From contig AP017991.1 of NCBI GenBank assembly GCA_003609755.1, forward strand, positions 372,001 through 436,000: a stretch of DNA of 64,000 nucleotides, read 5' to 3'. The stretch's first letter is position 1. Each line of letters opens with the position of its first letter. The DNA comes from Planktothrix agardhii NIES-204. GTDB taxonomy: Bacteria; Cyanobacteriota; Cyanobacteriia; Cyanobacteriales; Microcoleaceae. This document shows positions 1-64,000 of this stretch, one piece after another. Made by a program: the position numbers and the translations under genes. The notes under the pieces were generated by a model, which saw only the letters and a program-made list of their open reading frames with translations, was not told the origin of the DNA and did not search any database.

Positions 1-2
1 AA

Positions 3-71
3 GAATTAGAATATGAACAGGAAAAGCTGAAAAAACGTAAACAGAGAAGCAATCCCTTCAAGCCCCTCTAA
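3..71 (+). CDS. 3' end of an unidentified gene, truncated by the window edge
   Basis: An open frame enters from the left edge and stops with TAA at 69-71. The 22 visible residues are highly charged (ELEYEQEKLKKRKQ...) and end in NPFKPL, as expected of a hydrophilic C-terminal tail. The family cannot be recognised from so little. It lies on the same strand as the NAD kinase, about 145 bp upstream of that gene's start, so co-transcription is possible. It could also be a chance open frame. Confidence 0.35.
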   Translation, partial: ELEYEQEKLKKRKQRSNPFKPL

Positions 72-216
72 CTGGACACAATCGCCCAAAGACAGAGTAT
101 GCTTTAACCATCGCTCAATTGTATGTCTGATCAGAATTGGGGTGGCAATCCCAGTTCTGAGATAGACGAATTAGTTGCTGTTAGGCTATTTAAACCCAAT
201 TTTAACAAGACTTCTC

Positions 217-1134
217 GTGCCAAAAGTAGGAATTATTTATAATGACTCCAAACCCACCGCTTGTCGTGCTGCGACCGAGATCAAAGATAAGCTGATAGGG
301 CGGGGATTGAAGGTTTGCACTGCACCCGGAACCGGGGGCATCTTGGGCTATGCTACTGGGCCAAATCCTTTACACCGCATTCCTATGGATAAGCTGGCCC
401 CGCCTGATTTTGATCAGGAGATGATGTTTGCCATTGTTCTAGGTGGGGATGGTACGGTTCTCTCCGCCTCTCGTCAACTGGCACCTCACGGTATTCCTCT
501 ATTGGCGGTGAATACGGGTCACATGGGATTTTTAACCGAAACCTACCTGAATCAATTGCCTTCGGTCTTGGAACAAGTGATCGACGGAAACTATATTGTT
601 GAAAACCGGACTATGATTGCGGTGGAGGTATGTCAGTCAGAACAAGTGCTGTGGGAAGCTTTGTGTTTGAATGAAATGGTGTTACACCGGGAACCCATGA
701 CCTGTATGTGTCATTTTGAAATTAAAATCGGTCGTCATGCTCCGGTGGATATTGCCGCCGATGGGGTGATTATTTCCACTCCTACGGGTTCAACAGCCTA
801 TTGTTTATCGGCTGGAGGAGCCGTGGTAACACCCGGGGTGGAAGTGTTACAGTTACTTCCCATCTGTCCCCATTCTTTGGCTTCTCGGGCTCTGATTTAT
901 GGGGAAACTGAACCTGTAATCATTTATCCGGCTAGTCCGAATCAGTTGGTGATGGTAGTGGATGGAAATGGAGGCTGTTATGTCCTTCCAGAATATCAGG
1001 TGAAAGTTAAGCGATCGCCCTATCGTGCCAAATTTATTCGGCTTCAACCCCCCGAATTTTTTCAAGTTCTCCGAGAAAAATTAGGCTGGGGACTGCCTCA
1101 TATTGCCAAGCCGACTTCTGTTGAATTGCCGTAG
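217..1134 (+). CDS. nadK: NAD kinase
   Basis: ATP-dependent phosphorylation of NAD to NADP, the cytosolic source of NADP for photosynthesis and biosynthesis. Counting from the GTG at 217 (305 residues), family motifs fall in order: PKVGIIYND at the N-terminus, GGDGT at about 76-80, GHMGFL at about 101, the NE pair at about 152 and [14 protein letters not shown] at about 182-195. The frame is open back to an ATG at 175, but the family normally begins with (M)PKVGIIYND, so the GTG is preferred and the 14 extra residues are probably untranslated. Cyanobacteria usually carry two NAD kinases, and which one this is cannot be told here. The OmpR-type regulator follows 114 bp downstream. Confidence 0.93.
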
Positions 1135-1165
1135 GCGGGGGAGACAGAGGAGGCAGGGCAGAAGT

Positions 1166-1185
1166 GTGTTAGCACGCACTAACAC
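1166..1185. promoter_or_regulatory. Inverted repeat upstream of the response regulator gene
   Basis: GTGTTAG (1166-1172) and CTAACAC (1179-1185) form a perfect 7-bp inverted repeat with a 6-base spacer. A related half site, AGTGTTAAAA, follows at about 1202. The repeat lies 64 bp before the regulator ATG, a position suited to an operator. It has no T-run, so it is not an obvious terminator for nadK. The regulatory role is inference. Confidence 0.4.
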
Positions 1186-1248
1186 CTTAATAGTTAACGG
1201 AAAGTGTTAAAATAGTTTTAATTTTTTTGATCAAAACAAAATAAATAG

Positions 1249-1944
1249 ATGAATAAGTTGGGGTTAGAGCAGCATCCTTCGATCTTAGTTATTGAGCCAG
1301 ATGAACTGTTAGCTCAACAGATTAGCCTAGATTTAGAAGAAGCGGGTTATTATCCGATTGTAGTCAGTAACGGAGCAGCAGGATTAAATCAAGCAACGGA
1401 ATTACAACCCGCATTAATAGTCATTGATCGATTATTGGGAGGAGAGTCAGGACTATCGGTTTGTAGTCATTTACGTGATTTAGGTAGCCGGATACCTGTG
1501 TTAATTTTAATGGCAAAAGATGCGATCGAAGACCGCATTGCTTGTTTAGAGTCGGGGGCAGATGACTATTGTTTAAAACCCTATCGGACGGAAAGTTTTT
1601 TGGAACGGGTCAATCTATATTTGCAACCAGGAACTAATACTAACGAACAGTTACGCTTTGGGGAGTTAGTCTTGGATTTGGCCACCAGAAGGGCACTCCG
1701 CAATAGTAGAACAATTGATCTAACAATGAAAGAGTATGAGTTACTCAAATATTTGATGGAACATCCGCGAGAAGTCTTAACCCGGGAACAAATTTTAGAG
1801 AATGTCTGGGGTTATGACTTTCTGGGAGAGTCTAACGTTATAGAAGTTTACATTCGTTATTTGCGACTCAAAATTGAAGACGAAGGCGAAAAACGCCTAA
1901 TTCAAACGGTTAGAGGGGTGGGGTATGTTCTCAGAGATGGGTAA
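1249..1944 (+). CDS. OmpR/PhoB-family response regulator
   Basis: 231 residues: a receiver domain (about 11-128) and an OmpR-type winged-helix DNA-binding domain (about 133-229, with TMKEYELLKYLM and the RGVGYVL end). The putative phosphoacceptor is Asp60 (VIDRLLGG), and the switch lysine is in CLKPY. Two positions depart from the norm: the usual acidic pair reads IEPDE, and the conserved Thr/Ser after beta-4 is Met (LILMAKD instead of LTAKD). Phosphorylation may therefore be altered, as reported for some cyanobacterial orphan regulators such as NblR; I do not claim this is NblR. No kinase lies beside it. The inverted repeat at 1166-1185 could be an autoregulatory site. Confidence 0.88.
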   Translation: MNKLGLEQHPSILVIEPDELLAQQISLDLEEAGYYPIVVSNGAAGLNQATELQPALIVIDRLLGGESGLSVCSHLRDLGSRIPVLILMAKDAIEDRIACLESGADDYCLKPYRTESFLERVNLYLQPGTNTNEQLRFGELVLDLATRRALRNSRTIDLTMKEYELLKYLMEHPREVLTREQILENVWGYDFLGESNVIEVYIRYLRLKIEDEGEKRLIQTVRGVGYVLRDG

Positions 1945-1986
1945 TGGGTAATAGGTAATAGGTAATGGGTTTTGGGTTTTGGGTAA
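1939..1986. repeat. Short tandem repeats (GGTAATG and TTTTGGG types)
   Basis: Directly after the regulator stop, heptamer-like units run GGGTAATGGGTAATAGGTAAT and then GGGTTTTGGGTTTTGGG. The same unit types recur at 36115-36197 and, inverted, at 36339-36375. They are of the short tandemly repeated kind common between genes in filamentous cyanobacteria. No coding sense is apparent. Confidence 0.8.
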
Positions 1987-2065
1987 TCTGCGTAATCCTG
2001 TTAAATCAGTGATCAAAATTGTCTAAGATGCTGTACAATCTTTTGTCACTGGGGATACAAATTTT

Positions 2066-2680
2066 TTGACAACCTTGAACCTTGAACTGTTAGTCGGATT
2101 TAGGACTGGTTTGATCTTGGCTTCTATACCCAAAGCCTTAGTTTCCATGGGTTTTGGGGCGCTCGGTATATTATTAGTTAGCTGTTCACCTTTGTTATCA
2201 TCGGTTTCAATAGCACAATCTGTAGGTTTAGGAACTTCGGTTTCTCAATCTCCTATAATCACCCAAGAGAATCGGGGTCAAATGTTACCGATTACGGCGA
2301 AGGCTAAAATTGGCAGCCAGGTTATTCAGCTTGAAGTGGCTCGAACCCCTCAGCAACAAGCATTAGGTTTAATGTATAGAACCAATGTAGCCGATGATCG
2401 GGGAATGTTATTTCCCTTTGCTCAACCTCGGGTTGTGGGGTTTTGGATGAAAAACTGTAAAATCCCCCTGGATATGATTTTTCTGCGCGATGACGTGGTG
2501 AAAGCCATTCAGGTTAATGCTCTCCCTTGTGAACAGGAACCTTGTCCTACCTATGGCCCTGATGTTCCGGTGAATCAGGTGATTGAATTACGGGGCGGAC
2601 GATCTCAGGAATTGGGTGTAAAAGTGGGCGATCGCATACCGATCAGCTTTCTGAATTCTCAGCCATCAGCTTTAAGTTGA
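2066..2680 (+). CDS. DUF192 family protein, probable lipoprotein
   Basis: Up to 204 residues. The C-terminal 125 form a DUF192 domain: LEVARTPQQQALGLMYRTNVADDRGMLF, then GFWMKNCKIPLDMIFL, then VNQVIELRGG. The family's biochemical role is not established. The N-terminus has a hydrophobic stretch ending in the lipobox-like GILLVSC, so the mature protein probably carries lipid on this Cys outside the cytoplasmic membrane. The longest frame starts with a TTG. A TTG near 2111 would give a shorter, conventional signal peptide with one Lys, and an ATG at 2147 leaves no positive n-region, so the start is uncertain. Confidence 0.85.
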   Translation: MTTLNLELLVGFRTGLILASIPKALVSMGFGALGILLVSCSPLLSSVSIAQSVGLGTSVSQSPIITQENRGQMLPITAKAKIGSQVIQLEVARTPQQQALGLMYRTNVADDRGMLFPFAQPRVVGFWMKNCKIPLDMIFLRDDVVKAIQVNALPCEQEPCPTYGPDVPVNQVIELRGGRSQELGVKVGDRIPISFLNSQPSALS

Positions 2681-3336
2681 AATAACTTTACAAAAATTCA
2701 TGTAATTTGTTAAAACTTTAATGTTAAGGTCTACACCATAGCAAATAAATTTGTTAATCTGTTTATTCGAGCATTGTTCAGCGTAAAGGAAGTTAACCCT
2801 ATACAGTTGATTTATTCTTCTTAGGTGTGAGGAGAAGCAAGCGGGCAAAGAAAATTGATCCACGACGATCATTGGTTGTCAGGGCTAATTTTGAGTCAAG
2901 TTCGCGCGTATTGAACAAGCTAGGGTTAAATAACCGTGAAACTGTGACTCTAAATTTTAGAGTTCCGCTACTTCTCTGTTTTGACAAGGAAACTGTTCTG
3001 TCTAGCGACGGATTAATTTTGATAGCTTCATCTGTTAAGGGTTACTCGTTCTTTCAGAAAGTGGGCCTGTGACAGAAAATTGTGTGGTTACTACTCCATT
3101 GTGCGGAATTTCAATCGCAGCTAATGTAGATGCGTGAGAAGAAAACTAGGTAAACAGTTTAGTAATACTTAAGTTTTTCTCTGGCCTAATCAATAACTAC
3201 AGATCAATGTTCTGAAGTTTCAAACCTCAGACTTGATCAGTATATCAATCTATAAAAAAAGGCAATTAGCCAATTTTATCAGAAAAATTTTTTGTTAACC
3301 CTTAGATCAATATTAAATTAGGAGGTGAGTGTTAGA
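2681..3336. other. Long intergenic region with a doubtful 81-codon open frame
   Basis: AT-rich spacer between the DUF192 gene and the DUF2949 gene. An open frame runs 2827-3072 on the plus strand from a GTG. Its product is basic at the N-terminus (RRSKRAKK) and resembles nothing I know, and no good ribosome binding site precedes it. I see no tRNA, no hairpin followed by a T-run and no mobile-element end. A small non-coding RNA is possible but unsupported. Confidence 0.4.
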
Positions 3337-3552
3337 ATGACACCCAGTAAATACTCTCGGTTTATTCACTTTTTGCAGGAAGAATTATCCCTATCTGCGG
3401 ATTCAATTGCCATGGCAGAAAGAGCCAATCATCCCACGAACTCTCAACATAAATATCAAGATCCCAGTCCCGTATCTATGACTCTGTTGCAATACGGTTT
3501 AGTTACCTTAGAGCAGTTAGATAGAATTTTTGACTGGTTAGAAACGGCTTAA
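3337..3552 (+). CDS. DUF2949 family small cyanobacterial protein
   Basis: 71 residues ending in the family signature LLQYGLVTLEQLDRIFDWLE, after an N-terminal FIHFLQEELSLSADSIAMAERA helix. DUF2949 is, to my knowledge, confined to cyanobacteria and of unknown function. The start is set by an AGGAGGTGAG ribosome binding site at 3320-3329, which suits the ATG at 3337. The in-frame GTG at 3325 lies inside that site and is unlikely. It precedes the toxin-antitoxin island. Confidence 0.8.
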   Translation: MTPSKYSRFIHFLQEELSLSADSIAMAERANHPTNSQHKYQDPSPVSMTLLQYGLVTLEQLDRIFDWLETA

Positions 3553-3609
3553 AATCTCGATTTTTAAGAACAAAATTATAAGTAGGGCTTGCTGAATAAG
3601 TAACAGAAA

Positions 3610-3726
3610 ATGACACAAATTACTACAAATGAATTACCCCAAACCTTGCAAACTCTATTGATAGAGGTTGAACGTACCAAAACCCCTCTAACTGTTATCC
3701 ATGAAGGGCAACCATTAGTAATTTAA
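3610..3726 (+). pseudogene. Remnant of a Phd/YefM-type antitoxin gene
   Basis: A 38-codon frame reads MTQITTNELPQTLQTLLIEV, continues ERTKTPLTVIHEGQPLVI and stops. This matches the first half of a type of cyanobacterial antitoxin in which a VxRTxxPLTVIHxGxPLVV stretch is followed by another 40 or so residues; the C-terminal toxin-binding half is missing. No toxin gene follows. A HIP1-bearing repeat unit begins 23 bp after the stop, so truncation may have accompanied insertion or recombination at that repeat. The family match rests on memory of the motif. Confidence 0.55.
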
Positions 3727-3748
3727 GCAATATTCTATATTCATGTAG

Positions 3749-3803
3749 GCGATCGCTTTTTTTAAGACTGCGATCGCTCTCCCTACAATGATCACATTGA
3801 TAT
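3749..3803. repeat. HIP1-bearing repeat unit, copy 1
   Basis: Two GCGATCGC palindromes (3749-3756 and 3770-3777) separated by TTTTTTAAGACT and followed by TCTCCCTACAATGATCACATTGA. The same arrangement appears at 5296-5440, with TCTCCCTAAAATCATCACATTGA. The ATCACATTGAT tail also recurs at 4563-4573, just before the second antitoxin gene. This suggests a small dispersed element associated with the toxin-antitoxin genes. Confidence 0.7.
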
Positions 3804-3877
3804 AATGGAAACTGGTGATATAATAAATTAAGTAATTCTGGAATCGCCATGGCTAAACTTCAGATTGAAAACTTGCC
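3788..3877 (+). repeat. Direct repeat A: promoter and 5' end of antitoxin 1
   Basis: This 90-bp segment covers the upstream region and first ten codons of the antitoxin gene at 3849. It is nearly identical to 4561-4642, apart from an 8-bp indel (AATGGAAA, 3804-3811) and a few substitutions. Both copies include GGTGATATAATAAATTAAGT, the CCATGG start context and codons for MAK-x-QIENLP. Confidence 0.85.
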
Positions 3878-4124
3878 TGATGAACTATATAGTCAGATTG
3901 AGTTTCTTGCCTCAGAGAAAAATTTTACTCTTAATGAAGCAGTTATTCATCTGTTGACGCAATCCTTATCATTTGAGCCTGACAAAGTAATGATAAATCG
4001 GACGCAAGAGAACCAACCTATGTTAGCAATTCTACAAAGAATTCGTAATCGTCCGAGAGTTAACCCCAGGGATTTTGGATTAACAGATAGCACTATTTTA
4101 ATTCAAGAGGATCGCAATAGATGA
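3849..4124 (+). CDS. Antitoxin of a VapBC-type pair
   Basis: 91 residues. The N-terminal MAKLQIENLPDELYSQIEFLASEKNFTLNEAVIHLL has the beta-strand plus two-helix pattern of a ribbon-helix-helix (FitA/VapB-like) DNA-binding domain, expected to dimerise and repress its own promoter. The C-terminal half would bind and neutralise the toxin. Its ATG sits in CCATGG. The stop overlaps the toxin start by 4 bp (ATGA at 4121), the usual coupling for such pairs. Its first ten codons and upstream region are duplicated at 4561-4642. Confidence 0.8.
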   Translation: MAKLQIENLPDELYSQIEFLASEKNFTLNEAVIHLLTQSLSFEPDKVMINRTQENQPMLAILQRIRNRPRVNPRDFGLTDSTILIQEDRNR

Positions 4125-4564
4125 CCGTTAGTTTACGATGCGTAATTGATACAAATATTTGTATTAAGTTATTTGTTGCTGATCTATTGACCTCTAAAGT
4201 TAATCAACTATTTACTCATCTTGATGATCCTTCTGTTGAGTTTTTTGTACCTGATCTTTTTTATATTGAATGTGCTAATGTTCTCTGGAAGTATGTACGC
4301 GCTAACCTCTACACGGCTGAACAGGTTAAAGCCGATTTAAGTGACTTAAAAGCGCTACGATTTCAAGTCATTTCAACAAAAGATCTAATCAGTAACGCTG
4401 TTCAAATTGGTTTGGACTATGGGATTACAGCTTATGATGGCTGTTATGTAGCACTTTCAGAACAAGTTAAAGCGCCGTTGCTAACTCTGGATGAACGGTT
4501 AGTAAATTCTTTGACAGGTAGCAGGTTTGATGTGAGACTTTTTACAACTTTTTCTCTAAAATGA
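4121..4564 (+). CDS. PIN-domain toxin (VapC-like ribonuclease)
   Basis: 147 residues with the PIN acidic set: Asp10 in VIDTN, the Glu in YIECANVLW, the Asp in TAYDGCYVALSE and the Asp in LTLDERL. PIN toxins are Mg2+-dependent endoribonucleases that cleave tRNA or other RNA when free of antitoxin. The gene overlaps the upstream antitoxin by ATGA, so the two are translationally coupled. All acidic residues appear intact, so it is probably active. Confidence 0.85.
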   Translation: MTVSLRCVIDTNICIKLFVADLLTSKVNQLFTHLDDPSVEFFVPDLFYIECANVLWKYVRANLYTAEQVKADLSDLKALRFQVISTKDLISNAVQIGLDYGITAYDGCYVALSEQVKAPLLTLDERLVNSLTGSRFDVRLFTTFSLK

Positions 4565-4642
4565 TCACATTGATATCTGGTGATATAATAAATTAAGTAA
4601 TTCTGGGATCGCCATGGCTAAAATTCAGATTGAAAACTTACC
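4561..4642 (+). repeat. Direct repeat A': promoter and 5' end of antitoxin 2
   Basis: Second copy of the repeat at 3788-3877. It starts inside the stop region of the first toxin gene and ends after the tenth codon of the next antitoxin. Beyond it the two antitoxin genes share no similarity, so the junction lies inside the reading frame. Confidence 0.85.
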
Positions 4643-4871
4643 CAACGACTTCAAAAAAAATCTCTCTGAGTTATTGTCCCGTGTAGAACTTGGAGAAGAA
4701 ATTATTATTTCCAATCAAGGGGTGGCGATCGCTAAGTTAATTCCGTTTCGTCCTTCATCCAATCGACGGGCGAGTTTAGGGCAAGATCAAGGTAAATTTA
4801 TCATACCAGATGACTTTAATGAACCGTTACCCCAAGAAATTTTGGCAGCATTTGAAGGAAATGAACAGTGA
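4614..4871 (+). CDS. Chimeric antitoxin: RHH-type leader on a Phd/YefM-type body
   Basis: 85 residues. The first ten (MAKIQIENLP) nearly match antitoxin 1, a ribbon-helix-helix protein. From about residue 11 the sequence is Phd/YefM type: NLSELLSRVELGEEIIISNQGVAIAKLIPFRP, with C-terminal DDFNEPLPQEILAAF, the usual toxin-binding segment. A normal Phd-type N-terminus would run about MxxVNIHEAKTNLSxLL. The gene seems to have had its first codons and promoter replaced by those of the neighbour through the 82-90 bp direct repeat. It overlaps its toxin by 4 bp (GTGA at 4868). Confidence 0.8.
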   Translation: MAKIQIENLPNDFKKNLSELLSRVELGEEIIISNQGVAIAKLIPFRPSSNRRASLGQDQGKFIIPDDFNEPLPQEILAAFEGNEQ

Positions 4872-5266
4872 AATTATTGTTGGATACCCAATGCTGGTTA
4901 TGGTGGTTTGCCCAACCTGAGCGATTAAATCAGGAAGTGATCGCACAGATTGCCGATGAAAGTAATGAATTATGGTTTTCTGTTGCTAGTGTTTGGGAAA
5001 TTGGGATTAAAGTTGCGATCAGAAAATTACCATTACCAGAGCCAATAGATACCTACATTTCTAGTCGTATGGTGCAGTTAGATATGCGATATTTGGAAAT
5101 CACAGCACCTCATGCACTGCGATCATCTGCGTTACCATTACATCATCGAGATCCCTTTGATCGTATGTTGATTGCTCAGGCTCAGATTGAGGATATGACG
5201 CTGGTAAGTGCTGATTCAATGTTCAAGCAATACAGCGATATTTCTGTTCTTTGGGCTGCTAATTAA
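4868..5266 (+). CDS. PIN-domain toxin (VapC-like, second pair)
   Basis: 132 residues with PIN landmarks: Asp6 in LLLDTQCWLWW, the Glu in SVASVWEIGIK and the Asp pair in HHRDPFDRMLIAQA. This subtype (LLDTxxxLWW...HRDPFDRxLIAQ) normally pairs with Phd/YefM-type antitoxins, which fits the body of the upstream gene rather than its borrowed leader. It begins with GTG overlapping the antitoxin stop. It is followed by a dense array of HIP1 sites. Confidence 0.88.
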   Translation: MKLLLDTQCWLWWFAQPERLNQEVIAQIADESNELWFSVASVWEIGIKVAIRKLPLPEPIDTYISSRMVQLDMRYLEITAPHALRSSALPLHHRDPFDRMLIAQAQIEDMTLVSADSMFKQYSDISVLWAAN

Positions 5267-5295
5267 TGTTGGATAGCTGCTCTTTTTGTAAGAGT

Positions 5296-5440
5296 GCGAT
5301 CGCTCCTTTTTTAAGAATGCGATCGCTCTCCCTAAAATCATCACATTGAAGTGCGATCGCTCTTGATTTTAAGAAGGCGATCGCTTTCCTTAAAATTATT
5401 ACAATAAAGTGCGATCGCTCTTTATTTTAAGAAGGCGATC
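5296..5440. repeat. HIP1-rich tandem repeat array
   Basis: Five complete GCGATCGC octamers (5296, 5319, 5353, 5377, 5411) and a partial one (5435) lie in 145 bp. Units read GCGATCGCTCTTGATTTTA then AGAAGGCGATCGCTTTCCTT then AAAATTATTACA, with variants. Because GCGATCGC is a palindrome, each pair can form a stem with a 14-16 base loop. The unit matches the single copy at 3749-3803. The array lies directly downstream of the second toxin gene. Confidence 0.8.
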
Positions 5441-5523
5441 AATTAGATTTATCAAGTAAATCAAAAAAGGCAGGATAGACGATTTACCTACCCTACCTAA
5501 TTTTGTACTGACTAAGGATTTAA

Positions 5524-5736
5524 TTAGACAGAAATGCCATCTCCTCCAAGTGCTGCAACAGTCGTGGCTCCTATTTTTGCACCAACAGCGGCTCCTGCTG
5601 GGCCTGCAACTACCCAACCAATAGCTCCAGCTACGGCGGCTCCTGCAAGACCTTTTCCCACAGCCTTTGCTCCCGTAAGTAGAGCAACCTCTCCTGCCTT
5701 TTTCAAAAGTGGAATCCAGTAATCGTCTCTCATCAT
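5524..5736 (-). CDS. Small glycine-zipper membrane peptide
   Basis: 70 residues from the ATG at 5736, which GGGAG precedes by 5 bases (an ATG one codon on is equally possible, and the frame continues back to a TTG at 5751). After a polar N-terminus (MMRDDYWIPLLKK) it is almost wholly small residues: GAKAVGKGLAGAAVAGAIGW, then VVAGPAGAAVGAKIGATTVA. It has repeated GxxxG/AxxxG spacing and ends ALGGDGISV. This is the pattern of glycine-zipper membrane helices and of some pore-forming bacteriocins or toxins, but no specific family is recognised. It diverges from the STAND NTPase gene at 6024. Confidence 0.6.
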   Translation of the reverse strand: MMRDDYWIPLLKKAGEVALLTGAKAVGKGLAGAAVAGAIGWVVAGPAGAAVGAKIGATTVAALGGDGISV

Positions 5737-5960
5737 TTCATCTCCCAGCAATATAATTATCGATTTAGATTGTAACTTCGATCTAAATGGAGGGTATAAG
5801 ACGACAAGCGTTTAATCCCAAAATTTAGTTAGGTAGTAATACTTTTTATATGATGATTGAGAAATCTGATGTTTGTCTAGGTCAAAAATGTCCTATTTTG
5901 TCAACAACTTTTACTGTCTTTCCAACTATTTAATCTAGTTTTATACAAAAATATACAAAA

Positions 5961-5994
5961 TTGTCTAAAAAAGTCCGCTAATGTGCGCTATAAT
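5961..5994 (+). promoter_or_regulatory. Probable -10 region for the STAND NTPase gene
   Basis: A perfect TATAAT lies at 5989-5994, 30 bp before the ATG at 6024. TTGTCT at 5961-5966 resembles a -35 box, but the 22-base spacer is too long for an ordinary sigma-70 promoter, so the -35 assignment is weak. Direct repeats ATACAAAA at 5943 and 5953 lie just upstream. Confidence 0.4.
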
Positions 5995-6023
5995 ACACAA
6001 AACTCTCCTATCTCCTAGCCGTA

Positions 6024-7403
6024 ATGAACCTTAAAGAAATGTTAAAAGTGGCTGATGATATAGTATTTGCTAAAACTGGTAAGCATCTTGATGATTTAGA
6101 GGAAGCGGTATTGCGGGGAACACTGGAACATGATACATACAAACAAATTGCTAAGGATTTTGATTGTTCGGTGAGTAATGTGAGAAATGCAGGATCAAAA
6201 TTATGGAAAATTCTTGCAAAAGAGTTAGGGGAAGATGTTAATAAATCTAATTTTAAATCTGCAATGGAGAGGTTACAAAATGCTAATCTTTTTAACTTTG
6301 CACAAGATGTCGTAGTTAGTGGTAGTTTTAATATTTGTGGAGAAAGTAGACATCCGCCAGATACACCAAACCCACATCAGCAAAATGAGAATATTTCTCA
6401 GTCAGAATCAATTGAAACTCTGCATAATGATTTAAGCGAAATGCCTGATTTGGGTGCTTTTTATAATCGCATCCCTGAATTATCAACCTTGACAAATTGG
6501 ATTTTACAACAACGCTGTCGCTTGATTGCAATTACGGGTATTAGTGGTATTGGTAAAACAGCGTTAACGGTGCAATTGGTTCAACAAATTAAGGATGAAT
6601 TTGAGTATGTAATTTGGTGTGATTTTGACTCATTGCCGATTTTAGCCGAATTTCAAAGTAATTTGATTCGGATAATTTCTCAGTCTGAACAGTTAGATTT
6701 ATCGGCAAATAATCAGAAATTTTTACCTCTAATTAAATATTTACAAAAGTATCGGTGTTTAGTGGTTTTAGATAACATTCAAAATCTTTTTAGTAGTGGG
6801 GAATTAGCGGGAAAATATAAACCAGAATATCAAGATTATCGCACTTTATTTAAACAAATTAAAGAATTATCTCATCAAAGTTGTGTTGTGTTAATTGGTT
6901 GGGAACAACCTAGAATTATAACTGAGGTTAAAAGCGAAAATTCTCTAATTCGGACATTACGACTGACGGGTTTGGATATTGTGGCTGCGCGGGAAATATT
7001 TAGAGATAATGGGTTAACAGAAATTGATAACTGGGATGCCATTATTCAACGCTATCAGGGGAATCCCTTCTGGTTAAACAGTATAGCAAATTTGATGCAG
7101 GATTTGGGAGAATGTGAAATTAAGGTATTAATTAATGATACTCTATTGTTACCTGAAGACGTTAAAGATAGTTTACAGCAACAGTGCGATCGCTTATCGG
7201 AAATAGAAAAACAAGTGCTATCTTTATTGGCGAAGGAAAACGATCCGGTTAATTTAGTTAAATTGTTAGAAAATAGTAAAATTAATTCATCGGATTTAAT
7301 TAATGCTCTACAGTCTTTATTAAAACGTTGTTTAATTGAACAACAAGGGAATTTTTATACTGTTTTACCTTTAATTAAGCAATATATAACGAGTACAAAT
7401 TAG
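6024..7403 (+). CDS. STAND (NB-ARC-like) NTPase with N-terminal helix-turn-helix
   Basis: 459 residues. Residues 1-75 (DLEEAVLRGTLEHDTYKQIAKDFDCSVSNVRNAGSKLWKIL) form a helix-turn-helix like the N-terminal HTH of vWA-MoxR-associated proteins in cyanobacteria. A linker leads to an NB-ARC-like ATPase with P-loop GISGIGKT at about 172-179, Walker B LVVLD ending at Asp250, and LIGWEQPR as a sensor-like segment. A winged-helix-like segment fills about 380-459. Related STAND proteins usually continue into WD40 or TPR repeats; this one stops after the ATPase module. The class acts as signal switches in conflict and cell-death systems. The divergent glycine-zipper peptide is its only close neighbour. 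Confidence 0.8.
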   Translation: MNLKEMLKVADDIVFAKTGKHLDDLEEAVLRGTLEHDTYKQIAKDFDCSVSNVRNAGSKLWKILAKELGEDVNKSNFKSAMERLQNANLFNFAQDVVVSGSFNICGESRHPPDTPNPHQQNENISQSESIETLHNDLSEMPDLGAFYNRIPELSTLTNWILQQRCRLIAITGISGIGKTALTVQLVQQIKDEFEYVIWCDFDSLPILAEFQSNLIRIISQSEQLDLSANNQKFLPLIKYLQKYRCLVVLDNIQNLFSSGELAGKYKPEYQDYRTLFKQIKELSHQSCVVLIGWEQPRIITEVKSENSLIRTLRLTGLDIVAAREIFRDNGLTEIDNWDAIIQRYQGNPFWLNSIANLMQDLGECEIKVLINDTLLLPEDVKDSLQQQCDRLSEIEKQVLSLLAKENDPVNLVKLLENSKINSSDLINALQSLLKRCLIEQQGNFYTVLPLIKQYITSTN

Positions 7404-7433
7404 TTTTAAATAATTTAGTGGTTGATGGGTATC

Positions 7434-7820
7434 TCACGGATATTTCCATAAATTGAGTTCTGATATAAACCGATAATCTCGTTGGTTTTTACTCAGTAGG
7501 GGAATTTTGTACTCAATAGCTGTGGCAGAAATTAGAGCGTCTGGTATTAAGAGTCCATGACTAAGATAGTAATAATTAATCAGTTGTTCTGCTCTAACAG
7601 ATATCTGTTGGTTTAGTTGGAGGATAATAAACTGTTTAAGGAATTTTTCTAAAGATTCTAATTCTCTTTTATTACGACATCCAACCATTAATTCTAATTT
7701 AGTAATTATACTAATTGTTAGCAATGATTTTTGCGATTCTTGCACAAGAAGTTCTTGAGCAATTATGTCGTTATTTGCGAAATCAATTAAAATATCTGTA
7801 TCAATTAGAATAGATTCCAT
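7434..7820 (-). CDS. PIN-domain toxin (VapC-like, third pair)
   Basis: 128 residues. MESILIDTDILIDF supplies Asp7, KLELMVGCR the conserved Glu, and LLIPDALISATA the third acidic residue; a fourth (usually Asp near the C-terminus) is less clear in LLSKNQRDYRFI. It is expected to be an endoribonuclease toxin. The start lies 1 bp after the antitoxin stop (7822), so the pair is an operon. It converges with the STAND gene, with 30 bp between the stops. Confidence 0.85.
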   Translation of the reverse strand: MESILIDTDILIDFANNDIIAQELLVQESQKSLLTISIITKLELMVGCRNKRELESLEKFLKQFIILQLNQQISVRAEQLINYYYLSHGLLIPDALISATAIEYKIPLLSKNQRDYRFISELNLWKYP

Positions 7821-7821
7821 G

Positions 7822-8064
7822 TTACTGATGCCAATGTTGTTGTCGGATATTTCTCACCCATTGGGTACTATTTTGAGTCTCTGGGCGATCGCTCCACATT
7901 CCAATAAAAGGTTGATCTTCTAATTGCAGAGAATTAATCGGTGGCTTTTTTTCTATTTCATACCGTCTTTTTAAAACAGCGACCAGATCAGCAATAATTT
8001 CTTGAGCTTCTTCTGGTAGTTCTTGAATATCTATCAGTAGTTGTTCAGAAGAAAAGAGAGTCAT
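7822..8064 (-). CDS. Antitoxin of the third VapBC-type pair
   Basis: 80 residues. An N-terminal helical stretch (SEQLLIDIQELPEEAQEIIADLVAVLKRRYE) is followed by a C-terminal segment with FIGMWSDRPETQNSTQWVRNIRQQHW. This layout, with the GMWxDRxDMxDSxxWVRxLRxxxW-type tail, is usual for small antitoxins next to PIN toxins. It lies 1 bp upstream of the toxin. How it binds DNA is not obvious from the sequence. Confidence 0.8.
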   Translation of the reverse strand: MTLFSSEQLLIDIQELPEEAQEIIADLVAVLKRRYEIEKKPPINSLQLEDQPFIGMWSDRPETQNSTQWVRNIRQQHWHQ

Positions 8065-8168
8065 ATTAATTTTCGGGAAAATACAATGATTTGATGTTTA
8101 GATGATATTATAACAAATATAACCGATCACCATCGTTGTCAAATCAGATCCGGCGATCGCTCGATATT

Positions 8169-8252
8169 TCAGTTACTCTCTATCATGTATAGCAGAATCC
8201 CTTGGGCGATCGCTTGAGCCATGCGACAGCGTTGAGCCGGATCACGTAACAT
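8169..8252 (-). pseudogene. Possible fragment of a peptidoglycan amidase C-terminus
   Basis: A 27-codon frame reads MLRDPAQRCRMAQAIAQGIL and a short tail. It recalls the last helix of cyanobacterial N-acetylmuramoyl-L-alanine amidases (a DPxxxxRMAxAIAxGI pattern). There is no sign of the rest of the gene, and the frame includes a HIP1 octamer. It may be a degraded remnant or chance. It lies in the spacer between the third toxin-antitoxin pair and argB. Confidence 0.25.
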
Positions 8253-8294
8253 AGAGACTCAACAGCTTATCGGGTGAAAACTATCGGTGAATCT

Positions 8295-9188
8295 TTACCG
8301 CATAAATTCAGAAGCGACAATCATAGTGCCTATACCTGAATCAGTGAAGACTTCTTGTAATAAAGCATGGGGAACACGACCATCTAAAATATGAGCAGCC
8401 CGCACACCTTGGGCTAAACTTCTGACACAACAATTAACTTTAGGAATCATACCCCCGGAAACAATTCCTTGATCAATTAATTGTCGGGCTTCCTGAATAT
8501 TAACTTGTGCAATTAAGGTATCAGGATTATGATAATCCTCCAAAATTCCGGCTGTATCTGTTAACAGAATTAACTTTTCAGCACCCAAGGCGGCCGCAAT
8601 TTCCCCGGCGACCGTATCGGCATTCATATTATAAGCCTGTCCATCTTCATCCGTTGCCACACTAGAAACTACGGGAATATAACCACTACTTACCAAAGAC
8701 TCTAAAAGTTTAGTATTGACACTACTGACTTCTCCCACAAAACCAATATCGGCTTGACCTTCGGGACGAGCTTTAATTAAGTTAGCATCCTTGCCACATA
8801 AGCCAACAGCTTCCCCTCCCGCCTGGTTAATCAGAGAAACAATTTCCTTATTCACCCGACCCACTAACACCATTTCCACTACATCCATCGTTGCAGCATC
8901 GGTGACTCGCAACCCATTTTTAAATTGAGGCTCAATTCCCAATTTAATCAACCAACTATTAATTTCTGGGCCACCGCCATGAACCACCACCACCCGAATT
9001 CCGACAAAAGATAGTAACACAATATCCTGCATCACCTTATCTTTGAGGCTACTATCTTTCATCGCAGCCCCCCCATATTTCACCACAATCGTGCGATTAG
9101 AAAACTTTTGAATATAGGGGAGAGCTTCACTGAGAATTTTAGCACGAACTGCTGTATCTGCTTGGTCAAAATCGCTATGTTTAAGCAT
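8295..9188 (-). CDS. argB: Acetylglutamate kinase
   Basis: 297 residues, the usual length. It phosphorylates N-acetyl-L-glutamate in the second step of arginine synthesis. Visible motifs are the N-terminal [11 protein letters not shown] with its ATP-binding Lys, [14 protein letters not shown] for acetylglutamate binding, [26 protein letters not shown] and [11 protein letters not shown]. The C-terminal [27 protein letters not shown] is the part that in cyanobacteria binds arginine and PII (GlnB), so feedback and nitrogen control are likely. It is the last of a run of minus-strand genes after mreBCD, 79 bp from mreD, so it may be read from the same transcript. Confidence 0.96.
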
Positions 9189-9267
9189 ATAAGTTTCGGT
9201 GAGAGCGTGTAGAAGCGAGTTCCCTGAGATCTTTGTGAATTAACCCAACTCTCAAGCAAACCCGCCC

Positions 9268-9807
9268 CTAAGATTTTAGTTGATTTGAGGTTTCCAGAAA
9301 TGCCCACCAGCGATTAAGCGGCAGATAGATGACAGGAGCCCACAAACTACTCAAAATTGCTGTGGACAGTGCTACCCGTTGTTGATGTCGGAATAATTCA
9401 TCTAAAGCCGAATATCCAAAACTGTTCAATTGAAAACCTCGGATAGCTTCTACCAAAATCGCCATTCCAAAAACAATCACAGCGACGGAAATAAAATCCT
9501 CTTGAATTTTTTTAATAATTCGTTTATACATCACTACAGTTAAAAGACTAACAATCACCAAGGAAATAATATGGGAAGGAGAAGAAACTGTTAATCCATC
9601 TAAAATCAACCCACAGCATAAACCCCCGACCATAGCCTGTAAAAAAGATCGTTTAATACTCCAAGTCACCAGCCAAATTAACACCCAATTCGGGGTAATT
9701 CCAAAGAGTTCTAACCCAGGAATCCGAACCAAGGATAACCAAATACAAACCATTAAAGAAATAATGGTAATCATCAAATTTAAAACTTGATAAAGCTGAA
9801 AAAACAT
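9268..9807 (-). CDS. mreD: Rod shape-determining protein MreD
   Basis: 179 residues with five or six hydrophobic segments and little conserved sequence, as expected of MreD. The placement is decisive: it follows mreC (28 bp) and mreB on the same strand. MreD is an inner-membrane part of the elongasome that links MreB and MreC to peptidoglycan synthases. The motifs PNWVLIWLVTWSIKRS and GLILDGLTVSSPSHIISLV resemble other cyanobacterial MreD proteins. The upstream spacer holds TGATCACTGATTACTGACTA short repeats. Confidence 0.85.
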   Translation of the reverse strand: MFFQLYQVLNLMITIISLMVCIWLSLVRIPGLELFGITPNWVLIWLVTWSIKRSFLQAMVGGLCCGLILDGLTVSSPSHIISLVIVSLLTVVMYKRIIKKIQEDFISVAVIVFGMAILVEAIRGFQLNSFGYSALDELFRHQQRVALSTAILSSLWAPVIYLPLNRWWAFLETSNQLKS

Positions 9808-9835
9808 ATTTATTGTACGGATTACTGATCACTGA

Positions 9836-10612
9836 TTACTGACTACTGTTGACTGGTTTTTGATTCGGATAAATAATCACCCATTCCACAGAAGAAACAG
9901 AAGCAAAAAACTCAACAATTGCTTCGGGGGATGGGGCTTTATTCATATCTACAGAAACGACTTTACCAATGGGCAAACCTTCAGGGACAAGCTGGCTATA
10001 ACTAGAAGTAACAACCACATCTCCCACCTTGACTTTAGGATCACTTTCAAAAAATTCCATGATTCCTTGTTCGGTCGAATTTCCCTTGAGAAATCCCATA
10101 TTGCGACTGCGACTAATTGTCACCCCAATCCGACTCATCGGATCACTCAAAAGCATCACCTTACTGGTACTAGGTGTCACGCTCATCACCCGTCCAATTA
10201 ATCCCCCAGGAGCCACCACTAAATCCTGATTCCGAACCCCCTGCTGACTCCCACGACCAATAATAATTTGTTTCCACCAAGAATCAGCACTGCGACCAAT
10301 CACAGGAGCCACAATTCCCTTACCCTGTTTTTTAGAAGCGACATAATTTAAAATATCCTGAAACTTTTGATTTTGGTTTTTCAGTTCTTGAATTTGAGCT
10401 TCTAACTGATTAATTCGAGGATCAATTTGTCGAACAATTTTTTCCTGTTCCATTACTGTTGATGTCGATAAATGAAACGGACGAGTTACCCAATAATACA
10501 TTTCATATAAAGCAGCCCCTTGAGTTTGTCGCACTAACCAAGCGGCTAAAATTGCCAAACCCAGTAAAAAAAATTGATTCCGACTGCGACTCCACCAACT
10601 GCGTGTTTGCAT
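9836..10612 (-). CDS. mreC: Rod shape-determining protein MreC
   Basis: 258 residues: one N-terminal transmembrane helix (about 13-31), a periplasmic coiled coil (about 65-95, EQEKIVRQIDPRINQLEAQIQELKNQNQ) and the beta-rich MreC core (VVAPGGLIGRVMSVTPSTSKVMLLSDP, VGDVVVTSSYSQLVPEGLPIGKV). MreC connects the MreB filament to cell-wall enzymes. It lies between mreB and mreD in the standard order. A 77-bp gap from mreB contains AATTATTAATTATCAATT-type repeats that could form a hairpin. Confidence 0.94.
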   Translation of the reverse strand: MQTRSWWSRSRNQFFLLGLAILAAWLVRQTQGAALYEMYYWVTRPFHLSTSTVMEQEKIVRQIDPRINQLEAQIQELKNQNQKFQDILNYVASKKQGKGIVAPVIGRSADSWWKQIIIGRGSQQGVRNQDLVVAPGGLIGRVMSVTPSTSKVMLLSDPMSRIGVTISRSRNMGFLKGNSTEQGIMEFFESDPKVKVGDVVVTSSYSQLVPEGLPIGKVVSVDMNKAPSPEAIVEFFASVSSVEWVIIYPNQKPVNSSQ

Positions 10613-10689
10613 ACCGATTAAAATTAACTGTGAAAATAATTAATAATTGATAATTGTTTTTTTCAGGGTCAATTACCAATTATCAATTG

Positions 10690-11730
10690 TTACAGATTTC
10701 GGGAACCCCCAGTAAAAACCCGTTCTAACTGTTTGAAATTTTCTAATACCCGACCTGTGCCCAATACCACACAACACAGAGGGTCAGCCGCAATATGGGT
10801 AATAATTCCGGTTTCGTGGCTAATCAAGGCGTCGATACCCTTGAGTAAGGCTCCTCCACCCGCCAACATAATTCCCCGGTCAATGATATCCGCAGCCAGT
10901 TCTGGAGGAGTGCGTTCTAAAGTGCGTTTGACCGAATCAATAATAACCGATAAAGGTTCAACCATACTTTCGCGCACCTCCGTGGATTTAATGGTAACGG
11001 TGCGAGGTAAACCAGATAATAAATGAATCCCCCGTACTTCCATAATCATTTCTTCATCGGCGGCCGGATTCGGGTAAGCTGAACCCATCTTAATTTTGAT
11101 ATCCTCAGCCGTTTGTTCTCCAATCACTAAGTTATGAACTTTTTTCATATACAAAATGATCGCATCGTTGAGTTCATCTCCAGCCACCCGCACGGACTCG
11201 CTCAATACCGTTCCCTGTAAACTCAGCACCGCGACTTCTGTAGTACCGCCCCCAATATCCACAATCATATTTCCCGTCGCTTCCGAAACGGGTAAACCTG
11301 CACCAATCGCCGCGGCCACAGGTTCATCAATTAGTCGCACGTCCCGCGCCCCGGCTTGAGAAGCCGCTTCAATCACCGCCCGGCGTTCTACTCCAGTGAC
11401 TCCACTGGGAATTCCAATCACAATTCGAGGAGCAATCAGGGTTTTTCCCTGATTCACCCGCCGAATAAAATGTTTGAGCATTTGTTCGGCTGCATCAAAG
11501 TCCGCAATCACCCCATCCCGCAGGGGTCGTAGCACAACTACATTTTCGGGAGTGCGGCCTAACATTTTTTTGGCTTCCTCTCCTACCGCCAACGGGACTT
11601 TTTCTAGTCTGTCAATAGCGACAACCGAGGGTTCTTGTAGTACAATGCCCTTACCCGATACATAAATCAATGTGTTAGCAGTCCCTAGGTCAATGCCCAT
11701 GTCCTGCGAAAAACGACTAAAAAGACCCAC
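10690..11730 (-). CDS. mreB: Rod shape-determining protein MreB (actin homologue)
   Basis: 346 residues from the GTG at 11728-11730, giving (M)GLFSRFSQDMGIDLGTANTLIYVSG, the normal cyanobacterial N-terminus. GGGAAAG lies 5-6 bases upstream. A longer frame from 11760 adds ten residues that do not fit the family. Actin-fold ATP motifs are seen: DLGTANT (phosphate 1), IVDIGGGTTEVAVLS (phosphate 2) and IMLAGGGALLKGID (adenosine). The N-terminal RFSQ segment can form the membrane-binding amphipathic helix. MreB filaments direct lateral wall growth. It is first gene of mreBCD. Confidence 0.96.
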   Translation of the reverse strand: MGLFSRFSQDMGIDLGTANTLIYVSGKGIVLQEPSVVAIDRLEKVPLAVGEEAKKMLGRTPENVVVLRPLRDGVIADFDAAEQMLKHFIRRVNQGKTLIAPRIVIGIPSGVTGVERRAVIEAASQAGARDVRLIDEPVAAAIGAGLPVSEATGNMIVDIGGGTTEVAVLSLQGTVLSESVRVAGDELNDAIILYMKKVHNLVIGEQTAEDIKIKMGSAYPNPAADEEMIMEVRGIHLLSGLPRTVTIKSTEVRESMVEPLSVIIDSVKRTLERTPPELAADIIDRGIMLAGGGALLKGIDALISHETGIITHIAADPLCCVVLGTGRVLENFKQLERVFTGGSRNL

Positions 11731-11923
11731 TATTCTTTCCCTATAAAAAATTAACAGCAATCCTTTCGGAGTGTCCGTAAGGGCGACTAACCGATGTAGA
11801 TTGTATTATGTTTTGGGTTGTGCGTCTAGTCATCACGGCTGAGAACTTCAACCCAAAATTTCTAGCCATCGGTTTTCAGGATCATAGTTCACTTCGTGGG
11901 ATAGAATACCGGATCAGTGATAA

Positions 11924-13039
11924 TCAACCAATCCCCTCAATAATCGGATGGAAGTAAAACGCAATACCCAAAACGGTATAAGCAGCCAAGAGTAAAACCC
12001 CCTCCAACCAATCGGAACGGCCATCGGAACTGACGGAATTAGCAATTAACACAGACACGGCAACGGCGATTAATTCAAAGGGGTTAAAATTCAAATCCAT
12101 CGGTTGGCCTAATATCCATCCGGCTAAAACTAACACAGGGGCCACAAATAAGGCAATTTGTAAACTCGAACCCAAGGCCACGGATACGGATAAATCCATT
12201 TTATTTTTCATAGCCACGGTAACGGCGGTGGCGTGTTCAGCCGCGTTACCAATAATGGGAACTAAAATTACCCCGGTAAATAATGCTGTTAGTCCCAAAC
12301 TAGAGGTAGCTTCCTCTAAAGTCCCCACCAATAATTCCGACTCGAAGGCTACAGTTAGGGTAGCCAATAACAAAACCCCAATCCACAGCTTTAAATTCAC
12401 ATTTTCTGCCTCATGTCCGGCTTCTTCTGGGGTGATTTCGCCGTCTTCATCGTTTTCGGCCACTCCCACATCATATAAATAGGAGTGGGTTTTCATCGAA
12501 AACAGCAGGGTAAGAACATAAACCGTAATTAAAACCACCGCCACCGCCGCCGAGAGGGTTTGCATGGTGGATTCCTCAATGCCAATGGAGGTAACATCTA
12601 CTGCCGTTGGTACTAAAATAGCAATTATCGCTAAATTCATGGCCGAGGCATTCAAACGGGCAATCACGGGCTGGAATTTTTGCTCTTTGAAGCGTAAACC
12701 TCCTAAGAACATGGATAAACCCATAACTAATAGTAGGTTTCCTATAATTGAGCCGACTAAACTGGATTTGACCACATCAATTAATCCAGCATTCAGGGCG
12801 ACAACTCCAATAATTAATTCCGTTGCATTCCCAAAGGTGGCATTTAACAACCCGCCTAAATTCGGGCCCAGGACGACGGCTATTTCTTCGGTTGCAGTTC
12901 CCATCCAACCCGCTAAGGGGATAATCGCTAAGGCTGAGGTGACAAATACAATAGTTGATCCCCACTCCAAAAAGTGACCCGCAATCGAAATCGGCACAAA
13001 AATTAACAGGGCGGAGAGTATAGTTTTTGTATTCAACAT
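11924..13039 (-). CDS. cax: Calcium/proton exchanger, CaCA superfamily (Cax type)
   Basis: 371 residues with about eleven hydrophobic segments. The two alpha-repeats of Ca2+/H+ antiporters are plain: GNATELIIGVVALNAGL with GSIIGNLLLVMG in the first half, and GNAAEHATAVTVAMKNKMDL with VALGSSLQIALFVAP in the second. An acidic cytosolic loop (GVAENDEDGEITPEEAGHEAE) lies between them. Such proteins use the proton gradient to expel Ca2+; the Synechocystis homologue is needed for salt tolerance and calcium handling. It is monocistronic and faces away from pyrFE. Confidence 0.93.
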   Translation of the reverse strand: MLNTKTILSALLIFVPISIAGHFLEWGSTIVFVTSALAIIPLAGWMGTATEEIAVVLGPNLGGLLNATFGNATELIIGVVALNAGLIDVVKSSLVGSIIGNLLLVMGLSMFLGGLRFKEQKFQPVIARLNASAMNLAIIAILVPTAVDVTSIGIEESTMQTLSAAVAVVLITVYVLTLLFSMKTHSYLYDVGVAENDEDGEITPEEAGHEAENVNLKLWIGVLLLATLTVAFESELLVGTLEEATSSLGLTALFTGVILVPIIGNAAEHATAVTVAMKNKMDLSVSVALGSSLQIALFVAPVLVLAGWILGQPMDLNFNPFELIAVAVSVLIANSVSSDGRSDWLEGVLLLAAYTVLGIAFYFHPIIEGIG

Positions 13040-13160
13040 TTCAGTAATCAGTTATCAGTAATCAGTTATCAGTTGTAGGGGGCGGGTTCATCGGCGATTT
13101 AGGTAATTAACAAAGATCTAAAATAACCCGCCAGTACCAGTAATCAGTAATCAGTTATTA
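13039..13160. repeat. Short tandem repeats (TCAGTAATCAGTTA type) with a GGGCGGGTT element
   Basis: Two clusters of CAGTAATCAGTTATCAGTAA units (13039-13075 and 13136-13158) flank GGGGGCGGGTTCATCGGCGA through AATAACCCGCC. The latter is a degenerate member of the palindromic family found intact at 39432-39496. It occupies the divergent spacer between cax and pyrFE. Confidence 0.65.
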
Positions 13161-13194
13161 GCGGTAGAATTTATCATAGAACCTGTTGGCACGA

Positions 13195-13236
13195 CAAGAC
13201 CAGATCAACAAATATTAATTTTTTGATCTGGTCTTG
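13195..13236. promoter_or_regulatory. Perfect 14-bp inverted repeat between divergent genes
   Basis: CAAGACCAGATCAA (13195-13208) pairs exactly with TTGATCTGGTCTTG (13223-13236) around a 14-base AT-rich loop. It lies 64 bp upstream of pyrFE and about 155 bp upstream of cax. No T-run follows on either strand, so a simple terminator is unlikely. It could be an operator or a 5'-UTR hairpin of pyrFE. Confidence 0.5.
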
Positions 13237-13300
13237 CCAGAGGTTATAATTGGAATCAACATCTGTAATCCATGTAAACCGTTAATATTTAACCTTAAAA

Positions 13301-14764
13301 ATGAACTTTTTTAACCAATTATTGGCAGCAATTGAACGGCAAAATAGTTTACTTTATCTTGCCCTAGAACCTGATCCCGATAGCCATATTTTTGAAATTG
13401 GAAATTGTGGGGGAATTGATGGCGATCGCTCTGATATTATTGAACAATGGCAGGAATGGCTAGGTTTTATTATTCGAGAAACTTCGGAATTTGTCTGTGC
13501 CTATAAACTCTCTTTCGGGTTTTATTTGGGTTTGGGGATACCTGGTTTAAAACTATTGGAAAAAACCATAAAATTAATTCCGCCTAATATTCCGATTATT
13601 TTAGATGCCAAACATAGCGATTTGAATTCTAGTACCGTTTTTGCTCGTTTTGTCTTTGAAGATTTAAAGGTTGGCGCTTGTACCTTAACTCCTTATGCCG
13701 GATTAGATCAAGTTGCACCCTTTTTAGTTTATCCTGATCAAGGGGTTTTTATTTCCTGTGCCACGGCTAATCCTTCGGCTTCTATTATTCAAGAATATCC
13801 TCAATCTCAACAACCTTTATATTTAGAATTAGTCCGGGTATCTCAAACTTGGGGAACTCCTGAACAATTGGGATTATTAGCGGGAATGGTACCGGATATG
13901 TTGGCAAAAATTCGTCAAGCTGCACCGGAACAATTTATCTTATTAGAGGGGGATGTAGCTGAAGAAAATGATTTAATGGATGTAGAAGATTTAACCCCAA
14001 TTTTAGCCGCAGGGTTGAGTTTAAATGGCGATCGCTTATTAATACCTATTCCTCCTAAATTATTAGAAAAAGAAACCGTCAGAACCGAAATTAAACAGTT
14101 AAGAGATCAAATTAATGAAGAACGACAACAGGTAATCAGAGGAAATCCTACCTGTGATTTATGGTTGCCCGATGTTTGTTTTTTAAGACATCAACCCCAT
14201 CGAGATTTAATTTTACAATTGTATGATATTGGCTGTATTATTTTTGGAGATCATGTTCAAGCATCGGGAGAAACTTTCCCCTATTATATTGACTTGAGAC
14301 GGATTATTTCAACTCCCCAAATTTTTCATCAAATTGTTGGTGCCTATGGGGATATTTTAGAAACCCTAAGTTTTGATCGAATTGCGGGTATTCCCTATGG
14401 TTCTTTACCAACAGCAACCGGGTTATCATTAAGATTACAACGTCCGATGATCTTTCCCCGAAAAGAAGTTAAAGCCTATGGTGCAGGACGATTAATTGAA
14501 GGACATTTTCAGCCAGGGGAAACTATTGTAGTGGTGGATGATATTTTAATTACGGGAAATAGTGTAATAAAAGGAGCCCAAAAGCTACAATCTGCGGGAT
14601 TAAAAGTTAATGATATTGTGGTTTTAATTGATCACGAAGGAGGAGTTAAAGAAAAATTAAAAGATAATAATTATCAAGCCCATGCGGTATTAACCCTTTC
14701 TGAAATCGCAGAAACCTTGTATGAAGCGAACCGAATTACCGAAGAACAGTTTAACTTTTTTTAA
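13301..14764 (+). CDS. pyrFE: Bifunctional orotidine-5'-phosphate decarboxylase / orotate phosphoribosyltransferase
   Basis: 487 residues joining the last two enzymes of UMP synthesis. The N-terminal part (about 1-265) is PyrF: YLALEPDPD, the catalytic DAKHSD at 102-107 with Lys104, and the TLTPYAGLDQVAPF loop. The C-terminal part (about 290-487) is PyrE, with the PRPP-binding motif ETIVVVDDILITGNS at 407-421. The domain order is the reverse of eukaryotic UMP synthase; the PyrF-PyrE order is known in cyanobacteria. Fusion would let OMP pass between active sites. It starts with AAAATGAAC without a strong ribosome binding site and appears monocistronic. Confidence 0.93.
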   Translation: MNFFNQLLAAIERQNSLLYLALEPDPDSHIFEIGNCGGIDGDRSDIIEQWQEWLGFIIRETSEFVCAYKLSFGFYLGLGIPGLKLLEKTIKLIPPNIPIILDAKHSDLNSSTVFARFVFEDLKVGACTLTPYAGLDQVAPFLVYPDQGVFISCATANPSASIIQEYPQSQQPLYLELVRVSQTWGTPEQLGLLAGMVPDMLAKIRQAAPEQFILLEGDVAEENDLMDVEDLTPILAAGLSLNGDRLLIPIPPKLLEKETVRTEIKQLRDQINEERQQVIRGNPTCDLWLPDVCFLRHQPHRDLILQLYDIGCIIFGDHVQASGETFPYYIDLRRIISTPQIFHQIVGAYGDILETLSFDRIAGIPYGSLPTATGLSLRLQRPMIFPRKEVKAYGAGRLIEGHFQPGETIVVVDDILITGNSVIKGAQKLQSAGLKVNDIVVLIDHEGGVKEKLKDNNYQAHAVLTLSEIAETLYEANRITEEQFNFF

Positions 14765-14833
14765 AGGGAATAGGGAATGGGTTTTGGGGAATGGGAAAAA
14801 TAATATTACTAGAGATTCCTGTTTTTTTAGTGT

Positions 14834-15247
14834 TTAGTGGGGATAACCTTGAGGATTAATTTGCTGTAATTGCAAAACTTGACTAACAACTTCCGATAAC
14901 TTTTGAGCATCAAAGGGTTTAGTGAGATATTCACTCGCGCCCGCTAGACGGCCTTGAACCTTATCAAAAGCACCGTCCCTTGATGTTAACATAATAATAG
15001 GCAAATTCTGAAACTGAGGAATACTACGAACGGTGCGACAGAGTTCTAGGCCATCAATTCCCGGCATAGCCACATCCAGAAGTAAAACCGAAACAGCTTC
15101 ATGGTAAATTGTGGATAAAGCGTCTACAGCATTATCAGCAACAAGGACACGATATTCTTTCCCTAATGCCTGTTGGACGAGTCCTTGCATGACTTTACTA
15201 TCGTCAACGGCTAAAATGGTGAGTATAGAACTTTGAGATACTGACAT
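14834..15247 (-). CDS. Single-domain (CheY-like) response regulator
   Basis: 137 residues, a receiver domain only: acidic pair Asp15-Asp16 in LAVDDSKVMQ, phosphoacceptor Asp58 in LLLDVAMPGIDGLEL, Thr in IIMLTSRDG and Lys in EYLTKPF. All phosphotransfer residues are present. No output domain follows, as in CheY, PilG and PixG. It diverges from the large LOV histidine kinase (start 15734), an arrangement that suggests it may be that kinase's target. A role in phototaxis or pilus control is possible but not shown. Confidence 0.9.
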   Translation of the reverse strand: MSVSQSSILTILAVDDSKVMQGLVQQALGKEYRVLVADNAVDALSTIYHEAVSVLLLDVAMPGIDGLELCRTVRSIPQFQNLPIIMLTSRDGAFDKVQGRLAGASEYLTKPFDAQKLSEVVSQVLQLQQINPQGYPH

Positions 15248-15733
15248 AGTGATTCATGTTCCGTGAGTCGAGATGCCCTGCTCATCTGTAATCAAACCTA
15301 TAAAAAATAGCCTTGATTGTTGGATCTGAGTCCGACTATCTATTATTTTCATTATAGTTGAAAAGGATTCGTTCGTTTTAATATCAATAATTCTATACTT
15401 TTAAGCCGAATAATGATTAAGAAATTTGATCAAATCTGTTTTCGGTGTTTGTGATTGATCTAATCGCGAAAAATTGGATCTTTCTTTGTTAAGATTAAAG
15501 TAGATTAAAAAAGTTGTGTGAGATCAGGACGTTTGGACAAACAATGTCATACAGCTAAGGCGAGTCAAACAAAAGTCAGATGTCGGGTAACAGTTGGGGT
15601 GTTGAGGTGTTAAGGTGTTGAGGTGTTAGCGACTAACCCTTGACCCCTCAGTTAATATGAACATCTCATCCCAAAAAGCTAAATACCCAGTTGCTGATAT
15701 CTAGCCACTCCCTTTGTATGGTGATTACCGGTC
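15248..15733. other. Divergent spacer between the CheY-like gene and the LOV kinase gene
   Basis: 486 bp that must hold both promoters. GTGTTGAGGTGTTAAGGTGT and related octamer repeats lie at about 15598-15633, a short tandem repeat. The rest is AT-rich without a clear reading frame or hairpin terminator. No promoter box stands out enough to name. Confidence 0.5.
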
Positions 15734-18700
15734 ATGAATGCAAGATTTTTAGGTCAAACCATGTTCAGCCCAGAGGGCAATAATCTTTCTCAGGTCATCC
15801 ACAGGTTTGCTGAAATTCCCTTTGATGATTTGACTCACTTAGCGTCCCATCTAGCCCAGACGCCGATTGCTTTAATTACCTTTATGGATGTCAGCCATCA
15901 GTGGTTGAAATCCCAGGTGGGTTTAACGGAAAAAATACATCCCTACTTGAATTTCTGCGAGTTTATTATCTACTTGCAGTGTCAATTTCAGTCGTTAAGG
16001 GAGGATCAAGAAGATCCCGATCATTCTTTAACCCCAAACTCCTCTAACTCTACCTTAAAACTATCGCCAGAACCAATTATCATCCCCGATACCTGGGATG
16101 ATCAACGGTTTTCTAGCCAACCTTTAGTTAAACAGGATCATGGCATTCGGTTTTATCTGGGTATTCCTTTAATCACGACTGATAATTTAATGGTGGGGAT
16201 GCTGTCGATTATGGATTATCAGCCCCGGAAGTTATCACCGGAAACCATTAAGGCGTTACAAGCTCTCAATAATCAAATTATTAGCCAAATTAATTTACAC
16301 CGTCAACTGATTCACTCCAAAACCAAACTTAGTCAACTCGAAGATATTATTAATGAACGCAAGCAAGTCTGGGAAGTAGTTCGTCAAGAAAGAGACTTTG
16401 TTTGCGCTGTTCTCGACACAGTTAGTGCCTTAGTGATTGTCCTTGATCCCGATGGTCGAATTATTCGGTTTAATCGAACCTGTGAACAACTGACGGGATA
16501 TTCCGCCGAGGAAGTCGAAGGAAAAACCTTTGATGAGTTGGGGGTCAACCTATTACCCTTGGATTCTGGTAGTCAACCGCATTCTGGAGGGATGATGATT
16601 GAGTTTGACGAACCTCCCAAATCAGTGAAAACTCAAAATTCGGTTCCTCTAATCCCCAATCATACCCGTTTAAATGCTTGGGAAACCGAATGGGTTAAAC
16701 CTAATGGCCAACGCCATTGGATTACTTGGTCAAATACGGCTTTATTTCAGGCGAATGGCCTGATCAAATATGTGATTGCTACGGGAATTGATATTACCGA
16801 ACGCCGACAGTCCGAAGTGCGGATGGAATTGCTGGAAAGGGCGATTACTGCAAGTCCTAGCGGAATTGTGATTAGCGATTTTGCCGCCACCGATTGTCCG
16901 ATTATCTACTGTAATCCTGCCTTTGAAAAATTAACCGGCTATTCTCAGGAGGAGGTTTTAGGACGCAATTGTCGGATGCTTCAGGGTGAGGATACTGATC
17001 CAAAGGAATTAGCTCGTCTTCGGGATGCGATCGCCCAAAATACTGATTGTAGCGTTACCCTAAAAAATTATCGTAAAGATGGCAATTACTTCTGGAATGA
17101 ACTGTCGATTTCTCCGGTGCGCGATCGAGAGGGAAGTTTAACCCATTTTATCGGAATTCAAACCGATATTACCCAACGCAAACAGTCTGAGGATGCTTTG
17201 CGCGAAAGTGAGGCCCGTTATCGACTTTTGGCTGATCATGCGACGGATTTAATTTCTCGACATAGCAACGATGGCACTTATTTATATGCTTCTCCGGCCA
17301 GTCAGCAATTATTGGGATACCAACCGGAAGAATTGATCGGGAAATCGGTCTATGACTTGATTCATCCCGAGGATTTGGCAGGGACTCAAGAGAAATATTT
17401 GCTATTAAGAAATAGTCAAGATATTTATACCGTGAGTTACCGAATTCGATGTCACAATGGAGAATATATCTGGTTTGAAAGTACCTGTCATGGCTTGAGA
17501 AATCAGAACTCACAAGACATTGATGAAATTATTGCGGTTTCGCGGAATATTACGGAACGAAAACAAGCTGAAACCCTATTATTAGAGCGATCAAGGCTTT
17601 CTCAATTGGAAGCAGAAGTGGGAACAGCCCTGGGACATGGGGGGTCGATTGCCAGGATTCTAGGCCGTTGTATACAAGCGATCGCCCAGTATCCCGATGT
17701 GGCTGGGGTGGGAATTTGGACATTAAATCTTAATAGCAATCAATTAGAACTCCAAGCCAATGCCGGATTAACTGTTCATGAACATAATATTACCGAAACC
17801 GATGTTTTAACCTGTTCGATTCCCTACCCCCTACCCCTAATGAAAAGTCGGACGTTTGATTTTCCCTTGGTGGTGGAAGGGCGTCTAGTGGGGTTAATGG
17901 CTATTTGTAGCCACTCCACCCTCAATGATGAAGCTCGGGGGGTTTTGGGATGGGTGGCTAATGCTCTAGCGGTTGGGATTGATCGGGTGAAGGCGCGGGA
18001 AGAACTGCAAAGTCGTCGGGAAGGGTTATTATTTCGGTTGGCGAGTCAGATTCGGGATTCCTTAGATATTGATACGATTTTGGGGACGGCCGTGAGTGAA
18101 ATTCGGGCTTTATTGCAGGTGGATCAATGTCATTTCCTCTGGTATATGCACATTCAACCCAATCAACAACCCAGTTTCGCCGTCACCCACGAATCCCTAA
18201 ATCCCGATTTATCCAATGGTTTGCAGGATTATCCCCCAGAACAAATCCCTCTGTTAGCCGAAAAAATTCGGATGGCCCAGACGATTAAAATTGATAATCT
18301 CCACACCACAACAGCCTTAGATGAATCGACCTGTCGGTTTTTACAGGCGGCGGGGATTTTTTCCCTGTTGTTATTACCCTTGGAAACCCGATCGGGTCAA
18401 CGGGGGGCGGTAGTTTGTAATCATTATGGGGGATCTCGACCCTGGCGGGACAGTGAGGTGGAGCTTTTACGCGCGGTGGTGGATCAGTTAGCGATCGCCA
18501 TTGACCAGGCGGAATTATATGCCCAAACCCGGGCGGCGGCCTTAGCAGCCCAAACCCAAGCCTTTCATCTGAGTGAAGCCCTACAGGATTTAAAACAGAA
18601 GGAATCTCAATTAATTCAAAGTGAAAAAATGTCGAGTTTAGGACAAATGGTGGCGGGAGTTGCCCATGAAATTAATAATCCGGTTAATTTTATTTATGGG

Positions 18701-19456
18701 AATCTCACCTATGCCAAGGAATATACTCAAGATATTTTAGAATTGTTGGAATTGTATCAAGAAATTTATCCGATTGCAACTCCCGCCCTTCAAGCTAAAG
18801 CTGAAGAAATTGAATTAGAGTTTTTATCAGAAGATTTACCAAAAATTCTATCTTCAATGGAAATGGGAGCCGATCGGATTCGTCAAATTGTAGTGTCTTT
18901 GAGAAGTTTCTCGCGATTAGATGAAGCTGAAATGAAGCCTGTCAATATTCATGATGGTATTGATAGTACATTATTAATCTTACAAAATCGCTTAAAACCC
19001 AAAGGATCATCCGGTGGGATTGAGTTAATCAAGGAATATGGCAAGTTACCCAAGGTTGAATGTTATGCCGGACAGTTAAATCAAGTGTTTATGAATCTGA
19101 TTGGGAATGCAATTGATGCCTTAGATAATCAGTCCGAACCTCGAATCATTAAAATTACTACAGAGATCATTCATCCGAATTTGAAAGAACATAAGGGGAA
19201 ATTACCCCCATTAGAACAGGTTAGAATTACGATTCGAGATAACGGCCCTGGCATTGAAGATAAGGTAAAAAATAGGCTTTTTGACCCATTTTTTACCACA
19301 AAACCGGTGGGCAAAGGAACAGGTTTAGGGTTATCAATTAGTTATAAAATTGTGGTAGAACAACATCTAGGAGAAATTCTCTGTTACCGAGATCAAGATA
19401 ATTTTACCGCATTTCAAGTTTCTATTCCCATATTCCAAAAAGAGCAGAATCAGTAA
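15734..19456 (+). CDS. LOV/PAS/GAF sensor histidine kinase (putative blue-light receptor)
   Basis: 1240 residues, no transmembrane segment. Order: GAF-like (about 25-190), PAS (about 220-360), LOV-type PAS (about 362-485), PAS-PAC (about 488-612), GAF (about 625-755), GAF (about 765-930), coiled coil, HisKA with H-box VAHEINNP (His978), then the HATPase with N box NLIGNAIDAL, G1 DNGPGIED and G2 GKGTGLGLS. The LOV domain has GRNCRMLQG with Cys413, then Asn445, Asn455 and Gln476. These are the flavin-adduct Cys and FMN-contact residues, at the same spacing (32, 10, 21) as in plant phototropin LOV2. No receiver is fused; the divergent CheY-like protein is a candidate partner. It starts ATG at 15734. 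Confidence 0.93.
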   Translation: MNARFLGQTMFSPEGNNLSQVIHRFAEIPFDDLTHLASHLAQTPIALITFMDVSHQWLKSQVGLTEKIHPYLNFCEFIIYLQCQFQSLREDQEDPDHSLTPNSSNSTLKLSPEPIIIPDTWDDQRFSSQPLVKQDHGIRFYLGIPLITTDNLMVGMLSIMDYQPRKLSPETIKALQALNNQIISQINLHRQLIHSKTKLSQLEDIINERKQVWEVVRQERDFVCAVLDTVSALVIVLDPDGRIIRFNRTCEQLTGYSAEEVEGKTFDELGVNLLPLDSGSQPHSGGMMIEFDEPPKSVKTQNSVPLIPNHTRLNAWETEWVKPNGQRHWITWSNTALFQANGLIKYVIATGIDITERRQSEVRMELLERAITASPSGIVISDFAATDCPIIYCNPAFEKLTGYSQEEVLGRNCRMLQGEDTDPKELARLRDAIAQNTDCSVTLKNYRKDGNYFWNELSISPVRDREGSLTHFIGIQTDITQRKQSEDALRESEARYRLLADHATDLISRHSNDGTYLYASPASQQLLGYQPEELIGKSVYDLIHPEDLAGTQEKYLLLRNSQDIYTVSYRIRCHNGEYIWFESTCHGLRNQNSQDIDEIIAVSRNITERKQAETLLLERSRLSQLEAEVGTALGHGGSIARILGRCIQAIAQYPDVAGVGIWTLNLNSNQLELQANAGLTVHEHNITETDVLTCSIPYPLPLMKSRTFDFPLVVEGRLVGLMAICSHSTLNDEARGVLGWVANALAVGIDRVKAREELQSRREGLLFRLASQIRDSLDIDTILGTAVSEIRALLQVDQCHFLWYMHIQPNQQPSFAVTHESLNPDLSNGLQDYPPEQIPLLAEKIRMAQTIKIDNLHTTTALDESTCRFLQAAGIFSLLLLPLETRSGQRGAVVCNHYGGSRPWRDSEVELLRAVVDQLAIAIDQAELYAQTRAAALAAQTQAFHLSEALQDLKQKESQLIQSEKMSSLGQMVAGVAHEINNPVNFIYGNLTYAKEYTQDILELLELYQEIYPIATPALQAKAEEIELEFLSEDLPKILSSMEMGADRIRQIVVSLRSFSRLDEAEMKPVNIHDGIDSTLLILQNRLKPKGSSGGIELIKEYGKLPKVECYAGQLNQVFMNLIGNAIDALDNQSEPRIIKITTEIIHPNLKEHKGKLPPLEQVRITIRDNGPGIEDKVKNRLFDPFFTTKPVGKGTGLGLSISYKIVVEQHLGEILCYRDQDNFTAFQVSIPIFQKEQNQ

Positions 19457-19495
19457 TCTCCATAATGTCGGGTTGATTTATTGATTAACTTTGAT

Positions 19496-19909
19496 TTAGG
19501 GATTATTTCTCAAGGCGGCAATAATTTTTTCATTGGCTTTAGGAAAGGGAAATTGATTAATTTCATCTAAAGTGACCCAGCGAATTTCATCACATTCTAA
19601 AGGCTGGGGTTCTCCCCCCAAATAACGACAGTGATAGACATTTAAAGTTACTTTAAAATCGGTATAGGTGTGTTCAATAGTAATTAAATGATCTTCGACT
19701 TCTATTTCAATCGCTAATTCTTCTTGAATTTCCCGTTTAATACAATCTTCTAGGGTTTCTCCCGCCTCCAGTTTTCCCCCTGGAAATTCCCACAGTCCTC
19801 CCAATAAATCCTTGGCAGGTCGTTTATCAATTAAAATTTGTTTTTGATGATTCCAAATTACACCAACACCAATAATTTTATGGGCTAAGGGAGAAGATAT
19901 TTGAAGCAT
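19496..19909 (-). CDS. mutT: MutT-type Nudix hydrolase (8-oxo-dGTP diphosphatase)
   Basis: 137 residues. A perfect Nudix box spans about 45-67: G45-x5-E51-x7-R59-E60-x2-E63-E64. With WEFPGGKLEAGE and the RPAKDLLGGLWEFPGG context it matches MutT, which hydrolyses oxidised dGTP before it can be misincorporated. In many bacteria this domain is fused to MutY; here it stands alone. It converges with the LOV kinase gene. Confidence 0.88.
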   Translation of the reverse strand: MLQISSPLAHKIIGVGVIWNHQKQILIDKRPAKDLLGGLWEFPGGKLEAGETLEDCIKREIQEELAIEIEVEDHLITIEHTYTDFKVTLNVYHCRYLGGEPQPLECDEIRWVTLDEINQFPFPKANEKIIAALRNNP

Positions 19910-20075
19910 AGGAAGATAATAATTTACTTGACACTCTCAGGTCTGAAGACACTGAGTTTCCACACTCCCATCATGATCTTATGAACAATACAAAACTTTC
20001 GCAAACTCAAGATTCAGCTTGCCAAAATTTGAAACATTTTGTATTCATGGAATGGCACGGGATCAAGGAAAATAA

Positions 20076-20417
20076 CTATTCTTGAGGGGCTTTTTCAATA
20101 CCTGGGACAGATCGTTCAAATGCCATTCTCTGTTCGGCGTTGCGAAGGAAATAGCCACTAATCATCGCAGACGCTAAGAGTCGTCCTAAATGTTCACGAC
20201 TGGTTGTTACCGTAATTCCAAAATGTTCCGAGGGTAAATTGCCCAATAGTCCGATAATATTTCGTTCCATGACTTGGAAGACTTCCGAAGAATTCGGTTT
20301 CGACAGTTGGGAAACGGTATCAGGACTCATTGACTGTACATATTGCCACAAGAGGTTCCCCATTTCCCCCGTTTCTTCCTGAAAAAATTTTGAATTTCGG
20401 TTAGATCTGTCGTTCAT
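20076..20417 (-). CDS. DUF760 family protein
   Basis: 113 residues with the family signature NLPSEHFGITVTTSREHLGRLLASAMISGYFLRNAEQRM. DUF760 occurs in cyanobacteria and plastid-targeted plant proteins; its role is not established. The N-terminal FFQEETGEMGNLLWQYVQSMSPDTVSQL is typical. GGGGGAAGAAAG lies directly before the ATG, supporting the start. It is 146 bp downstream of the sigma factor gene on the same strand. Confidence 0.85.
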   Translation of the reverse strand: MNDRSNRNSKFFQEETGEMGNLLWQYVQSMSPDTVSQLSKPNSSEVFQVMERNIIGLLGNLPSEHFGITVTTSREHLGRLLASAMISGYFLRNAEQRMAFERSVPGIEKAPQE

Positions 20418-20563
20418 CTTTCTTCCCCCTTATACAAGAGTTTCAGTTGATCTCAATCTGAATCAAATGTTGATCCCTACATTCTAATTTAGCAGGATGT
20501 AGAGACGTTTTCAGAAAACATCCCTACTCTTTGAGGATGTGTTATCCCCCCTAGAACAATGAT

Positions 20564-21523
20564 TTAACTGGCCATATAGTCGTTAATATCTTGTTTCCGT
20601 TTTCGCAATTTTGTTAAGGCTTCCCTTTCAATTTGTCGAACCCGCTCTCGACTAATATTCAGCCGATCGCCAATTTTAGCCAAGGTTAAACTTTGCCCAT
20701 CTTCTAAACCAAATCGCAGGGATAATACCTGACGCTGTTGTTCGGTTAGGTCAGCCATCATTAATTCTAAATCGCTGCGTAGAGAAGATTGTAAGGCAAA
20801 ATCCTCTGGAGAAGTTCCCGTATCTTCTAAAAGATCTCCTAACTCCGTATCTTGATTATCACCCACCCGCAGATCCAGGGACAGGGGTAGACGGGCACGT
20901 TCTAAATATTCCCGAATTTGTCGCGGGGTGAGTTCTAATTCCACGGCTAATTCTGCCATGGTCGCAGCCCGTCCCAACTCTTGAGCTAACTGACGTTGGG
21001 CTTTTTTGATTTTGTTGAGTTTTTCGGTAATATGAATCGGGAGACGAATTGTGCGGCCTTTTTCGGCGATCGCTCGGGTAATCGCCTGACGAATCCACCA
21101 GTAGGCATAGGTGGAAAAACGATATCCTTTAGTGGGATCAAATTTTTCAACGCCACGCTGCATCCCAATGGTGCCTTCTTGAATTAAGTCCAGTAAGTCC
21201 ACATTTCGCTTGATATATTTTTTAGCAACGGACACCACTAAACGCAAGTTCGCCTCCACCATTTTGCGTTTCGCACTTTGGCCTCGTTCGAGTACCCGTT
21301 CTAATTCCGCTTCCGATAGTCCGGCCGCCTCCGCCCATTCTGCGGGACTAGGCGCTCGACCTAAACAGGTCGCTAGATCTTCCCACTGATTTTGAACGAG
21401 ATTCAAGTGTTGAACTTGTTTACCATAGACAATTTCTTGCTCATGGGTTAGCAAGGGAACGCGACCAATTTCTCGTAGATAAGCGCGTACAGAGTCTGTG
21501 TCTGAGGTTTTAGCAAATTTCAT
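20564..21523 (-). CDS. Group 2 RNA polymerase sigma factor (SigA/RpoD-related)
   Basis: 319 residues lacking region 1.1. Region 1.2 is [22 protein letters not shown]. Region 2 has [62 protein letters not shown], region 3 [16 protein letters not shown], and region 4 [35 protein letters not shown]. The length and missing 1.1 mark a non-essential group 2 factor (cyanobacterial SigB-SigE class); which one cannot be fixed by eye. Group 2 factors serve stress, nitrogen, carbon or circadian responses. It diverges from the Anbu protease gene. Confidence 0.93.
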
Positions 21524-21947
21524 GGCTCATCTCCGGCTGGATACCTTAACCTATAAAGGTTTGATACGTCAAGCCCCTACTTGAAGCACGAAAAACTAGA
21601 TCTTTCGTCATCAAGTATGGACGGTTAGCCTAGGTGTTACGACCTGGGGGTTTTTCCAATGTTTAAGCTCTATAACGCTAATTTGCCGTTACAGTCTTAA
21701 CATAACTACATTATATGTTAAGAAGTTTAACATTTCTTAAAATAACTGACTATCCCCCCCAGGGAGTGAATCTCCAAGGGCCAAACACTATATTCCTAGG
21801 AGGGTAGCCTGTAACGGTTTTTTTGATTGCATCATACAAAACAAAATCTTCATGTTCCCTTAACAGTTGATGTCGGTTGACAGTTTCTATCCCAGAAGTC
21901 TATGATCTAGTGTTTGGCAATCTGCTAATTTTGTTTCAACTGCATTT
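21524..21947. other. Divergent spacer between the sigma factor and the Anbu gene
   Basis: 424 bp with no reading frame of note. AACATAACTACATTATATGTT near 21700 is a loose inverted repeat, and a run of six C residues is followed by AGGGAGTGAATCTCC near 21761. TAGGAGGGTAGCC at about 21798 resembles a ribosome binding site but leads no frame. I see no tRNA fold. Promoters for both genes must lie here. Confidence 0.45.
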
Positions 21948-22715
21948 ATGACTTATTGTTTAGGAATTATTACGGATACGGGCTTCGTGATGGCTTCGGA
22001 CTCTCGCACAAATGCCGGGGTTGATCATATTTCTACCTATCGTAAATTATTTGATTTTTCCAAACCTGGCGATCGGGTTATTTTATTATGTACCGCCGGA
22101 AATCTTTCCGTTACCCAAGGCATTGTGAGCGAATTAGATCGGGATATTAAAAGTCAGGAAGATGTTAATTTACATAGTCTTCCCTCCATGTATGAAGTGG
22201 CTCGATATATTGGTACAAAACTCAGAAAAGTTCAAGAAATTGATGAGCATTGGCTGAAAAAAGACGGGATTGAACCCAAATGCTCTATGTTATTAAGTGG
22301 TCAAATTAAAGAACAAGAACCTTGCTTATTTTTGATTTACAGCCAAGGTAATTTTATTCATGCCACCAAAGAAACCCCTTTTTTACAAATCGGAGAAACC
22401 AAATATGGCAAACCGATTTTAGATCGTACCCTCAGTTTCCGTACCCATTTAGAAGCGGCGGCTAAATGTGCCTTACTTTCGATTGATTCTACAATGAAAT
22501 CTAATATTTCTGTGGGGCCACCGATTAATTTAGTTTTGTATGAAAAAGATAGTTTAGAAATCAAAAATTTTCTGAAACTGCGCTTAGGTGATCCCTATTT
22601 AGCCAAAATTCGTAAAGTTTGGGAAGAATGTCTTAAACAAGGATTTAATGAGATTCCTGATATTGATTGGCAACACCGAGGGAGTGATTTTTCGGAAGAT
22701 GTTTTAATTGATTAG
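21948..22715 (+). CDS. Anbu-type proteasome-like peptidase (ancestral beta subunit)
   Basis: 255 residues, beginning MTYCLGIITDTGFVMASDSRTNAG. The Thr after the initiator Met is the expected N-terminal nucleophile of Ntn hydrolases, and the following strand, SDSRTNAG and RKLFDF segments match the Anbu (BPH-like) family of proteasome homologues. Anbu forms a ring-like or open-helical assembly; its substrates are not well known. In many genomes Anbu lies beside ATP-grasp, alpha-E and transglutaminase-like genes, which are absent here. It is followed 48 bp later by a dehydrogenase gene on the same strand. Confidence 0.85.
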   Translation: MTYCLGIITDTGFVMASDSRTNAGVDHISTYRKLFDFSKPGDRVILLCTAGNLSVTQGIVSELDRDIKSQEDVNLHSLPSMYEVARYIGTKLRKVQEIDEHWLKKDGIEPKCSMLLSGQIKEQEPCLFLIYSQGNFIHATKETPFLQIGETKYGKPILDRTLSFRTHLEAAAKCALLSIDSTMKSNISVGPPINLVLYEKDSLEIKNFLKLRLGDPYLAKIRKVWEECLKQGFNEIPDIDWQHRGSDFSEDVLID

Positions 22716-22763
22716 ATTATCGTATTCTTTGAATTATAGCCCTATTATTCTATCGGAGTTAAC

Positions 22764-23618
22764 ATGAAAATTGGAGTTATTGGAACTGGGTTAATGGGAT
22801 TACCCATCGCCCTCAAAATTCTGGAAATGGGATTTAAAGTTATTGTTTATAACCGCACAACATCCAAAGTAGAACCGTTAAGAGAAGCCGGAGCAACAGT
22901 AGCGGGAACTCCCCAAGGTTTAATCACTGCTAGTGATTGTATTCTGTTAATGTTAACTAATCAAGAGGCGATTGAGTCGGTTTTATTCCGTTCAGAATTT
23001 CAATCTATTTTATCAGGAAAAACAATTATTTCTATGGGAACAATTTCCCCAACGGAGAGTAAAAATATCCAAAAAGAAATTATTAAAGCTGGGGGAAATT
23101 ATTTAGAAGCACCGGTTTTAGGGAGTATTCCTGAAGCAAAATCGGGGAAATTACAAATTATGGTCGGTTCCACGGAAGCCCAATTTAAACAGTGGTTTCA
23201 TGTCTTACAACCCCTAGGGGAACCCAAATATATTGGGGAAGTTGGTAGTGCATCGGCGTTAAAATTAGCCTTAAATCAGTTAATTGCTTCCCTGACAACC
23301 GCCTTCGCCCTGAGTTTAAATTTTGTTCAAGGTCAAGGAGTTGATATCGAACTCTTTATGGAGATTTTACGCAAGAGTGCGTTATATGCTCCTACCTTTG
23401 ATAAAAAATTACAACGGATGTTAGAAGAAAATTATCAAAATCCCAATTTTCCTACTAAACATTTATTAAAAGACACGAATTTGTTTTTACAAGAAGCGAA
23501 ATCAATGGGGTTAAATGTGAGTTCTTTAGAAGGGGTTCGAGCAATATTAGAAGCTACACAAAAACTCGGAAAACTAGATGACGATTATTCCGCCTTATTT
23601 ACCACCCTTAAACCCTGA
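22764..23618 (+). CDS. NAD(P)-dependent beta-hydroxyacid dehydrogenase family protein
   Basis: 284 residues. A Rossmann motif GVIGTGLMGLPIA opens the protein. YNRTTSK, with Arg after the second strand, suggests NADP preference. EAPVLGSIPEAKSGKLQIMVG is the substrate-loop segment and GSASALKLALNQ carries the catalytic Lys. The family includes 3-hydroxyisobutyrate dehydrogenase and glyoxylate/succinic-semialdehyde reductases; the plant-like GLYR branch is a fair guess here. A GGAG precedes the ATG by 5 bases. Possible co-transcription with Anbu is not functionally explained. Confidence 0.85.
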   Translation: MKIGVIGTGLMGLPIALKILEMGFKVIVYNRTTSKVEPLREAGATVAGTPQGLITASDCILLMLTNQEAIESVLFRSEFQSILSGKTIISMGTISPTESKNIQKEIIKAGGNYLEAPVLGSIPEAKSGKLQIMVGSTEAQFKQWFHVLQPLGEPKYIGEVGSASALKLALNQLIASLTTAFALSLNFVQGQGVDIELFMEILRKSALYAPTFDKKLQRMLEENYQNPNFPTKHLLKDTNLFLQEAKSMGLNVSSLEGVRAILEATQKLGKLDDDYSALFTTLKP

Positions 23619-23675
23619 TAAACCCGTGGGATGGGCTATGTAACTATAAGTAAGTTTAGATGATTTTTGAACTAC

Positions 23676-24314
23676 TTAGATCAACTTTCTAACCCAAGTT
23701 CTAAAAGATTTTAAGGTTGCGGTTTCCCCATCCCTTAAACTTTGACGAATATATTGGGGAATAACTTCTAAAGGGAGCCAAGGGAAATGTAAACTTTGAA
23801 TTGATTTTTGATAGGATTGAGTTGTTTTGTCTAAAACAAAAACCTCTAATTCCTGACCATTATAACGCCATAATTCGGGAATTTCAAAAGCAGCATAAAT
23901 CGTTTGTTTATCTAAAGAACTGCTAGTAATATCAATTTCTAAAACTAAATCAGGGGGAGGGTCTGATTCTAAATTAATATTCTGTTTATGTCTGACTAAG
24001 GGTTCATTTTCTAAATAATAACAAGAATCGGGTTCTGCACCTTTTAATAATTCTTCTCGTTTTAAGGTTAAAGATCCCATTTTTTTTAGGTTTAGGTTTA
24101 ATTCATCTGCTATTGCTCTCACTAAATCGTCAATAAACCGATTATTATTTTCATGTTCTCCTAATGGAGTCATAATTTCTAATACTCCTTGATCATAATA
24201 TAAACGAATGACGCGGTTATCCCCTAAATCGTCCAATAAATTAATAAATGTTTGCCAACTGACTTGATTTAAAACCGTGCGTTGTTCAGGTAAAAGTAAA
24301 GTTTTTGTAATCAT
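23676..24314 (-). CDS. Uma2 family (DUF820) putative endonuclease
   Basis: 212 residues with the restriction-endonuclease-like fold signature: GVLEIMTPLGEHE, then the acidic/aromatic LKGAEPDSCYYLEN, then PPPDLVLEIDITSSSLDKQTIYAAFEIPELWRY. The Asp of PPPD and the Glu of LEID fit a PD-(D/E)xK active site. The family is greatly expanded in cyanobacteria and its role is unsettled. A second member lies at 60124-60732. Confidence 0.85.
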   Translation of the reverse strand: MITKTLLLPEQRTVLNQVSWQTFINLLDDLGDNRVIRLYYDQGVLEIMTPLGEHENNNRFIDDLVRAIADELNLNLKKMGSLTLKREELLKGAEPDSCYYLENEPLVRHKQNINLESDPPPDLVLEIDITSSSLDKQTIYAAFEIPELWRYNGQELEVFVLDKTTQSYQKSIQSLHFPWLPLEVIPQYIRQSLRDGETATLKSFRTWVRKLI

Positions 24315-24464
24315 TGCGGGTTTACCTCCATCTATTTAGGATAACCTCAAATCAATTATGAGGCAAGGGCAGAAATTGTAAGGGGATTGAGCATCTAATG
24401 TCATCAACACCATTTTGAGCGCGGGTCTGCTAAGGATGACGGATAGAATTTAGCCTCCATTCAA

Positions 24465-25922
24465 TTAAACACTGGACTGTTTTACTGCCTGAATTGCCTT
24501 TCTGCGAACTTCTAAGATTTGACCAATCTCACGAGCAAAACTCGGTTGACGTTCAATCATTTGATTAACAACAATCGAAGAAAAGATCATCACTTCGAGA
24601 TCTTCAATAGCAGTTACAGAAACCGTACTAGGTTCACCAGAAAAAAGAGCCATTTCCCCAAAAAATTCTCCTGCTTTCAGTGACAATACTTCGCATTCAG
24701 TTCCCCACGCATCCGGGATTGTTAAAAGGGCTTTTCCTGAAATAATAATATAGAGATCGTTACCTGGATAGCCTTGCTGAATTACTTTTTCCCCTGTACC
24801 AAAGTGATGAAGCATAACCCCTTGAGAGAGGTTATCTAGGTTAGTTTGTTCTTTTTTGAGAGGCACAAATACCGGAATTGATTGTAGGCTTTCAGCAAAT
24901 TTCTTAGAAGGATCTTCTCCTGGAGAATTCGATCCACGAACATGATATAACGTCCGAATTGGAAAGGGAATTTTTAAATTATTGCGTTGGGCTGCATACC
25001 AAATTCGAGTCATAAACCGATCCCGAATTTTTTCCAATTCGCTATAGTTTTCAATAAAAAATTTTACCTCATAAGTTACACTAGAATCATCATAAGAAAG
25101 GGTAAAAATCTGCGGTTCGGGTTCGCTTAAAATTCCCTGAGTTGAAAGGGCTGTGCTTTTTAAAACTTGTTTGGCTAAATTCGGTGGATCATTATAGGAA
25201 AACCCAATTTGAATCCGTTCTGCATGAAGGCGTAAGGGTTGGCTAAAATTATGAATTGTTTCTCCACCAATCACTTTATGGGGAATTACAATCATTTCCC
25301 GATCAAAGGTTTGTAGGCGCACTGCACGCCAATTAATATCAATAACTTGTCCGACCGTATCTCCTACTTTTAACCAATCTCCAACGGTAAATGGACGCTC
25401 AAATAGCAGTGCAATTCCTGACATAATACTGCCCAATGTATCTTGAAGGGCTAAAGCAATGACGATGGAACTAACCCCCAATGCCGTTGCTAAACCTGCG
25501 AGATCTGCATTCCAAACACTTGACAATGCGATCGCAGTTCCCACCAAAATCAAAAATAGTCGAGAAAGATCAATCAGAAGTTTAGGAAATCTAGCTCGCC
25601 AAGTATCAGCTTCCGCTTGTTCAAACAAGATAACATTCAGTAGAGAAAGTGCAGCATGAATCACGAAAATCCACAACAACGTTTGCACTGTTCTGATTAA
25701 ATTGCTATTATGATCAAGTTTGAGAACATACTGCATAAACAGCAAGAAAACAAGCACAGGTAAAACCAAATTTCGCACTACCTGTAAAGTGGTTGCTAGA
25801 GGTTTACCCCGTTTTTTTAATCGATGGATAATTTCCCCCAGAACGATAATCAAAAAAGGAAACCCAACCGCAAGGGTAATTGACCAAATAAATAAATTAC
25901 TTTGAATAATTGTAGAGTTCAT
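24465..25922 (-). CDS. MscS-type mechanosensitive channel with C-terminal cyclic-nucleotide-binding-like domain
   Basis: 485 residues: four hydrophobic segments in the first 165 or so, the pore-lining and beta domain (SSIVIALALQDTLGSIMSGIALLFERPFTVGDWLKVGDTVGQVIDINWRAVRLQT), the MscS C-terminal region (to about 320), then a CAP-type domain at 372-485. The phosphate-binding cassette reads FFGEMALFSGEPSTVSV; the Arg that normally contacts the cyclic phosphate (FGE-x-AL...PR-x-A) is Ser432. Nucleotide binding is therefore doubtful. The gene lies 109 bp downstream of an adenylate cyclase gene on the same strand, with GGGAACAGGGGACAGGGAAC repeats in the gap. Confidence 0.9.
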   Translation of the reverse strand: MNSTIIQSNLFIWSITLAVGFPFLIIVLGEIIHRLKKRGKPLATTLQVVRNLVLPVLVFLLFMQYVLKLDHNSNLIRTVQTLLWIFVIHAALSLLNVILFEQAEADTWRARFPKLLIDLSRLFLILVGTAIALSSVWNADLAGLATALGVSSIVIALALQDTLGSIMSGIALLFERPFTVGDWLKVGDTVGQVIDINWRAVRLQTFDREMIVIPHKVIGGETIHNFSQPLRLHAERIQIGFSYNDPPNLAKQVLKSTALSTQGILSEPEPQIFTLSYDDSSVTYEVKFFIENYSELEKIRDRFMTRIWYAAQRNNLKIPFPIRTLYHVRGSNSPGEDPSKKFAESLQSIPVFVPLKKEQTNLDNLSQGVMLHHFGTGEKVIQQGYPGNDLYIIISGKALLTIPDAWGTECEVLSLKAGEFFGEMALFSGEPSTVSVTAIEDLEVMIFSSIVVNQMIERQPSFAREIGQILEVRRKAIQAVKQSSV

Positions 25923-26031
25923 TGTATAGCAGGGAACAGGGGACAGGGAACAGGGAAAACCGGAGGAAAAGACAGGTGTACGGTCTAGCTTTCAGCTTTC
26001 AAGATTCGGTTTAAAATGTCTATAAACTTAT

Positions 26032-28215
26032 TCATAAAATTCCCAAGCTCTCAACTTCAATTGGTGAGTGTTTACTTTTCAATAACCACCCATTCAATTT
26101 AGGTTTACCATTAACTTCTTTCTCCGATATTGGCTCAAACTGATAAAGATCCTGAAGCCGACGATAAACGGTCTGAGATACTAAAATTCTTCCGGGTGGA
26201 CAGGCATTTTTCAGGGCTGTAGCCAGGTTGATCGTATCACCCCAAACATCAAAAATACAGCGATTTCGACCCACAATTCCCGCAATAATATCCCCAGCGT
26301 TAATACCAATTGAAATATTCAAGGATAATCCCCGTTCATGACTAAATCGACGCACAATAATCAAAATTTCTAAGGCAACATCAAGGGCGCGTTTATCGTG
26401 ATCAAGATAAGGAATTGAAAGTCCACAAACGGCTAGATAACTATCTCCGATTGTTTTAATTTTTTCCATCCCATACCGTTCAGCAACTTCATCAAATGCG
26501 GTGAATAAATCATTTAAAATAGCAACAGATTCATTGGCACTTAAGGAGCTAGATAGTTTAGAAAATCCGGTTAAATCGGAGAACAAAACAGCAACATTTG
26601 ATAGTTCTTCAGCCATATCTTTGTTTCCCCGTTGAAACCGTTTTGCTACTGAAGTAGGAAAAAGACTTAACAATAATTCTTCATTTTCCTGATTTTTTTG
26701 TTCTACCAGTAAGGTTTCAGCCTGTAGACTCCGTACAATTTTATTGAAGGATTTTGCTAATTCTCCAAATTCATCTTCTGTTTCTAAAGGTACGATTGCA
26801 TCAAGTTGTCCTGCGGAAATTTTGCGGGTTCCCTTAATCAGTTGATTGATCGGGTTTACAAATAAATTAGCTAAAACCATGGCTATTAATGTTATTAATA
26901 ACATTAGTAATGTCGCTGAAATTAGAATTTGGTTCCGAAAGGAATAAATCGGAGCATAAGCTTCTGATATATCTATTTCTGATAAAATCACCCAGTCTAA
27001 TCCATCAATGCGAAGGGGTGCAAAGGAACTCAAAACCGGAATGTTTCGATAGTCTCTAATAGTTCGAGTTCCTTGCTTACCATTTAACGCATCAGCAACG
27101 GCTTCTGTCCTCACATATTGTTGTAAAATAGACGTACCATATTGATTGATTCGGTTGATTTCTGCCTCACTCATTCCTAGGGATCTCAAAGCTTTAGCAT
27201 AGCCTTTTGGATCTTGTACTAAAAACCTGGAAATGGAACGCATTAAGGTATCTCGTCCGACTAAATAAGTTTCTCCGGTTTGACCTAAACCATCGCTTTC
27301 CCAATGCTGATTACCCGTCATCACATGATTAATTTCATTAACTGGAAGTTGAAAAGCTAACACCCCAATTAGCTCAGATTGATTCAAAATAGGAGCCGCG
27401 ATAAATGCGGCTGGAGCGCCATAGGAAGGAGCATAAGCTTGAAAATCAATTATTGTGGCATAGTCCTTTGATTGTGCTTCTTTTACCTTCTGAAATAGAT
27501 CAGCGAGATTACTATTTTGATAGGGGCCGTTTTCCAAATTAGTTGTAAAGTCAGTTTCTTTGAAAACGGTATAAACGATATTTCCTTGGGGATCAATCAG
27601 GAACATATCGTAATAACTAAACTTCTGAATAATATTGCGAAAAATAGGGTGATAGCGAGCATGAATTTTGCTATATTCGCTCCCATCTTTGGCATAATCT
27701 AAGGCCTCTTTTTTACCCACGGGATGGGGATTATCAGCAATATAATAATATTGTAAATGGCGCGAAGCGATTGTTTTGGGTAGATAGGATTCTAAAATCG
27801 GTGAACCTTCTTCAGTTTGGGTGAGGCGGGGAAGAAATTTGTCACGGTAGTAAGCGATTAACTTGGGGTCAAAACTCTGTGTAATATTAATAGTTTGGAG
27901 TTGAGGATAAGCCGTTGCAAATTCTTGCATCGCCGCGATTATTGCTGGATCTTCGCTCAAGGTTTGGGTATGATTGCGAATATTTTTAAAGTAGGATTCA
28001 ATTTGGTAAGCTTTGGAAGCGCGAACACTCGTTAACTGATTAAAGACTCGGTGTGTTAGATTTAATTTTCCACTCCGATACCCTAAATAAGCAGTTACTA
28101 AAATTGAACAACTGCTGACGGCTAGCAGCATCATGATCAATTTGGATTTGATACTGACAGAGGTGAGCGATCGCATAATTAAAAAAGATATAGAGCTAAT
28201 ATTAGAGTATGTCAA
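26032..28215 (-). CDS. Membrane adenylate cyclase with extracellular Cache-like sensor and HAMP
   Basis: Up to 727 residues; an ATG at 28176 (MRSLTSVSIKSKLIM) is the likelier start. A first transmembrane helix (about 26-45), a large dCache-like extracellular region (about 60-400), a second helix (about 430-455), HAMP (about 456-510) and a class III cyclase domain (about 540-705). Metal Asp residues are Asp547 (FSDLTGF) and Asp591 (IGDSY). Lys587 and Asp656 (FDVWGD) indicate ATP as substrate. The transition-state Asn663 is kept, but the partner Arg four residues on is Ala667 (NLATA instead of NxASR), so activity may be low or need another residue. The next gene is a channel with a cNMP-binding-like domain. 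Confidence 0.9.
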   Translation of the reverse strand: MTYSNISSISFLIMRSLTSVSIKSKLIMMLLAVSSCSILVTAYLGYRSGKLNLTHRVFNQLTSVRASKAYQIESYFKNIRNHTQTLSEDPAIIAAMQEFATAYPQLQTINITQSFDPKLIAYYRDKFLPRLTQTEEGSPILESYLPKTIASRHLQYYYIADNPHPVGKKEALDYAKDGSEYSKIHARYHPIFRNIIQKFSYYDMFLIDPQGNIVYTVFKETDFTTNLENGPYQNSNLADLFQKVKEAQSKDYATIIDFQAYAPSYGAPAAFIAAPILNQSELIGVLAFQLPVNEINHVMTGNQHWESDGLGQTGETYLVGRDTLMRSISRFLVQDPKGYAKALRSLGMSEAEINRINQYGTSILQQYVRTEAVADALNGKQGTRTIRDYRNIPVLSSFAPLRIDGLDWVILSEIDISEAYAPIYSFRNQILISATLLMLLITLIAMVLANLFVNPINQLIKGTRKISAGQLDAIVPLETEDEFGELAKSFNKIVRSLQAETLLVEQKNQENEELLLSLFPTSVAKRFQRGNKDMAEELSNVAVLFSDLTGFSKLSSSLSANESVAILNDLFTAFDEVAERYGMEKIKTIGDSYLAVCGLSIPYLDHDKRALDVALEILIIVRRFSHERGLSLNISIGINAGDIIAGIVGRNRCIFDVWGDTINLATALKNACPPGRILVSQTVYRRLQDLYQFEPISEKEVNGKPKLNGWLLKSKHSPIEVESLGIL

Positions 28216-28361
28216 GAGAGAAAAAAATTCAATTCAATGTCAATGAGCGCGAATACCAACAACTTAAAGAATATGCAGAATCCCTTAATATTTCAATGGC
28301 TGAAGTCTTGAGGGATTATATTAAGTCTTTAAAACCCCGTCGTAGAACGACGGGGTTTTAA
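28209..28361 (+). CDS. Very small ribbon-helix-helix protein
   Basis: 50 residues starting MSREKKIQFNVNEREYQQLK, then EYAESLNISMAEVLRDYIKS and LKPRRRTTGF. A basic beta-strand followed by two helices is the ribbon-helix-helix pattern of CopG/Arc-type DNA-binding proteins. The start overlaps the cyclase start on the opposite strand by a few bases. The last nine codons and the stop lie inside a perfect 13-bp hairpin (28331-28359), so terminator and C-terminus coincide. A lone antitoxin, or a remnant carried by a mobile element, are both possible. Confidence 0.6.
   Translation: MSREKKIQFNVNEREYQQLKEYAESLNISMAEVLRDYIKSLKPRRRTTGF
28331..28359 (+). terminator. Perfect 13-bp hairpin overlapping the end of the RHH gene
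   Basis: AAAACCCCGTCGT (28331-28343), loop AGA, then ACGACGGGGTTTT (28347-28359). The stem is GC-rich at its centre and the right arm ends in four T residues, a plausible intrinsic terminator in both directions. It encodes the last residues of the small protein. The palindrome also resembles hairpins at IS200/IS605 ends. Confidence 0.65.
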
Positions 28362-28449
28362 ACCCATTTTTTCGATAACTTAAAAGTTCAGAACACAATA
28401 TGTCATAATTAAAGCTGACATATCTTGATTGTTACTTTCCTAATTATTA

Positions 28450-28794
28450 ATGGTTGCACTTCCCCTAGAACTTACAACAACGGTTTTAGAATTACAAAGG
28501 CAGTTATTAGTGGTTATTAACCATGCCACAGAAACCAGTTTTGTAATCATGGAAACCTATTCTGACACGGAAACCACTCTTATCGCCTTAGAAGATCTCG
28601 ATAATATTCGGCAAAGGGCAAATACCTACTATTCCCGATTTTATACCCTGATGGTCAGAATGGCTGAATCACAGCCGATTCCTAATTCTGCTATGCTGGA
28701 GCCGCTGACTCGTTCTATTGAGGACGCAATAGTCACAATAGCCAGAGCACAAGCTACAATTAGAGAAGAAAGGAGTAACTTTAATTTGCCATGA
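28450..28794 (+). CDS. Conserved-looking small protein of unknown function
   Basis: 114 residues, mostly helical: LTTTVLELQRQLLVVINHAT, ALEDLDNIRQRANTYYSRFYTLMVRMAE and LTRSIEDAIVTIARAQATIREER. I recognise no family. Its stop overlaps the start of the next small gene (ATGA at 28791), which supports both as real and coupled. The regular helices with polar and Arg-rich faces suggest a coiled-coil or structural role; this is a guess. Confidence 0.55.
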   Translation: MVALPLELTTTVLELQRQLLVVINHATETSFVIMETYSDTETTLIALEDLDNIRQRANTYYSRFYTLMVRMAESQPIPNSAMLEPLTRSIEDAIVTIARAQATIREERSNFNLP

Positions 28795-28970
28795 CTAAAA
28801 AACATCAACCCGATTTACAAAAAGTTAAACAAACATCTGTTAAAATTCAGGAAGTTTGCCAACGAGCAGATGCAGGGATTTCTATTTTGGATAATCTTAT
28901 TTCCCAGTTAGAAATCCAAATGAATGCTTCTGCTCTGTATCGTTATCGTTCAAAAAAAACTAAGAATTGA
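28791..28970 (+). CDS. 59-residue protein coupled to the preceding gene
   Basis: Begins MTKKHQPDLQKVKQTSVKIQ, continues EVCQRADAGISILDNLISQL and ends in basic SKKTKN. The ATG overlaps the upstream stop by 4 bp, and GGAG occurs 18 bases before it. One long amphipathic helix is likely. The family is not known. The strict overlap argues for a two-gene unit of helical proteins, perhaps binding each other. Confidence 0.5.
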   Translation: MTKKHQPDLQKVKQTSVKIQEVCQRADAGISILDNLISQLEIQMNASALYRYRSKKTKN

Positions 28971-29071
28971 TTAAATATTTAGCCATAACTATTTCAGAAA
29001 ACTGTCAAATATGATTTGATTTTCCCTACCTTCTCTCGGTCAAAGAAAGAAGAATAGGGAATTTAGTGAAA

Positions 29072-30331
29072 TTAAGCCGTTAACTGTTTTAAGGCATTTT
29101 CAACTGCTTGTAACGCCAAATTAACTTCTTCCTCAGTCACAATTAAAGGTGGCACAAAACGTAACACTTTCGGGCCAGCCGGAACTAATAATAAACCCGC
29201 TTCCATTACTACTTTTACGACCTGGGGAGAAGTTAATTCCACATCCTCTTTTAATTCCAAACCATTAATTAAACCCCAGCCTCGGACATCAGCAATTAAA
29301 TCAGGATATTTTTCAGCAATTTCTGTTAATTTACTGCGAAGTTGTTCACCCCGTTTCTGTACATTTTCCAGAATATTTTCTCTTTCTAAAGTTTGACAAA
29401 CAGCCAACGCCACAGCACAAACAAAAGGATTTCCGCCAAAGGTAGAGGCATGACTTCCAGGTTCAAAAACATCACAGAAAGCTTTACACATCATCGCCCC
29501 GATGGGAATACCACCGCCCAAACCCTTCGCGGAGGTAAAAATATCCGGTTCAATTCCTAAGTTTTCATAACCCCATAATTTACCACTGCGACCCATGCCA
29601 ACCTGAACTTCATCTAAGATTAAAAGAATGCCTTTTTGATCGCAAATTTGCCGAATTCGTTGGAAATATGCCATATCTCCAGGACGGACACCGCCTTCTC
29701 CTTGCAAGGCTTCTAACATAATAGCTGCAACCCGTCGCCCATCTTTATCGACTTCAGCAATTGTTAATTCTAAAGCATCAATATCATTATAAGGAACATA
29801 AACAAAACCTGGCACTAAAGGACTAAAACCTTTTTGATATTTAGGTTGTCCAGTAGCAGTAATTGTAGCTAAAGTTCGACCATGAAAACTGGCGTGGGCG
29901 GTAATAATAACCGGATCTTCAATATTTAATTTATCATGGGCATATTTCCGGGCTAATTTAATCGCTCCTTCGTTAGCTTCCGCTCCAGAATTACAGAAAA
30001 AAGCCTTATCTGCACAGGAATGATCTGTTAACCATTTCGCTAATTCTCCTTGCACGGGAACATAATATAAATTAGAAACATGGTGCAAGGTTTTAATTTG
30101 TTTGGTGACCGCTTCAATTAACACTGGATGGGCGTGTCCCAGGGTACAAGTGGCAATTCCCGCCACAAAATCTAAGTATTCTTTGCCATTGGTATCCCAA
30201 ACCCGACACCCTTCTCCCCGCTCTAAGGCAATGGGAAAACGGGCGTAGGTATTCATGACATGGGAATTAAAGTCATCAATACTAAAATCGCTGGTAACAG
30301 GCGCTTCTTTGACTAAGGTTTCTGGGCTCAT
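29072..30331 (-). CDS. argD: Acetylornithine aminotransferase
   Basis: 419 residues, a class III PLP aminotransferase converting N-acetylglutamate semialdehyde to N-acetylornithine in arginine synthesis. Motifs: GKEYLDFVAGIATCTLGHAHP, FFCNSGAEANEGAIKLARKYA (PLP phosphate), FHGRTLATITATGQPKYQ, LILDEVQVGMGRSGKLW with the PLP-ring Asp, and FTSAKGLGGGIPIGAM with the Schiff-base Lys. It closes a minus-strand run chlI-ruvC-hypothetical-argD with gaps of 55, 6 and 86 bp. argB is elsewhere in the window (8.3 kb). Confidence 0.95.
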   Translation of the reverse strand: MSPETLVKEAPVTSDFSIDDFNSHVMNTYARFPIALERGEGCRVWDTNGKEYLDFVAGIATCTLGHAHPVLIEAVTKQIKTLHHVSNLYYVPVQGELAKWLTDHSCADKAFFCNSGAEANEGAIKLARKYAHDKLNIEDPVIITAHASFHGRTLATITATGQPKYQKGFSPLVPGFVYVPYNDIDALELTIAEVDKDGRRVAAIMLEALQGEGGVRPGDMAYFQRIRQICDQKGILLILDEVQVGMGRSGKLWGYENLGIEPDIFTSAKGLGGGIPIGAMMCKAFCDVFEPGSHASTFGGNPFVCAVALAVCQTLERENILENVQKRGEQLRSKLTEIAEKYPDLIADVRGWGLINGLELKEDVELTSPQVVKVVMEAGLLLVPAGPKVLRFVPPLIVTEEEVNLALQAVENALKQLTA

Positions 30332-30417
30332 AAATTACTCCTAAATTCGGTTTGTGTTTGATTTCTAAATTTTAGGGTAAAATCTTCGTTTCCGGGGTTG
30401 GTTTTGTTACCAAATCC

Positions 30418-30792
30418 CTATAATTTATATTCTAAAGGTTGACAAAATTGCTCAATTCCCGATTTCACCGCATAAATGACAACCGGAGTAATTAATAGGG
30501 CTGGACATTGATTTTCAGCAATTAGAGATTCTACCATGGCTTTAATATTGCCTTGAATTAATTCTTCCCGCAGGTCTTTATTGCACAAACTCACTCGATA
30601 TCGTTTGGCTAAACCATCTAACCAATTTTCCGAAGTATCGGGCGACTGACCCACATAAATTGCCATTTCAATGGCGGCATCTTCGAGATCTCCTTCACAA
30701 TTTTCAATTCTATCTAAGGCTTCTAAAGCAACGGAATATTCAGCTAATTGCGAGCGAAATTGAGCGATTTCTTGAGAAGTTAGGATTATCAT
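30418..30792 (-). CDS. Hypothetical protein next to ruvC
   Basis: 124 residues beginning MIILTSQEIAQFRSQLAEYS, with LEALDRIENCEGDLEDAAIEMAIYVGQ and a C-terminal PALLITPVVIYAVKSGIEQFCQPLEYKL. No family name comes to mind, though the sequence has the even composition of a conserved cyanobacterial protein. It starts 6 bp after the ruvC stop, so the two are almost certainly co-transcribed. A link to DNA repair is only suggested by position. Confidence 0.75.
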   Translation of the reverse strand: MIILTSQEIAQFRSQLAEYSVALEALDRIENCEGDLEDAAIEMAIYVGQSPDTSENWLDGLAKRYRVSLCNKDLREELIQGNIKAMVESLIAENQCPALLITPVVIYAVKSGIEQFCQPLEYKL

Positions 30793-30798
30793 AAATTA

Positions 30799-31317
30799 TC
30801 AAATTAATTCATACTGAAAAATTATATCAGGATCAAACCAAGCTGTTAATGCGGTGGCTAAAGCATCCGCAGCATCATCAGGTCTAGGAATTTCTGTTAA
30901 ATTCAGTTCCCTAGCAACAGCTTCTTGAACTTGATATTTGTCCGCATTGCCATGTCCCGTTAAAGCCTTTTTAACTTGACCCGGAGTAAACTCAATTAAC
31001 GGAATCTGGTGTTGAGCCAAAACCAATAATAACACTCCTTTTGCTTGAGCAACAGCAATGGTATTTGCCATGCGATAAAAAAACAGTTTTTCCACAATAG
31101 CCAAATCGGGTTTTATATGGGTTAATAACTGGTTTAAATCCTCATAAATAATACATAAACGCTTGCCTAATTCGGTTTTAGGTGGGGTTTTAATTACTCC
31201 AAAATCAATCATAGAAACAGATTTTTGTTTTTGAGTTTGATCATCAATTTCACACTCTATTGCTCCAAATCCTAATATTGCCAAACCCGGATCAAAACCT
31301 AAAATTATTTTTTTCAT
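30799..31317 (-). CDS. ruvC: Crossover junction endodeoxyribonuclease RuvC
   Basis: 172 residues, the family's normal size. RuvC resolves Holliday junctions after RuvAB branch migration. The catalytic acids are visible: Asp9 in [13 protein letters not shown], the Glu in [12 protein letters not shown], and the pair in [31 protein letters not shown] is the conserved DNA-contact segment. It follows chlI by 55 bp, a gap that holds a GC-rich hairpin. Confidence 0.95.
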
Positions 31318-31326
31318 AAAATTTAA

Positions 31327-31353
31327 GGTGCGTCAGCCAGCAGCCCACGCACC
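31327..31353 (+). terminator. Hairpin with T-run between chlI and ruvC
   Basis: GGTGCGT (31327-31333) pairs with ACGCACC (31347-31353), and ATTTTTT follows on the plus strand. As a terminator it would act on plus-strand (antisense) transcripts, not on the chlI-ruvC transcript. On the minus strand it could act as a processing or attenuation hairpin. A similar GGTGCG / CGCACC hairpin lies at 57772-57802. Confidence 0.45.
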
Positions 31354-31372
31354 ATTTTTTGTCAATCACTAA

Positions 31373-32464
31373 CTAGGCATCAGGTAAACCAAAAACTTGA
31401 CGGAAAACCTTCTGAACTTTGAAACCAGAATCAATTGTTTCCAAAGGATCTTTGCGTAAACGATGACGCAAACATAAAGTAATCACCCGTTGAATATCAT
31501 CGACGGTTACTTCCGTTCGTTGTTCAAAAGCAGCTAAGGCTTTTGCCGCTCGGTTACTAACAATATCTCCGCGTAAACCATCCACATCTAATTCCGAACA
31601 AACTTGAGAAATTTTAACTCGTAAATCATAATCAATTTCTACAGAAGCAAGAAGGGTTTGAGCTTCTACAAGTTTATGTTGTAATTGGTGTTGGTCGTTA
31701 ATATGCTTTTCTAAAAAAACTTCAGGATTTTGATCAAAAGCGGTTCTTTCTTCAACAATTTTAACTCGTAAATTCGGTTCTTTTACGGTTCTAATTTCGG
31801 CGTGCATTCCAAACCGATCTAATAATTGCGGACGTAACTCTCCTTCTTCGGGATTTCCCGAACCTACTAACACAAACCGCGCCGGGTGACGAATAGAAAT
31901 TCCCTCCCTTTCCACGGTATTCCAACCACTGGCCGCCGAGTCTAACAAGACATCAACTAAGTGATCATCGAGGAGGTTGACTTCATCCACATACAAAATC
32001 CCCCGATTTGCTTTGGCTAAAAGTCCAGGTTCAAAGGCTTTCACCCCTTCAGATAGGGCTTTTTCAATATCAATTGTACCACAAACCCGGTCTTCCGTGG
32101 CCCCCAAAGGCAAATCTACCATCGGGACTTTTTTCCGAGATACGGGAATATCCTGATGTTGACTCAGACGTTCGCGGACGTTATCACTCATCAAGTCTGC
32201 ATCGGTGGGATGGCTATTGAAGGGGTCATCGGCGATGACTTCAATTTCGGGTAGTAAGTCCGCTAGGGCGCGGATAGTGGTGGATTTTCCCGTCCCCCGA
32301 TCGCCCATAATCATCACACCACCGATTTTAGGATCGATAGTATTTAAAATTAAAGCCAGTTTCATTTCTTCCTGGCCGACAATTGCGGTGAAGGGAAAAA
32401 CAGGACGACGAGACAGGTTGACCGTTGTTTGTGTATCTTTTGGCGTGACGACAGTTGAAATCAC
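31373..32464 (-). CDS. chlI: Magnesium chelatase ATPase subunit I
   Basis: 363 residues. ChlI is the AAA+ motor that with ChlD and ChlH inserts Mg2+ into protoporphyrin IX, the first step committed to chlorophyll. Walker A is GDRGTGKST (about 54-62), Walker [15 protein letters not shown], then [22 protein letters not shown] with the sensor Asn and Arg finger. The C-terminal helical lid includes [11 protein letters not shown]. It starts with GTG. This gene, and the GUN4 domains elsewhere, firmly place the window in a phototroph. It leads the run chlI-ruvC-hypothetical-argD. Confidence 0.96.
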
Positions 32465-32588
32465 AATTTACTCTCAATTTCCAATATTACCGTAATTTAT
32501 TTTTACACATTTGGGGGACAATGGGTTCAATCATCCGTCAACCGCCTGCTGTCATTGGTTCTTGAATTAACTTTAAAGGGTTGGAAAA

Positions 32589-33053
32589 ATGCTTAAACAT
32601 CTCTATGAAAAAGATTTTCAACTTTGGCTTCAGCAAACAATTGAACAGTTAGAACAAGGCAATTTTGCTGCTGTGGATATGGAACATTTAGTTGAGGAGT
32701 TAACCGAGTTGGGAAAATCGGAAAAAAATCGCCTAGAAAGTAATTTGATGGTTTTGCTGGCGCATTTACTCAAGCTAAGGGTTCAAAAAGATGCACCGGA
32801 AATGATCAAGGGAAGTTGGTATAATTCCGTTGATGAACATCGTCAGCGTGTTCAAAAGCAATTGCAACAAACTCCTTCTTTAAAATCTTATTTAAAAACT
32901 GCCCTGGAAACGGCTTATATTGATGGTCGTCGGTTAGCGATTAAAGAAGGAAAACGTGCTCAATTTGGGGTTCGTATTCCTAATCAAGAAGAATATCCTC
33001 AGATTTGTCCATTTTCACTTGAACAAATTTTAGATGAAGATTTTTATGGTTAA
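32589..33053 (+). CDS. DUF29 family protein
   Basis: 154 residues with the family hallmarks: LYEKDFQLWLQQTIEQLEQGNF, VDMEHLVEELTELGKSEKNRLESNLMVLLAHLLKL, and the C-terminal CPFSLEQILDEDFY. DUF29 proteins are small, helical, very numerous in cyanobacteria and of unknown function. It stands alone, divergent from chlI. Confidence 0.88.
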   Translation: MLKHLYEKDFQLWLQQTIEQLEQGNFAAVDMEHLVEELTELGKSEKNRLESNLMVLLAHLLKLRVQKDAPEMIKGSWYNSVDEHRQRVQKQLQQTPSLKSYLKTALETAYIDGRRLAIKEGKRAQFGVRIPNQEEYPQICPFSLEQILDEDFYG

Positions 33054-33681
33054 AATCCCTAACTAATAAACCGAGTTTCTAGGCTTCTTCGTAGGTTTCC
33101 CCATGAGTATGAGCAGTAGTATGCCTATGCAACTACAGATTCAACAGGAAAAAACCGTTGAGCTTCTGGAGTGCGAATAACAGGTGTAAGTAGTATTTAC
33201 AGCATCTTATTTAATTATATAGCAGTTATTATCGTGGTGAGGTGCACTGACTTGCTTGATCATCAAGCTTTTTAACTTCAAAGTGTACCTCACTTGACAG
33301 GGAACCGCGGTAACTCAACGAATTTATCTTAGTAAAATGCGAAGAAATCTGCAACCTTGATCTTGAAGTTGTTTCAGAAAACGCCGAAAACCATGACTGG
33401 CAAAGATTTAAACCTCGTAGAGTCCCTGCTCGTTACTGACGCACCTTATGGAAGTGATTGGTAAGAGGCGATAGACCAGATTTTTAGATATTTGTCAAGA
33501 TTTCTTCAATAAAAGTTGCAAACTTGGGAGAGTTGTGTTAACTTTTATTTTTACATATCCAGTTAAAAAATACTCAAACATCTTGATAAAAAAGATTTTT
33601 TCACAACCTCCGCATCCGGAATCACAACCAAACCATAGAAGAAATGACTTAGATAGCTGGTATGGAGGCGGGGTATAAATT
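33054..33681. other. Long spacer with gene debris
   Basis: 628 bp without an intact gene. AAACCGAGTTTCT at about 33068 is a degenerate member of the palindrome family seen near 39.3 kb. A 25-codon frame at about 33103 starts MSMSSSMPMQLQIQQEKTVE. Around 33314-33439 a stretch without a start codon reads CEEICNLDLEVVSENAENHD then WQRFKPRRVPARY and stops; it has the look of a gene tail, but I cannot assign it. The remainder shows nothing. Confidence 0.4.
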
Positions 33682-34749
33682 ATGGAACTAAATCCGGTCA
33701 ATGGTTTTGGGATGACAGCACCGACAACAGTAGAGGTGTCTCCCGAAAGTTTACGTTCTCTTGTTCGTCAAATTGAAGCAGAATTATATTGTAGTGAAGT
33801 CTATAATATTGCTTTAAAAAGTTTACAAAAAATGTTAGGACAGGCGGCAAGTAAAGCTGAAATTGTGATTAAAGCTGTGGGACGAGAAGCGATTCAATTG
33901 TCTTTAAAGCAAATGGCTAAACAAGAAACAACTATTATTTCTACCATGTCTGCTTCTGCTAATCATTCTATTTCTGTAACTGCTATTCCCTCGAATGATC
34001 AAGATATTTCTACTCCTACAGAAGTTCAAACTGTTGTAGTTTCTCCCCTGGGGTTAGTTGCGGGATATCAAGCACCAGATTTAACGGTAGAATCTTCGGA
34101 ACAAACTTCGACTATTTCTGGATCAGATAATATTCCTAAAACTAAAACTCAACGTCCGAATCAATCAGAAATCAATCAGCAAATTCATGAAAAACAAAAG
34201 ATTTATTTACAAGAAATTGGGGTAGAATTGCGTCAAGCTAGAGAATTCTATAGTCTTACATTACAGCAAATGCACTATTTTACTTTGGTTCCTTTGCATC
34301 ATTTAGAGGCTTTAGAAGAGGGAAAACTTGAGGCTTTACCGGAAGATGTTTATATTCGCGGGTTTATTTATCGAGCGGCGAATGCTTTGGGATTAGAAGG
34401 GGGGAAAATGGCATCATCTTTTCCTTGTTTGGAATTTAATCAACAACTAGGAAAGTCGGCTTCTAAGATTGATATAGATTCAGAATTTTATCTTAATTCA
34501 GTTCATTTATATTTAGGCTATGCGACTATTCTAGCAGGTTCCATGGGAGGGGTCGCTTGGTTATCTCAACAAAATATTCCCAATGTAACTCCCCCCCCCG
34601 ATATCCAAAATTTATTGGAACAAAAAACTCCCCAATCTCGCCATCAAGAACAAACAAATCCCATACCCGGAAGAAAGTCAAAAACCAGTGAAGTTGAGAT
34701 TGGCTTAGATTTTTCTCCTCCTGAAATGATGAACAATGCGATCACTTAA
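33682..34749 (+). CDS. RodZ-like helix-turn-helix membrane protein
   Basis: 355 residues. The first 110 form helices (VEVSPESLRSLVRQIEAELY) and a low-complexity Ser/Thr-rich linker. About residues 170-255 are a RodZ/HTH_25-type domain: LQEIGVELRQAREFYSLTLQQMH with LHHLEALEEGKLEALPEDVYIRGFIYRAANALGL. A single transmembrane helix follows (LYLGYATILAGSMGGVAWL, about 274-292), then a Pro-rich tail. RodZ anchors MreB, and mreBCD lie 22 kb away. The long N-terminal extension before the HTH is not part of classical RodZ. GGCGGGG precedes the ATG. Confidence 0.75.
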   Translation: MELNPVNGFGMTAPTTVEVSPESLRSLVRQIEAELYCSEVYNIALKSLQKMLGQAASKAEIVIKAVGREAIQLSLKQMAKQETTIISTMSASANHSISVTAIPSNDQDISTPTEVQTVVVSPLGLVAGYQAPDLTVESSEQTSTISGSDNIPKTKTQRPNQSEINQQIHEKQKIYLQEIGVELRQAREFYSLTLQQMHYFTLVPLHHLEALEEGKLEALPEDVYIRGFIYRAANALGLEGGKMASSFPCLEFNQQLGKSASKIDIDSEFYLNSVHLYLGYATILAGSMGGVAWLSQQNIPNVTPPPDIQNLLEQKTPQSRHQEQTNPIPGRKSKTSEVEIGLDFSPPEMMNNAIT

Positions 34750-34756
34750 TTATATC

Positions 34757-35131
34757 CTATATTTTCTGAAAAATCAAGGATAAATTATTAGCTGGCATCG
34801 GTATTACTTCCACTAACCGGAAATTTTCTAATTCCACAATTGTAACAACTTCTTCTAAGGCAGTAATCGGAAATTCCTGTAAGCAAAAGGGCAATTTTAA
34901 ATCAGGATTTTCGACTGACCAAACCGATTTCTGTACATCTAATTCTAAAGGAGGAAATAAATTATCTGAAGGGAAATTATTTTCCCAAGCTAAAATACTG
35001 GCTTGCAAAAGCGGATTAACTTCCGATGGCAACCATTTTATCGGTTTCAACTCAGGGGCAAAAAATACCCCGTGTTGTCCCGTACCACTAGCTATTTCTA
35101 ATACCCTCACGCCCCCTAAAGGGGGTCGCAC
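34757..35131 (-). pseudogene. Broken DUF938 (SAM methyltransferase-like) gene
   Basis: The 124-codon frame keeps VLEIASGTGQHGVFFAPELK (SAM-binding motif I) and PIKWLPSEVNPLLQASILAW with PPLELDV, then jumps from VENPDLKLPF to ITALEEVVTIVELENFRLVE and the terminal PMPANNLSLIFQ. Intact DUF938 proteins are about 200 residues and have some 80-90 residues between those blocks; these are gone, as are the normal first 30 or so residues. The N-terminal break coincides with an IS200/IS605-like end at 35104-35170, whose sequence supplies the first codons (MRPPLGGVR). Two deletions in one gene make function very unlikely. Confidence 0.8.
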
Positions 35132-35170
35132 TACATCCCACGACTGAAGTACGTGGGCTTTGTGCGAGGA
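35104..35170. mobile_element. IS200/IS605-like element end (hairpin remnant)
   Basis: GCCCCCTAAAGGGGGTC is followed by CCCACG (35137-35142), ACTGAAGTA and CGTGGG (35152-35157), then CTTTGTGCGAGG. The CCCACG...CGTGGGCTTTGTG pattern is what I know from right ends of IS200/IS605-family elements in cyanobacteria. No tnpA or tnpB is present, so this is a solo end left after deletion, or a short non-autonomous derivative. It abuts the truncated DUF938 gene. Confidence 0.6.
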
Positions 35171-35285
35171 TTATTGTAAAATATAAACAGCGAAAATTTT
35201 TTAAGTAGATTACCCTTGTTAGATATAATTTACGCAAAATCTTTTCTGTGACTGGAAATTTTAGCTAAGATCTATTTAATGTATT

Positions 35286-36113
35286 ATGACTAATTCCCAT
35301 CCTATTCCTGTAATTGTTAATGGTGCTGGCGGAAAAATGGGCCGAGAAGTGATTAAAGCGGTCGCCGCATCTCCCGATATGACCTTGTTAGGGGCAATTG
35401 ATCATAACCTGGCTTATCAAGAACAGGATGCGGGAACTTTGGTCGGAATTGAACCCTTGGAAGTTCCGATTACCAATGACCGAGAGGGAATGTTAGCCAT
35501 GGCTGCCCAGGAAAAACAGCCTGGAGTTATGGTAGATTTCACCCATCCTGATTCAGTTTACGACAATATTCGGGCGGCGATCGCTTATGGCGTGCGTCCA
35601 GTTGTGGGAACTACGGGGTTAAGTCCGGCCCAAATTCAAGACTTAGCCGAATTTGCCGATAAAGCCAGTATGGGGTGTTTGCTGATTCCTAATTTTTCCA
35701 TTGGCATGGTATTATTACAACAAGCAGCAATCGCCGCTTCTCGATATTTTGATCATGTTGAAATTATCGAATTACATCATAATCAAAAAGCCGATGCTCC
35801 CAGTGGAACTGCCATTCAAACGGCACAATTATTAGCAGAATTAGGGAAAACCTATAATTCTCCCCTAGTTACAGAAACCGAAAAAATCACCGGGGCTAGA
35901 GGCGCCGAAGCTGGAGAAGGAATTAGAATTCATAGTATTCGTTTACCTGGATTAATTGCCCATCAAGAGGTAATTTTTGGGGCTGCGGGTCAAATTTATA
36001 CCCTGCGTCACGATACTAGCGATCGCTCTTGTTATATGCCCGGAGTTCTACTGGCTATTCGCAAAGTCTTAGCCTTGAAAAACTTGGTTTATGGATTAGA
36101 AAAAATTTTATAA
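35286..36113 (+). CDS. dapB: 4-hydroxy-tetrahydrodipicolinate reductase
   Basis: 275 residues. NAD(P)H-dependent step of lysine and diaminopimelate synthesis. [16 protein letters not shown] is the cofactor-binding motif; [13 protein letters not shown] and VVGTTGLSP follow; [19 protein letters not shown] carries the catalytic His and Lys and the substrate-binding Ser-Gly-Thr. The length and motif order are normal. Tandem GGGAACA repeats begin 2 bp after its stop. Confidence 0.96.
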
Positions 36114-36114
36114 T

Positions 36115-36197
36115 GGGGAACAGGGAACAGGGAACAGGGAACAGGTAATGGGTAATAAGTTGTGGGTTTTGGGTTTTGGGTTTTGGGTTTTGGGTAA
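36115..36197. repeat. Tandem repeats GGGAACA and GGGTTTT
   Basis: Four GGGAACA heptamers (36115-36144) pass into GGTAATGGGTAAT and then about five GGGTTTT heptamers (to 36197). They begin right after the dapB stop. Slippage-prone heptamer arrays of this type mark many intergenic gaps in this window (1939, 25930, 36115, 36339). Confidence 0.85.
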
Positions 36198-36338
36198 TGA
36201 TGATTGATTTTTTGAATGTTATAATAACTGATTTAGGGGAATAGGGAATAATGATTCATTTTTCCAGTGTTCTAATAAAATCAATATCATGCTAATTTAC
36301 CATGGGAGTTTCGTTTATTAAATATTCCCTATCTCTCC

Positions 36339-36375
36339 CCATTACCTATTACCCATTACCTATTACCCATTACCT
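36339..36375. repeat. Inverted-orientation ATTACCC tandem repeats
   Basis: ATTACCTATTACCCATTACC units, the complement of the GGTAAT units at 36145-36155 and 1939-1965. They end 15 bp before the next start codon, so they lie in that gene's untranslated leader. Pairing with the opposite-strand copy 190 bp upstream could form a large stem. Confidence 0.75.
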
Positions 36376-36389
36376 AAACATAAACAAAA

Positions 36390-37133
36390 ATGCTTGTTCC
36401 CATAACTCGTCAAACATTTGAAGACTTAATTCCCGGCGTGGCGACGGGAGAACAATATAAGTATTGTTGGGGAAAACCCAGGGATTTTTTAAAGCGTCTA
36501 TTGGTTTCTGCGGTTTGTTTAGCAATTTGGATTTTTCTGGAATATACCGTAGAAGGAGATACCCTAAGAATCCTAATATTAATCGCCGGAATTAGCTCCT
36601 CTTTATATTGGTTATGGATGCCCGTTTGGGAAGCCAGTTGGCGGAATATTAAATATCGAAAATATCCCTATGCCGGATTTTTACAGGGAAAAATTCTCGA
36701 TTTTTATATTAGTGAAGCGGTTACAGAACAACAGGAATCTGTGAACAAGCGCGGAGAACTAATTATTATTGAAAACCTGGAAAGAAGAATTAATGTAGAA
36801 GTCGGAGATGCCACCGGGTTTAGTACCTTAATTCAAGCGCCCCTAAATCGCAACCATAAACGCCTACGTCGGGGTCAAGTTGCCCAAATGATTGTGATGT
36901 CTTATTTAGATGATTTAAGCGAAATTAATGAAGTTTCCGATATCTATATTCCTAGTCAAAACCTTTGGATTAGTGACTATCCCTACGTCCGTCGAGATAT
37001 TTTCAAGGAAATTAGTCATCGTTTCCAGTCCCGTCGTCCCAGAAAAGCACCCGCTTCTCCCCAAACTTCCGCAATTGAACGCTATCAACCCGCAAACAGT
37101 TATGATCAAGTTTATGATGATGATCAACCTTAA
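36390..37133 (+). CDS. Conserved cyanobacterial membrane protein of unknown function
   Basis: 247 residues. Two transmembrane helices lie near the N-terminus (LLVSAVCLAIWIFLEYTV and ILILIAGISSSLYWLWMPVW). A soluble domain follows (YAGFLQGKILDFYISEAVTE, GELIIIENLERRINVEVGDATGFSTLIQAPLNRNHKRLRRGQVAQMIVMSYLDD), with a polar tail ending DDDQP. Homologues in databases are, I recall, sometimes labelled phosphate ABC transporter permease, but there are too few membrane segments for that. No function is proposed. Confidence 0.75.
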   Translation: MLVPITRQTFEDLIPGVATGEQYKYCWGKPRDFLKRLLVSAVCLAIWIFLEYTVEGDTLRILILIAGISSSLYWLWMPVWEASWRNIKYRKYPYAGFLQGKILDFYISEAVTEQQESVNKRGELIIIENLERRINVEVGDATGFSTLIQAPLNRNHKRLRRGQVAQMIVMSYLDDLSEINEVSDIYIPSQNLWISDYPYVRRDIFKEISHRFQSRRPRKAPASPQTSAIERYQPANSYDQVYDDDQP

Positions 37134-37540
37134 CCTCAAAATCCATCCCCAATACATTAAATAATCTAATACCTACAACCGAATAATTTTAAAATTCAAA
37201 ATTATCCCCGTTTTACAATTCTTAACAAAAGCCCGATTATTGAGAAAAACTTCTATTAAGCCCACCACTTGACAATACTTTCAGCCAATGTTAGAGTTTT
37301 CATAAATAGACTATGATTGGTCTTTCTATACCCCTAGCCCAAATCAAGAGCCACAAAGCCGATAAAAATCCTAAATATCAATAAAACCCCCAAAAATCAC
37401 CCCTAATAAAACCCCCATCAGAAACTTTATAAATTCCACCCTTTCCCAACCCCCTTGACAAAAACACTAAAATATGATATGGGCTAACCAATAAATTAGT
37501 ATTTGTCACCCCTTCGTGTCTTTGTGGTTAAATGAGTTGA
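37134..37540. other. AT-rich spacer, nothing recognised
   Basis: 407 bp between the membrane protein gene and the cobH stop; the flanking genes converge. There are C-rich and A-rich stretches (CCCCCAAAAATCACCCC near 37388) but no reading frame of note, tRNA or clear hairpin with a T-run. Confidence 0.5.
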
Positions 37541-38167
37541 TTAACTCCCATTTCCTTCTCTACCATAGGCTTGCCAAGCCAGATCAACCAAAGCATCCAC
37601 CAAAGCCACGGCCACTACCGCACTCCCCTTGCGTCCATCAATCCGAATATGGGGAACCATGGAATCATTCAAACGAGACTTAGCGACATCAGCCCCAACA
37701 AAACCCGAAGGCGTAGCAATCACCAAAGCGGGCTTAATTTCCTCCGCCTCAATTAAATCCACTATCCCAGAAAGGGCTGTTTGTTCCTGACCAATCACAA
37801 AAATAGCCTCGGGATAGCGCCTTGCTAACGTCTCAATTCCCCAAGCCGAGCGAGTTTTTTCCCGTTGGGGTCGAGTTACCGCCTCCATAGAACAATAAAC
37901 CGGATTAGCAAAAGTCGAAAGAATCCGGGGAGTAATCCCGACTTGTACCATAGGCACATCCACCACAATCGTTGTCCGGGCAGCTAAGGCCGCCGCCCCA
38001 CCTTGTAAAGCTTGGTCAGAAAACCGCACTAAACTTTTATATTCAAAATCCGCCGTCGCATAAATAACCCGACGCACAATTTCATATTCGGCTGGCGAAA
38101 AGACATGATCGCCAATTTCACCATCAATAATTCCTAAACTCTGGGCATCCGTAATATGCCATTCCAT
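37541..38167 (-). CDS. cobH: Precorrin-8X methylmutase
   Basis: 208 residues. It moves a methyl group from C-11 to C-12 to give hydrogenobyrinate (or the cobalt form) in cobalamin synthesis. Motifs: FSPAEYEIVRRVIYATADFEY, ALAARTTIVVDVPMVQVGI, CSMEAVTRPQREKTRSAWGIE, VIATPSGFVGADVAKSRL, RIDGRKGSAVVAVALVDALV. In characterised CobH/CbiC the catalytic His occupies the position where Tyr36 stands here (VIYATADFEY versus VHA). I believe this Tyr is usual in cyanobacteria, so the gene is probably functional with a variant mechanism. No cobalamin riboswitch is seen upstream. Confidence 0.93.
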   Translation of the reverse strand: MEWHITDAQSLGIIDGEIGDHVFSPAEYEIVRRVIYATADFEYKSLVRFSDQALQGGAAALAARTTIVVDVPMVQVGITPRILSTFANPVYCSMEAVTRPQREKTRSAWGIETLARRYPEAIFVIGQEQTALSGIVDLIEAEEIKPALVIATPSGFVGADVAKSRLNDSMVPHIRIDGRKGSAVVAVALVDALVDLAWQAYGREGNGS

Positions 38168-38330
38168 TGTGACTCGCCGATTATTACTGAAGTTCTGGGG
38201 ATAAGTAAAGTTTACCTAGCACAACCAGATTACAACTTACCCAGTGTATCAGGTTGTTGCGGTGATTGCCAAAAAAGTGAGGGAAAATCGGTCAGACTCC
38301 ATTAAATGCCACCGACTTTCCTAATTCTGC

Positions 38331-39134
38331 TTAACCTTCCTGGGAGAAGGACTGATTTAATAATGGAGTCAGATAGGCTACCAAGAAACCAATTAAAAAG
38401 CCCGAAATATTACGGACAAGGGGAAGCCATTCTTGGGTACGAGAAATTACCGGGCCAATTCCGAAGGCAATAAATAAAATTCCCCACAGAGGCGAGAAAA
38501 TTAACGCCCACTGCCAGGAAATTAATTGTCCCGACTTGCGGGGAATACTCGCCACGCCGCAAATAATCCCACCGATAGCAGAAGTAATTAGGGTTAAAAT
38601 CCATTGTTCTGGAGGAAGCCCCGGAACTACCCGACAACCGCCTTGGATTAAACAGCCTTGAATGGTATCAATAGATTGGATAATAGACTGATCTTCTCCA
38701 TTGTCTCTAACAAAATATTGATTTCCGAAGCGAGTTTGTAACTCCACCCAGAATGTCCGAGACAGAAACGGGTAAACCTGACGACCGACGCTAAAGTTCA
38801 GGATATTACCGCCCCGTTCATCAGCTACGACTAAAACGCTTTTATCATCGAGTCCCCAATATTCCTTAACAGCGCGACCGGGGGTTTGGTCAAATTGAGT
38901 TAATACCCTAACTTTCCAACCTGTTTCGGTTTCAAAGTTTTCTATATCCTTGGCCAATAGATTTTCCTGAATATCGGTGAAAATTCCCGCCAGGTCAATG
39001 ACCGGAGTTTGAATCTGAGGAAGTAGGTCAGGATTATTAAAGGCATGAGCAACAGGGGTAATTGCCCAGGTGGAGAGGGTAATAGCTAATATAGCAATAG
39101 AGAGGAGTAATCTATTGAGCCAATTCTGTTGCAT
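38331..39134 (-). CDS. psb32: TPM-domain thylakoid protein, Psb32-like
   Basis: 267 residues. A signal peptide (about 1-31, ending PVAHA) leads to a lumenal TPM domain: TPVIDLAGIFTDIQENLLAKDIENFETETGWKVRVLTQFDQTPGRAVKEYW, SVLVVADERGGNILNFSVG. After it come three hydrophobic segments (about 175-195, 208-225, 238-257). Psb32 protects photosystem II from photodamage and speeds its repair. The family length matches. It lies 163 bp upstream of cobH on the same strand. Confidence 0.88.
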   Translation of the reverse strand: MQQNWLNRLLLSIAILAITLSTWAITPVAHAFNNPDLLPQIQTPVIDLAGIFTDIQENLLAKDIENFETETGWKVRVLTQFDQTPGRAVKEYWGLDDKSVLVVADERGGNILNFSVGRQVYPFLSRTFWVELQTRFGNQYFVRDNGEDQSIIQSIDTIQGCLIQGGCRVVPGLPPEQWILTLITSAIGGIICGVASIPRKSGQLISWQWALIFSPLWGILFIAFGIGPVISRTQEWLPLVRNISGFLIGFLVAYLTPLLNQSFSQEG

Positions 39135-39301
39135 GGGAGATCCTATAAGTGTCTATAATTGTGAGCAATATTGGTTTTTTGTTAACCGAGAGATAATCAG
39201 ACTCTCATATTTCTTTACAATTATTAACTTTATCACAGAATAGGCAATCAGCGACCAATACAGGCCAGAGGCGTCGGCAAAATTTCACCCGTCGCCAAGA
39301 A

Positions 39302-39431
39302 AGAAACCGGGTTTCTGCCATCACCTTTGCTATGAACAGAAATCTTAGTTAAGAAACCGGGTTTCTGTCATCATTTTTGCTACTAACAGAAATATCAGTT
39401 AAGAAACCCGGTTTCTGACCCAATTATTAAA
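39302..39431. repeat. Three tandem 50-bp palindrome units (AGAAACCGGGTTTCT)
   Basis: AGAAACCGGGTTTCT at 39302 and 39352 and AGAAACCCGGTTTCT at 39402 occur with an exact 50-bp period; the spacers (TCATTTTTGCTACTAACAGA and relatives) are also alike. The third unit with its flank (39382-39431) matches 57801-57850 at 49 of 50 bases. Further palindromes lie at 42371, 42422, 52696, 52746, 57821, 60038 and 60089. Confidence 0.9.
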
Positions 39432-39496
39432 TGGGGTTGGGCGGGTTGATTTAGGTTAATTATTATTAACCTAAATCCCGGCGAACCCGCCCCTAC
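39432..39496. repeat. GGGCGGGTT...AACCCGCCC palindromic repeat, left copy
   Basis: GGGGTTGGGCGGGTT, then GATTTAGGTTAAT-TATT-ATTAACCTAAATC, then CCGGCGAACCCGCCCC. The outer arms (GGGCGGGTT / AACCCGCCC) and inner arms (GATTTAGGTTAAT / ATTAACCTAAATC) both pair, so the segment can fold into one long hairpin. It lies 52 bp beyond the stop of the first VCBS gene and could end its transcript. A second copy lies at 57971-58035 (61 of 65 bases the same). Confidence 0.85.
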
Positions 39497-39547
39497 ATTC
39501 AAAAGATATACATTATCTGCGAAGTTGTTGAGAAAAGATCGCCTCCC

Positions 39548-42313
39548 CTAAATTAAATCAATGCTGAGGCGATAATTAGTCCGGGCACTATCTTGGGGAT
39601 ATACCCGTACATAATAAGTCCCAGGAGCAAGTTGCTGTTGTATAATTTCTGAGGATATTCCCTTCTGATTTGATTGACTGATTAACTCCTGCTCACTGCC
39701 ATATAAATTGATATTGGCATCTTTAAATAGTCCGTCAAGAACTAATACTAAAGTGCCTTTGCGATCTAATTGCAAACGGTAATAGTCGTCGGTGTCTCGA
39801 ATTACCCCTTCGGTAAAACCAATTTGGTCATTTCGACTAATTTCTTGTTTAACTTTACCGAGGTTAACCGCCGTCTTAAAACTATCCCCTGGTTTGTCAC
39901 CCCCGGTGTCGTTGTCGTTATCTGTAATTTTGCCTATAGCGCTTTTATCTCCCAAGTCGGCATTTTTGGGTTTACTGAGGTTGAGGAAGAAGGTTTCATT
40001 ATCTTCGTCGAGGGTGTCGCCCAGGATGGGAACAATGATAGTTTTTTGGGTTTGGTTGGGTTGAAAGGTGAGTTTACCGTTAGTGCGTTGATAGTCTTCC
40101 CCTACCTTAGCGGTGCCGTCGCTGGTGGCGTAACTGACTTCAACTTTTTGATTAACTTTGGTATTAAGACTGACAGTGAATTTCGCTTGCTTTTTGCCGT
40201 CGTCACCTTCTATGATTTGGGTATCTTTGATAGAAATTTTGGCTAAGTCATCATTAGTAATACTTCCTATTGCCTGTTTCTTTCCGAGTTGGGCATTTTG
40301 GGGTTTACTCAGGAGCAACTTAAAGGTTTCATTCGCTTCTAGTTTGGTATCCCCAAAAACAGGAACATTGATGGTTTTGCGGGTTTCACCCGGTTTAAAG
40401 GTGAGTTTACCGTTGGTGCGTTGATAGTCTTCCCCTGCCTTAGCGGTGTCGTTGGTGGTGGCGTAGTTGACGGTTACGGTTTGGGTTCTGGGGGTATTAA
40501 GACTAACGGTGAATTTCGCTTGCTTTTTGCCGTTGTCACCTTCTATGATTTGGGTATCTTTGATAGAAATTTGGGCGATATTGGGAGTGGTGTTTTTGTA
40601 CAGTTTCGAGATGTAGTTGTATGAATTATCCTCACCCGTCAACAGCAAGTCGGGTTTACCGTCCCCATTGTAGTCAGCCCAGGCTACGGAACTCCAGCCA
40701 ACACCCGGAAGGGAAACACTGGTATCTTCGGTGAAACCACTGCCTGTGTTTTTGTACAGTTTTGAGATCTTGTTGGATATGGTTTCTGAACTATAACTAT
40801 CGAAACCCGTCAACAGGAAGTCGGGTTTACCGTCCCCATTGTAGTCAGCCCAGGCTACGTAACTGCTGATAACACCAGGAAGGGAAACACTGGTATCTTC
40901 GGTGAAACCACTGCCTGTGTTTTTGTACAGTTTCGAGATGTAGTAGCCTGAATTACCATCGTAACCCGTCAACAGCAAGTCGGGTTTACCGTCTCCATTG
41001 TAGTCAGCCCAGGCTACGGAACTGTAGCCAACACCGGGAAGGGAAATAGAGGTATCTTCGCTGAAACCATTGCCTGTGTTTTTGTACAGTTTTGAGATGG
41101 GGTTATTTGAATTATCTTTACCCGTCAACAGGAAGTCTTGTTTACCGTCCCCATTGTAGTCAGCCCAGGCTACGGAACTCCGGCCAACACCCGGAAGGGA
41201 AAGACTGGTATCTTCAATGAAACCACTGCCTGTGTTTTTGTACAGTTTTGAGATCTTGTTGGATATGGTTTCTGAACTATAACTATCGAAACCCGTTAAG
41301 AGGAAGTCTGGTTTACCGTCCCCATTGTAGTCAGCCCAGGCTACGGAACTGCTGCTAACACCAGGAAGGGAAACACTGGTATCTTCAATGAAACCACTAC
41401 CTGTATTTTTGTACAGTTTCGAGATGTAGCCTGAATTACCATCGTAACCCGTTAAGAGGAAGTCTGGTTTACCGTCCCCATTGTAGTCAGCCCAGGCTAC
41501 AGAACTGCCGCTAACACCCGGAAGGGAAAGACTGGTATCTTCAATGAAACCACTGCCTGTGTTTTTGTACAATCTCGAGATGTCGTTATTTGAATTATCT
41601 TTACCAGTCAACAGGAAGTCTGGTTTACCGTCTCCATTGTAGTCAGCCCAGACTACGGAACCGTAGTAAACACCCGGAAGGGAAATACTGGTATCTTCGG
41701 TAAAGGATGGCTCCGATGCTTCGAGTATGACCGTTTGATCCTCAAGAGTAACTACCACCTGATCGGTTTCTGAGCGCAAACGGGCTATTTCAGAGGCACT
41801 CAACCCATCCCCTTGAACCAATGCCGCCAATAACTCGCCCTCATCCCCTGGAGTATCGACTTGATTTAACTGAGAGTCTAACCAATGTCCCAACTCTTCG
41901 ATGATTACGTTGACTAGATGGGGAGAGGGTTCGGTGTCGCTGGTAATCACAGTATTAGGATCAATCAAACTATCGGCTAAATAGACTGTACCCGTGAGGG
42001 AGTCAAACCCTCCGACCGCGCCATTCATCAACTCTGCTGAGACCAGGGTGATCTGAGGTAACTCATCGCTAACAGGTAAAGCATCAATGAGTGTTCTCGC
42101 CAATTCGATATCCGTTGACTGGCCAAACACCGTTTGCAGATCGGTGGCCAAGGTCGGGGAAGCGATAAATTCCGTTAACTTATCCTCAACCAGAGTCAGG
42201 GCCTCCTCAATTATTCCTGCTGCCCTCAAAGGTTCGACAGATAGATTCCCGATCAATATTATCGGTAAATTTTCGCTGAATGGAAGATTGAAAGCTTTCG
42301 GGTTGTTTTCCAT
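39548..42313 (-). CDS. Giant repeat protein A: zincin-like head, seven FG-GAP/VCBS repeats, two Calx-beta, one PPC-like domain
   Basis: 921 residues. Residues 1-205 form a domain with VNVIIEELGHWLDSQLNQVDTPGDEG; it resembles a zinc-protease HExxH site in which the first His is Glu, so catalysis is doubtful. Seven repeats of SxSLPGVxxSSVAWADYNGDGKPDFLLTG follow (about 205-580), FG-GAP/VCBS blades with DxNxDGxxD calcium loops that should make a beta-propeller. Two Calx-beta modules (about 585-800; ISIKDTQIIEGD...GEDYQRTNGKLTF) and one PPC-like domain (about 810-921) end in NYRLSIDLI. There is no signal peptide and no transmembrane helix. It is probably extracellular, calcium-binding and adhesive. 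A tandem paralogue lies upstream. Confidence 0.88.
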   Translation of the reverse strand: MENNPKAFNLPFSENLPIILIGNLSVEPLRAAGIIEEALTLVEDKLTEFIASPTLATDLQTVFGQSTDIELARTLIDALPVSDELPQITLVSAELMNGAVGGFDSLTGTVYLADSLIDPNTVITSDTEPSPHLVNVIIEELGHWLDSQLNQVDTPGDEGELLAALVQGDGLSASEIARLRSETDQVVVTLEDQTVILEASEPSFTEDTSISLPGVYYGSVVWADYNGDGKPDFLLTGKDNSNNDISRLYKNTGSGFIEDTSLSLPGVSGSSVAWADYNGDGKPDFLLTGYDGNSGYISKLYKNTGSGFIEDTSVSLPGVSSSSVAWADYNGDGKPDFLLTGFDSYSSETISNKISKLYKNTGSGFIEDTSLSLPGVGRSSVAWADYNGDGKQDFLLTGKDNSNNPISKLYKNTGNGFSEDTSISLPGVGYSSVAWADYNGDGKPDLLLTGYDGNSGYYISKLYKNTGSGFTEDTSVSLPGVISSYVAWADYNGDGKPDFLLTGFDSYSSETISNKISKLYKNTGSGFTEDTSVSLPGVGWSSVAWADYNGDGKPDLLLTGEDNSYNYISKLYKNTTPNIAQISIKDTQIIEGDNGKKQAKFTVSLNTPRTQTVTVNYATTNDTAKAGEDYQRTNGKLTFKPGETRKTINVPVFGDTKLEANETFKLLLSKPQNAQLGKKQAIGSITNDDLAKISIKDTQIIEGDDGKKQAKFTVSLNTKVNQKVEVSYATSDGTAKVGEDYQRTNGKLTFQPNQTQKTIIVPILGDTLDEDNETFFLNLSKPKNADLGDKSAIGKITDNDNDTGGDKPGDSFKTAVNLGKVKQEISRNDQIGFTEGVIRDTDDYYRLQLDRKGTLVLVLDGLFKDANINLYGSEQELISQSNQKGISSEIIQQQLAPGTYYVRVYPQDSARTNYRLSIDLI

Positions 42314-42370
42314 GGTTTTAATCCTTGTCTGATAGACCTAGTTTTTCAAGAAATGTTAATCAAGTTCAAT

Positions 42371-42436
42371 AGAAATTGGGTTTCTGCTATTACTGTTTCT
42401 AGCTAATAGAAAGATTGATTCAGAAACAGGGTTTCT
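42371..42436. repeat. Two degenerate AGAAAC-GGGTTTCT palindromes between the paralogues
   Basis: AGAAATTGGGTTTCT (42371-42385) and AGAAACAGGGTTTCT (42422-42436), 51 bp apart, fill the 134-bp gap between giant proteins A and B. The spacing matches the 50-bp period at 39302. Confidence 0.75.
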
Positions 42437-42447
42437 AACTATCCCAG

Positions 42448-45400
42448 TCAACTGAAATCAACGGTGAGGCGGTAATTAGTGTAGGTTTTAACTTTGGGAT
42501 ATACCTTTACATAGTATATCCCAGGATCAAGTTGATATTCTATAATTTCTGGGTTTGTCCCATCGTTTATCCCTTCAGTAATTAACTCCTGCTCACTGCC
42601 ATATAACTTGATATCGGCATCTTTAGATAGTTTCTGAAGGGTTAATAATAAAGTGCCTTTTCGATCTAATTGGAAACGGTAATAGTCGTCGGTGTCCCGA
42701 TAGCTTCCCCCTTCAAGAAAACCAATTTGATCATCTCGAATAATTTCTTGTTTAACTTTACCGAGGTTAACCGCCGTCTCAAAACGATCCCCTGGTTTGT
42801 CACCCCCTGTGTCGTTATCTGTAATCTTGCCTATAGCGCGTTTATCTCCCAAGTCAGCATTTTTGGGTTTACTGAGGTTGAGGAAGAAGGTTTCATTATC
42901 TTCGTCGAGGGTGTCGCCCAGGATGGGAACAATGATAGTTTTTTGGGTTTGGTTGGGTTGAAAGGTGAGTTTACCGTTGGTGCGTTGATAGTCTTCCCCT
43001 ACCTTAGCGGTGCCGTCGCTAGTGGCGTAACTGACTTCAACTTTTTGATTAACTTTGGTATTAAGACTAACGGTGAATTTGGCTTGCTTTTTGCCGTCGT
43101 CACCTTCTATGATTTGGGTATCTTTGATCGAGATTTTGGCTAAGTCATCATTAGTAATACTTCCTATTGCCTGTTTCTTTCCAAGTTGGGCATTTTGGGG
43201 TTTACTGAGGAGCAGCTTAAAGGTTTCATTCCCTTCTAGTTTGGTATCCCCAAAAACAGGAACATTGATGGTTTTGCTGGTTTCACCGGGTTTAAAGGTG
43301 AGTTTACCGTTGGTGCGTTGATAGTCTTCCCCTACCTTAGCGGTGTCGTCGCTAGTGGCGTAACTGACTTCAACTTTTTGATTAACTTTGGTATTAAGAC
43401 TAACGGTGAATTTGGCTTGCTTTTTGCCGTCGTCACCTTCTATGATTTGGGTATCTTTGATCGAGATTTTGGCTAAGTCATCATTAGTAATACTTCCTAT
43501 TGCCTGTTTCTTTCCAAGTTGGGCATTTTGGGGTTTACTGAGGAGCAGCTTAAAGGTTTCATTCCCTTCTAGTTTGGTATCCCCAAAAACAGGAACATTG
43601 ATGGTTTTGCTGGTTTCACCGGGTTTAAAGGTGAGTTTACCGTTGGTGCGTTGATAGTCTTCCCCTACCTTAGCGGTGTCGTCGCTGGTGGCGTAACTGA
43701 CTTCAACTTTTTGATTAACTTTGGTATTAAGACTAACGGTGAATTTGGCTTGCTTTTTGCCGTCGTCACCTTCTATGATTTGGGTATCTTTGATAGAAAT
43801 TTTGGCTAAGTCATCATTAGTAATACTTCCTATTGCCTGTTTCTTTCCGAGTTGGGCATTTTGGGGTTGACTGAGGAGCAGCTTAAAGGTTTCTTTCGCT
43901 TCTAGTTTGGTATCCCCAAAAACAGGAACATTGATGGTTTTGCTGGTTTCACCGGGTTTAAAGGTGAGTTTACCGTTGGTGCGTTGATAGTCTTCCCCTG
44001 CCTTAGCGGTGTCGTTGGTGGTGGCGTAGTTGACGGTTACGGTTTGGGTGCTGGGGGTATTAAGACTAACGGTGAATTTGGCCAGCTTTTTGCCGTTGTC
44101 GCCTTCTATGATTTGGGTATCTTTGATAGAAATTTGAGCGATATTGGGAGTGGTGTTTTTGTACAGTTTCGAGATGTAGTTGTATGAATTATCGTAACCC
44201 GTCAACAGCAAGTCTGGTTTACCGTCCCCATTGTAGTCAGCCCAGGCTACGGAACTGTAGCCAACACCCGGAAGGGAAACACTGGTATCTTCAATGAAAC
44301 CACTGCCTGTGTTTTTGTACAGTTTTGAGATGTAGTTGCCTGAATTAGAATTATCCCTACCCGTCAACAGGAAGTCTTTTTTACCGTCCCCATTGTAGTC
44401 AGCCCAGGCTACGGAACTGCTGCTAACACCCGGAAGGGAAACACTGGTATCTTCAATGAAACCAAAGCCTGTGTTTATGTACAGTTTCGAGATGTAGCCT
44501 GAATAATCAGCGAAACCCGTCAACAGCAAGTCTGGTTTACCGTCTCCGCTGTAGTCAGTCCACGCTACGGAACCATCGGCAACACCAGGAAGTGAAACAC
44601 TGGTATCTTCAACTTCAATGAAACCACTGCCTGTGTTTATGTACAGTTTCGAGATGGTGCCTGAACCATCCCAACCCGTCAACAGGAAGTCTGGTTTACC
44701 GTCCCCATTGTAGTCAGCCCAGGCTACGGAACTGCCTCTAACACCCGGAAGGGAAATACTGGTATCTTCGCTAAAACCACTGCCTGTGTTTTTGTACAGT
44801 TTCGAGATGTTGTTGCCTAAATTAGCCTCACCCGTCTCACCCGTCAACAGCAAGTCTGGTTTACCGTCCCCATTGTAGTCAGCCCAGGCTACGGAACTGT
44901 AGCCAACACCAGGAAGGGAAATACTGGTATCTTCGGTGAAACCACTGCCTGTGTTTTTGTACAGTTTCGAGATGTAGTTATTTGAATTATCCCTACCCGT
45001 CAACAGGAAGTCTGGTTTACCGTCCCCATTGTAGTCAGCCCAGGCTACGGAACTGAGGTAAACACCAGGAAGGGAAACACTGCTATCTTCAATGAAACTG
45101 AAACCACTGCCTGTGTTTTTGTACAGTTTCGAGATGCAGTTCCCTGAATTATTGAAACCCGTCAACAGGAAGTCTTTTTTACCGTCCCCATTGTAGTCAG
45201 CCCAGGCTACGGAACCCCAGTAAACACCCGGAAGGTAAATACTATATTCGGTAAAGGATGGCCCCGATGCTTCGAGTATGACCGTTTGATCCTCAAGGGT
45301 AACTACCACCTGATCGGTTTCTGAGCGCAAACGGGCTATTTCAGAGGTACTTAACCCATCCCCTTGAACCAATGCCGCCAACCACTCGCCCTCATCTCCT

Positions 45401-45864
45401 GGAGTATCGACTTCATTTAAATGAGAGTCTAACCAATGTCCCAATTCTTCGATGATTACGTTGACTAGATGGGGAGATGGTTGGGTGTCGCTGGTAATCA
45501 CAGAATTAGGATCAATCAAACTATCGGCTAAATACACCGTACCCGTCAGGGAGTCAAACCCACCGACCGCACCATTCATCAAATCTGCTGACACCAGGGT
45601 GATCTGAGGTAACTCATCCCGGGCAGGCAAAGCATCGAGGAGTGTTCTCGCCCATGGGATATCCGTTGACTGGCCAAACACCGTTTGCAGATCGGTGGCA
45701 AAGGTTGGGGAAGCGATAAATTCCGTTAACTTATCCTCAACCAGAGTTAGCGCCTCCTCCATTATTCCTGCTGCCCTCAAAGGTTCGACAGATAGATTCC
45801 CGATCAATATTATCGGTAAATTTTGGCTGAATGGAAGATTGAAAGCTTTCTGGTTGTTTTCCAC
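42448..45864 (-). CDS. Giant repeat protein B: paralogue of A with four Calx-beta modules
   Basis: 1138 residues from a GTG (the paralogue uses ATG at the same place). Residues 1-200 are over 85 percent like protein A by eye, including IIEELGHWLDSHLN. Seven FG-GAP/VCBS repeats (about 205-575) are followed by four Calx-beta modules of 111 residues (about 580-1020) and a PPC-like domain ending NYRLTVDFS. The length difference from A (217 residues) is almost exactly two Calx-beta modules. Modules two to four repeat at 333 bp with near-identical DNA, a sign of recent expansion. There is no signal peptide. Role as for A: probable extracellular calcium-binding adhesin or matrix protein. Confidence 0.88.
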   Translation of the reverse strand: MENNQKAFNLPFSQNLPIILIGNLSVEPLRAAGIMEEALTLVEDKLTEFIASPTFATDLQTVFGQSTDIPWARTLLDALPARDELPQITLVSADLMNGAVGGFDSLTGTVYLADSLIDPNSVITSDTQPSPHLVNVIIEELGHWLDSHLNEVDTPGDEGEWLAALVQGDGLSTSEIARLRSETDQVVVTLEDQTVILEASGPSFTEYSIYLPGVYWGSVAWADYNGDGKKDFLLTGFNNSGNCISKLYKNTGSGFSFIEDSSVSLPGVYLSSVAWADYNGDGKPDFLLTGRDNSNNYISKLYKNTGSGFTEDTSISLPGVGYSSVAWADYNGDGKPDLLLTGETGEANLGNNISKLYKNTGSGFSEDTSISLPGVRGSSVAWADYNGDGKPDFLLTGWDGSGTISKLYINTGSGFIEVEDTSVSLPGVADGSVAWTDYSGDGKPDLLLTGFADYSGYISKLYINTGFGFIEDTSVSLPGVSSSSVAWADYNGDGKKDFLLTGRDNSNSGNYISKLYKNTGSGFIEDTSVSLPGVGYSSVAWADYNGDGKPDLLLTGYDNSYNYISKLYKNTTPNIAQISIKDTQIIEGDNGKKLAKFTVSLNTPSTQTVTVNYATTNDTAKAGEDYQRTNGKLTFKPGETSKTINVPVFGDTKLEAKETFKLLLSQPQNAQLGKKQAIGSITNDDLAKISIKDTQIIEGDDGKKQAKFTVSLNTKVNQKVEVSYATSDDTAKVGEDYQRTNGKLTFKPGETSKTINVPVFGDTKLEGNETFKLLLSKPQNAQLGKKQAIGSITNDDLAKISIKDTQIIEGDDGKKQAKFTVSLNTKVNQKVEVSYATSDDTAKVGEDYQRTNGKLTFKPGETSKTINVPVFGDTKLEGNETFKLLLSKPQNAQLGKKQAIGSITNDDLAKISIKDTQIIEGDDGKKQAKFTVSLNTKVNQKVEVSYATSDGTAKVGEDYQRTNGKLTFQPNQTQKTIIVPILGDTLDEDNETFFLNLSKPKNADLGDKRAIGKITDNDTGGDKPGDRFETAVNLGKVKQEIIRDDQIGFLEGGSYRDTDDYYRFQLDRKGTLLLTLQKLSKDADIKLYGSEQELITEGINDGTNPEIIEYQLDPGIYYVKVYPKVKTYTNYRLTVDFS
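43021..43740 (-). repeat. 333-bp tandem DNA repeat encoding Calx-beta modules
   Basis: The segment starting AGTGGCGTAACTGACTTCAA at 43021 recurs at 43354 and again at 43687 (first base changed), an exact 333-bp period. At least 267 bp (43055-43321 and 43388-43654) appear identical between successive copies. The repeat keeps the frame, so gain or loss adds or removes one 111-residue module. Confidence 0.9.
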
Positions 45865-46518
45865 GGTTTTAATCCTTGTCTGGTAGACCTAGTTTTTGAA
45901 GAAATGTTAATCAAGTTCGATAAAAATCGGGTTTCTTCCTCCGGCCATTTCCCAGAACCCTTACCCAACCGTAATCTTTTACACAAAGAATGTTACTAAA
46001 GTTTATGAGACTAAGTGAGGTTTTCTTGAGATCTCAAGAAAATCTAGCTCTTATCAGGTTCTCTGCTTCCGCCATCGAAACCCTGGCCCAACAGTCTGCT
46101 CCTGATCCCTTTTTTTAGGAGACAGACCTAAAAACTCTGTCTGCAAAGCAAACAACATTGAGTTTTAATAAGATTATAACAAAAAGTAAATAAAATTTTT
46201 TTACCCCGAAATCTTTGTTATACTAAGTATATGTTATGCTACTGTATAGATAATCAATCGAGAATTTCTAAAAATCACACCCTTCTGGAGGTGATAAAAT
46301 CGTTTTGTCCTGTTCTTAAAACAACCCCTGTAAACCCCACTGTGACTACGTTTTTTGGGCGTGGACTGGGTTTTGTGTGCCTTTCCTATTCCTCCTTACC
46401 CCAGGAGATATCCAAAAAAACCGAACATTTAAGTAAGATATTTAACTGCAATTACTCTCACGCTATTTCAGTTTAATGCGAGAGCTTGATACAACAAGTT
46501 AGTTTAAGGAGAAAAAAA
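45865..46518. other. Divergent control region between the two arms of the giant-protein cluster
   Basis: 654 bp from which B is read leftward and C rightward. A degenerate palindrome half (AAAAATCGGGTTTCT) lies at about 45923. CTCCTGATCCCTTTTTTTAGGAG near 46105 is a hairpin-like stretch. TTGTTATACTAAGTATATG at 46215-46233 has promoter-like boxes, but none has correct spacing. An open frame 46231-46476 on the plus strand has no family resemblance and I do not call it. A long 5' leader for C is likely. Confidence 0.5.
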
Positions 46519-49083
46519 ATGCCAGACGACAGGATTCAGGATGCTACAGTTCTAGGTGTCATTGGCACAGAACCAAATCGTGTTAACGAAAAAATTGGTT
46601 TTCGAGAAAATGGCAAAATCGATAGCAACGATTACTTCAAATTTACGATCGCAGAGGAAAGCGATTTTAACTTAACGTTGGATGGACTGGATAAAGATGC
46701 CAATGTTGAAATTATCGACAGTGATGGCAAAACCGTTTTATTCAAAGGGGTTAACCCCGGAACAAAGCCAGAAAACATTGATACTGACCTAGAGGCCGGT
46801 GACTACTATGTCCGGGTATTGCCAAAAGGAAGAAGTATAGCGACAGATTATACCCTGACCATGAGTGCCGCACCCAAAGGCGGGCCAGCAGGTGATCCCC
46901 CCGACGAGGCACCGGGTCTGAAGATTTCTGCTCAGGATTTAGTCAATGGGTTTACCTATAACGATGGCATTGGTTTTACCGAGAATAAACAACGGGACGT
47001 TAAAGATTTCTTTACGTTTTCCCTAGATAAAGATAGTGAAATTAATCTCACTCTAGATCAACTAACGGCTGATGCGAATATTCAACTGTTAGAACTGGAG
47101 AAAAATGGCAAAACCACCAAGTTGATCGACTCGGTAAATAAGGGAAGAGATGATGAGGCGATCGCTGCGGTTTTACCCAAAGGAAATTATGTTGTTCAGA
47201 TCTCACCCCAAGGGGCAGCTAAAACCAATTATTTGTTCAATTTGAAAGCCGATGAGGTTGTTAAAGATCCGAAATTACCTGGTTTAGAAGTTGGTGATTT
47301 AATCGAGAAAGGATTCTTTACGATTGATAATATTGGTCAAGGAGTCGGCACACAACGGAACCAAAAAGACTTCTACACCTTTAATCTAAGTAAAGATGCT
47401 TCTTTCTACTTAGATGTTGAACAACTCAAAGCTGATGCCAATGTAGCAGTTTATGATTATGAGGCAGACAGTAAAACTTTAGGTGGGTTACTGTTTAGTT
47501 CCAAGAACACAGGCAATGCCAATGAAACTATCAGCGACTATTTAGAAAAAGGAGATTACGCGGTTGTTGTTTCACCTCAAGGACGAGCCAAAACAGAATA
47601 TTATCTGGAATTAGATACCGCCCTCAATTCTGATGATATTCCCACCCTAGAAACAGCCGAGAAATTAGGAGAATTAGTTGACAAGCCAACAGTCCGTAGT
47701 GATGATGTGGGCAAGTTATTAGATGGGCGTTTCCGAGATCAATCTGACTGGTATGAATTTACCGTCGGTGAAGAGAAAAATGTCAATATTACCTTAGACA
47801 GTCTCAGAGCTAATCTTGACGTCAAAGTCTATGACACTGAAGGAAAAGAGGTTTACAAGTCTAACAATAAAGGACAGAAAGACGAAACAATCAATGAAAC
47901 CTTAGATCCGGGAACTTATTATGTAGAAGTTGTACCGTTTGGCACGGCTATTAGTCCCTATCGTTTGTCGTTAAATGCCGTAGCTCCAGTTAAACCTGAA
48001 GAGATCTTTGAATTAGGGGATATTACGACGGCGAAAAAATTCGTCGAAAGTGATCAGGTTGGACGCGAAGGAAGCGGTGTTCGCAATGAAGCGGATATTT
48101 ATAACTTCAGTGTCTCGTCTAATACGAAAATTAGTGCGGCTTTAGATGGGATGAGTCAAGATGCCAATTTGGAACTGTATGACAGCGCCGATAATTTGAT
48201 TGTCAAGAGTGAAAATACTGGCAAGATCGGTGAACTGCTAGGAACGACATTAGCACCTGGTGATTACTACGCGAAAGTTATTCCTGCGGGGAATGCAGAA
48301 ACCGACTATCGCTTGGAAATCAAAGGCAGCGAAGTCAAATCTAAGGATGAAACCTTTAAAGTCGATAATCTGGGTACTAAACAATACAAGAAATCTGAGG
48401 ATATTGGCAAGACAGAAGGTGGCGCTCCCAATAGCAACGACTACTATAACTTTAGTCTGGACGCTGAGAGTAATTTTACCTTGAACTTGGATACCATGAC
48501 CGCAGATGCCAATGTGCGGGTACTCGATGGTGAAGGTAAGACGGTATTGAGTTCCTTTAACACAGGAAGTTCCCCAGAAAAAATTGTTGATGTGTTAGCC
48601 GCTGGGGATTATAAAGTTCATGTGTTTGCGGCGGGAAGTGCCAAGACGAACTATTTCCTGAGTATGGGTGCAGAAGCAACCACTGATCCAGTAGATCCCG
48701 TAGATCCCGTAGATCCCGTAGATCCAATTACTGGCAGTGATCCAAACGGAACCTTAGAAACGGCAACAGATTTAGGACAATTGCCTGATTTAATTACTCA
48801 ACCGGACACGAAGATTGGGTTCACAGAAAACAAGGTTCGGGATCTCAGTGATTACTACAAAATCGGTGTTGGGGCGGCAGGTGATGTCACCATTGTCCTA
48901 GATAAATTAAAAGCTAACGCGGATTTAGCACTTTTAGACAGTAGTGGTGCTGTGCTTTATTCATCGGCAAAAACGGGAATGGCTACCGAGACCATTAGTG
49001 CAGCTTTAGACGCCGGGGATTATTACCTGAAAGTTGCGACCGTTGGTACAGCCCAAACCGGCTACAGCTTATCAATTTTCTAA
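46519..49083 (+). CDS. Giant repeat protein C: array of seven PPC-like domains
   Basis: 854 residues from the ATG at 46519, which TTAAGGAGA precedes by 8 bases; a longer frame from 46486 overlaps this ribosome binding site. Seven domains of about 105-125 residues each carry: IGFxENGxRDxxDYYxF; LTLDGLxxDANVxLxDxxG; then an LxAGDYYVRVLPxGxAxTxYxL end. This is the bacterial pre-peptidase C-terminal (PPC) pattern, normally a single appendage to a protease; here there is no peptidase. A DPVDPVDPVDPVDP linker precedes the last domain, and the protein ends YSLSIF. There is no signal peptide. Likely secreted, with a binding or structural role. Confidence 0.85.
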   Translation: MPDDRIQDATVLGVIGTEPNRVNEKIGFRENGKIDSNDYFKFTIAEESDFNLTLDGLDKDANVEIIDSDGKTVLFKGVNPGTKPENIDTDLEAGDYYVRVLPKGRSIATDYTLTMSAAPKGGPAGDPPDEAPGLKISAQDLVNGFTYNDGIGFTENKQRDVKDFFTFSLDKDSEINLTLDQLTADANIQLLELEKNGKTTKLIDSVNKGRDDEAIAAVLPKGNYVVQISPQGAAKTNYLFNLKADEVVKDPKLPGLEVGDLIEKGFFTIDNIGQGVGTQRNQKDFYTFNLSKDASFYLDVEQLKADANVAVYDYEADSKTLGGLLFSSKNTGNANETISDYLEKGDYAVVVSPQGRAKTEYYLELDTALNSDDIPTLETAEKLGELVDKPTVRSDDVGKLLDGRFRDQSDWYEFTVGEEKNVNITLDSLRANLDVKVYDTEGKEVYKSNNKGQKDETINETLDPGTYYVEVVPFGTAISPYRLSLNAVAPVKPEEIFELGDITTAKKFVESDQVGREGSGVRNEADIYNFSVSSNTKISAALDGMSQDANLELYDSADNLIVKSENTGKIGELLGTTLAPGDYYAKVIPAGNAETDYRLEIKGSEVKSKDETFKVDNLGTKQYKKSEDIGKTEGGAPNSNDYYNFSLDAESNFTLNLDTMTADANVRVLDGEGKTVLSSFNTGSSPEKIVDVLAAGDYKVHVFAAGSAKTNYFLSMGAEATTDPVDPVDPVDPVDPITGSDPNGTLETATDLGQLPDLITQPDTKIGFTENKVRDLSDYYKIGVGAAGDVTIVLDKLKANADLALLDSSGAVLYSSAKTGMATETISAALDAGDYYLKVATVGTAQTGYSLSIF
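48685..48726 (+). repeat. 9-bp tandem repeat encoding the DPV linker
   Basis: GATCCCGTA units repeat between GATCCA at 48685 and GATCCA at 48726, four and two-thirds copies. They encode DPVDPVDPVDPVDP, an acidic extended linker before the last PPC domain. Perfect short repeats in frame can change linker length by slippage. Confidence 0.9.
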
Positions 49084-49114
49084 TCGTAAGAGGGCTTTTT
49101 CCCATAGAAAATAA

Positions 49115-49228
49115 CCCCCTCTAACTCCCCCTTGTTAAGGGGGAGAACATGACAGAACTCCTCTTTGCTAAGGGGGAGAACAGAAGGGAAACTTCCCCCA
49201 TTAATAAGGGGGGATTAAGGGGGGTCAA
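49115..49228. repeat. CCCCCTTA/TAAGGGGG repeat cluster between proteins C and D
   Basis: CCCCCTTGTTAAGGGGGAGAA, CTTTGCTAAGGGGGAGAA and CCCCCATTAATAAGGGGGG, then ATTAAGGGGGG, give several overlapping inverted repeats in the 189-bp gap between proteins C and D. This family is widespread between cyanobacterial genes. It could act as a partial terminator or RNA-stabilising hairpin for the C transcript. Confidence 0.75.
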
Positions 49229-49272
49229 ACCCTCAACAATTTATCCAATTTATCCATAAGGAAATCAAGGTC

Positions 49273-52200
49273 ATGGCAGAAGTTTTTGGTCAAGCAACGA
49301 ATACTTGGGGAACACCGAATAAGGGTTCTTTCTCAGATCCTATTTTTAAAGGTGTTGGAACAGATACATTTAATTGGGCAGAATCTGTTGATCCGGCATT
49401 ACCAACAAATGGATTATCAATTTCTAGCCTCCCGTTTGATGTCTCATTCAATAAGCCCTTTGAAGTGGGGATGCTCTCTTACTTCAATGGTTCAATTTGG
49501 ATGGATACTGCTGTTGAATCTGTCCCCTTACAAATTCAATTGGATTTAGATAGTCCGACGGATCAAACTAAGAATTTTAAGTTTGATCTGAAACTAGAAA
49601 CAGTGGCGGACTGTTCCCCTGATCCAGAAGACTGGAAGGATTTTGTTTATTTTCCCGATGTTTTACCGAATGAAACCTTTGATTACGGGGGCAAAAAATA
49701 TACCCTGGAAGTCTTAGGATTTAGTAAAGATGGTGGGACGACTTTAGAAAATCGCTTCCGGGTGCAGGAACAAGAAGCTGATTCGGCAGGTTTGTATGCA
49801 AAAATTACTGAAGTTAAGAAACAACTACCAGATGGAGATAAGAACGCCCAAACCGACGGGGCGACACTGATCGGGGATATTAAGAAAAAAGCCTGGGTAG
49901 AAACTGAGGATATTGGGTATACTGAAGGCGGTGTTCGTGACGTTTCTGATCTTTACAAATTCTCGATCAAAGAGCAGTGTGAAGTCAGTCTTGTTCTCGA
50001 TCAACTTGCACAAAATGCCGATCTAGAAATTTTAGATAGTGATGGCACAACGGTACTGTTTCAGTCTACCGAAACAGGCGCTCGGACTAAAGAATTGATT
50101 ACGGAGATTTTGGAAGCAGGTGATTATTACGTCCGGGTTTATACCCCAGGAAGCCAGAAAACTAAATATCGCCTGAGTGTGAAAGGCGAAAGTATTACGG
50201 AGGAAAAAGATAGTTTAAAAACAGCAAAAGATCTGGGGGTTCTGAGTGCACAACAGGTCACGGAACTCGATAAAATTGGCTTTGGCGCAGGAAAAAGCCG
50301 TGATGCTCAGGACTTTTATAAGTTTAGTGTCACCGAAGACAAAAACGATGTTCAAATCATCCTTGATGGTTTGAAAGCGGATGCCAATATCGAACTCTAT
50401 GATAGTGATGGAAAGACGAAATTAGGAACGTCTGATAACAAAAATCGGAATGCGGATAAAATTGTTGCTGAATTGGATAAAGGGGAATACTATATTAAAG
50501 TTATTCCTCAAGGAAATGCCAAAACTGATTACCAATTGACGGTTAATTCTTTAGCGATTAAAGATGAACCGGATGATAAAGCACCAGGTGTCAATTTAGG
50601 AACTTTAACTCCGGCTAATGCCATTACTAAAGCTGATAAAATTGGGGCAAAAGTTGGGAGCGGGCGGGATCAAAAAGATTACTATACCTTCGATGTACCT
50701 GATGACACCAATATCTACTTAACTCTGGGTGGGTTAAAAGCTAATGCTAAAGTGCAACTGTTCGATGAGTCAGGAGACGAGATCGACACTTCAACTGGCA
50801 AAGCGGGAGTAGCAATAGAACAGACCTTAGAGAAGGGAACCTACACGGTGCTGGTCACTCCTGATGGACAATCAAGTACGGATTATCAGCTAAAAATCAG
50901 TGCCGAAGCTCCCTTCGTTGATGATTATCCAATCCCTAAAGAAGCATTAGATTTAGGGGCTGTGAGTGGCAAGAAAGTCTTTAATAATGAGATTGGCAAA
51001 ACCCAAGGTCGTGCCGGACGGGATGAGAAAGACTGGATTAAATTTGATGTCACCAAAGAGAGTTGGGTTGATATCAACTTGGATAAGTTACGGCAGAATG
51101 CTGATTTGGAATTGTATGACGGTGATGGCAAAACCCTTTTGAATTATTCACGGGAAACCGGACAACGGGCTGCCGAAACAATTCAGGATGTGCTTGAACC
51201 CGGAACTTATTATCTGCAAGTTGTTCCTAAAGTTAGCGGACGCACGGGTTATCAGTTAAGTGTAGATATTAGCGATCTCGGTAACAAAGTTCAGAAATTT
51301 GAGGTTGGCGATCTCAATACCGTAGGAACTTACAGTAAACCTGAATCCATTGGTTTAGGTGCGGCGGATCGTCGTAACGAACTTGACCAATACTCCTTCA
51401 GCTTAGATGAAAAAACTGATGTAGTGATTAACCTCGATGATCTCACTGCTGATGCTAATATCCGCCTGAAAACAAGTCAAGGAGTTCTGCTCTTTGACTC
51501 TACCAACTCCGGCGACAGCAGTGAAGAAATTTCGGAAAACCTTGATGCTGGGGACTATGTTTTAGAAGTCTTTCCCTTTGGTAATGCCAAGGCCAACTAC
51601 AACCTAAGCATGAGTGCGGCGGGTGGTGGAGTCGATGATGACAGTCCCGCTAGTCTGGCAACCGATATGACGAATATCCTGAATGCGGATAAACTTTATT
51701 CGACTAAAGATAATATTGGTTCTAGTATTGGGTCAACTTCCCGCGATCAGAAAGATTACTATAGCTTTACCCTAACCGGGGAAGAAGCCGTTAGCATCAA
51801 ACTGAGTGGTTTAAGTGGGAACGCTAATGTGGAATTGTTGGATAGTGACGAAAGCCCAATTCGTGCTTCCCGAAATCCGGGTAAGGCCGCAGAATCAATT
51901 AGCGAAACCTTAGAAGCCGGTAAATATTATGTTCTGGTGACTCCCCAAGGTAGCGATCGCACGGATTACGATTTGAGCGTCTCTTTAGGGGGTAGCGGAG
52001 GCAAAGATTCCGATGGTACGTTCCCAACTGCTACCAATATCGGTGGTTTAGGAGATTATGAAGCCTCCGACTCCATTGGTCTACAAGGGGATGGTTACCG
52101 GGATATCAATGACTATCGCAAATTTACCATCAGTGAAAAGAGCAACTTCAGTCTCAACCTGACGAACCTGAAGCAAAACGCCGATGTGGAGTTGTATGAT

Positions 52201-52677
52201 GCCGATCAAGTATTGCTGAAAAGTTCTCGTAAGAGTGGTCAAGCCGATGAGTCCATTAGCGATGTTCTGACCAAGGGTGACTACTACGTCCGAGTGTTGC
52301 CAAAAGGTAGCGTTGGTAGCAGCTACGACTTAAACATGAGCGCTTCTCCTGTTGGCCAAGATTCCTCCGTTGATTTGGGGACGTTGGGTGCTGATCCTCT
52401 CACCAATAAAGGGTTGAGTGGGGAAACTGGCGATCCAGTTGATGAATTTACTTTCATTGTGGGGAGTGGTGGTTTTGTCGATATTAACCTCACGGGTCTG
52501 AAAGCGAATGCCAACCTGGAGGTTTACAGCAAAGCGGGTGTACTAATTGGCAGTTCCGCTAATGCCGGAAACAGCAATGAAAATATCAACTCTTTCCTGT
52601 CACCGGATACCTACTTAGTTAAAGTTCTCGCCAGTGGTGGTCTGACTCCCTATAACTTAGAGGTTGTTGCTGGATAA
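49273..52677 (+). CDS. Giant repeat protein D: choice-of-anchor-K-like head and eight PPC-like domains
   Basis: 1134 residues. Residues 1-190 differ from the other proteins: FGQATNTWGTPNKGSFSDPIFKGVGTDTFNWAES, FNGSIWMDTAVESVPLQIQLDLDSPT and FDYGGKKYTLEVLGF. This resembles the choice-of-anchor K domain found at the head of some cyanobacterial surface proteins. Eight PPC-like domains follow, each with (D/R)-N-A-D-(L/V)-x-L-x-D-x-D-G and GDYYVxVxPxGxxxTxYxLxV. It has only one or two Cys. There is no signal peptide and no membrane helix. It ends PYNLEVVAG. An AAGGAAATCAAGGTC sequence precedes the ATG. Likely secreted together with C and E. Confidence 0.83.
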   Translation: MAEVFGQATNTWGTPNKGSFSDPIFKGVGTDTFNWAESVDPALPTNGLSISSLPFDVSFNKPFEVGMLSYFNGSIWMDTAVESVPLQIQLDLDSPTDQTKNFKFDLKLETVADCSPDPEDWKDFVYFPDVLPNETFDYGGKKYTLEVLGFSKDGGTTLENRFRVQEQEADSAGLYAKITEVKKQLPDGDKNAQTDGATLIGDIKKKAWVETEDIGYTEGGVRDVSDLYKFSIKEQCEVSLVLDQLAQNADLEILDSDGTTVLFQSTETGARTKELITEILEAGDYYVRVYTPGSQKTKYRLSVKGESITEEKDSLKTAKDLGVLSAQQVTELDKIGFGAGKSRDAQDFYKFSVTEDKNDVQIILDGLKADANIELYDSDGKTKLGTSDNKNRNADKIVAELDKGEYYIKVIPQGNAKTDYQLTVNSLAIKDEPDDKAPGVNLGTLTPANAITKADKIGAKVGSGRDQKDYYTFDVPDDTNIYLTLGGLKANAKVQLFDESGDEIDTSTGKAGVAIEQTLEKGTYTVLVTPDGQSSTDYQLKISAEAPFVDDYPIPKEALDLGAVSGKKVFNNEIGKTQGRAGRDEKDWIKFDVTKESWVDINLDKLRQNADLELYDGDGKTLLNYSRETGQRAAETIQDVLEPGTYYLQVVPKVSGRTGYQLSVDISDLGNKVQKFEVGDLNTVGTYSKPESIGLGAADRRNELDQYSFSLDEKTDVVINLDDLTADANIRLKTSQGVLLFDSTNSGDSSEEISENLDAGDYVLEVFPFGNAKANYNLSMSAAGGGVDDDSPASLATDMTNILNADKLYSTKDNIGSSIGSTSRDQKDYYSFTLTGEEAVSIKLSGLSGNANVELLDSDESPIRASRNPGKAAESISETLEAGKYYVLVTPQGSDRTDYDLSVSLGGSGGKDSDGTFPTATNIGGLGDYEASDSIGLQGDGYRDINDYRKFTISEKSNFSLNLTNLKQNADVELYDADQVLLKSSRKSGQADESISDVLTKGDYYVRVLPKGSVGSSYDLNMSASPVGQDSSVDLGTLGADPLTNKGLSGETGDPVDEFTFIVGSGGFVDINLTGLKANANLEVYSKAGVLIGSSANAGNSNENINSFLSPDTYLVKVLASGGLTPYNLEVVAG

Positions 52678-52695
52678 AACAAGAAAGCTCAACAC

Positions 52696-52760
52696 AGAAA
52701 TCCGGTTTCTTGACAAGTTTCTGTTCTGACTCAAAATCAAGCACCAGAAACCGGGTTTCT
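52696..52760. repeat. Two AGAAACCGGGTTTCT-type palindromes between proteins D and E
   Basis: AGAAATCCGGTTTCT (52696-52710) and AGAAACCGGGTTTCT (52746-52760) are 50 bp apart in the 127-bp gap, the same period as the triple copy at 39302. Confidence 0.85.
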
Positions 52761-52804
52761 CAGACTTTCCCATAACGACTAATTCACTAAATTTGGAGAA
52801 AATC

Positions 52805-55800
52805 ATGTTAATTGAATCACCAGACAGCAGTGTTTTATTTCCCTTAGAAGCTACCCCAGATCAGTTTAATCCCTACAATATTCTGATTGGCACTGCGGAA
52901 GCGAATGATGCCTTACCTCTATTATTCCAGGGTCAATATAGGAGTGATAATCCAGACTTAATTTTTGAAAGTTCCGATGTGATTCCTATTAATAAAACTA
53001 CTAATTTAGATGAGGATAATTTAACGGGAGTTGACCCAACACAATTGAAGGAGAATTTAGAAAGCAGTCAAAACCTTGAAATTCAACCCAGGAAAGGAAC
53101 TCAATCTGATACGGGAGGAACAATTAAAACAGCTAAGGATTTAGGAAAACTCAGTAGTAAACCCCTTTCAATCAATGAGAAAGTCGGATATAGAGTTCAG
53201 GGGAAACGGGATGTTAATGATTATTATAAGTTTACAGTCAAAAATCGCTTAAATCAAGTCAATATTTCTTTAGATGGACTCAAAGGCAATGCTAATTTGC
53301 AACTTTTGGGAAGTAATGGGAAAGAGATTATTTCCACATCTACAGAAACCGGAAAAACTAAAGAAAATATCTTTGAATCTTTACCTGCTGGGACTTATTA
53401 TCTGCGGGTATATCCCCAAGGTGCTGACAGTACCGCTTATCACCTCAGTTTAGATGCAGATTCGATTAGTGATGCAGATGGAACTGCTAAACTGGCTCAA
53501 GATTTTAAACTACCTGGTAAAATATTTACGGCAAAGGATGATATTGGTTTTGAGTTAGGTGGGGTAAGAGATCAGAAAGATTACTATGAATTAAATCTAA
53601 CAAAAGATAGCGAAGTTAGCATTAGTTTAGATGGGTTGACTCAAAATGCTAATATTAAGCTATTAGGTAAAGATGGTAAAAATGTTGAGTTTAGTTCCTC
53701 AAACTTAGGGAAGGAACGGGAAGAAATCACTACAACTTTAGATAAAGGCAAATACTACGTTTTAGTAGAACCTTATCAAACAGAACGTACTTCATATAAT
53801 TTGAGTGTCGCTGCTGATGCTCAGATTATAGATAAAGATGGTAGTTTACCGGGTAAAAAACTCAATATAGGTAAAAGCGTCACTGATAGTATTGGGGTCA
53901 AAACCGGAAAACGTATTGACCAAGATGATTATTACAATTTTGAGTTGAAGAAAGAAAGTGAAATCACCCTAGACTTACAAAAATTGACCCAAAATGCTGA
54001 TATTGAACTGTATGGAGAAGATGGAACTACTCAAATTTTAGCCTCGAATAATTCAGGGAATAAAGCTGAAACAATTAGTAGTATTCTTGACCCTGGAAAA
54101 TATTATGTTCGGATTAAAAATGTCGGAACAAATAACACAGAATATCGATTGTCTTTAACTGCAAATACTAAAATTAGCGAGAAAGATGATCAACTTCCAG
54201 GAACGAATTTAGGGGATATTACAAAACAGGAAGTTAATAAATCAAGTAAAATTGGTTTTCAAACTGGAAAAAATATTCGAGATACGGATGACTACTATCA
54301 GTTTAAAGTAGCAGAAAGTAGCAATGTTAATATTAACTTAGATGGTTTAAATGCAAATGCTAAATTAGAGTTACTGGGAACAGATGGTCAACGTCTTGGT
54401 AGTTCTAATAAAAAAGGAACAACAGCAGAGACAATTAACAAAAAATTAGAACCAGGAACTTATTACGTCCATATTGAACCGAATAGTGGCAAAGATAGCA
54501 CTGCATATAAGCTCAAGATTACAGCCGATCAACCCCTTGATGATTATGAATCTTTGAAAACCGCTAAAAAATTAGGGGCATTAAACCAACAAGATCCGAT
54601 TACAGAAACGAATGCTATTGGGTTCACCACGAGCGGTTTACGCGATAAAAATGACTATTATAATTTTAGTTTGACAGAACCGAATGAACTGACGGTGGAT
54701 CTGGAGAATCTCAAAGCTGATGCTAACGTCAGGTTATTGGATGCTAGTGGTAAATTAGTTGATGAAAATATTCAGAAAGGAACTAAACCTGAAACAATTT
54801 ATAAAGAACTGAAAGCGGGAGATTATTACTTACAAGTTTTACCCGTTGGCACTGCTAAAACAAACTATAACCTTATCGTTGGCATTCAACAAAAAAGTGA
54901 CTTATCGGGAGTCTTTCAATTAGCATCAACAACTGCTAATCCAGAGGATAAAGTTGATGTTAAATATACCGTTAGCAATACGGATGTGAGTGCAGCCGAT
55001 GGGTTCAGAGTGGGATTTTATTTATCAGCAGATAGCGCTATTAATCCTAAAAAAGATATCCTATTAGATTCCCAAACAATTAAATCCTTGGCAGGTTATA
55101 CCCTCACCAGTGAATTGACTCAAAAACTGACTTTACCAAATGTTAATAATGACTTTTGGAAACAAGGGAAAACCAAAGATTTCTATTTAGGAATGGTGGT
55201 TGACGATCTCAATGCAATTGGAGAAAGTAATGAAAAAAATAACCTCACCAAGCAACTATTATCGATCGCACCTGCTCCGGCTGATAATGCTGGGAATAGC
55301 CGTGATCAAGCCAAGGATTTAGGGGGAATTGGCAGTGCGCCTCAAACCTATTCTGACTGGTTAGGAAGCCACTACAATATTGCTACTGACTCTGACGATT
55401 ATTATAAATTACAACTGACTCAAAAAAGCAATCTGAAACTGGATTTAACTGGGTTACAATCCAATGCTGATGTTTATTTACTCGATAGTCAAGGTTATGA
55501 ACTTAAACAAGCAGTAAAATTAGGGAATAAATCTGAATCGATTGCTGAGAATTTATTACCTGGGGATTATTATGTTCGGGTGAATAAATCAGATAGCGAT
55601 CGCACAACCTATAATTTAAAAGTTGCGGCATCACCCCTAGAATATCCTGTTCCTGTTATTGCTGGCAATACTTGGGAAACTGCCTACAATATGACTAACA
55701 TCAGTAGTACCCCAACAACATACTCTGAATTTGTAGGCAATAAATACGGAATTCCTGAAGAACTTGAGGATTACTACAAACTTCAAATTGACAAAGATAG

Positions 55801-57751
55801 TAGTCTCTCCCTGAAGTTAACAGGAATGAGTGCTAACGCGAATCTGTTCTTGTACAACAGTGATAAAGGTCTGGTTGAATCCTCGGAAACTTTGAAGACT
55901 GCTGGTGAACAAATTCTCAGCAATTTAACCCCAGGGACTTACTATATTAAAGTTGCAGGTGTGGGTAACATTCAAACCACTTATAACTTAGAAGTTGCGA
56001 CTACAACACTGCCCAATAATGGTGCTGGGAATAATCCAGATAATTCTAAGGAATTAGGTGCTATTACAACACCACAAACGGTCAGTGATTGGGTTGGAGA
56101 TATCGATAATTCGGATTACTATCAATTATCTCTGCCTCAAACCAGTACCTTAGAACTGAATCTGACTAATACCAAGACTAACTTAAGTCTCTATGACAAT
56201 AAGGGTAATCCAATTAACTCCGACGACCAAACCGGGAAACTGGTTAGCAATTTACAAGCGGGAACTTATTACGTCGAAGTTGCTCCAGACTATAACGTTA
56301 GTAGTGCCAATTATGACTTGCAGGTTTCAGCAACTCCGCGAGTTGATACAGCAGGTAATACCATCAATACCGCACAAGATATCGGCGCTTTAGGTGCGAC
56401 TGCGGTAACAAAAAATGATTGGGTTGGGGATATTGATACCGATGATTATTACAAATTCTCCCTCGCAGGAAATAGCACCCTCAATCTCAATTTAAGTGGA
56501 TTAACTCAAAATGCTGACCTGTACTTGTACAACAGTGAGGGTTCTGAAATTGGTTATTCCTATCAAGAGGGTAAAACGGATGAAAATATCCTGACAAATC
56601 TCACAGCAGGAACCTATTATGTACTTGTTAATAGTGATTATTATGGTGGCAACACAACTTATAATTTAAAATTGTCGGCAACAGCAATTTCTGATAGTGC
56701 CGGAAATGACATGACCACAGCACAAGATATCGGCACTTTAGGTGCGACTGCGGTAACAAAAAATGATTGGGTTGGGGATATTGACACCTACGATTATTAC
56801 AAATTCTCCCTGACTGGAAATAGCACCCTCAATCTCAATTTAAGTGGATTAACTCAGAATGCTGACCTGTACTTGTACAACAGTGCGAGTTCTGAAATTG
56901 GTTATTCCTATCAAGAGGGTAAAACGGATGAAAATATCCTGACAAATCTCACAGCAGGAACCTATTATGTACTTGTTAATAGTGATTATTATGGTGGCAA
57001 CACAACTTATAATTTAGGAGTTTCTGCCACCGCCTTAACCTATTCTCCTGCTAATAAAGTCGGTAATACTCTCAGTCAAAACCTCAATATTGGGGCTTTA
57101 GGAACAACTCAAACCTTTAATGATTTTGTGGGTAATCCCCATGGAATAGAACAGGATGAAAATGATTTCTATACTTTCTCAATTCCCAGTGCGAGTACCA
57201 TTAATTTAAAACTAACTGGTTTAACGGCAAACGCTGATCTCTACCTCTATGATAGCAATGATTATCAGATCGGTGAATCTGCGGCTTTCTCGAATGTAGA
57301 TGAAACCATTAGCAAAATCCTAAATCCAGGTACATACCGCATCAAAGTTAGCAGCAACAATGGTGCTAATACCGGTTACAATTTACAAGCAACTGCATCT
57401 GCATTACCGAATAATGGTGCCGGTGAAAGTTTTGATAAAGCGTTACCTTTAGGTATTCTGAGCAGTGCTATTAGTTATGATGATTGGGTGGGTTACTCGA
57501 TTGATTCCAGTGATTACTACCAATTCCAACTCGCTCAAAACCGTGTCGTTAATGTTAACTTAAGCAATGTCAGTGACTCAATTAGTGTTAACATTTACGA
57601 TAATTCTGGTGACTATATTACATCCGATCTTGTTGGTGCCGGAGAAACTAAAACTTTAACAACAGAAACACTGCCACCGGGTCTGTATTATGTTACGGTC
57701 GATGATTACTATACCGATAAAGGTGCTTTCTATCGCCTATCCATTTCTTAA
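52805..57751 (+). CDS. Giant repeat protein E: twelve PPC-like domains with a CARDB-like insert
   Basis: 1648 residues from the ATG at 52805, which GGAG precedes by 7 bases; an in-frame TTG at 52793 overlaps that site. An acidic head of about 100 residues has no signal peptide. Five PPC-like domains follow (about 110-695). Then comes a CARDB-like beta-sandwich (about 695-825; DVKYTVSNTDVSAADGFRVGFYLSAD and DLNAIGESNEKNN). Seven more PPC-like domains follow, in which DWVGDxDxxDYYxF replaces the IGF start. Domains nine and ten repeat at 348 bp with almost the same DNA. The protein ends FYRLSIS. Aromatic and Asp/Asn content is high and Cys is absent or nearly so. Probably a fibrous extracellular protein. 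Confidence 0.85.
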   Translation: MLIESPDSSVLFPLEATPDQFNPYNILIGTAEANDALPLLFQGQYRSDNPDLIFESSDVIPINKTTNLDEDNLTGVDPTQLKENLESSQNLEIQPRKGTQSDTGGTIKTAKDLGKLSSKPLSINEKVGYRVQGKRDVNDYYKFTVKNRLNQVNISLDGLKGNANLQLLGSNGKEIISTSTETGKTKENIFESLPAGTYYLRVYPQGADSTAYHLSLDADSISDADGTAKLAQDFKLPGKIFTAKDDIGFELGGVRDQKDYYELNLTKDSEVSISLDGLTQNANIKLLGKDGKNVEFSSSNLGKEREEITTTLDKGKYYVLVEPYQTERTSYNLSVAADAQIIDKDGSLPGKKLNIGKSVTDSIGVKTGKRIDQDDYYNFELKKESEITLDLQKLTQNADIELYGEDGTTQILASNNSGNKAETISSILDPGKYYVRIKNVGTNNTEYRLSLTANTKISEKDDQLPGTNLGDITKQEVNKSSKIGFQTGKNIRDTDDYYQFKVAESSNVNINLDGLNANAKLELLGTDGQRLGSSNKKGTTAETINKKLEPGTYYVHIEPNSGKDSTAYKLKITADQPLDDYESLKTAKKLGALNQQDPITETNAIGFTTSGLRDKNDYYNFSLTEPNELTVDLENLKADANVRLLDASGKLVDENIQKGTKPETIYKELKAGDYYLQVLPVGTAKTNYNLIVGIQQKSDLSGVFQLASTTANPEDKVDVKYTVSNTDVSAADGFRVGFYLSADSAINPKKDILLDSQTIKSLAGYTLTSELTQKLTLPNVNNDFWKQGKTKDFYLGMVVDDLNAIGESNEKNNLTKQLLSIAPAPADNAGNSRDQAKDLGGIGSAPQTYSDWLGSHYNIATDSDDYYKLQLTQKSNLKLDLTGLQSNADVYLLDSQGYELKQAVKLGNKSESIAENLLPGDYYVRVNKSDSDRTTYNLKVAASPLEYPVPVIAGNTWETAYNMTNISSTPTTYSEFVGNKYGIPEELEDYYKLQIDKDSSLSLKLTGMSANANLFLYNSDKGLVESSETLKTAGEQILSNLTPGTYYIKVAGVGNIQTTYNLEVATTTLPNNGAGNNPDNSKELGAITTPQTVSDWVGDIDNSDYYQLSLPQTSTLELNLTNTKTNLSLYDNKGNPINSDDQTGKLVSNLQAGTYYVEVAPDYNVSSANYDLQVSATPRVDTAGNTINTAQDIGALGATAVTKNDWVGDIDTDDYYKFSLAGNSTLNLNLSGLTQNADLYLYNSEGSEIGYSYQEGKTDENILTNLTAGTYYVLVNSDYYGGNTTYNLKLSATAISDSAGNDMTTAQDIGTLGATAVTKNDWVGDIDTYDYYKFSLTGNSTLNLNLSGLTQNADLYLYNSASSEIGYSYQEGKTDENILTNLTAGTYYVLVNSDYYGGNTTYNLGVSATALTYSPANKVGNTLSQNLNIGALGTTQTFNDFVGNPHGIEQDENDFYTFSIPSASTINLKLTGLTANADLYLYDSNDYQIGESAAFSNVDETISKILNPGTYRIKVSSNNGANTGYNLQATASALPNNGAGESFDKALPLGILSSAISYDDWVGYSIDSSDYYQFQLAQNRVVNVNLSNVSDSISVNIYDNSGDYITSDLVGAGETKTLTTETLPPGLYYVTVDDYYTDKGAFYRLSIS
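56372..57020 (+). repeat. 348-bp in-frame duplication inside gene E
   Basis: TGCGGTAACAAAAAATGATT at 56401 recurs at 56749, a period of 348 bp (116 residues). Long blocks such as AATTTAAGTGGATTAACTCA, and the TATCAAGAGGGTAAAACGGA region through the end of the domain, are unchanged. Differences are clustered (GAGGG versus GCGAG, GCAGG versus ACTGG). This is a recent duplication of one PPC-like domain. Confidence 0.9.
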
Positions 57752-57771
57752 GTTGAGTTGACACTGATGGT

Positions 57772-57802
57772 GTAGGGTGCGAAGAACGCTTACGCACCCT
57801 AC
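57772..57802 (+). terminator. Perfect 10-bp hairpin downstream of gene E
   Basis: GTAGGGTGCG (57772-57781), an 11-base loop and CGCACCCTAC (57793-57802), starting 20 bp after the stop at 57751. A strong GC stem in this place fits a terminator or 3'-end stabiliser, though no T-run follows. It abuts the right copy of the cluster-flanking repeat. Confidence 0.55.
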
Positions 57803-58035
57803 TAATAGAAATATCAGTTAAGAAACCCGGTTTCTGACCCAATTATTAAAATAAAACCCGTAGGGGCGGGTTCGACAAAATTTTTCAAATCTGACAAATA
57901 ATCTTGATAAACCCGCCCACCCCACCAAAATTTAACGTTAACAAAACCGGGTTTATATTGATTCCTATTATGGGGTTGGGCGGGTTTATTTAGGTTAATT
58001 ATTATTAACAAAAATCCCGGTGAACCCGCCCCTAC
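57801..58035. repeat. Right copy of the cluster-flanking direct repeat, with a 120-bp insertion
   Basis: 57801-57850 matches 39382-39431 (49 of 50 bases) and 57971-58035 matches 39432-39496 (61 of 65), in the same orientation. Between them 57851-57970 holds 120 bp absent from the left copy, containing GTAGGGGCGGGTT and AACCCGCCC, another member of the same hairpin family. Together the copies bracket the five giant-protein genes. Confidence 0.85.
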
Positions 58036-58060
58036 GCTGTCGGGTTAAAAGCTTTATATG

Positions 58061-59962
58061 TTACAGTCTACAAGTCTCGACGCGAGAGAAGAGAACCCAC
58101 CAACCCCACCCCCAGAAATCACCCTCCATCCAACTATAAATCAAAATCCATGGGAGGTGGCCACTTGGTGCTTGTCTTGTAAATTTTATTTGATCGCGCC
58201 CCGACCTCCAGCCATTCACAGGCCAACCCACCTGATCACCAAAGGCATCCCAGACTTTCGTATCATAACTCCGGGTTCCTCCCAGACTTTGATAGATACG
58301 CTTCTGTACCGAAAAGCCGAAGCGTCCATCACTATATTTTACCCAAAGTTGGTCAATAGTGCGTAAATCCTCACAGGGAAAATTATCAATATCTTTTTCA
58401 TTTAACCGTCCTTCCTTTGTTCTCCCGGCTACTGCACACATTTTCTTGGCCGTTTCTTTGTTAGCTTCTTCCCAGTTTCCGGCTTTTAAAAGTTGTTCTA
58501 ATTGACGATAATTAATACCTTTAGCTGACTTTAATTCTATATCGGGTTGGGGTGTTGGTTCGGTTGTCGGTAGCGGTGTAAGCTTACAATTCTTGAAGCG
58601 AGAGAAAAACAAACTGGCCCAGCGCTGATAAGGAGTGAACATCGACATACGACCCACACGCGGAAAGTGACCCACGGTAGCTTGTAAGGAAAAGGTCAGA
58701 TCATCGTAGTCCATCCAACTACCATTATTTCTCCATCCGACGCGCTCGCCCAGCTTACATTCTGTCTCTCTGTCTACCTTACCCCCAACTTCTAGCCAGA
58801 TTTCCTTCTGGACACTGAAGCCAAAACGACCATTACTGTATTTTACCCATAACTGATCAATGGTGCGTAAATCCTCAAATGGGAAATTATCAATTGAGTC
58901 TTTATCTAACTCTCCTTCCTGTGTTCTTCCAGCTACTTCTAACATTTTTTTAGCTGTTTCTTGGTCAGCTTCTTTCCAGTTTCCAGCTTTCAACAGTTGT
59001 TCTAATTGGTCATAATTAACGCCTTTAGCTGACTTTAATTTTATATTGGGTTGGGGTGTTGCTTGGGGAGTTGGTTGGGATGTTGGTTTAACTGTTAATT
59101 GTAATGCTTCTAAGACTTCTTGAGCAGTTTGAAAGCGTTTTTTAGTTCCCAGTTGTAAGAGTTTATCTAAGACTTGACCCAAAGTATTATTGACTTTAAC
59201 CGTTAAATAATCTCGCCACACCCAATCACTTTCACTAACATCAAATAAATCAAACGGTTCAATATTAGTTAATAAATGAATACAAGTTACCCCTAAACTA
59301 TATAAATCACTCGCAAAAGTCGGTTTTCCCATCGCTTGTTCAGGTGCAGTATATTGGGCTGAACCAATAACTGTTCCTGTGACCGCTAACGCCGTTATAG
59401 TGGCTGCTTTAGCTGCTCCAAAATCCACTAAAAATAATTTATTATCGCTTTTTCTTCTAATAATATTTTCCGGCTTAATATCTCGATGAATTACCGATTT
59501 TTGGTGAATAAATGCTAAAACAGGTAATAAATCCCCTAACAAATTAACAATTTTAGTTTCTGAAAATGCCCCGATTTGAGCTAATTCTTGAGCTAAATTT
59601 TGTCCTTCAATATATTCTTGAACGAGATATTGACGGTTATCTTGGATTAAATAGGCGAATAATTCAGGAATTTGTTGATGTTTGCCTAATTTTTCTAATT
59701 GTATGGCTTCTTGTTTAAAAAGTTCTCCCGCTTTTTCTTGATTATTCGTACCTTGAGCTTGCGGTAAAAATTGTTTAATTACACAATAGGGTTGGGAAGG
59801 TTTATGTTCATCAACTGCTAAAAATGTCCGACCAAATCCCCCTTGTCCTAATATTTCTAAAGCCCGATATCGATCTGTTAACAGTAATTTAGAACCACAC
59901 TTTTGACAAAAGGTTGTTTTAGAGTTGGTTTGTAAACAATCGGGGTTAAGGCATTTACTCAT
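58061..59962 (-). CDS. Ser/Thr protein kinase with zinc-ribbon head and two GUN4 domains
   Basis: 633 residues. Four Cys (4, 9, 19, 22) form an N-terminal zinc ribbon. The kinase domain (about 30-295) has LGQGGFG (38-44), Lys63, VIHRDIKPENII, LVDFGAAKA and GSAQYTAPEQ, all needed for activity. Two GUN4 domains follow (about 305-456 and 473-633), each with GVNYDQLEQLLKAGNWKEAD and FPFEDLRTIDQLWVKYSNGRFGFSVQKEIW. Free GUN4 binds porphyrins and activates Mg-chelatase; kinase-GUN4 fusions are known in cyanobacteria but their ligand is not. No membrane helix is seen. The Pro/Thr/Gln-rich linkers (TPQATPQ) are typical. A tetrapyrrole-sensing kinase is an inference. Confidence 0.9.
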   Translation of the reverse strand: MSKCLNPDCLQTNSKTTFCQKCGSKLLLTDRYRALEILGQGGFGRTFLAVDEHKPSQPYCVIKQFLPQAQGTNNQEKAGELFKQEAIQLEKLGKHQQIPELFAYLIQDNRQYLVQEYIEGQNLAQELAQIGAFSETKIVNLLGDLLPVLAFIHQKSVIHRDIKPENIIRRKSDNKLFLVDFGAAKAATITALAVTGTVIGSAQYTAPEQAMGKPTFASDLYSLGVTCIHLLTNIEPFDLFDVSESDWVWRDYLTVKVNNTLGQVLDKLLQLGTKKRFQTAQEVLEALQLTVKPTSQPTPQATPQPNIKLKSAKGVNYDQLEQLLKAGNWKEADQETAKKMLEVAGRTQEGELDKDSIDNFPFEDLRTIDQLWVKYSNGRFGFSVQKEIWLEVGGKVDRETECKLGERVGWRNNGSWMDYDDLTFSLQATVGHFPRVGRMSMFTPYQRWASLFFSRFKNCKLTPLPTTEPTPQPDIELKSAKGINYRQLEQLLKAGNWEEANKETAKKMCAVAGRTKEGRLNEKDIDNFPCEDLRTIDQLWVKYSDGRFGFSVQKRIYQSLGGTRSYDTKVWDAFGDQVGWPVNGWRSGRDQIKFTRQAPSGHLPWILIYSWMEGDFWGWGWWVLFSRVETCRL

Positions 59963-60037
59963 GTTTAAGCCTGGGGATAGATGACAATGCTGATTTAATT
60001 ATAGCCGTAAATTGTTCTGCTTGTACCGATAAATTCA

Positions 60038-60103
60038 AGAAACCGGGTTTCTGCAATAACTTTTGTTAATAACAACAAATATGAGTTGAGAAACTAGGTT
60101 TCT
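60038..60103. repeat. Two AGAAAC-GGTTTCT palindromes upstream of the kinase gene
   Basis: AGAAACCGGGTTTCT (60038-60052) and AGAAACTAGGTTTCT (60089-60103), 51 bp apart, lie between the kinase and Uma2 genes. They are the rightmost members of the family in this window. Confidence 0.8.
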
Positions 60104-60123
60104 GACCCCCCCACACCTCCAAA

Positions 60124-60732
60124 TTACCTGCGAAGTTGTTGACGAAAAGTTTGAATAGAGGCTAATTGTTGAGGATATAAAATTAATTGTTGTAAAAGTT
60201 CTAAATCTAGTTCTGGAAGTAACAAACTCTGATCAATTTTCTGATAATGTTGGTTCTGTAAACCATAAATTGAAAGTTGGTTATTTTGCCAAAACCAAAC
60301 TTCAGGAACATTTAACCGTTGATAAATTTCTAGTTTATTGACTCCGCCACTGGTTAAAATTACCTCGATAACTAAATCAGGAATTTCTTTTTCTGTTATA
60401 ATACAATAACTCTCATCGGGCTCACCTCCTCCCCGTTGTTCTTGAAGACGTAGGGTAGTAGAACCTAATGGAAAATATTCTATATTCCTTTCTTCAAAAT
60501 AAACTTCTAATAAGGTGGCAATTCTCTTTTTAATGCCTTCATGACGACGACTCGGAGACACAATTTCTAATACTCCATTCCAGTAGGTTAGTCTTAGTGA
60601 TCCTTGATCATTAAGTTTATCAATTAAAGTCTCATAATATTGCCAACTTACCCCATTTATGAGCAGGTAAATGTCTTGTTCATGTAAGTCTTGATGTTCC
60701 TGTTCTAATTCTTGAATTAACTCAGCTAACAT
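60124..60732 (-). CDS. Uma2 family (DUF820) putative endonuclease
   Basis: 202 residues from the ATG at 60730-60732, with AGAGGA upstream. The frame stays open for 38 more codons, but those are encoded by repeat sequence (GNTGTAPQTPRARGARGGG) and are unlikely to be translated. Family features: NGVSWQYYETLIDKL, YWNGVLEIVSPSRRHE, PDESYCI and EIPDLVIEVILTSGGVNKLEIYQRLNVPEVWFW. The Asp of IPDL and the Glu of VIEV fit a PD-(D/E)xK site. It lies downstream of moaE on the same strand. Confidence 0.83.
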   Translation of the reverse strand: MLAELIQELEQEHQDLHEQDIYLLINGVSWQYYETLIDKLNDQGSLRLTYWNGVLEIVSPSRRHEGIKKRIATLLEVYFEERNIEYFPLGSTTLRLQEQRGGGEPDESYCIITEKEIPDLVIEVILTSGGVNKLEIYQRLNVPEVWFWQNNQLSIYGLQNQHYQKIDQSLLLPELDLELLQQLILYPQQLASIQTFRQQLRR

Positions 60733-60785
60733 TCTTTGTTCCTCTTGAACTTTTCCTGTCTGTTCCCTGTTCCCTCCCCCCCTAG

Positions 60786-60803
60786 CCCCCCGTGCACGGG
60801 GGG
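60786..60803. repeat. Perfect 18-bp GC palindrome
   Basis: CCCCCCGTGCACGGGGGG is self-complementary, with GTGCAC at its centre, and is followed by TTTGGGGGGCTG. It lies between moaE and the Uma2 gene among GGAACAGGGAAC-like units. It may reduce read-through from moaE. Confidence 0.7.
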
Positions 60804-60839
60804 TTTGGGGGGCTGTTCCGGTGTTCCCTGCTATCGAAA

Positions 60840-61331
60840 TTAACAATTAGTTTCACAAGCGCCAATACTGACCCAACTACTTGAACCATCTTTCCAATGT
60901 TCTTTTTTCCAAATTGGTGCTGTATGCTTTAATGTATCAATAGCATATTGACAGGCTTCAAAGGCTTCTCGACGGTGAGGACAACCCACCGCAATTAAAA
61001 CACTAATTTCACCAATTCTTAACCGTCCAATGCGATGATGAATCACTACACGGGTCACATCTGACCAAGAAGCGCGAATATCTGTAGCAATTTTTTCAAA
61101 GACTTTTATCGCCATCGGTTGATAGGCTTGATATTCTAAGGATTCTACGGGTTGACCATTGGTTTGATTTCTCACCATTCCACTCATAACCACAATAGCG
61201 CCATTTCTTTGATCATCGGCTAAAGTATAAATTTCCTCTAATAAAAGAGGTGCAATTGTAATTGAAAAACTATCTTGAAACGGAGATGGATTGAATGTTA
61301 AATCTGTCTCTAAATTATCAGAAATAATCAC
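60840..61331 (-). CDS. moaE: Molybdopterin synthase catalytic subunit
   Basis: 163 residues. MoaE, with thiocarboxylated MoaD, adds two sulfurs to precursor Z to make molybdopterin. Motifs: GAIVVMSGMVRNQTNGQPVESLEYQAY, RVVIHHRIGRLRIGEISVLIAVGCPHRREAFEACQYAIDTLKHTAPIWKKEHW. The latter includes the conserved His-Arg pair and the catalytic Lys of IWKKE. Length is normal. No other moa gene is in the window. Confidence 0.95.
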   Translation of the reverse strand: MIISDNLETDLTFNPSPFQDSFSITIAPLLLEEIYTLADDQRNGAIVVMSGMVRNQTNGQPVESLEYQAYQPMAIKVFEKIATDIRASWSDVTRVVIHHRIGRLRIGEISVLIAVGCPHRREAFEACQYAIDTLKHTAPIWKKEHWKDGSSSWVSIGACETNC

Positions 61332-61359
61332 AACCTTAAACTCCCAAATTAATAAATTA

Positions 61360-61430
61360 ACCTGTACGGGCGGCTTGGTGTGAGATATTTGTTAATCACC
61401 TAAATCTCGATGAACCTGCCCCTAAGAACC
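61360..61430. repeat. Degenerate GGGCGGG...CCTGCCC repeat
   Basis: TGTACGGGCGGCTTGGTGTG, then TTAATCACCTAAATCTCGATG and AACCTGCCCCTAAG: a decayed copy of the hairpin family at 39432-39496, in the spacer between moaE and the deacetylase gene. Confidence 0.5.
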
Positions 61431-61509
61431 TAACAATATTCTAAGGTTAGTGACAACCGATAATTGATCATAACTTTCAGGTGTCACTAATCCTTGATTA
61501 ATGATAGAT

Positions 61510-62508
61510 TTAAGGTTGACTGGTATCGTTCGGTTGAGATGGTTCAACGGGTTTTTGATCCGCGAGTTTTAATAATTCAGGAACCGTGACAAAAGTATAA
61601 CCCTGCTCTTTGAGTTTTTTGATTACAATGGGTAATGCTTTTACCGTTGCTGAACGATTTCCTCCCCCATCGTGCATTAAAATAATGCCACCGGATTTAG
61701 CCTGTTTTAAAACATTATCAATAATTTTGTCCGATGAAGCTTTCCAGTCCTGAGAATCCACTGACCATAAGATATTCACATGATTCTGCTTAAACGCATA
61801 ATCCAGTAACCCATTATCCAAAACTCCCCCTGGCGGTCGAAATAAGGGACTTTCAACCCCGGTTACTTCTTCAATTAATTTATTGTTGCTTTCAATTTCC
61901 TCTGCGGCTCCGGCTGCACTATATTTGTGATAGCGATGACTCCAGGTATGGTTAGCAATAACATGACCTTCGTTAACTACTTCCTTGCCAATATCTTTCT
62001 GATTTTTGAGAGCATAACCCACCCAAAAGAAAGTAGCTTTAATATTATTATCTTTGAGAATATCTAAAACTTGTCGGGTACTCTTAGGCCAGGGGCCATC
62101 ATCAAAGGTAAACGCAATTACTTTTTGTTCCCCAGGAAGACTCACTTCTTTAACGGTTTTCCCTTGGAATTGTTCAGGAATGGTATAGGTAAAGCGTTGA
62201 GTTTCTAGTTGTATTAAGGTATTTTTCAGGTTCTCTACTCCCTGGGCGATCGCATCTTTCGGATTTAAGTCCGATCTGGATATCACCGCAGGAGTTGTCC
62301 GCACCGTAGCAGTATCTTCAGCTTTTTGGGCCCCTTGAGAAATCTCCCTTTGGGGTTGTGAAGAAATCGCAGCAATACTCTGTTTACTGGCTCGTTCAAC
62401 ACGCAGATTAAATGGTAATATCACACCGATCACAAAACTTGTAGTCGCCGCTACAAGAGCAAAGAGGGCGATTTTTTGTTGTCGCAGGATAGAACTATAC
62501 TGAGCCAC
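61510..62508 (-). CDS. Membrane-anchored polysaccharide deacetylase (CE4/NodB)
   Basis: 332 residues. One N-terminal transmembrane helix (about 13-33) anchors the protein with its catalytic domain outside. The NodB homology domain (about 125-315) has metal ligand Asp137 in TFDDGPWP, the catalytic base Asp136, His187 and His191 in NHTWSHRYH, FRPPGGVLDN (motif 3), LWSVDSQDW (motif 4) and ILMHDGGG with the catalytic His (motif 5). All active-site residues are present. The substrate may be peptidoglycan or an N-acetylated exopolysaccharide. A 95-residue linker rich in Ser/Ala/Gln separates anchor and enzyme. Confidence 0.93.
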   Translation of the reverse strand: MAQYSSILRQQKIALFALVAATTSFVIGVILPFNLRVERASKQSIAAISSQPQREISQGAQKAEDTATVRTTPAVISRSDLNPKDAIAQGVENLKNTLIQLETQRFTYTIPEQFQGKTVKEVSLPGEQKVIAFTFDDGPWPKSTRQVLDILKDNNIKATFFWVGYALKNQKDIGKEVVNEGHVIANHTWSHRYHKYSAAGAAEEIESNNKLIEEVTGVESPLFRPPGGVLDNGLLDYAFKQNHVNILWSVDSQDWKASSDKIIDNVLKQAKSGGIILMHDGGGNRSATVKALPIVIKKLKEQGYTFVTVPELLKLADQKPVEPSQPNDTSQP

Positions 62509-62735
62509 GAGATTACTCCTTCACACCGAAATGAATTGTAGAACTGAGAGGGATTAAGCTGTACCTAAAAATATCCACCGATCTAACTTTGAGATCAGCA
62601 TTTATAGACGCATAGTTTCAATAAAAAGTCAAGAAAAAGACTACAAATTTAACTTAACTAATTTTCAGAGGTTTCAAGATAAAACCTTTAAAATCTTAGT
62701 ATATAAAGCTATCAACAAAAATATTTGTTTATTTT

Positions 62736-63230
62736 ATGACTAATTTATATTTGATTCGTCATGGCATTGCCGCAGAACGGGGAACATATCAAAATGATGA
62801 TCAACGCCCTTTAACCCAAGAAGGCGATCGCAAAACCCGCCAAGTGGCTAATCGCTTGAAACAACTTAACTTACAATTTGATCAAATTCTCACCAGTCCC
62901 CTGATTCGCGCCCGCCAAACCGCAGACATTCTCAAAGCCGTAGGATTATCTTCTAACCTAGAGGAATTTGCCCCCTTAGCTCCCGATGGCAAAATTGAGG
63001 ATTGGATCTCTTGGTACAAAACTTGGCAGTTAACAGGGGGTAAAAGTTTAGCCTTAGTGGGACATCAACCCGATTTAGGATATTGGGCAGAATTATTAAT
63101 TTGGGGACAGCCGAAAGCCTCCCTAATAGTCAAAAAAGCCGGAATTATGGGAATTAACCTGCCCGTCACTAACCCCATCGGGAATAGTCAACTGTTCTGG
63201 TTAACTCCCCCCAAATTTTTGTTAAGTTAA
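62736..63230 (+). CDS. sixA: Phosphohistidine phosphatase SixA
   Basis: 164 residues of the histidine phosphatase superfamily. The catalytic RHG is at Arg8-His9 (LYLIRHGIAAERG), with the second Arg in TSPLIRARQTADIL and the second His in LVGHQPDLGYWAELL. SixA removes phosphate from His in phosphotransfer proteins. The length and lack of insertions fit SixA rather than phosphoglycerate mutase. It diverges from the deacetylase gene and precedes citrate synthase by 120 bp. Confidence 0.9.
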   Translation: MTNLYLIRHGIAAERGTYQNDDQRPLTQEGDRKTRQVANRLKQLNLQFDQILTSPLIRARQTADILKAVGLSSNLEEFAPLAPDGKIEDWISWYKTWQLTGGKSLALVGHQPDLGYWAELLIWGQPKASLIVKKAGIMGINLPVTNPIGNSQLFWLTPPKFLLS

Positions 63231-63350
63231 AGAGCCAAGGGTGATTCATCAGTGTCAGAAAGAGATAACAAAATCCTGTCAAAACGAAAACACTATCAAT
63301 TGCTCTGGTAATGTAGCTTGATAAATATCCACACACATACATAAACTTCT

Positions 63351-64000
63351 ATGACTGCCATTAGTGAATTCAAGCCCGGTCTTGAGGGTGTTCCGGCTAC
63401 CTTGTCCAGTGTTAGCTACGTTGATGGACAAAAAGGCATTTTAGAGTACCGAGGAATTGGGATTGAACAACTGGCGAACCAGAGTACCTTTCTGGAAACC
63501 TCCTATTTACTGATCTGGGGAAAACTCCCCACCAAAGATGAATTAGCAGACTTTGAACATGAAATTCGCTATCATCGACGGATTAAATATCGAATTCGGG
63601 ACATGATGAAATGCTTTCCCGAATCTGGACATCCCATGGACGCCTTACAAACTTCGGCGGCAGCTTTAGGACTATTCTATTCTCGTCGGGCTTTAGATAA
63701 TCCCGAATATATTCGAGAAGCCGTTGTCCGGTTACTGGCTAAAATTCCCACCATGGTTGCAGCTTTCCAATTGATGCGAAAGGGTAACGATCCCGTACAG
63801 CCCCGGGATGATTTGGATTATTCCGCCAACTTTCTCTATATGTTAAATGAGCGGGAACCCGATCCGATCGCCGCCCGGGTCTTTGATGTTTGTCTCACCC
63901 TTCATGCGGAACATACTATTAACGCTTCTACATTCTCCGCCATGGTAACCGCTTCTACCCTCACCGATCCCTATGCGGTAGTAGCTTCGGCGGTCGGAAC
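63351..64000 (+). CDS. gltA: Citrate synthase, 5' part (runs off the window)
   Basis: 216 complete codons from the ATG at 63351 to the right edge, without a stop. The start is MTAISEFKPGLEGVPATLSS, followed by VSYVDGQKGILEYRGIGIEQLA and the small-domain region. MDALQTSAAALGLFY and the HAEHTINASTFSAMVTAST segment with the first catalytic His are clear. Citrate synthase condenses oxaloacetate and acetyl-CoA. The short N-terminus, without the extra domain of E. coli GltA, marks the dimeric (Gram-positive/archaeal-like) type. The second half of the active site is outside the window. Confidence 0.94.
   Translation, partial: MTAISEFKPGLEGVPATLSSVSYVDGQKGILEYRGIGIEQLANQSTFLETSYLLIWGKLPTKDELADFEHEIRYHRRIKYRIRDMMKCFPESGHPMDALQTSAAALGLFYSRRALDNPEYIREAVVRLLAKIPTMVAAFQLMRKGNDPVQPRDDLDYSANFLYMLNEREPDPIAARVFDVCLTLHAEHTINASTFSAMVTASTLTDPYAVVASAVG

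What the first reader, a model, noticed from the sequence alone, without database searches (positions are those of the whole stretch)
39548..57751. Divergent cluster of five giant PPC-containing proteins with no peptidase and no export genes
Seen: about 17 kb of coding sequence in five genes. Two tandem minus-strand paralogues (VCBS, Calx-beta, PPC) stand back to back with three plus-strand proteins that are almost nothing but PPC-like domains (7, 8 and 12 copies, 29 in the locus). Known: PPC domains are usually single C-terminal appendages of secreted proteases. Inference: this is a dedicated extracellular or surface-layer system, perhaps a matrix, sheath or cell-cell adhesion apparatus, with the propeller proteins as partners of the PPC fibres.
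Basis: partly seen in the sequence, partly recalled or inferred. Interest (0 to 1): 0.85.

Follow-up and report, generated by a model that had tools for sequence, protein, structure and literature searches.

The report
Strain-variable island of giant surface proteins
In a filamentous cyanobacterium, five giant proteins built from repeated binding domains sit on an 18-kilobase DNA island that another genome of the same species lacks, and two of them start with a widespread, unnamed domain shaped like a metal-dependent protease but without its usual active-site motif.

Summary
Five ORFs carry 29 PPC domains (1, 1, 7, 8, 12), with FG-GAP repeats and Calx-beta in the two minus-strand paralogues. 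Three things were not foreseen.

(1) The five genes are exactly an 18.4-kb presence/absence island. The same-species genome G059 has the two flanks adjacent, and a 52-bp direct repeat bounds the island. P3 orthologues occur in 3 of 58 relatives, each time beside a P4 or P5 homologue: a conserved but patchy neighbourhood. The divergent layout was not seen again.

(2) "No peptidase" needs qualifying. P1/P2 begin with a ~200-aa domain found in 92 of 386 sampled cyanobacterial genomes. It models as a zincin-like metalloprotease fold but carries EExGH, not HExxH. Pfam and NCBIfam match it at best weakly.

(3) In relative G017 this head and, mostly, a Calx-beta/PPC tail enclose interchangeable middles: SBBP, RTX, extra Calx-beta or a PPC array. 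One gene is a natural fusion of P1 head and tail with a P3-like body.

Best reading: exported, probably adhesive, surface or matrix proteins, perhaps through a type I secretion system encoded elsewhere. Export and function are inferred, not shown.

The parts
39380..39431 (+). left copy of a 52-bp direct repeat bounding the island
   Evidence: 98% identical to 57799-57850; in G059 the flanks meet at this repeat
39431..39496 (+). second repeat box, left copy (other copy 57970-58035); member of a dispersed repeat family
   Evidence: 94% identical, same orientation; 29 matches to 39297-39502 in the own genome, the query itself included
39548..42313 (-). P1, 921 aa: zincin-like head, 7 FG-GAP repeats, 2 Calx-beta, C-terminal PPC
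41699..42313 (-). P1 head domain (residues 1-205) with EELGH in place of HExxH
   Evidence: alignment A2, AlphaFold2 model pLDDT 84.9, pTM 0.85, fold comparison
42448..45864 (-). P2, 1138 aa paralogue: head, 7 FG-GAP repeats, 4 Calx-beta, C-terminal PPC
   Evidence: Calx-beta 333-bp units about 96% alike
45250..45864 (-). P2 head domain (residues 1-205)
   Evidence: 92% identical to the P1 head
46519..49083 (+). P3, 854 aa from the likely ATG (ORF opens at TTG 46486): 7 PPC domains
   Evidence: orthologues in G014, G017, G020
49273..52677 (+). P4, 1134 aa: choice-of-anchor K domain plus 8 PPC
   Evidence: orthologues in G020 and G017
52805..57751 (+). P5, 1648 aa from the first ATG (ORF opens at TTG 52793): 12 PPC and a CARDB match
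   Evidence: orthologues in G014 and G032
57799..57850 (+). right copy of the bounding direct repeat
57970..58035 (+). second repeat box, right copy
38331..39134 (-). left flank: TPM-domain protein, outside the island
   Evidence: Pfam E 2.9e-6; present in 9 of 10 genus genomes
58061..59962 (-). right flank: protein kinase-GUN4 protein, outside the island
   Evidence: Pfam; a collinear kinase gene, partly shorter, stands next to the TPM gene in the four empty sites

Best explanation
The five genes form a strain-variable island of giant exported proteins that act at or beyond the outer surface of the filament, most likely as calcium-dependent adhesive or matrix components. P3, P4 and P5 are strings of PPC jelly-roll domains (stalks or multivalent binders). 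P1 and P2 present an FG-GAP propeller between a zincin-like head, probably not catalytic, and a Calx-beta/PPC tail. Export probably uses a type I secretion system encoded elsewhere. The island is gained or lost at flanking direct repeats. Shown: architecture, island boundaries and the empty site, the co-occurring neighbourhood, the fusion protein, the absence of HExxH. Inferred: export, calcium dependence, adhesion, lack of catalysis, the mechanism of gain and loss.
For: Domain content typical of exoproteins. One PPC repeat models like collagenase collagen-binding/PPC domains. No Sec-type hydrophobic N-terminus in any of the five by a simple hydropathy window (at most 1.32, against 1.41-2.26 in three controls). 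A paralogue in the G017 array carries RTX repeats between the same kind of head and tail, and 11 of 57 head-bearing proteins match RTX, a hallmark of type I secretion (general knowledge). A C39-ABC transporter, HlyD and an RTX protein lie together in the own genome. The head is joined to Calx-beta in 13, FG-GAP in 11, cadherin in 6 and LysM in 1 of 57 proteins. P3 neighbours a P4 or P5 homologue in 3 of 3 other genomes; fusion of P1 head and tail with a P3-like body in G017. Exact empty site in a same-species genome. dN/dS 0.29 (head, P1 vs P2) and 0.39 (P1 tail vs G004) suggest constraint. Precedent: Anabaena HesF, an adhesion exoprotein without a recognised signal peptide whose secretion depends on the TolC-like HgdD (PMC4390845, passages read).
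Against: No proteomic or localisation data. The five proteins have no RTX repeats by Pfam, and no secretion signal was demonstrated; the hydropathy test is crude and P1/P2 (1.32) lie close to the weakest control (1.41). The flanking TPM gene is under much stronger constraint (dN/dS 0.07 against 0.39 for the P1 tail in the same pair of genomes). A paper argues that cyanobacterial PPC-calpains are cytosolic because they lack transmembrane helices (PMC9380684, passages read). Most relatives lack P3-P5, and a same-species genome lacks the island, so no essential sheath role. HesF kinship by sequence and calcium binding were not tested.
Confidence: 0.55

Rival explanations
1. The cluster is a secreted hydrolytic or processing system: the EExGH head of P1/P2 is an active metalloenzyme with an unusual ligand set, or a prodomain-like regulator of enzymes, and the PPC arrays bind substrate.
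For: Zincin-like fold with EExGH almost invariant (E139 in 68, E140 in 69, H143 in 70 of 70; EExxH in 30 of 30), which looks maintained rather than decaying. The head also stands before a subtilase domain in L059 and a calpain domain in L071. PPC domains are frequent on proteases (general knowledge; PMC4356367 and PMC9380684, passages).
Against: No HExxH in the 70 aligned heads or the 30 profile hits; the two sets overlap in part and both lean to close relatives. Most heads are not followed by a peptidase that Pfam sees: S8 in 1 and M23 in 2 of 57 among the 25 of 48 families shown, plus the calpain of L071. P3-P5 show no enzyme domain above cut-off.
Confidence: 0.15
2. A recognition or defence surface: a variable-payload locus that gives a strain its filament identity or shields it against grazers, parasites or phages.
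For: Presence/absence within a species; similar heads and tails with interchangeable middles in G017; variation among the 14 blades of P1 and P2 lies, by eye, mainly in two loop stretches.
Against: No immunity or partner gene was recognised in the island. P1 and P2 blades do not correspond in order, so the dN/dS of 0.86 for the propeller is unreliable.
Confidence: 0.2
3. Cytoplasmic proteins, or a neutral island on the way to loss, without a surface role.
For: P3 absent in all 8 congeners and in G059; broken copies in G017; no signal peptide seen; weaker constraint than the flanking TPM gene.
Against: Five long intact frames; dN/dS below 1 for head and tail; conserved neighbourhood across genera; domain types typical of exoproteins.
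Confidence: 0.1

Closest known systems
PPC family (PF04151), including the collagen-binding domains of clostridial collagenases ColG/ColH
   Same: Same domain by HMM and by fold: Foldseek hits to ColG s3b (E 3.7e-6) and a Bacillus collagenase PPC domain (E 5.5e-7).
   Different: Here they form arrays of 7 to 12 without a catalytic module; collagen binding is not implied.
Zincin metallopeptidases (deuterolysin M35, AsaP1 and others)
   Different: No HExxH: EExGH instead. Foldseek E only 0.04 and 9% identity to 1eb6.
HesF of Anabaena (adhesion exoprotein, HgdD-dependent)
   Different: Kinship not tested; HesF is one protein, here a five-gene island.
RTX / type I secreted giant exoproteins with Calx-beta, FG-GAP and cadherin domains
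   Same: Domain repertoire, size, no Sec-type N-terminus.
   Different: No RTX repeats in the five window proteins; the PPC tail stands where RTX usually is.
PPC-bearing cyanobacterial calpains
   Same: Several PPC domains in a cyanobacterial protein (PMC9380684, passages); head, calpain, PPC and RTX co-occur in L071.
   Different: Calpain catalytic core absent here.

Membership tests
PPC (PF04151) | HMM score above the curated cut-off | tested here: met
   P3-P5 far above the cut-off; P1/P2 24.7 and 25.6 bits in hmmscan (below 25.9) but 31.1 and 28.4 in the genome scan
PPC (PF04151) | beta-sandwich (jelly-roll) fold like ColG CBD | tested here: met
   model pLDDT 92.2; Foldseek TM (query-normalised) 0.71-0.77 for the four best hits, E 5.5e-7 to 9.0e-6; one repeat of P3 modelled, not each protein
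FG-GAP propeller and Calx-beta | Pfam matches above cut-off in P1/P2 | tested here: met
   FG-GAP_3 E 2.9e-54 and 5.3e-47; Calx-beta E 2.8e-42 and 1.4e-85
Zincin metallopeptidase | zincin fold | tested here: met
Zincin metallopeptidase | HExxH catalytic motif | tested here: not met
   0 of 70 and 0 of 30; E139 in 68, E140 in 69 and H143 in 70 of the 70, EExxH in 30 of the 30
Type I secretion substrate | RTX repeats and/or a demonstrated C-terminal signal, no Sec signal peptide | tested here: inconclusive
   no Sec-like N-terminus by a crude hydropathy test; no RTX in the five; RTX in a G017 paralogue
Type IX secretion substrate (suggested by Por_Secre_tail matches) | T9SS core SprA in the genome | tested here: inconclusive
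   no match in the own genome, but no control genome rang either
HesF-like adhesion factor | sequence homology to HesF (Alr0267) | not tested
   sequence not fetched
Genomic island (presence/absence locus) | defined ends with an empty site in close relatives | tested here: met
   G059 (same species), G006, G003, G008 empty; 52-bp direct repeats
Genomic island (presence/absence locus) | own integrase or transposase, as self-mobile islands have | tested here: inconclusive
   the five large ORFs carry none; small ORFs inside the island were not scanned

The most novel reading that the evidence does not exclude
A modular surface-display system in cyanobacteria: a zincin-like EExGH head and a Calx-beta/PPC tail carry interchangeable middle modules (FG-GAP or SBBP propellers, RTX, PPC arrays), kept as strain-variable islands that recombine at flanking repeats and partnered with pure PPC-array proteins, serving filament identity or selective adhesion. 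The head would be an undescribed, widespread domain in which an ancient protease fold has been turned into a structural or secretion module.
Probability: 0.2. Interest if true: 0.8.

Novelty: new variant of a known kind. Interest (0 to 1): 0.52.

Why it matters
It gives a testable pair (same species, with and without the island) for asking what giant cyanobacterial exoproteins do. It also points to a recurrent N-terminal domain, found in 92 of 386 sampled cyanobacterial genomes, that no Pfam or NCBIfam model matches in P1 (best Pfam E 0.075; among 70 heads the best E is 3e-4), and whose zincin-like fold without HExxH suggests a protease fold reused as the head of many large proteins. If head and tail are trafficking or assembly modules, they would offer a handle on how cyanobacteria export very large proteins without signal peptides.

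Tried and rejected
A. Type IX secretion, suggested by Por_Secre_tail matches: treated as fold similarity between jelly-roll domains; the SprA test is uninformative because no control rang.

B. Mobile element with its own recombinase: none in the five large ORFs, small ORFs not scanned; recombination at dispersed repeats is preferred.

C. Positive selection on the propeller (dN/dS 0.86): set aside, because P1 and P2 blades do not correspond in order. P3 against G014 gave no dS value.

D. PDB sequence-profile search for the head: nothing significant (best E 0.34, 0.69).

E. Promoter scan of the divergent region: one promoter-like site against 2.4 expected, four terminator-like sites against 0.7; not used.

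F. Literature, PMC full text, ten searches: 'pre-peptidase C-terminal' + cyanobacteria + Calx-beta 0 papers; PPC domain + exoproteome + cyanobacteri 0; [quoted passage not shown] Planktothrix + Calx-beta 1, on Microcystis; cyanobacteri + type I secretion + exoproteome + TolC 5; HesF, mostly unrelated; cyanobacteri + pre-peptidase 4; Planktothrix/island/adhesin terms and Trichodesmium/exoproteome terms, nothing to the point in the ten papers listed by each; Planktothrix + type I secretion 2. None of the titles, abstract starts or passages seen describes this locus; no text search was made for the head domain itself. Of PMC4390845, PMC9380684, PMC4356367 and PMC5647855 I saw passages; of the others only the listings.

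G. Rows dropped: 42 of 122 head-encoding candidates were not kept by the tool; of the 80 loci, 68 entered A2 with P1 and P2 (ten were left off my list and others had short matches); 57 of 80 entered the payload survey (length 330-1720 aa). Of the 80 ORFs, 16 were classed as cut by a contig or locus end.

Full report
Setting. The window is G000:C1:372001-436000 of a 5.08-Mb genome in 5 contigs, 99.99% complete. The first 8 kb of its contig C2 match 13 plasmid records, 11 of them Planktothrix; the best record covers 26% of the query at 99.5%, none covers 80%, and several matches are the insertion sequence ISPlag1. I take the host to be Planktothrix, perhaps P. agardhii; that is inference.

Observation. 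The five ORFs and the 29 PPC domains are real. P1 and P2 are tandem paralogues, 78% identical over 884 aa. Their order is head, seven FG-GAP repeats, two or four Calx-beta, PPC. P3, P4 and P5 are PPC arrays of 7, 8 and 12; P4 begins with a choice-of-anchor K domain and P5 has a CARDB match. Tandem units inside P2 and P5 are about 96% alike in DNA (333-bp and 348-bp units), so repeats expanded recently. A model of one PPC repeat, built on an alignment of the 28 copies listed, has pLDDT 92.2 and matches solved PPC and collagen-binding domains.

PPC elsewhere in the genome. Ten more PPC matches lie at two other loci. One locus (605-630 kb) has a subtilase with FG-GAP and RTX repeats (3921 aa), a 420-aa metallopeptidase-like protein with Calx-beta, an RTX-PPC protein (RTX by eye) and a protein with PPC, RTX and a weak, sub-cut-off metallopeptidase match; the other (1431 kb) has a protease that looks like HtrA with PPC, and a small PPC protein (by eye). 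The FG-GAP repeats of P1 and P2 are about 79-80% identical in DNA to those of that subtilase, so propeller repeats seem to be shared within the genome.

The island. In G059, labelled same species, the window's right flank (62965 down to 57804) is followed directly by the left flank (39431 down to 36381), with the five genes missing. A 52-bp direct repeat, 39380-39431 and 57799-57850, 98% identical, sits at the two ends; its copies start 18,419 bp apart. The repeats belong to a family with 29 matches in the genome, the query included. Of 10 genus genomes: own is filled; G004 (73% complete) has the P1 tail (91% identical) beside the TPM gene on a 3-kb contig; G059, G006, G003 and G008 have both flanks together without the genes; G007, G001 and G002 show the left flank but no alignment beyond it; G005 has no TPM match. 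P3 was found in none of the 8 congeners nor in G059. Insertion and loss cannot be told apart; deletion by recombination between the repeats would explain the empty sites.

Neighbourhood elsewhere. P3 has full-length relatives in 3 of 58 relatives (G014, 50%; G017, 48%; G020, 45%) and, at E 1e-60 or better, matches in 2 of 386 genomes sampled across the phylum, own included. In G017, P3 lies about 140 bp from a P4 orthologue, and on its other side a co-directional run of P1-type genes begins about 590 bp away. In G020 the order is P3, P4 orthologue, Calx-beta/PPC gene without a head that my HMM sees. P5 occurs alone in G032. P4 orthologues were found in G017 and G020 only. The genes around the cluster differ between G014 and G017 (by eye). 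The unit is thus real but patchy, and the divergent arrangement was seen only in the window.

Modules. In G017 seven intact genes share the head; six of the seven end in Calx-beta and PPC, the seventh in PPC only. The middle differs: of four head genes scanned with Pfam one has SBBP, one RTX, one a PPC array and one only Calx-beta. A broken copy has FG-GAP-like repeats by eye; one FG-GAP repeat is seen by my HMM in two G014 genes. One G017 gene has a head matching P1 17-198 (51%), a body matching P3 12-712 (44%) and a tail matching P1 681-921 (55%). This natural fusion is the best evidence that P1-type and P3-type proteins work together. Several copies at the end of the run are broken.

What the head is joined to. 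Of 57 full or partial head proteins: Calx-beta 13, RTX 11, FG-GAP 11, cadherin 6, PPC 3, SBBP 2, M23 2, S8 1, LysM 1 among the 25 of 48 families shown. Individual cases include a calpain (L071) and a subtilase (L059). It looks like a general N-terminal module of large exoprotein-like proteins.

Export. None of the five shows a Sec-like hydrophobic start (window of 17, at most 1.32, against 1.41 to 2.26 in three controls); this is a crude test, and the gap to the weakest control is small. The genome holds a C39-ABC transporter, a HlyD protein above the family cut-off and an RTX protein side by side at 2074-2084 kb, and a second ABC/HlyD pair near 3151-3156 kb. Type I secretion is therefore plausible, not shown.

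Constraint. dN/dS is 0.29 for the head (P1 vs P2) and 0.39 for the P1 tail against G004, but 0.07 for the flanking TPM gene in the same pair of genomes: selection on the island genes is present but weaker.

Function. [quoted passage not shown] I commit to an exported adhesive or matrix role at 0.55. The absence within the species argues for a variable trait rather than an essential sheath component.

Verdict. Observation confirmed; interpretation partly supported. The locus is a new variant of a known kind (modular giant exoproteins). The more general find is the zincin-like head domain without HExxH.

Noticed in passing
G000:C1:605001-635000 (L038, L039): Second repeat-protein locus: 3921-aa subtilase with FG-GAP, Big_5 and RTX repeats, a metallopeptidase-like protein with Calx-beta, and PPC-RTX proteins; its propeller repeats are about 79-80% identical in DNA to those of P1/P2.
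   Followed up: partly
window 1937-1987, 13041-13074, 36116-36145, 36159-36195, 36341-36376: Short tandem heptamer arrays, like the short tandemly repeated sequences known from cyanobacteria (recalled).
   Followed up: no
window 58061-59962: The right-flank kinase-GUN4 protein belongs to a large family: 38 matches in the own genome, 32 to 62 in the nine other genus genomes.
   Followed up: no
G017:C1, 39553-46378 of the joined stretch L031-L033: Broken copies of P1-type genes at the end of the tandem run, beside intact ones.
   Followed up: no
L059 and L071: The head domain stands before a subtilase (L059) and a calpain (L071, with PPC and RTX), which suggests a prodomain-like or trafficking role there.
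   Followed up: no
L048, L052: Candidatus Accumulibacter proteins combine the same head with long PPC arrays (12 and 9 copies by my HMM), outside cyanobacteria.
   Followed up: no
alignment A4 (57 head proteins): Two head proteins match TcdB_toxin_midN and two match a phage tail collar domain.
   Followed up: no
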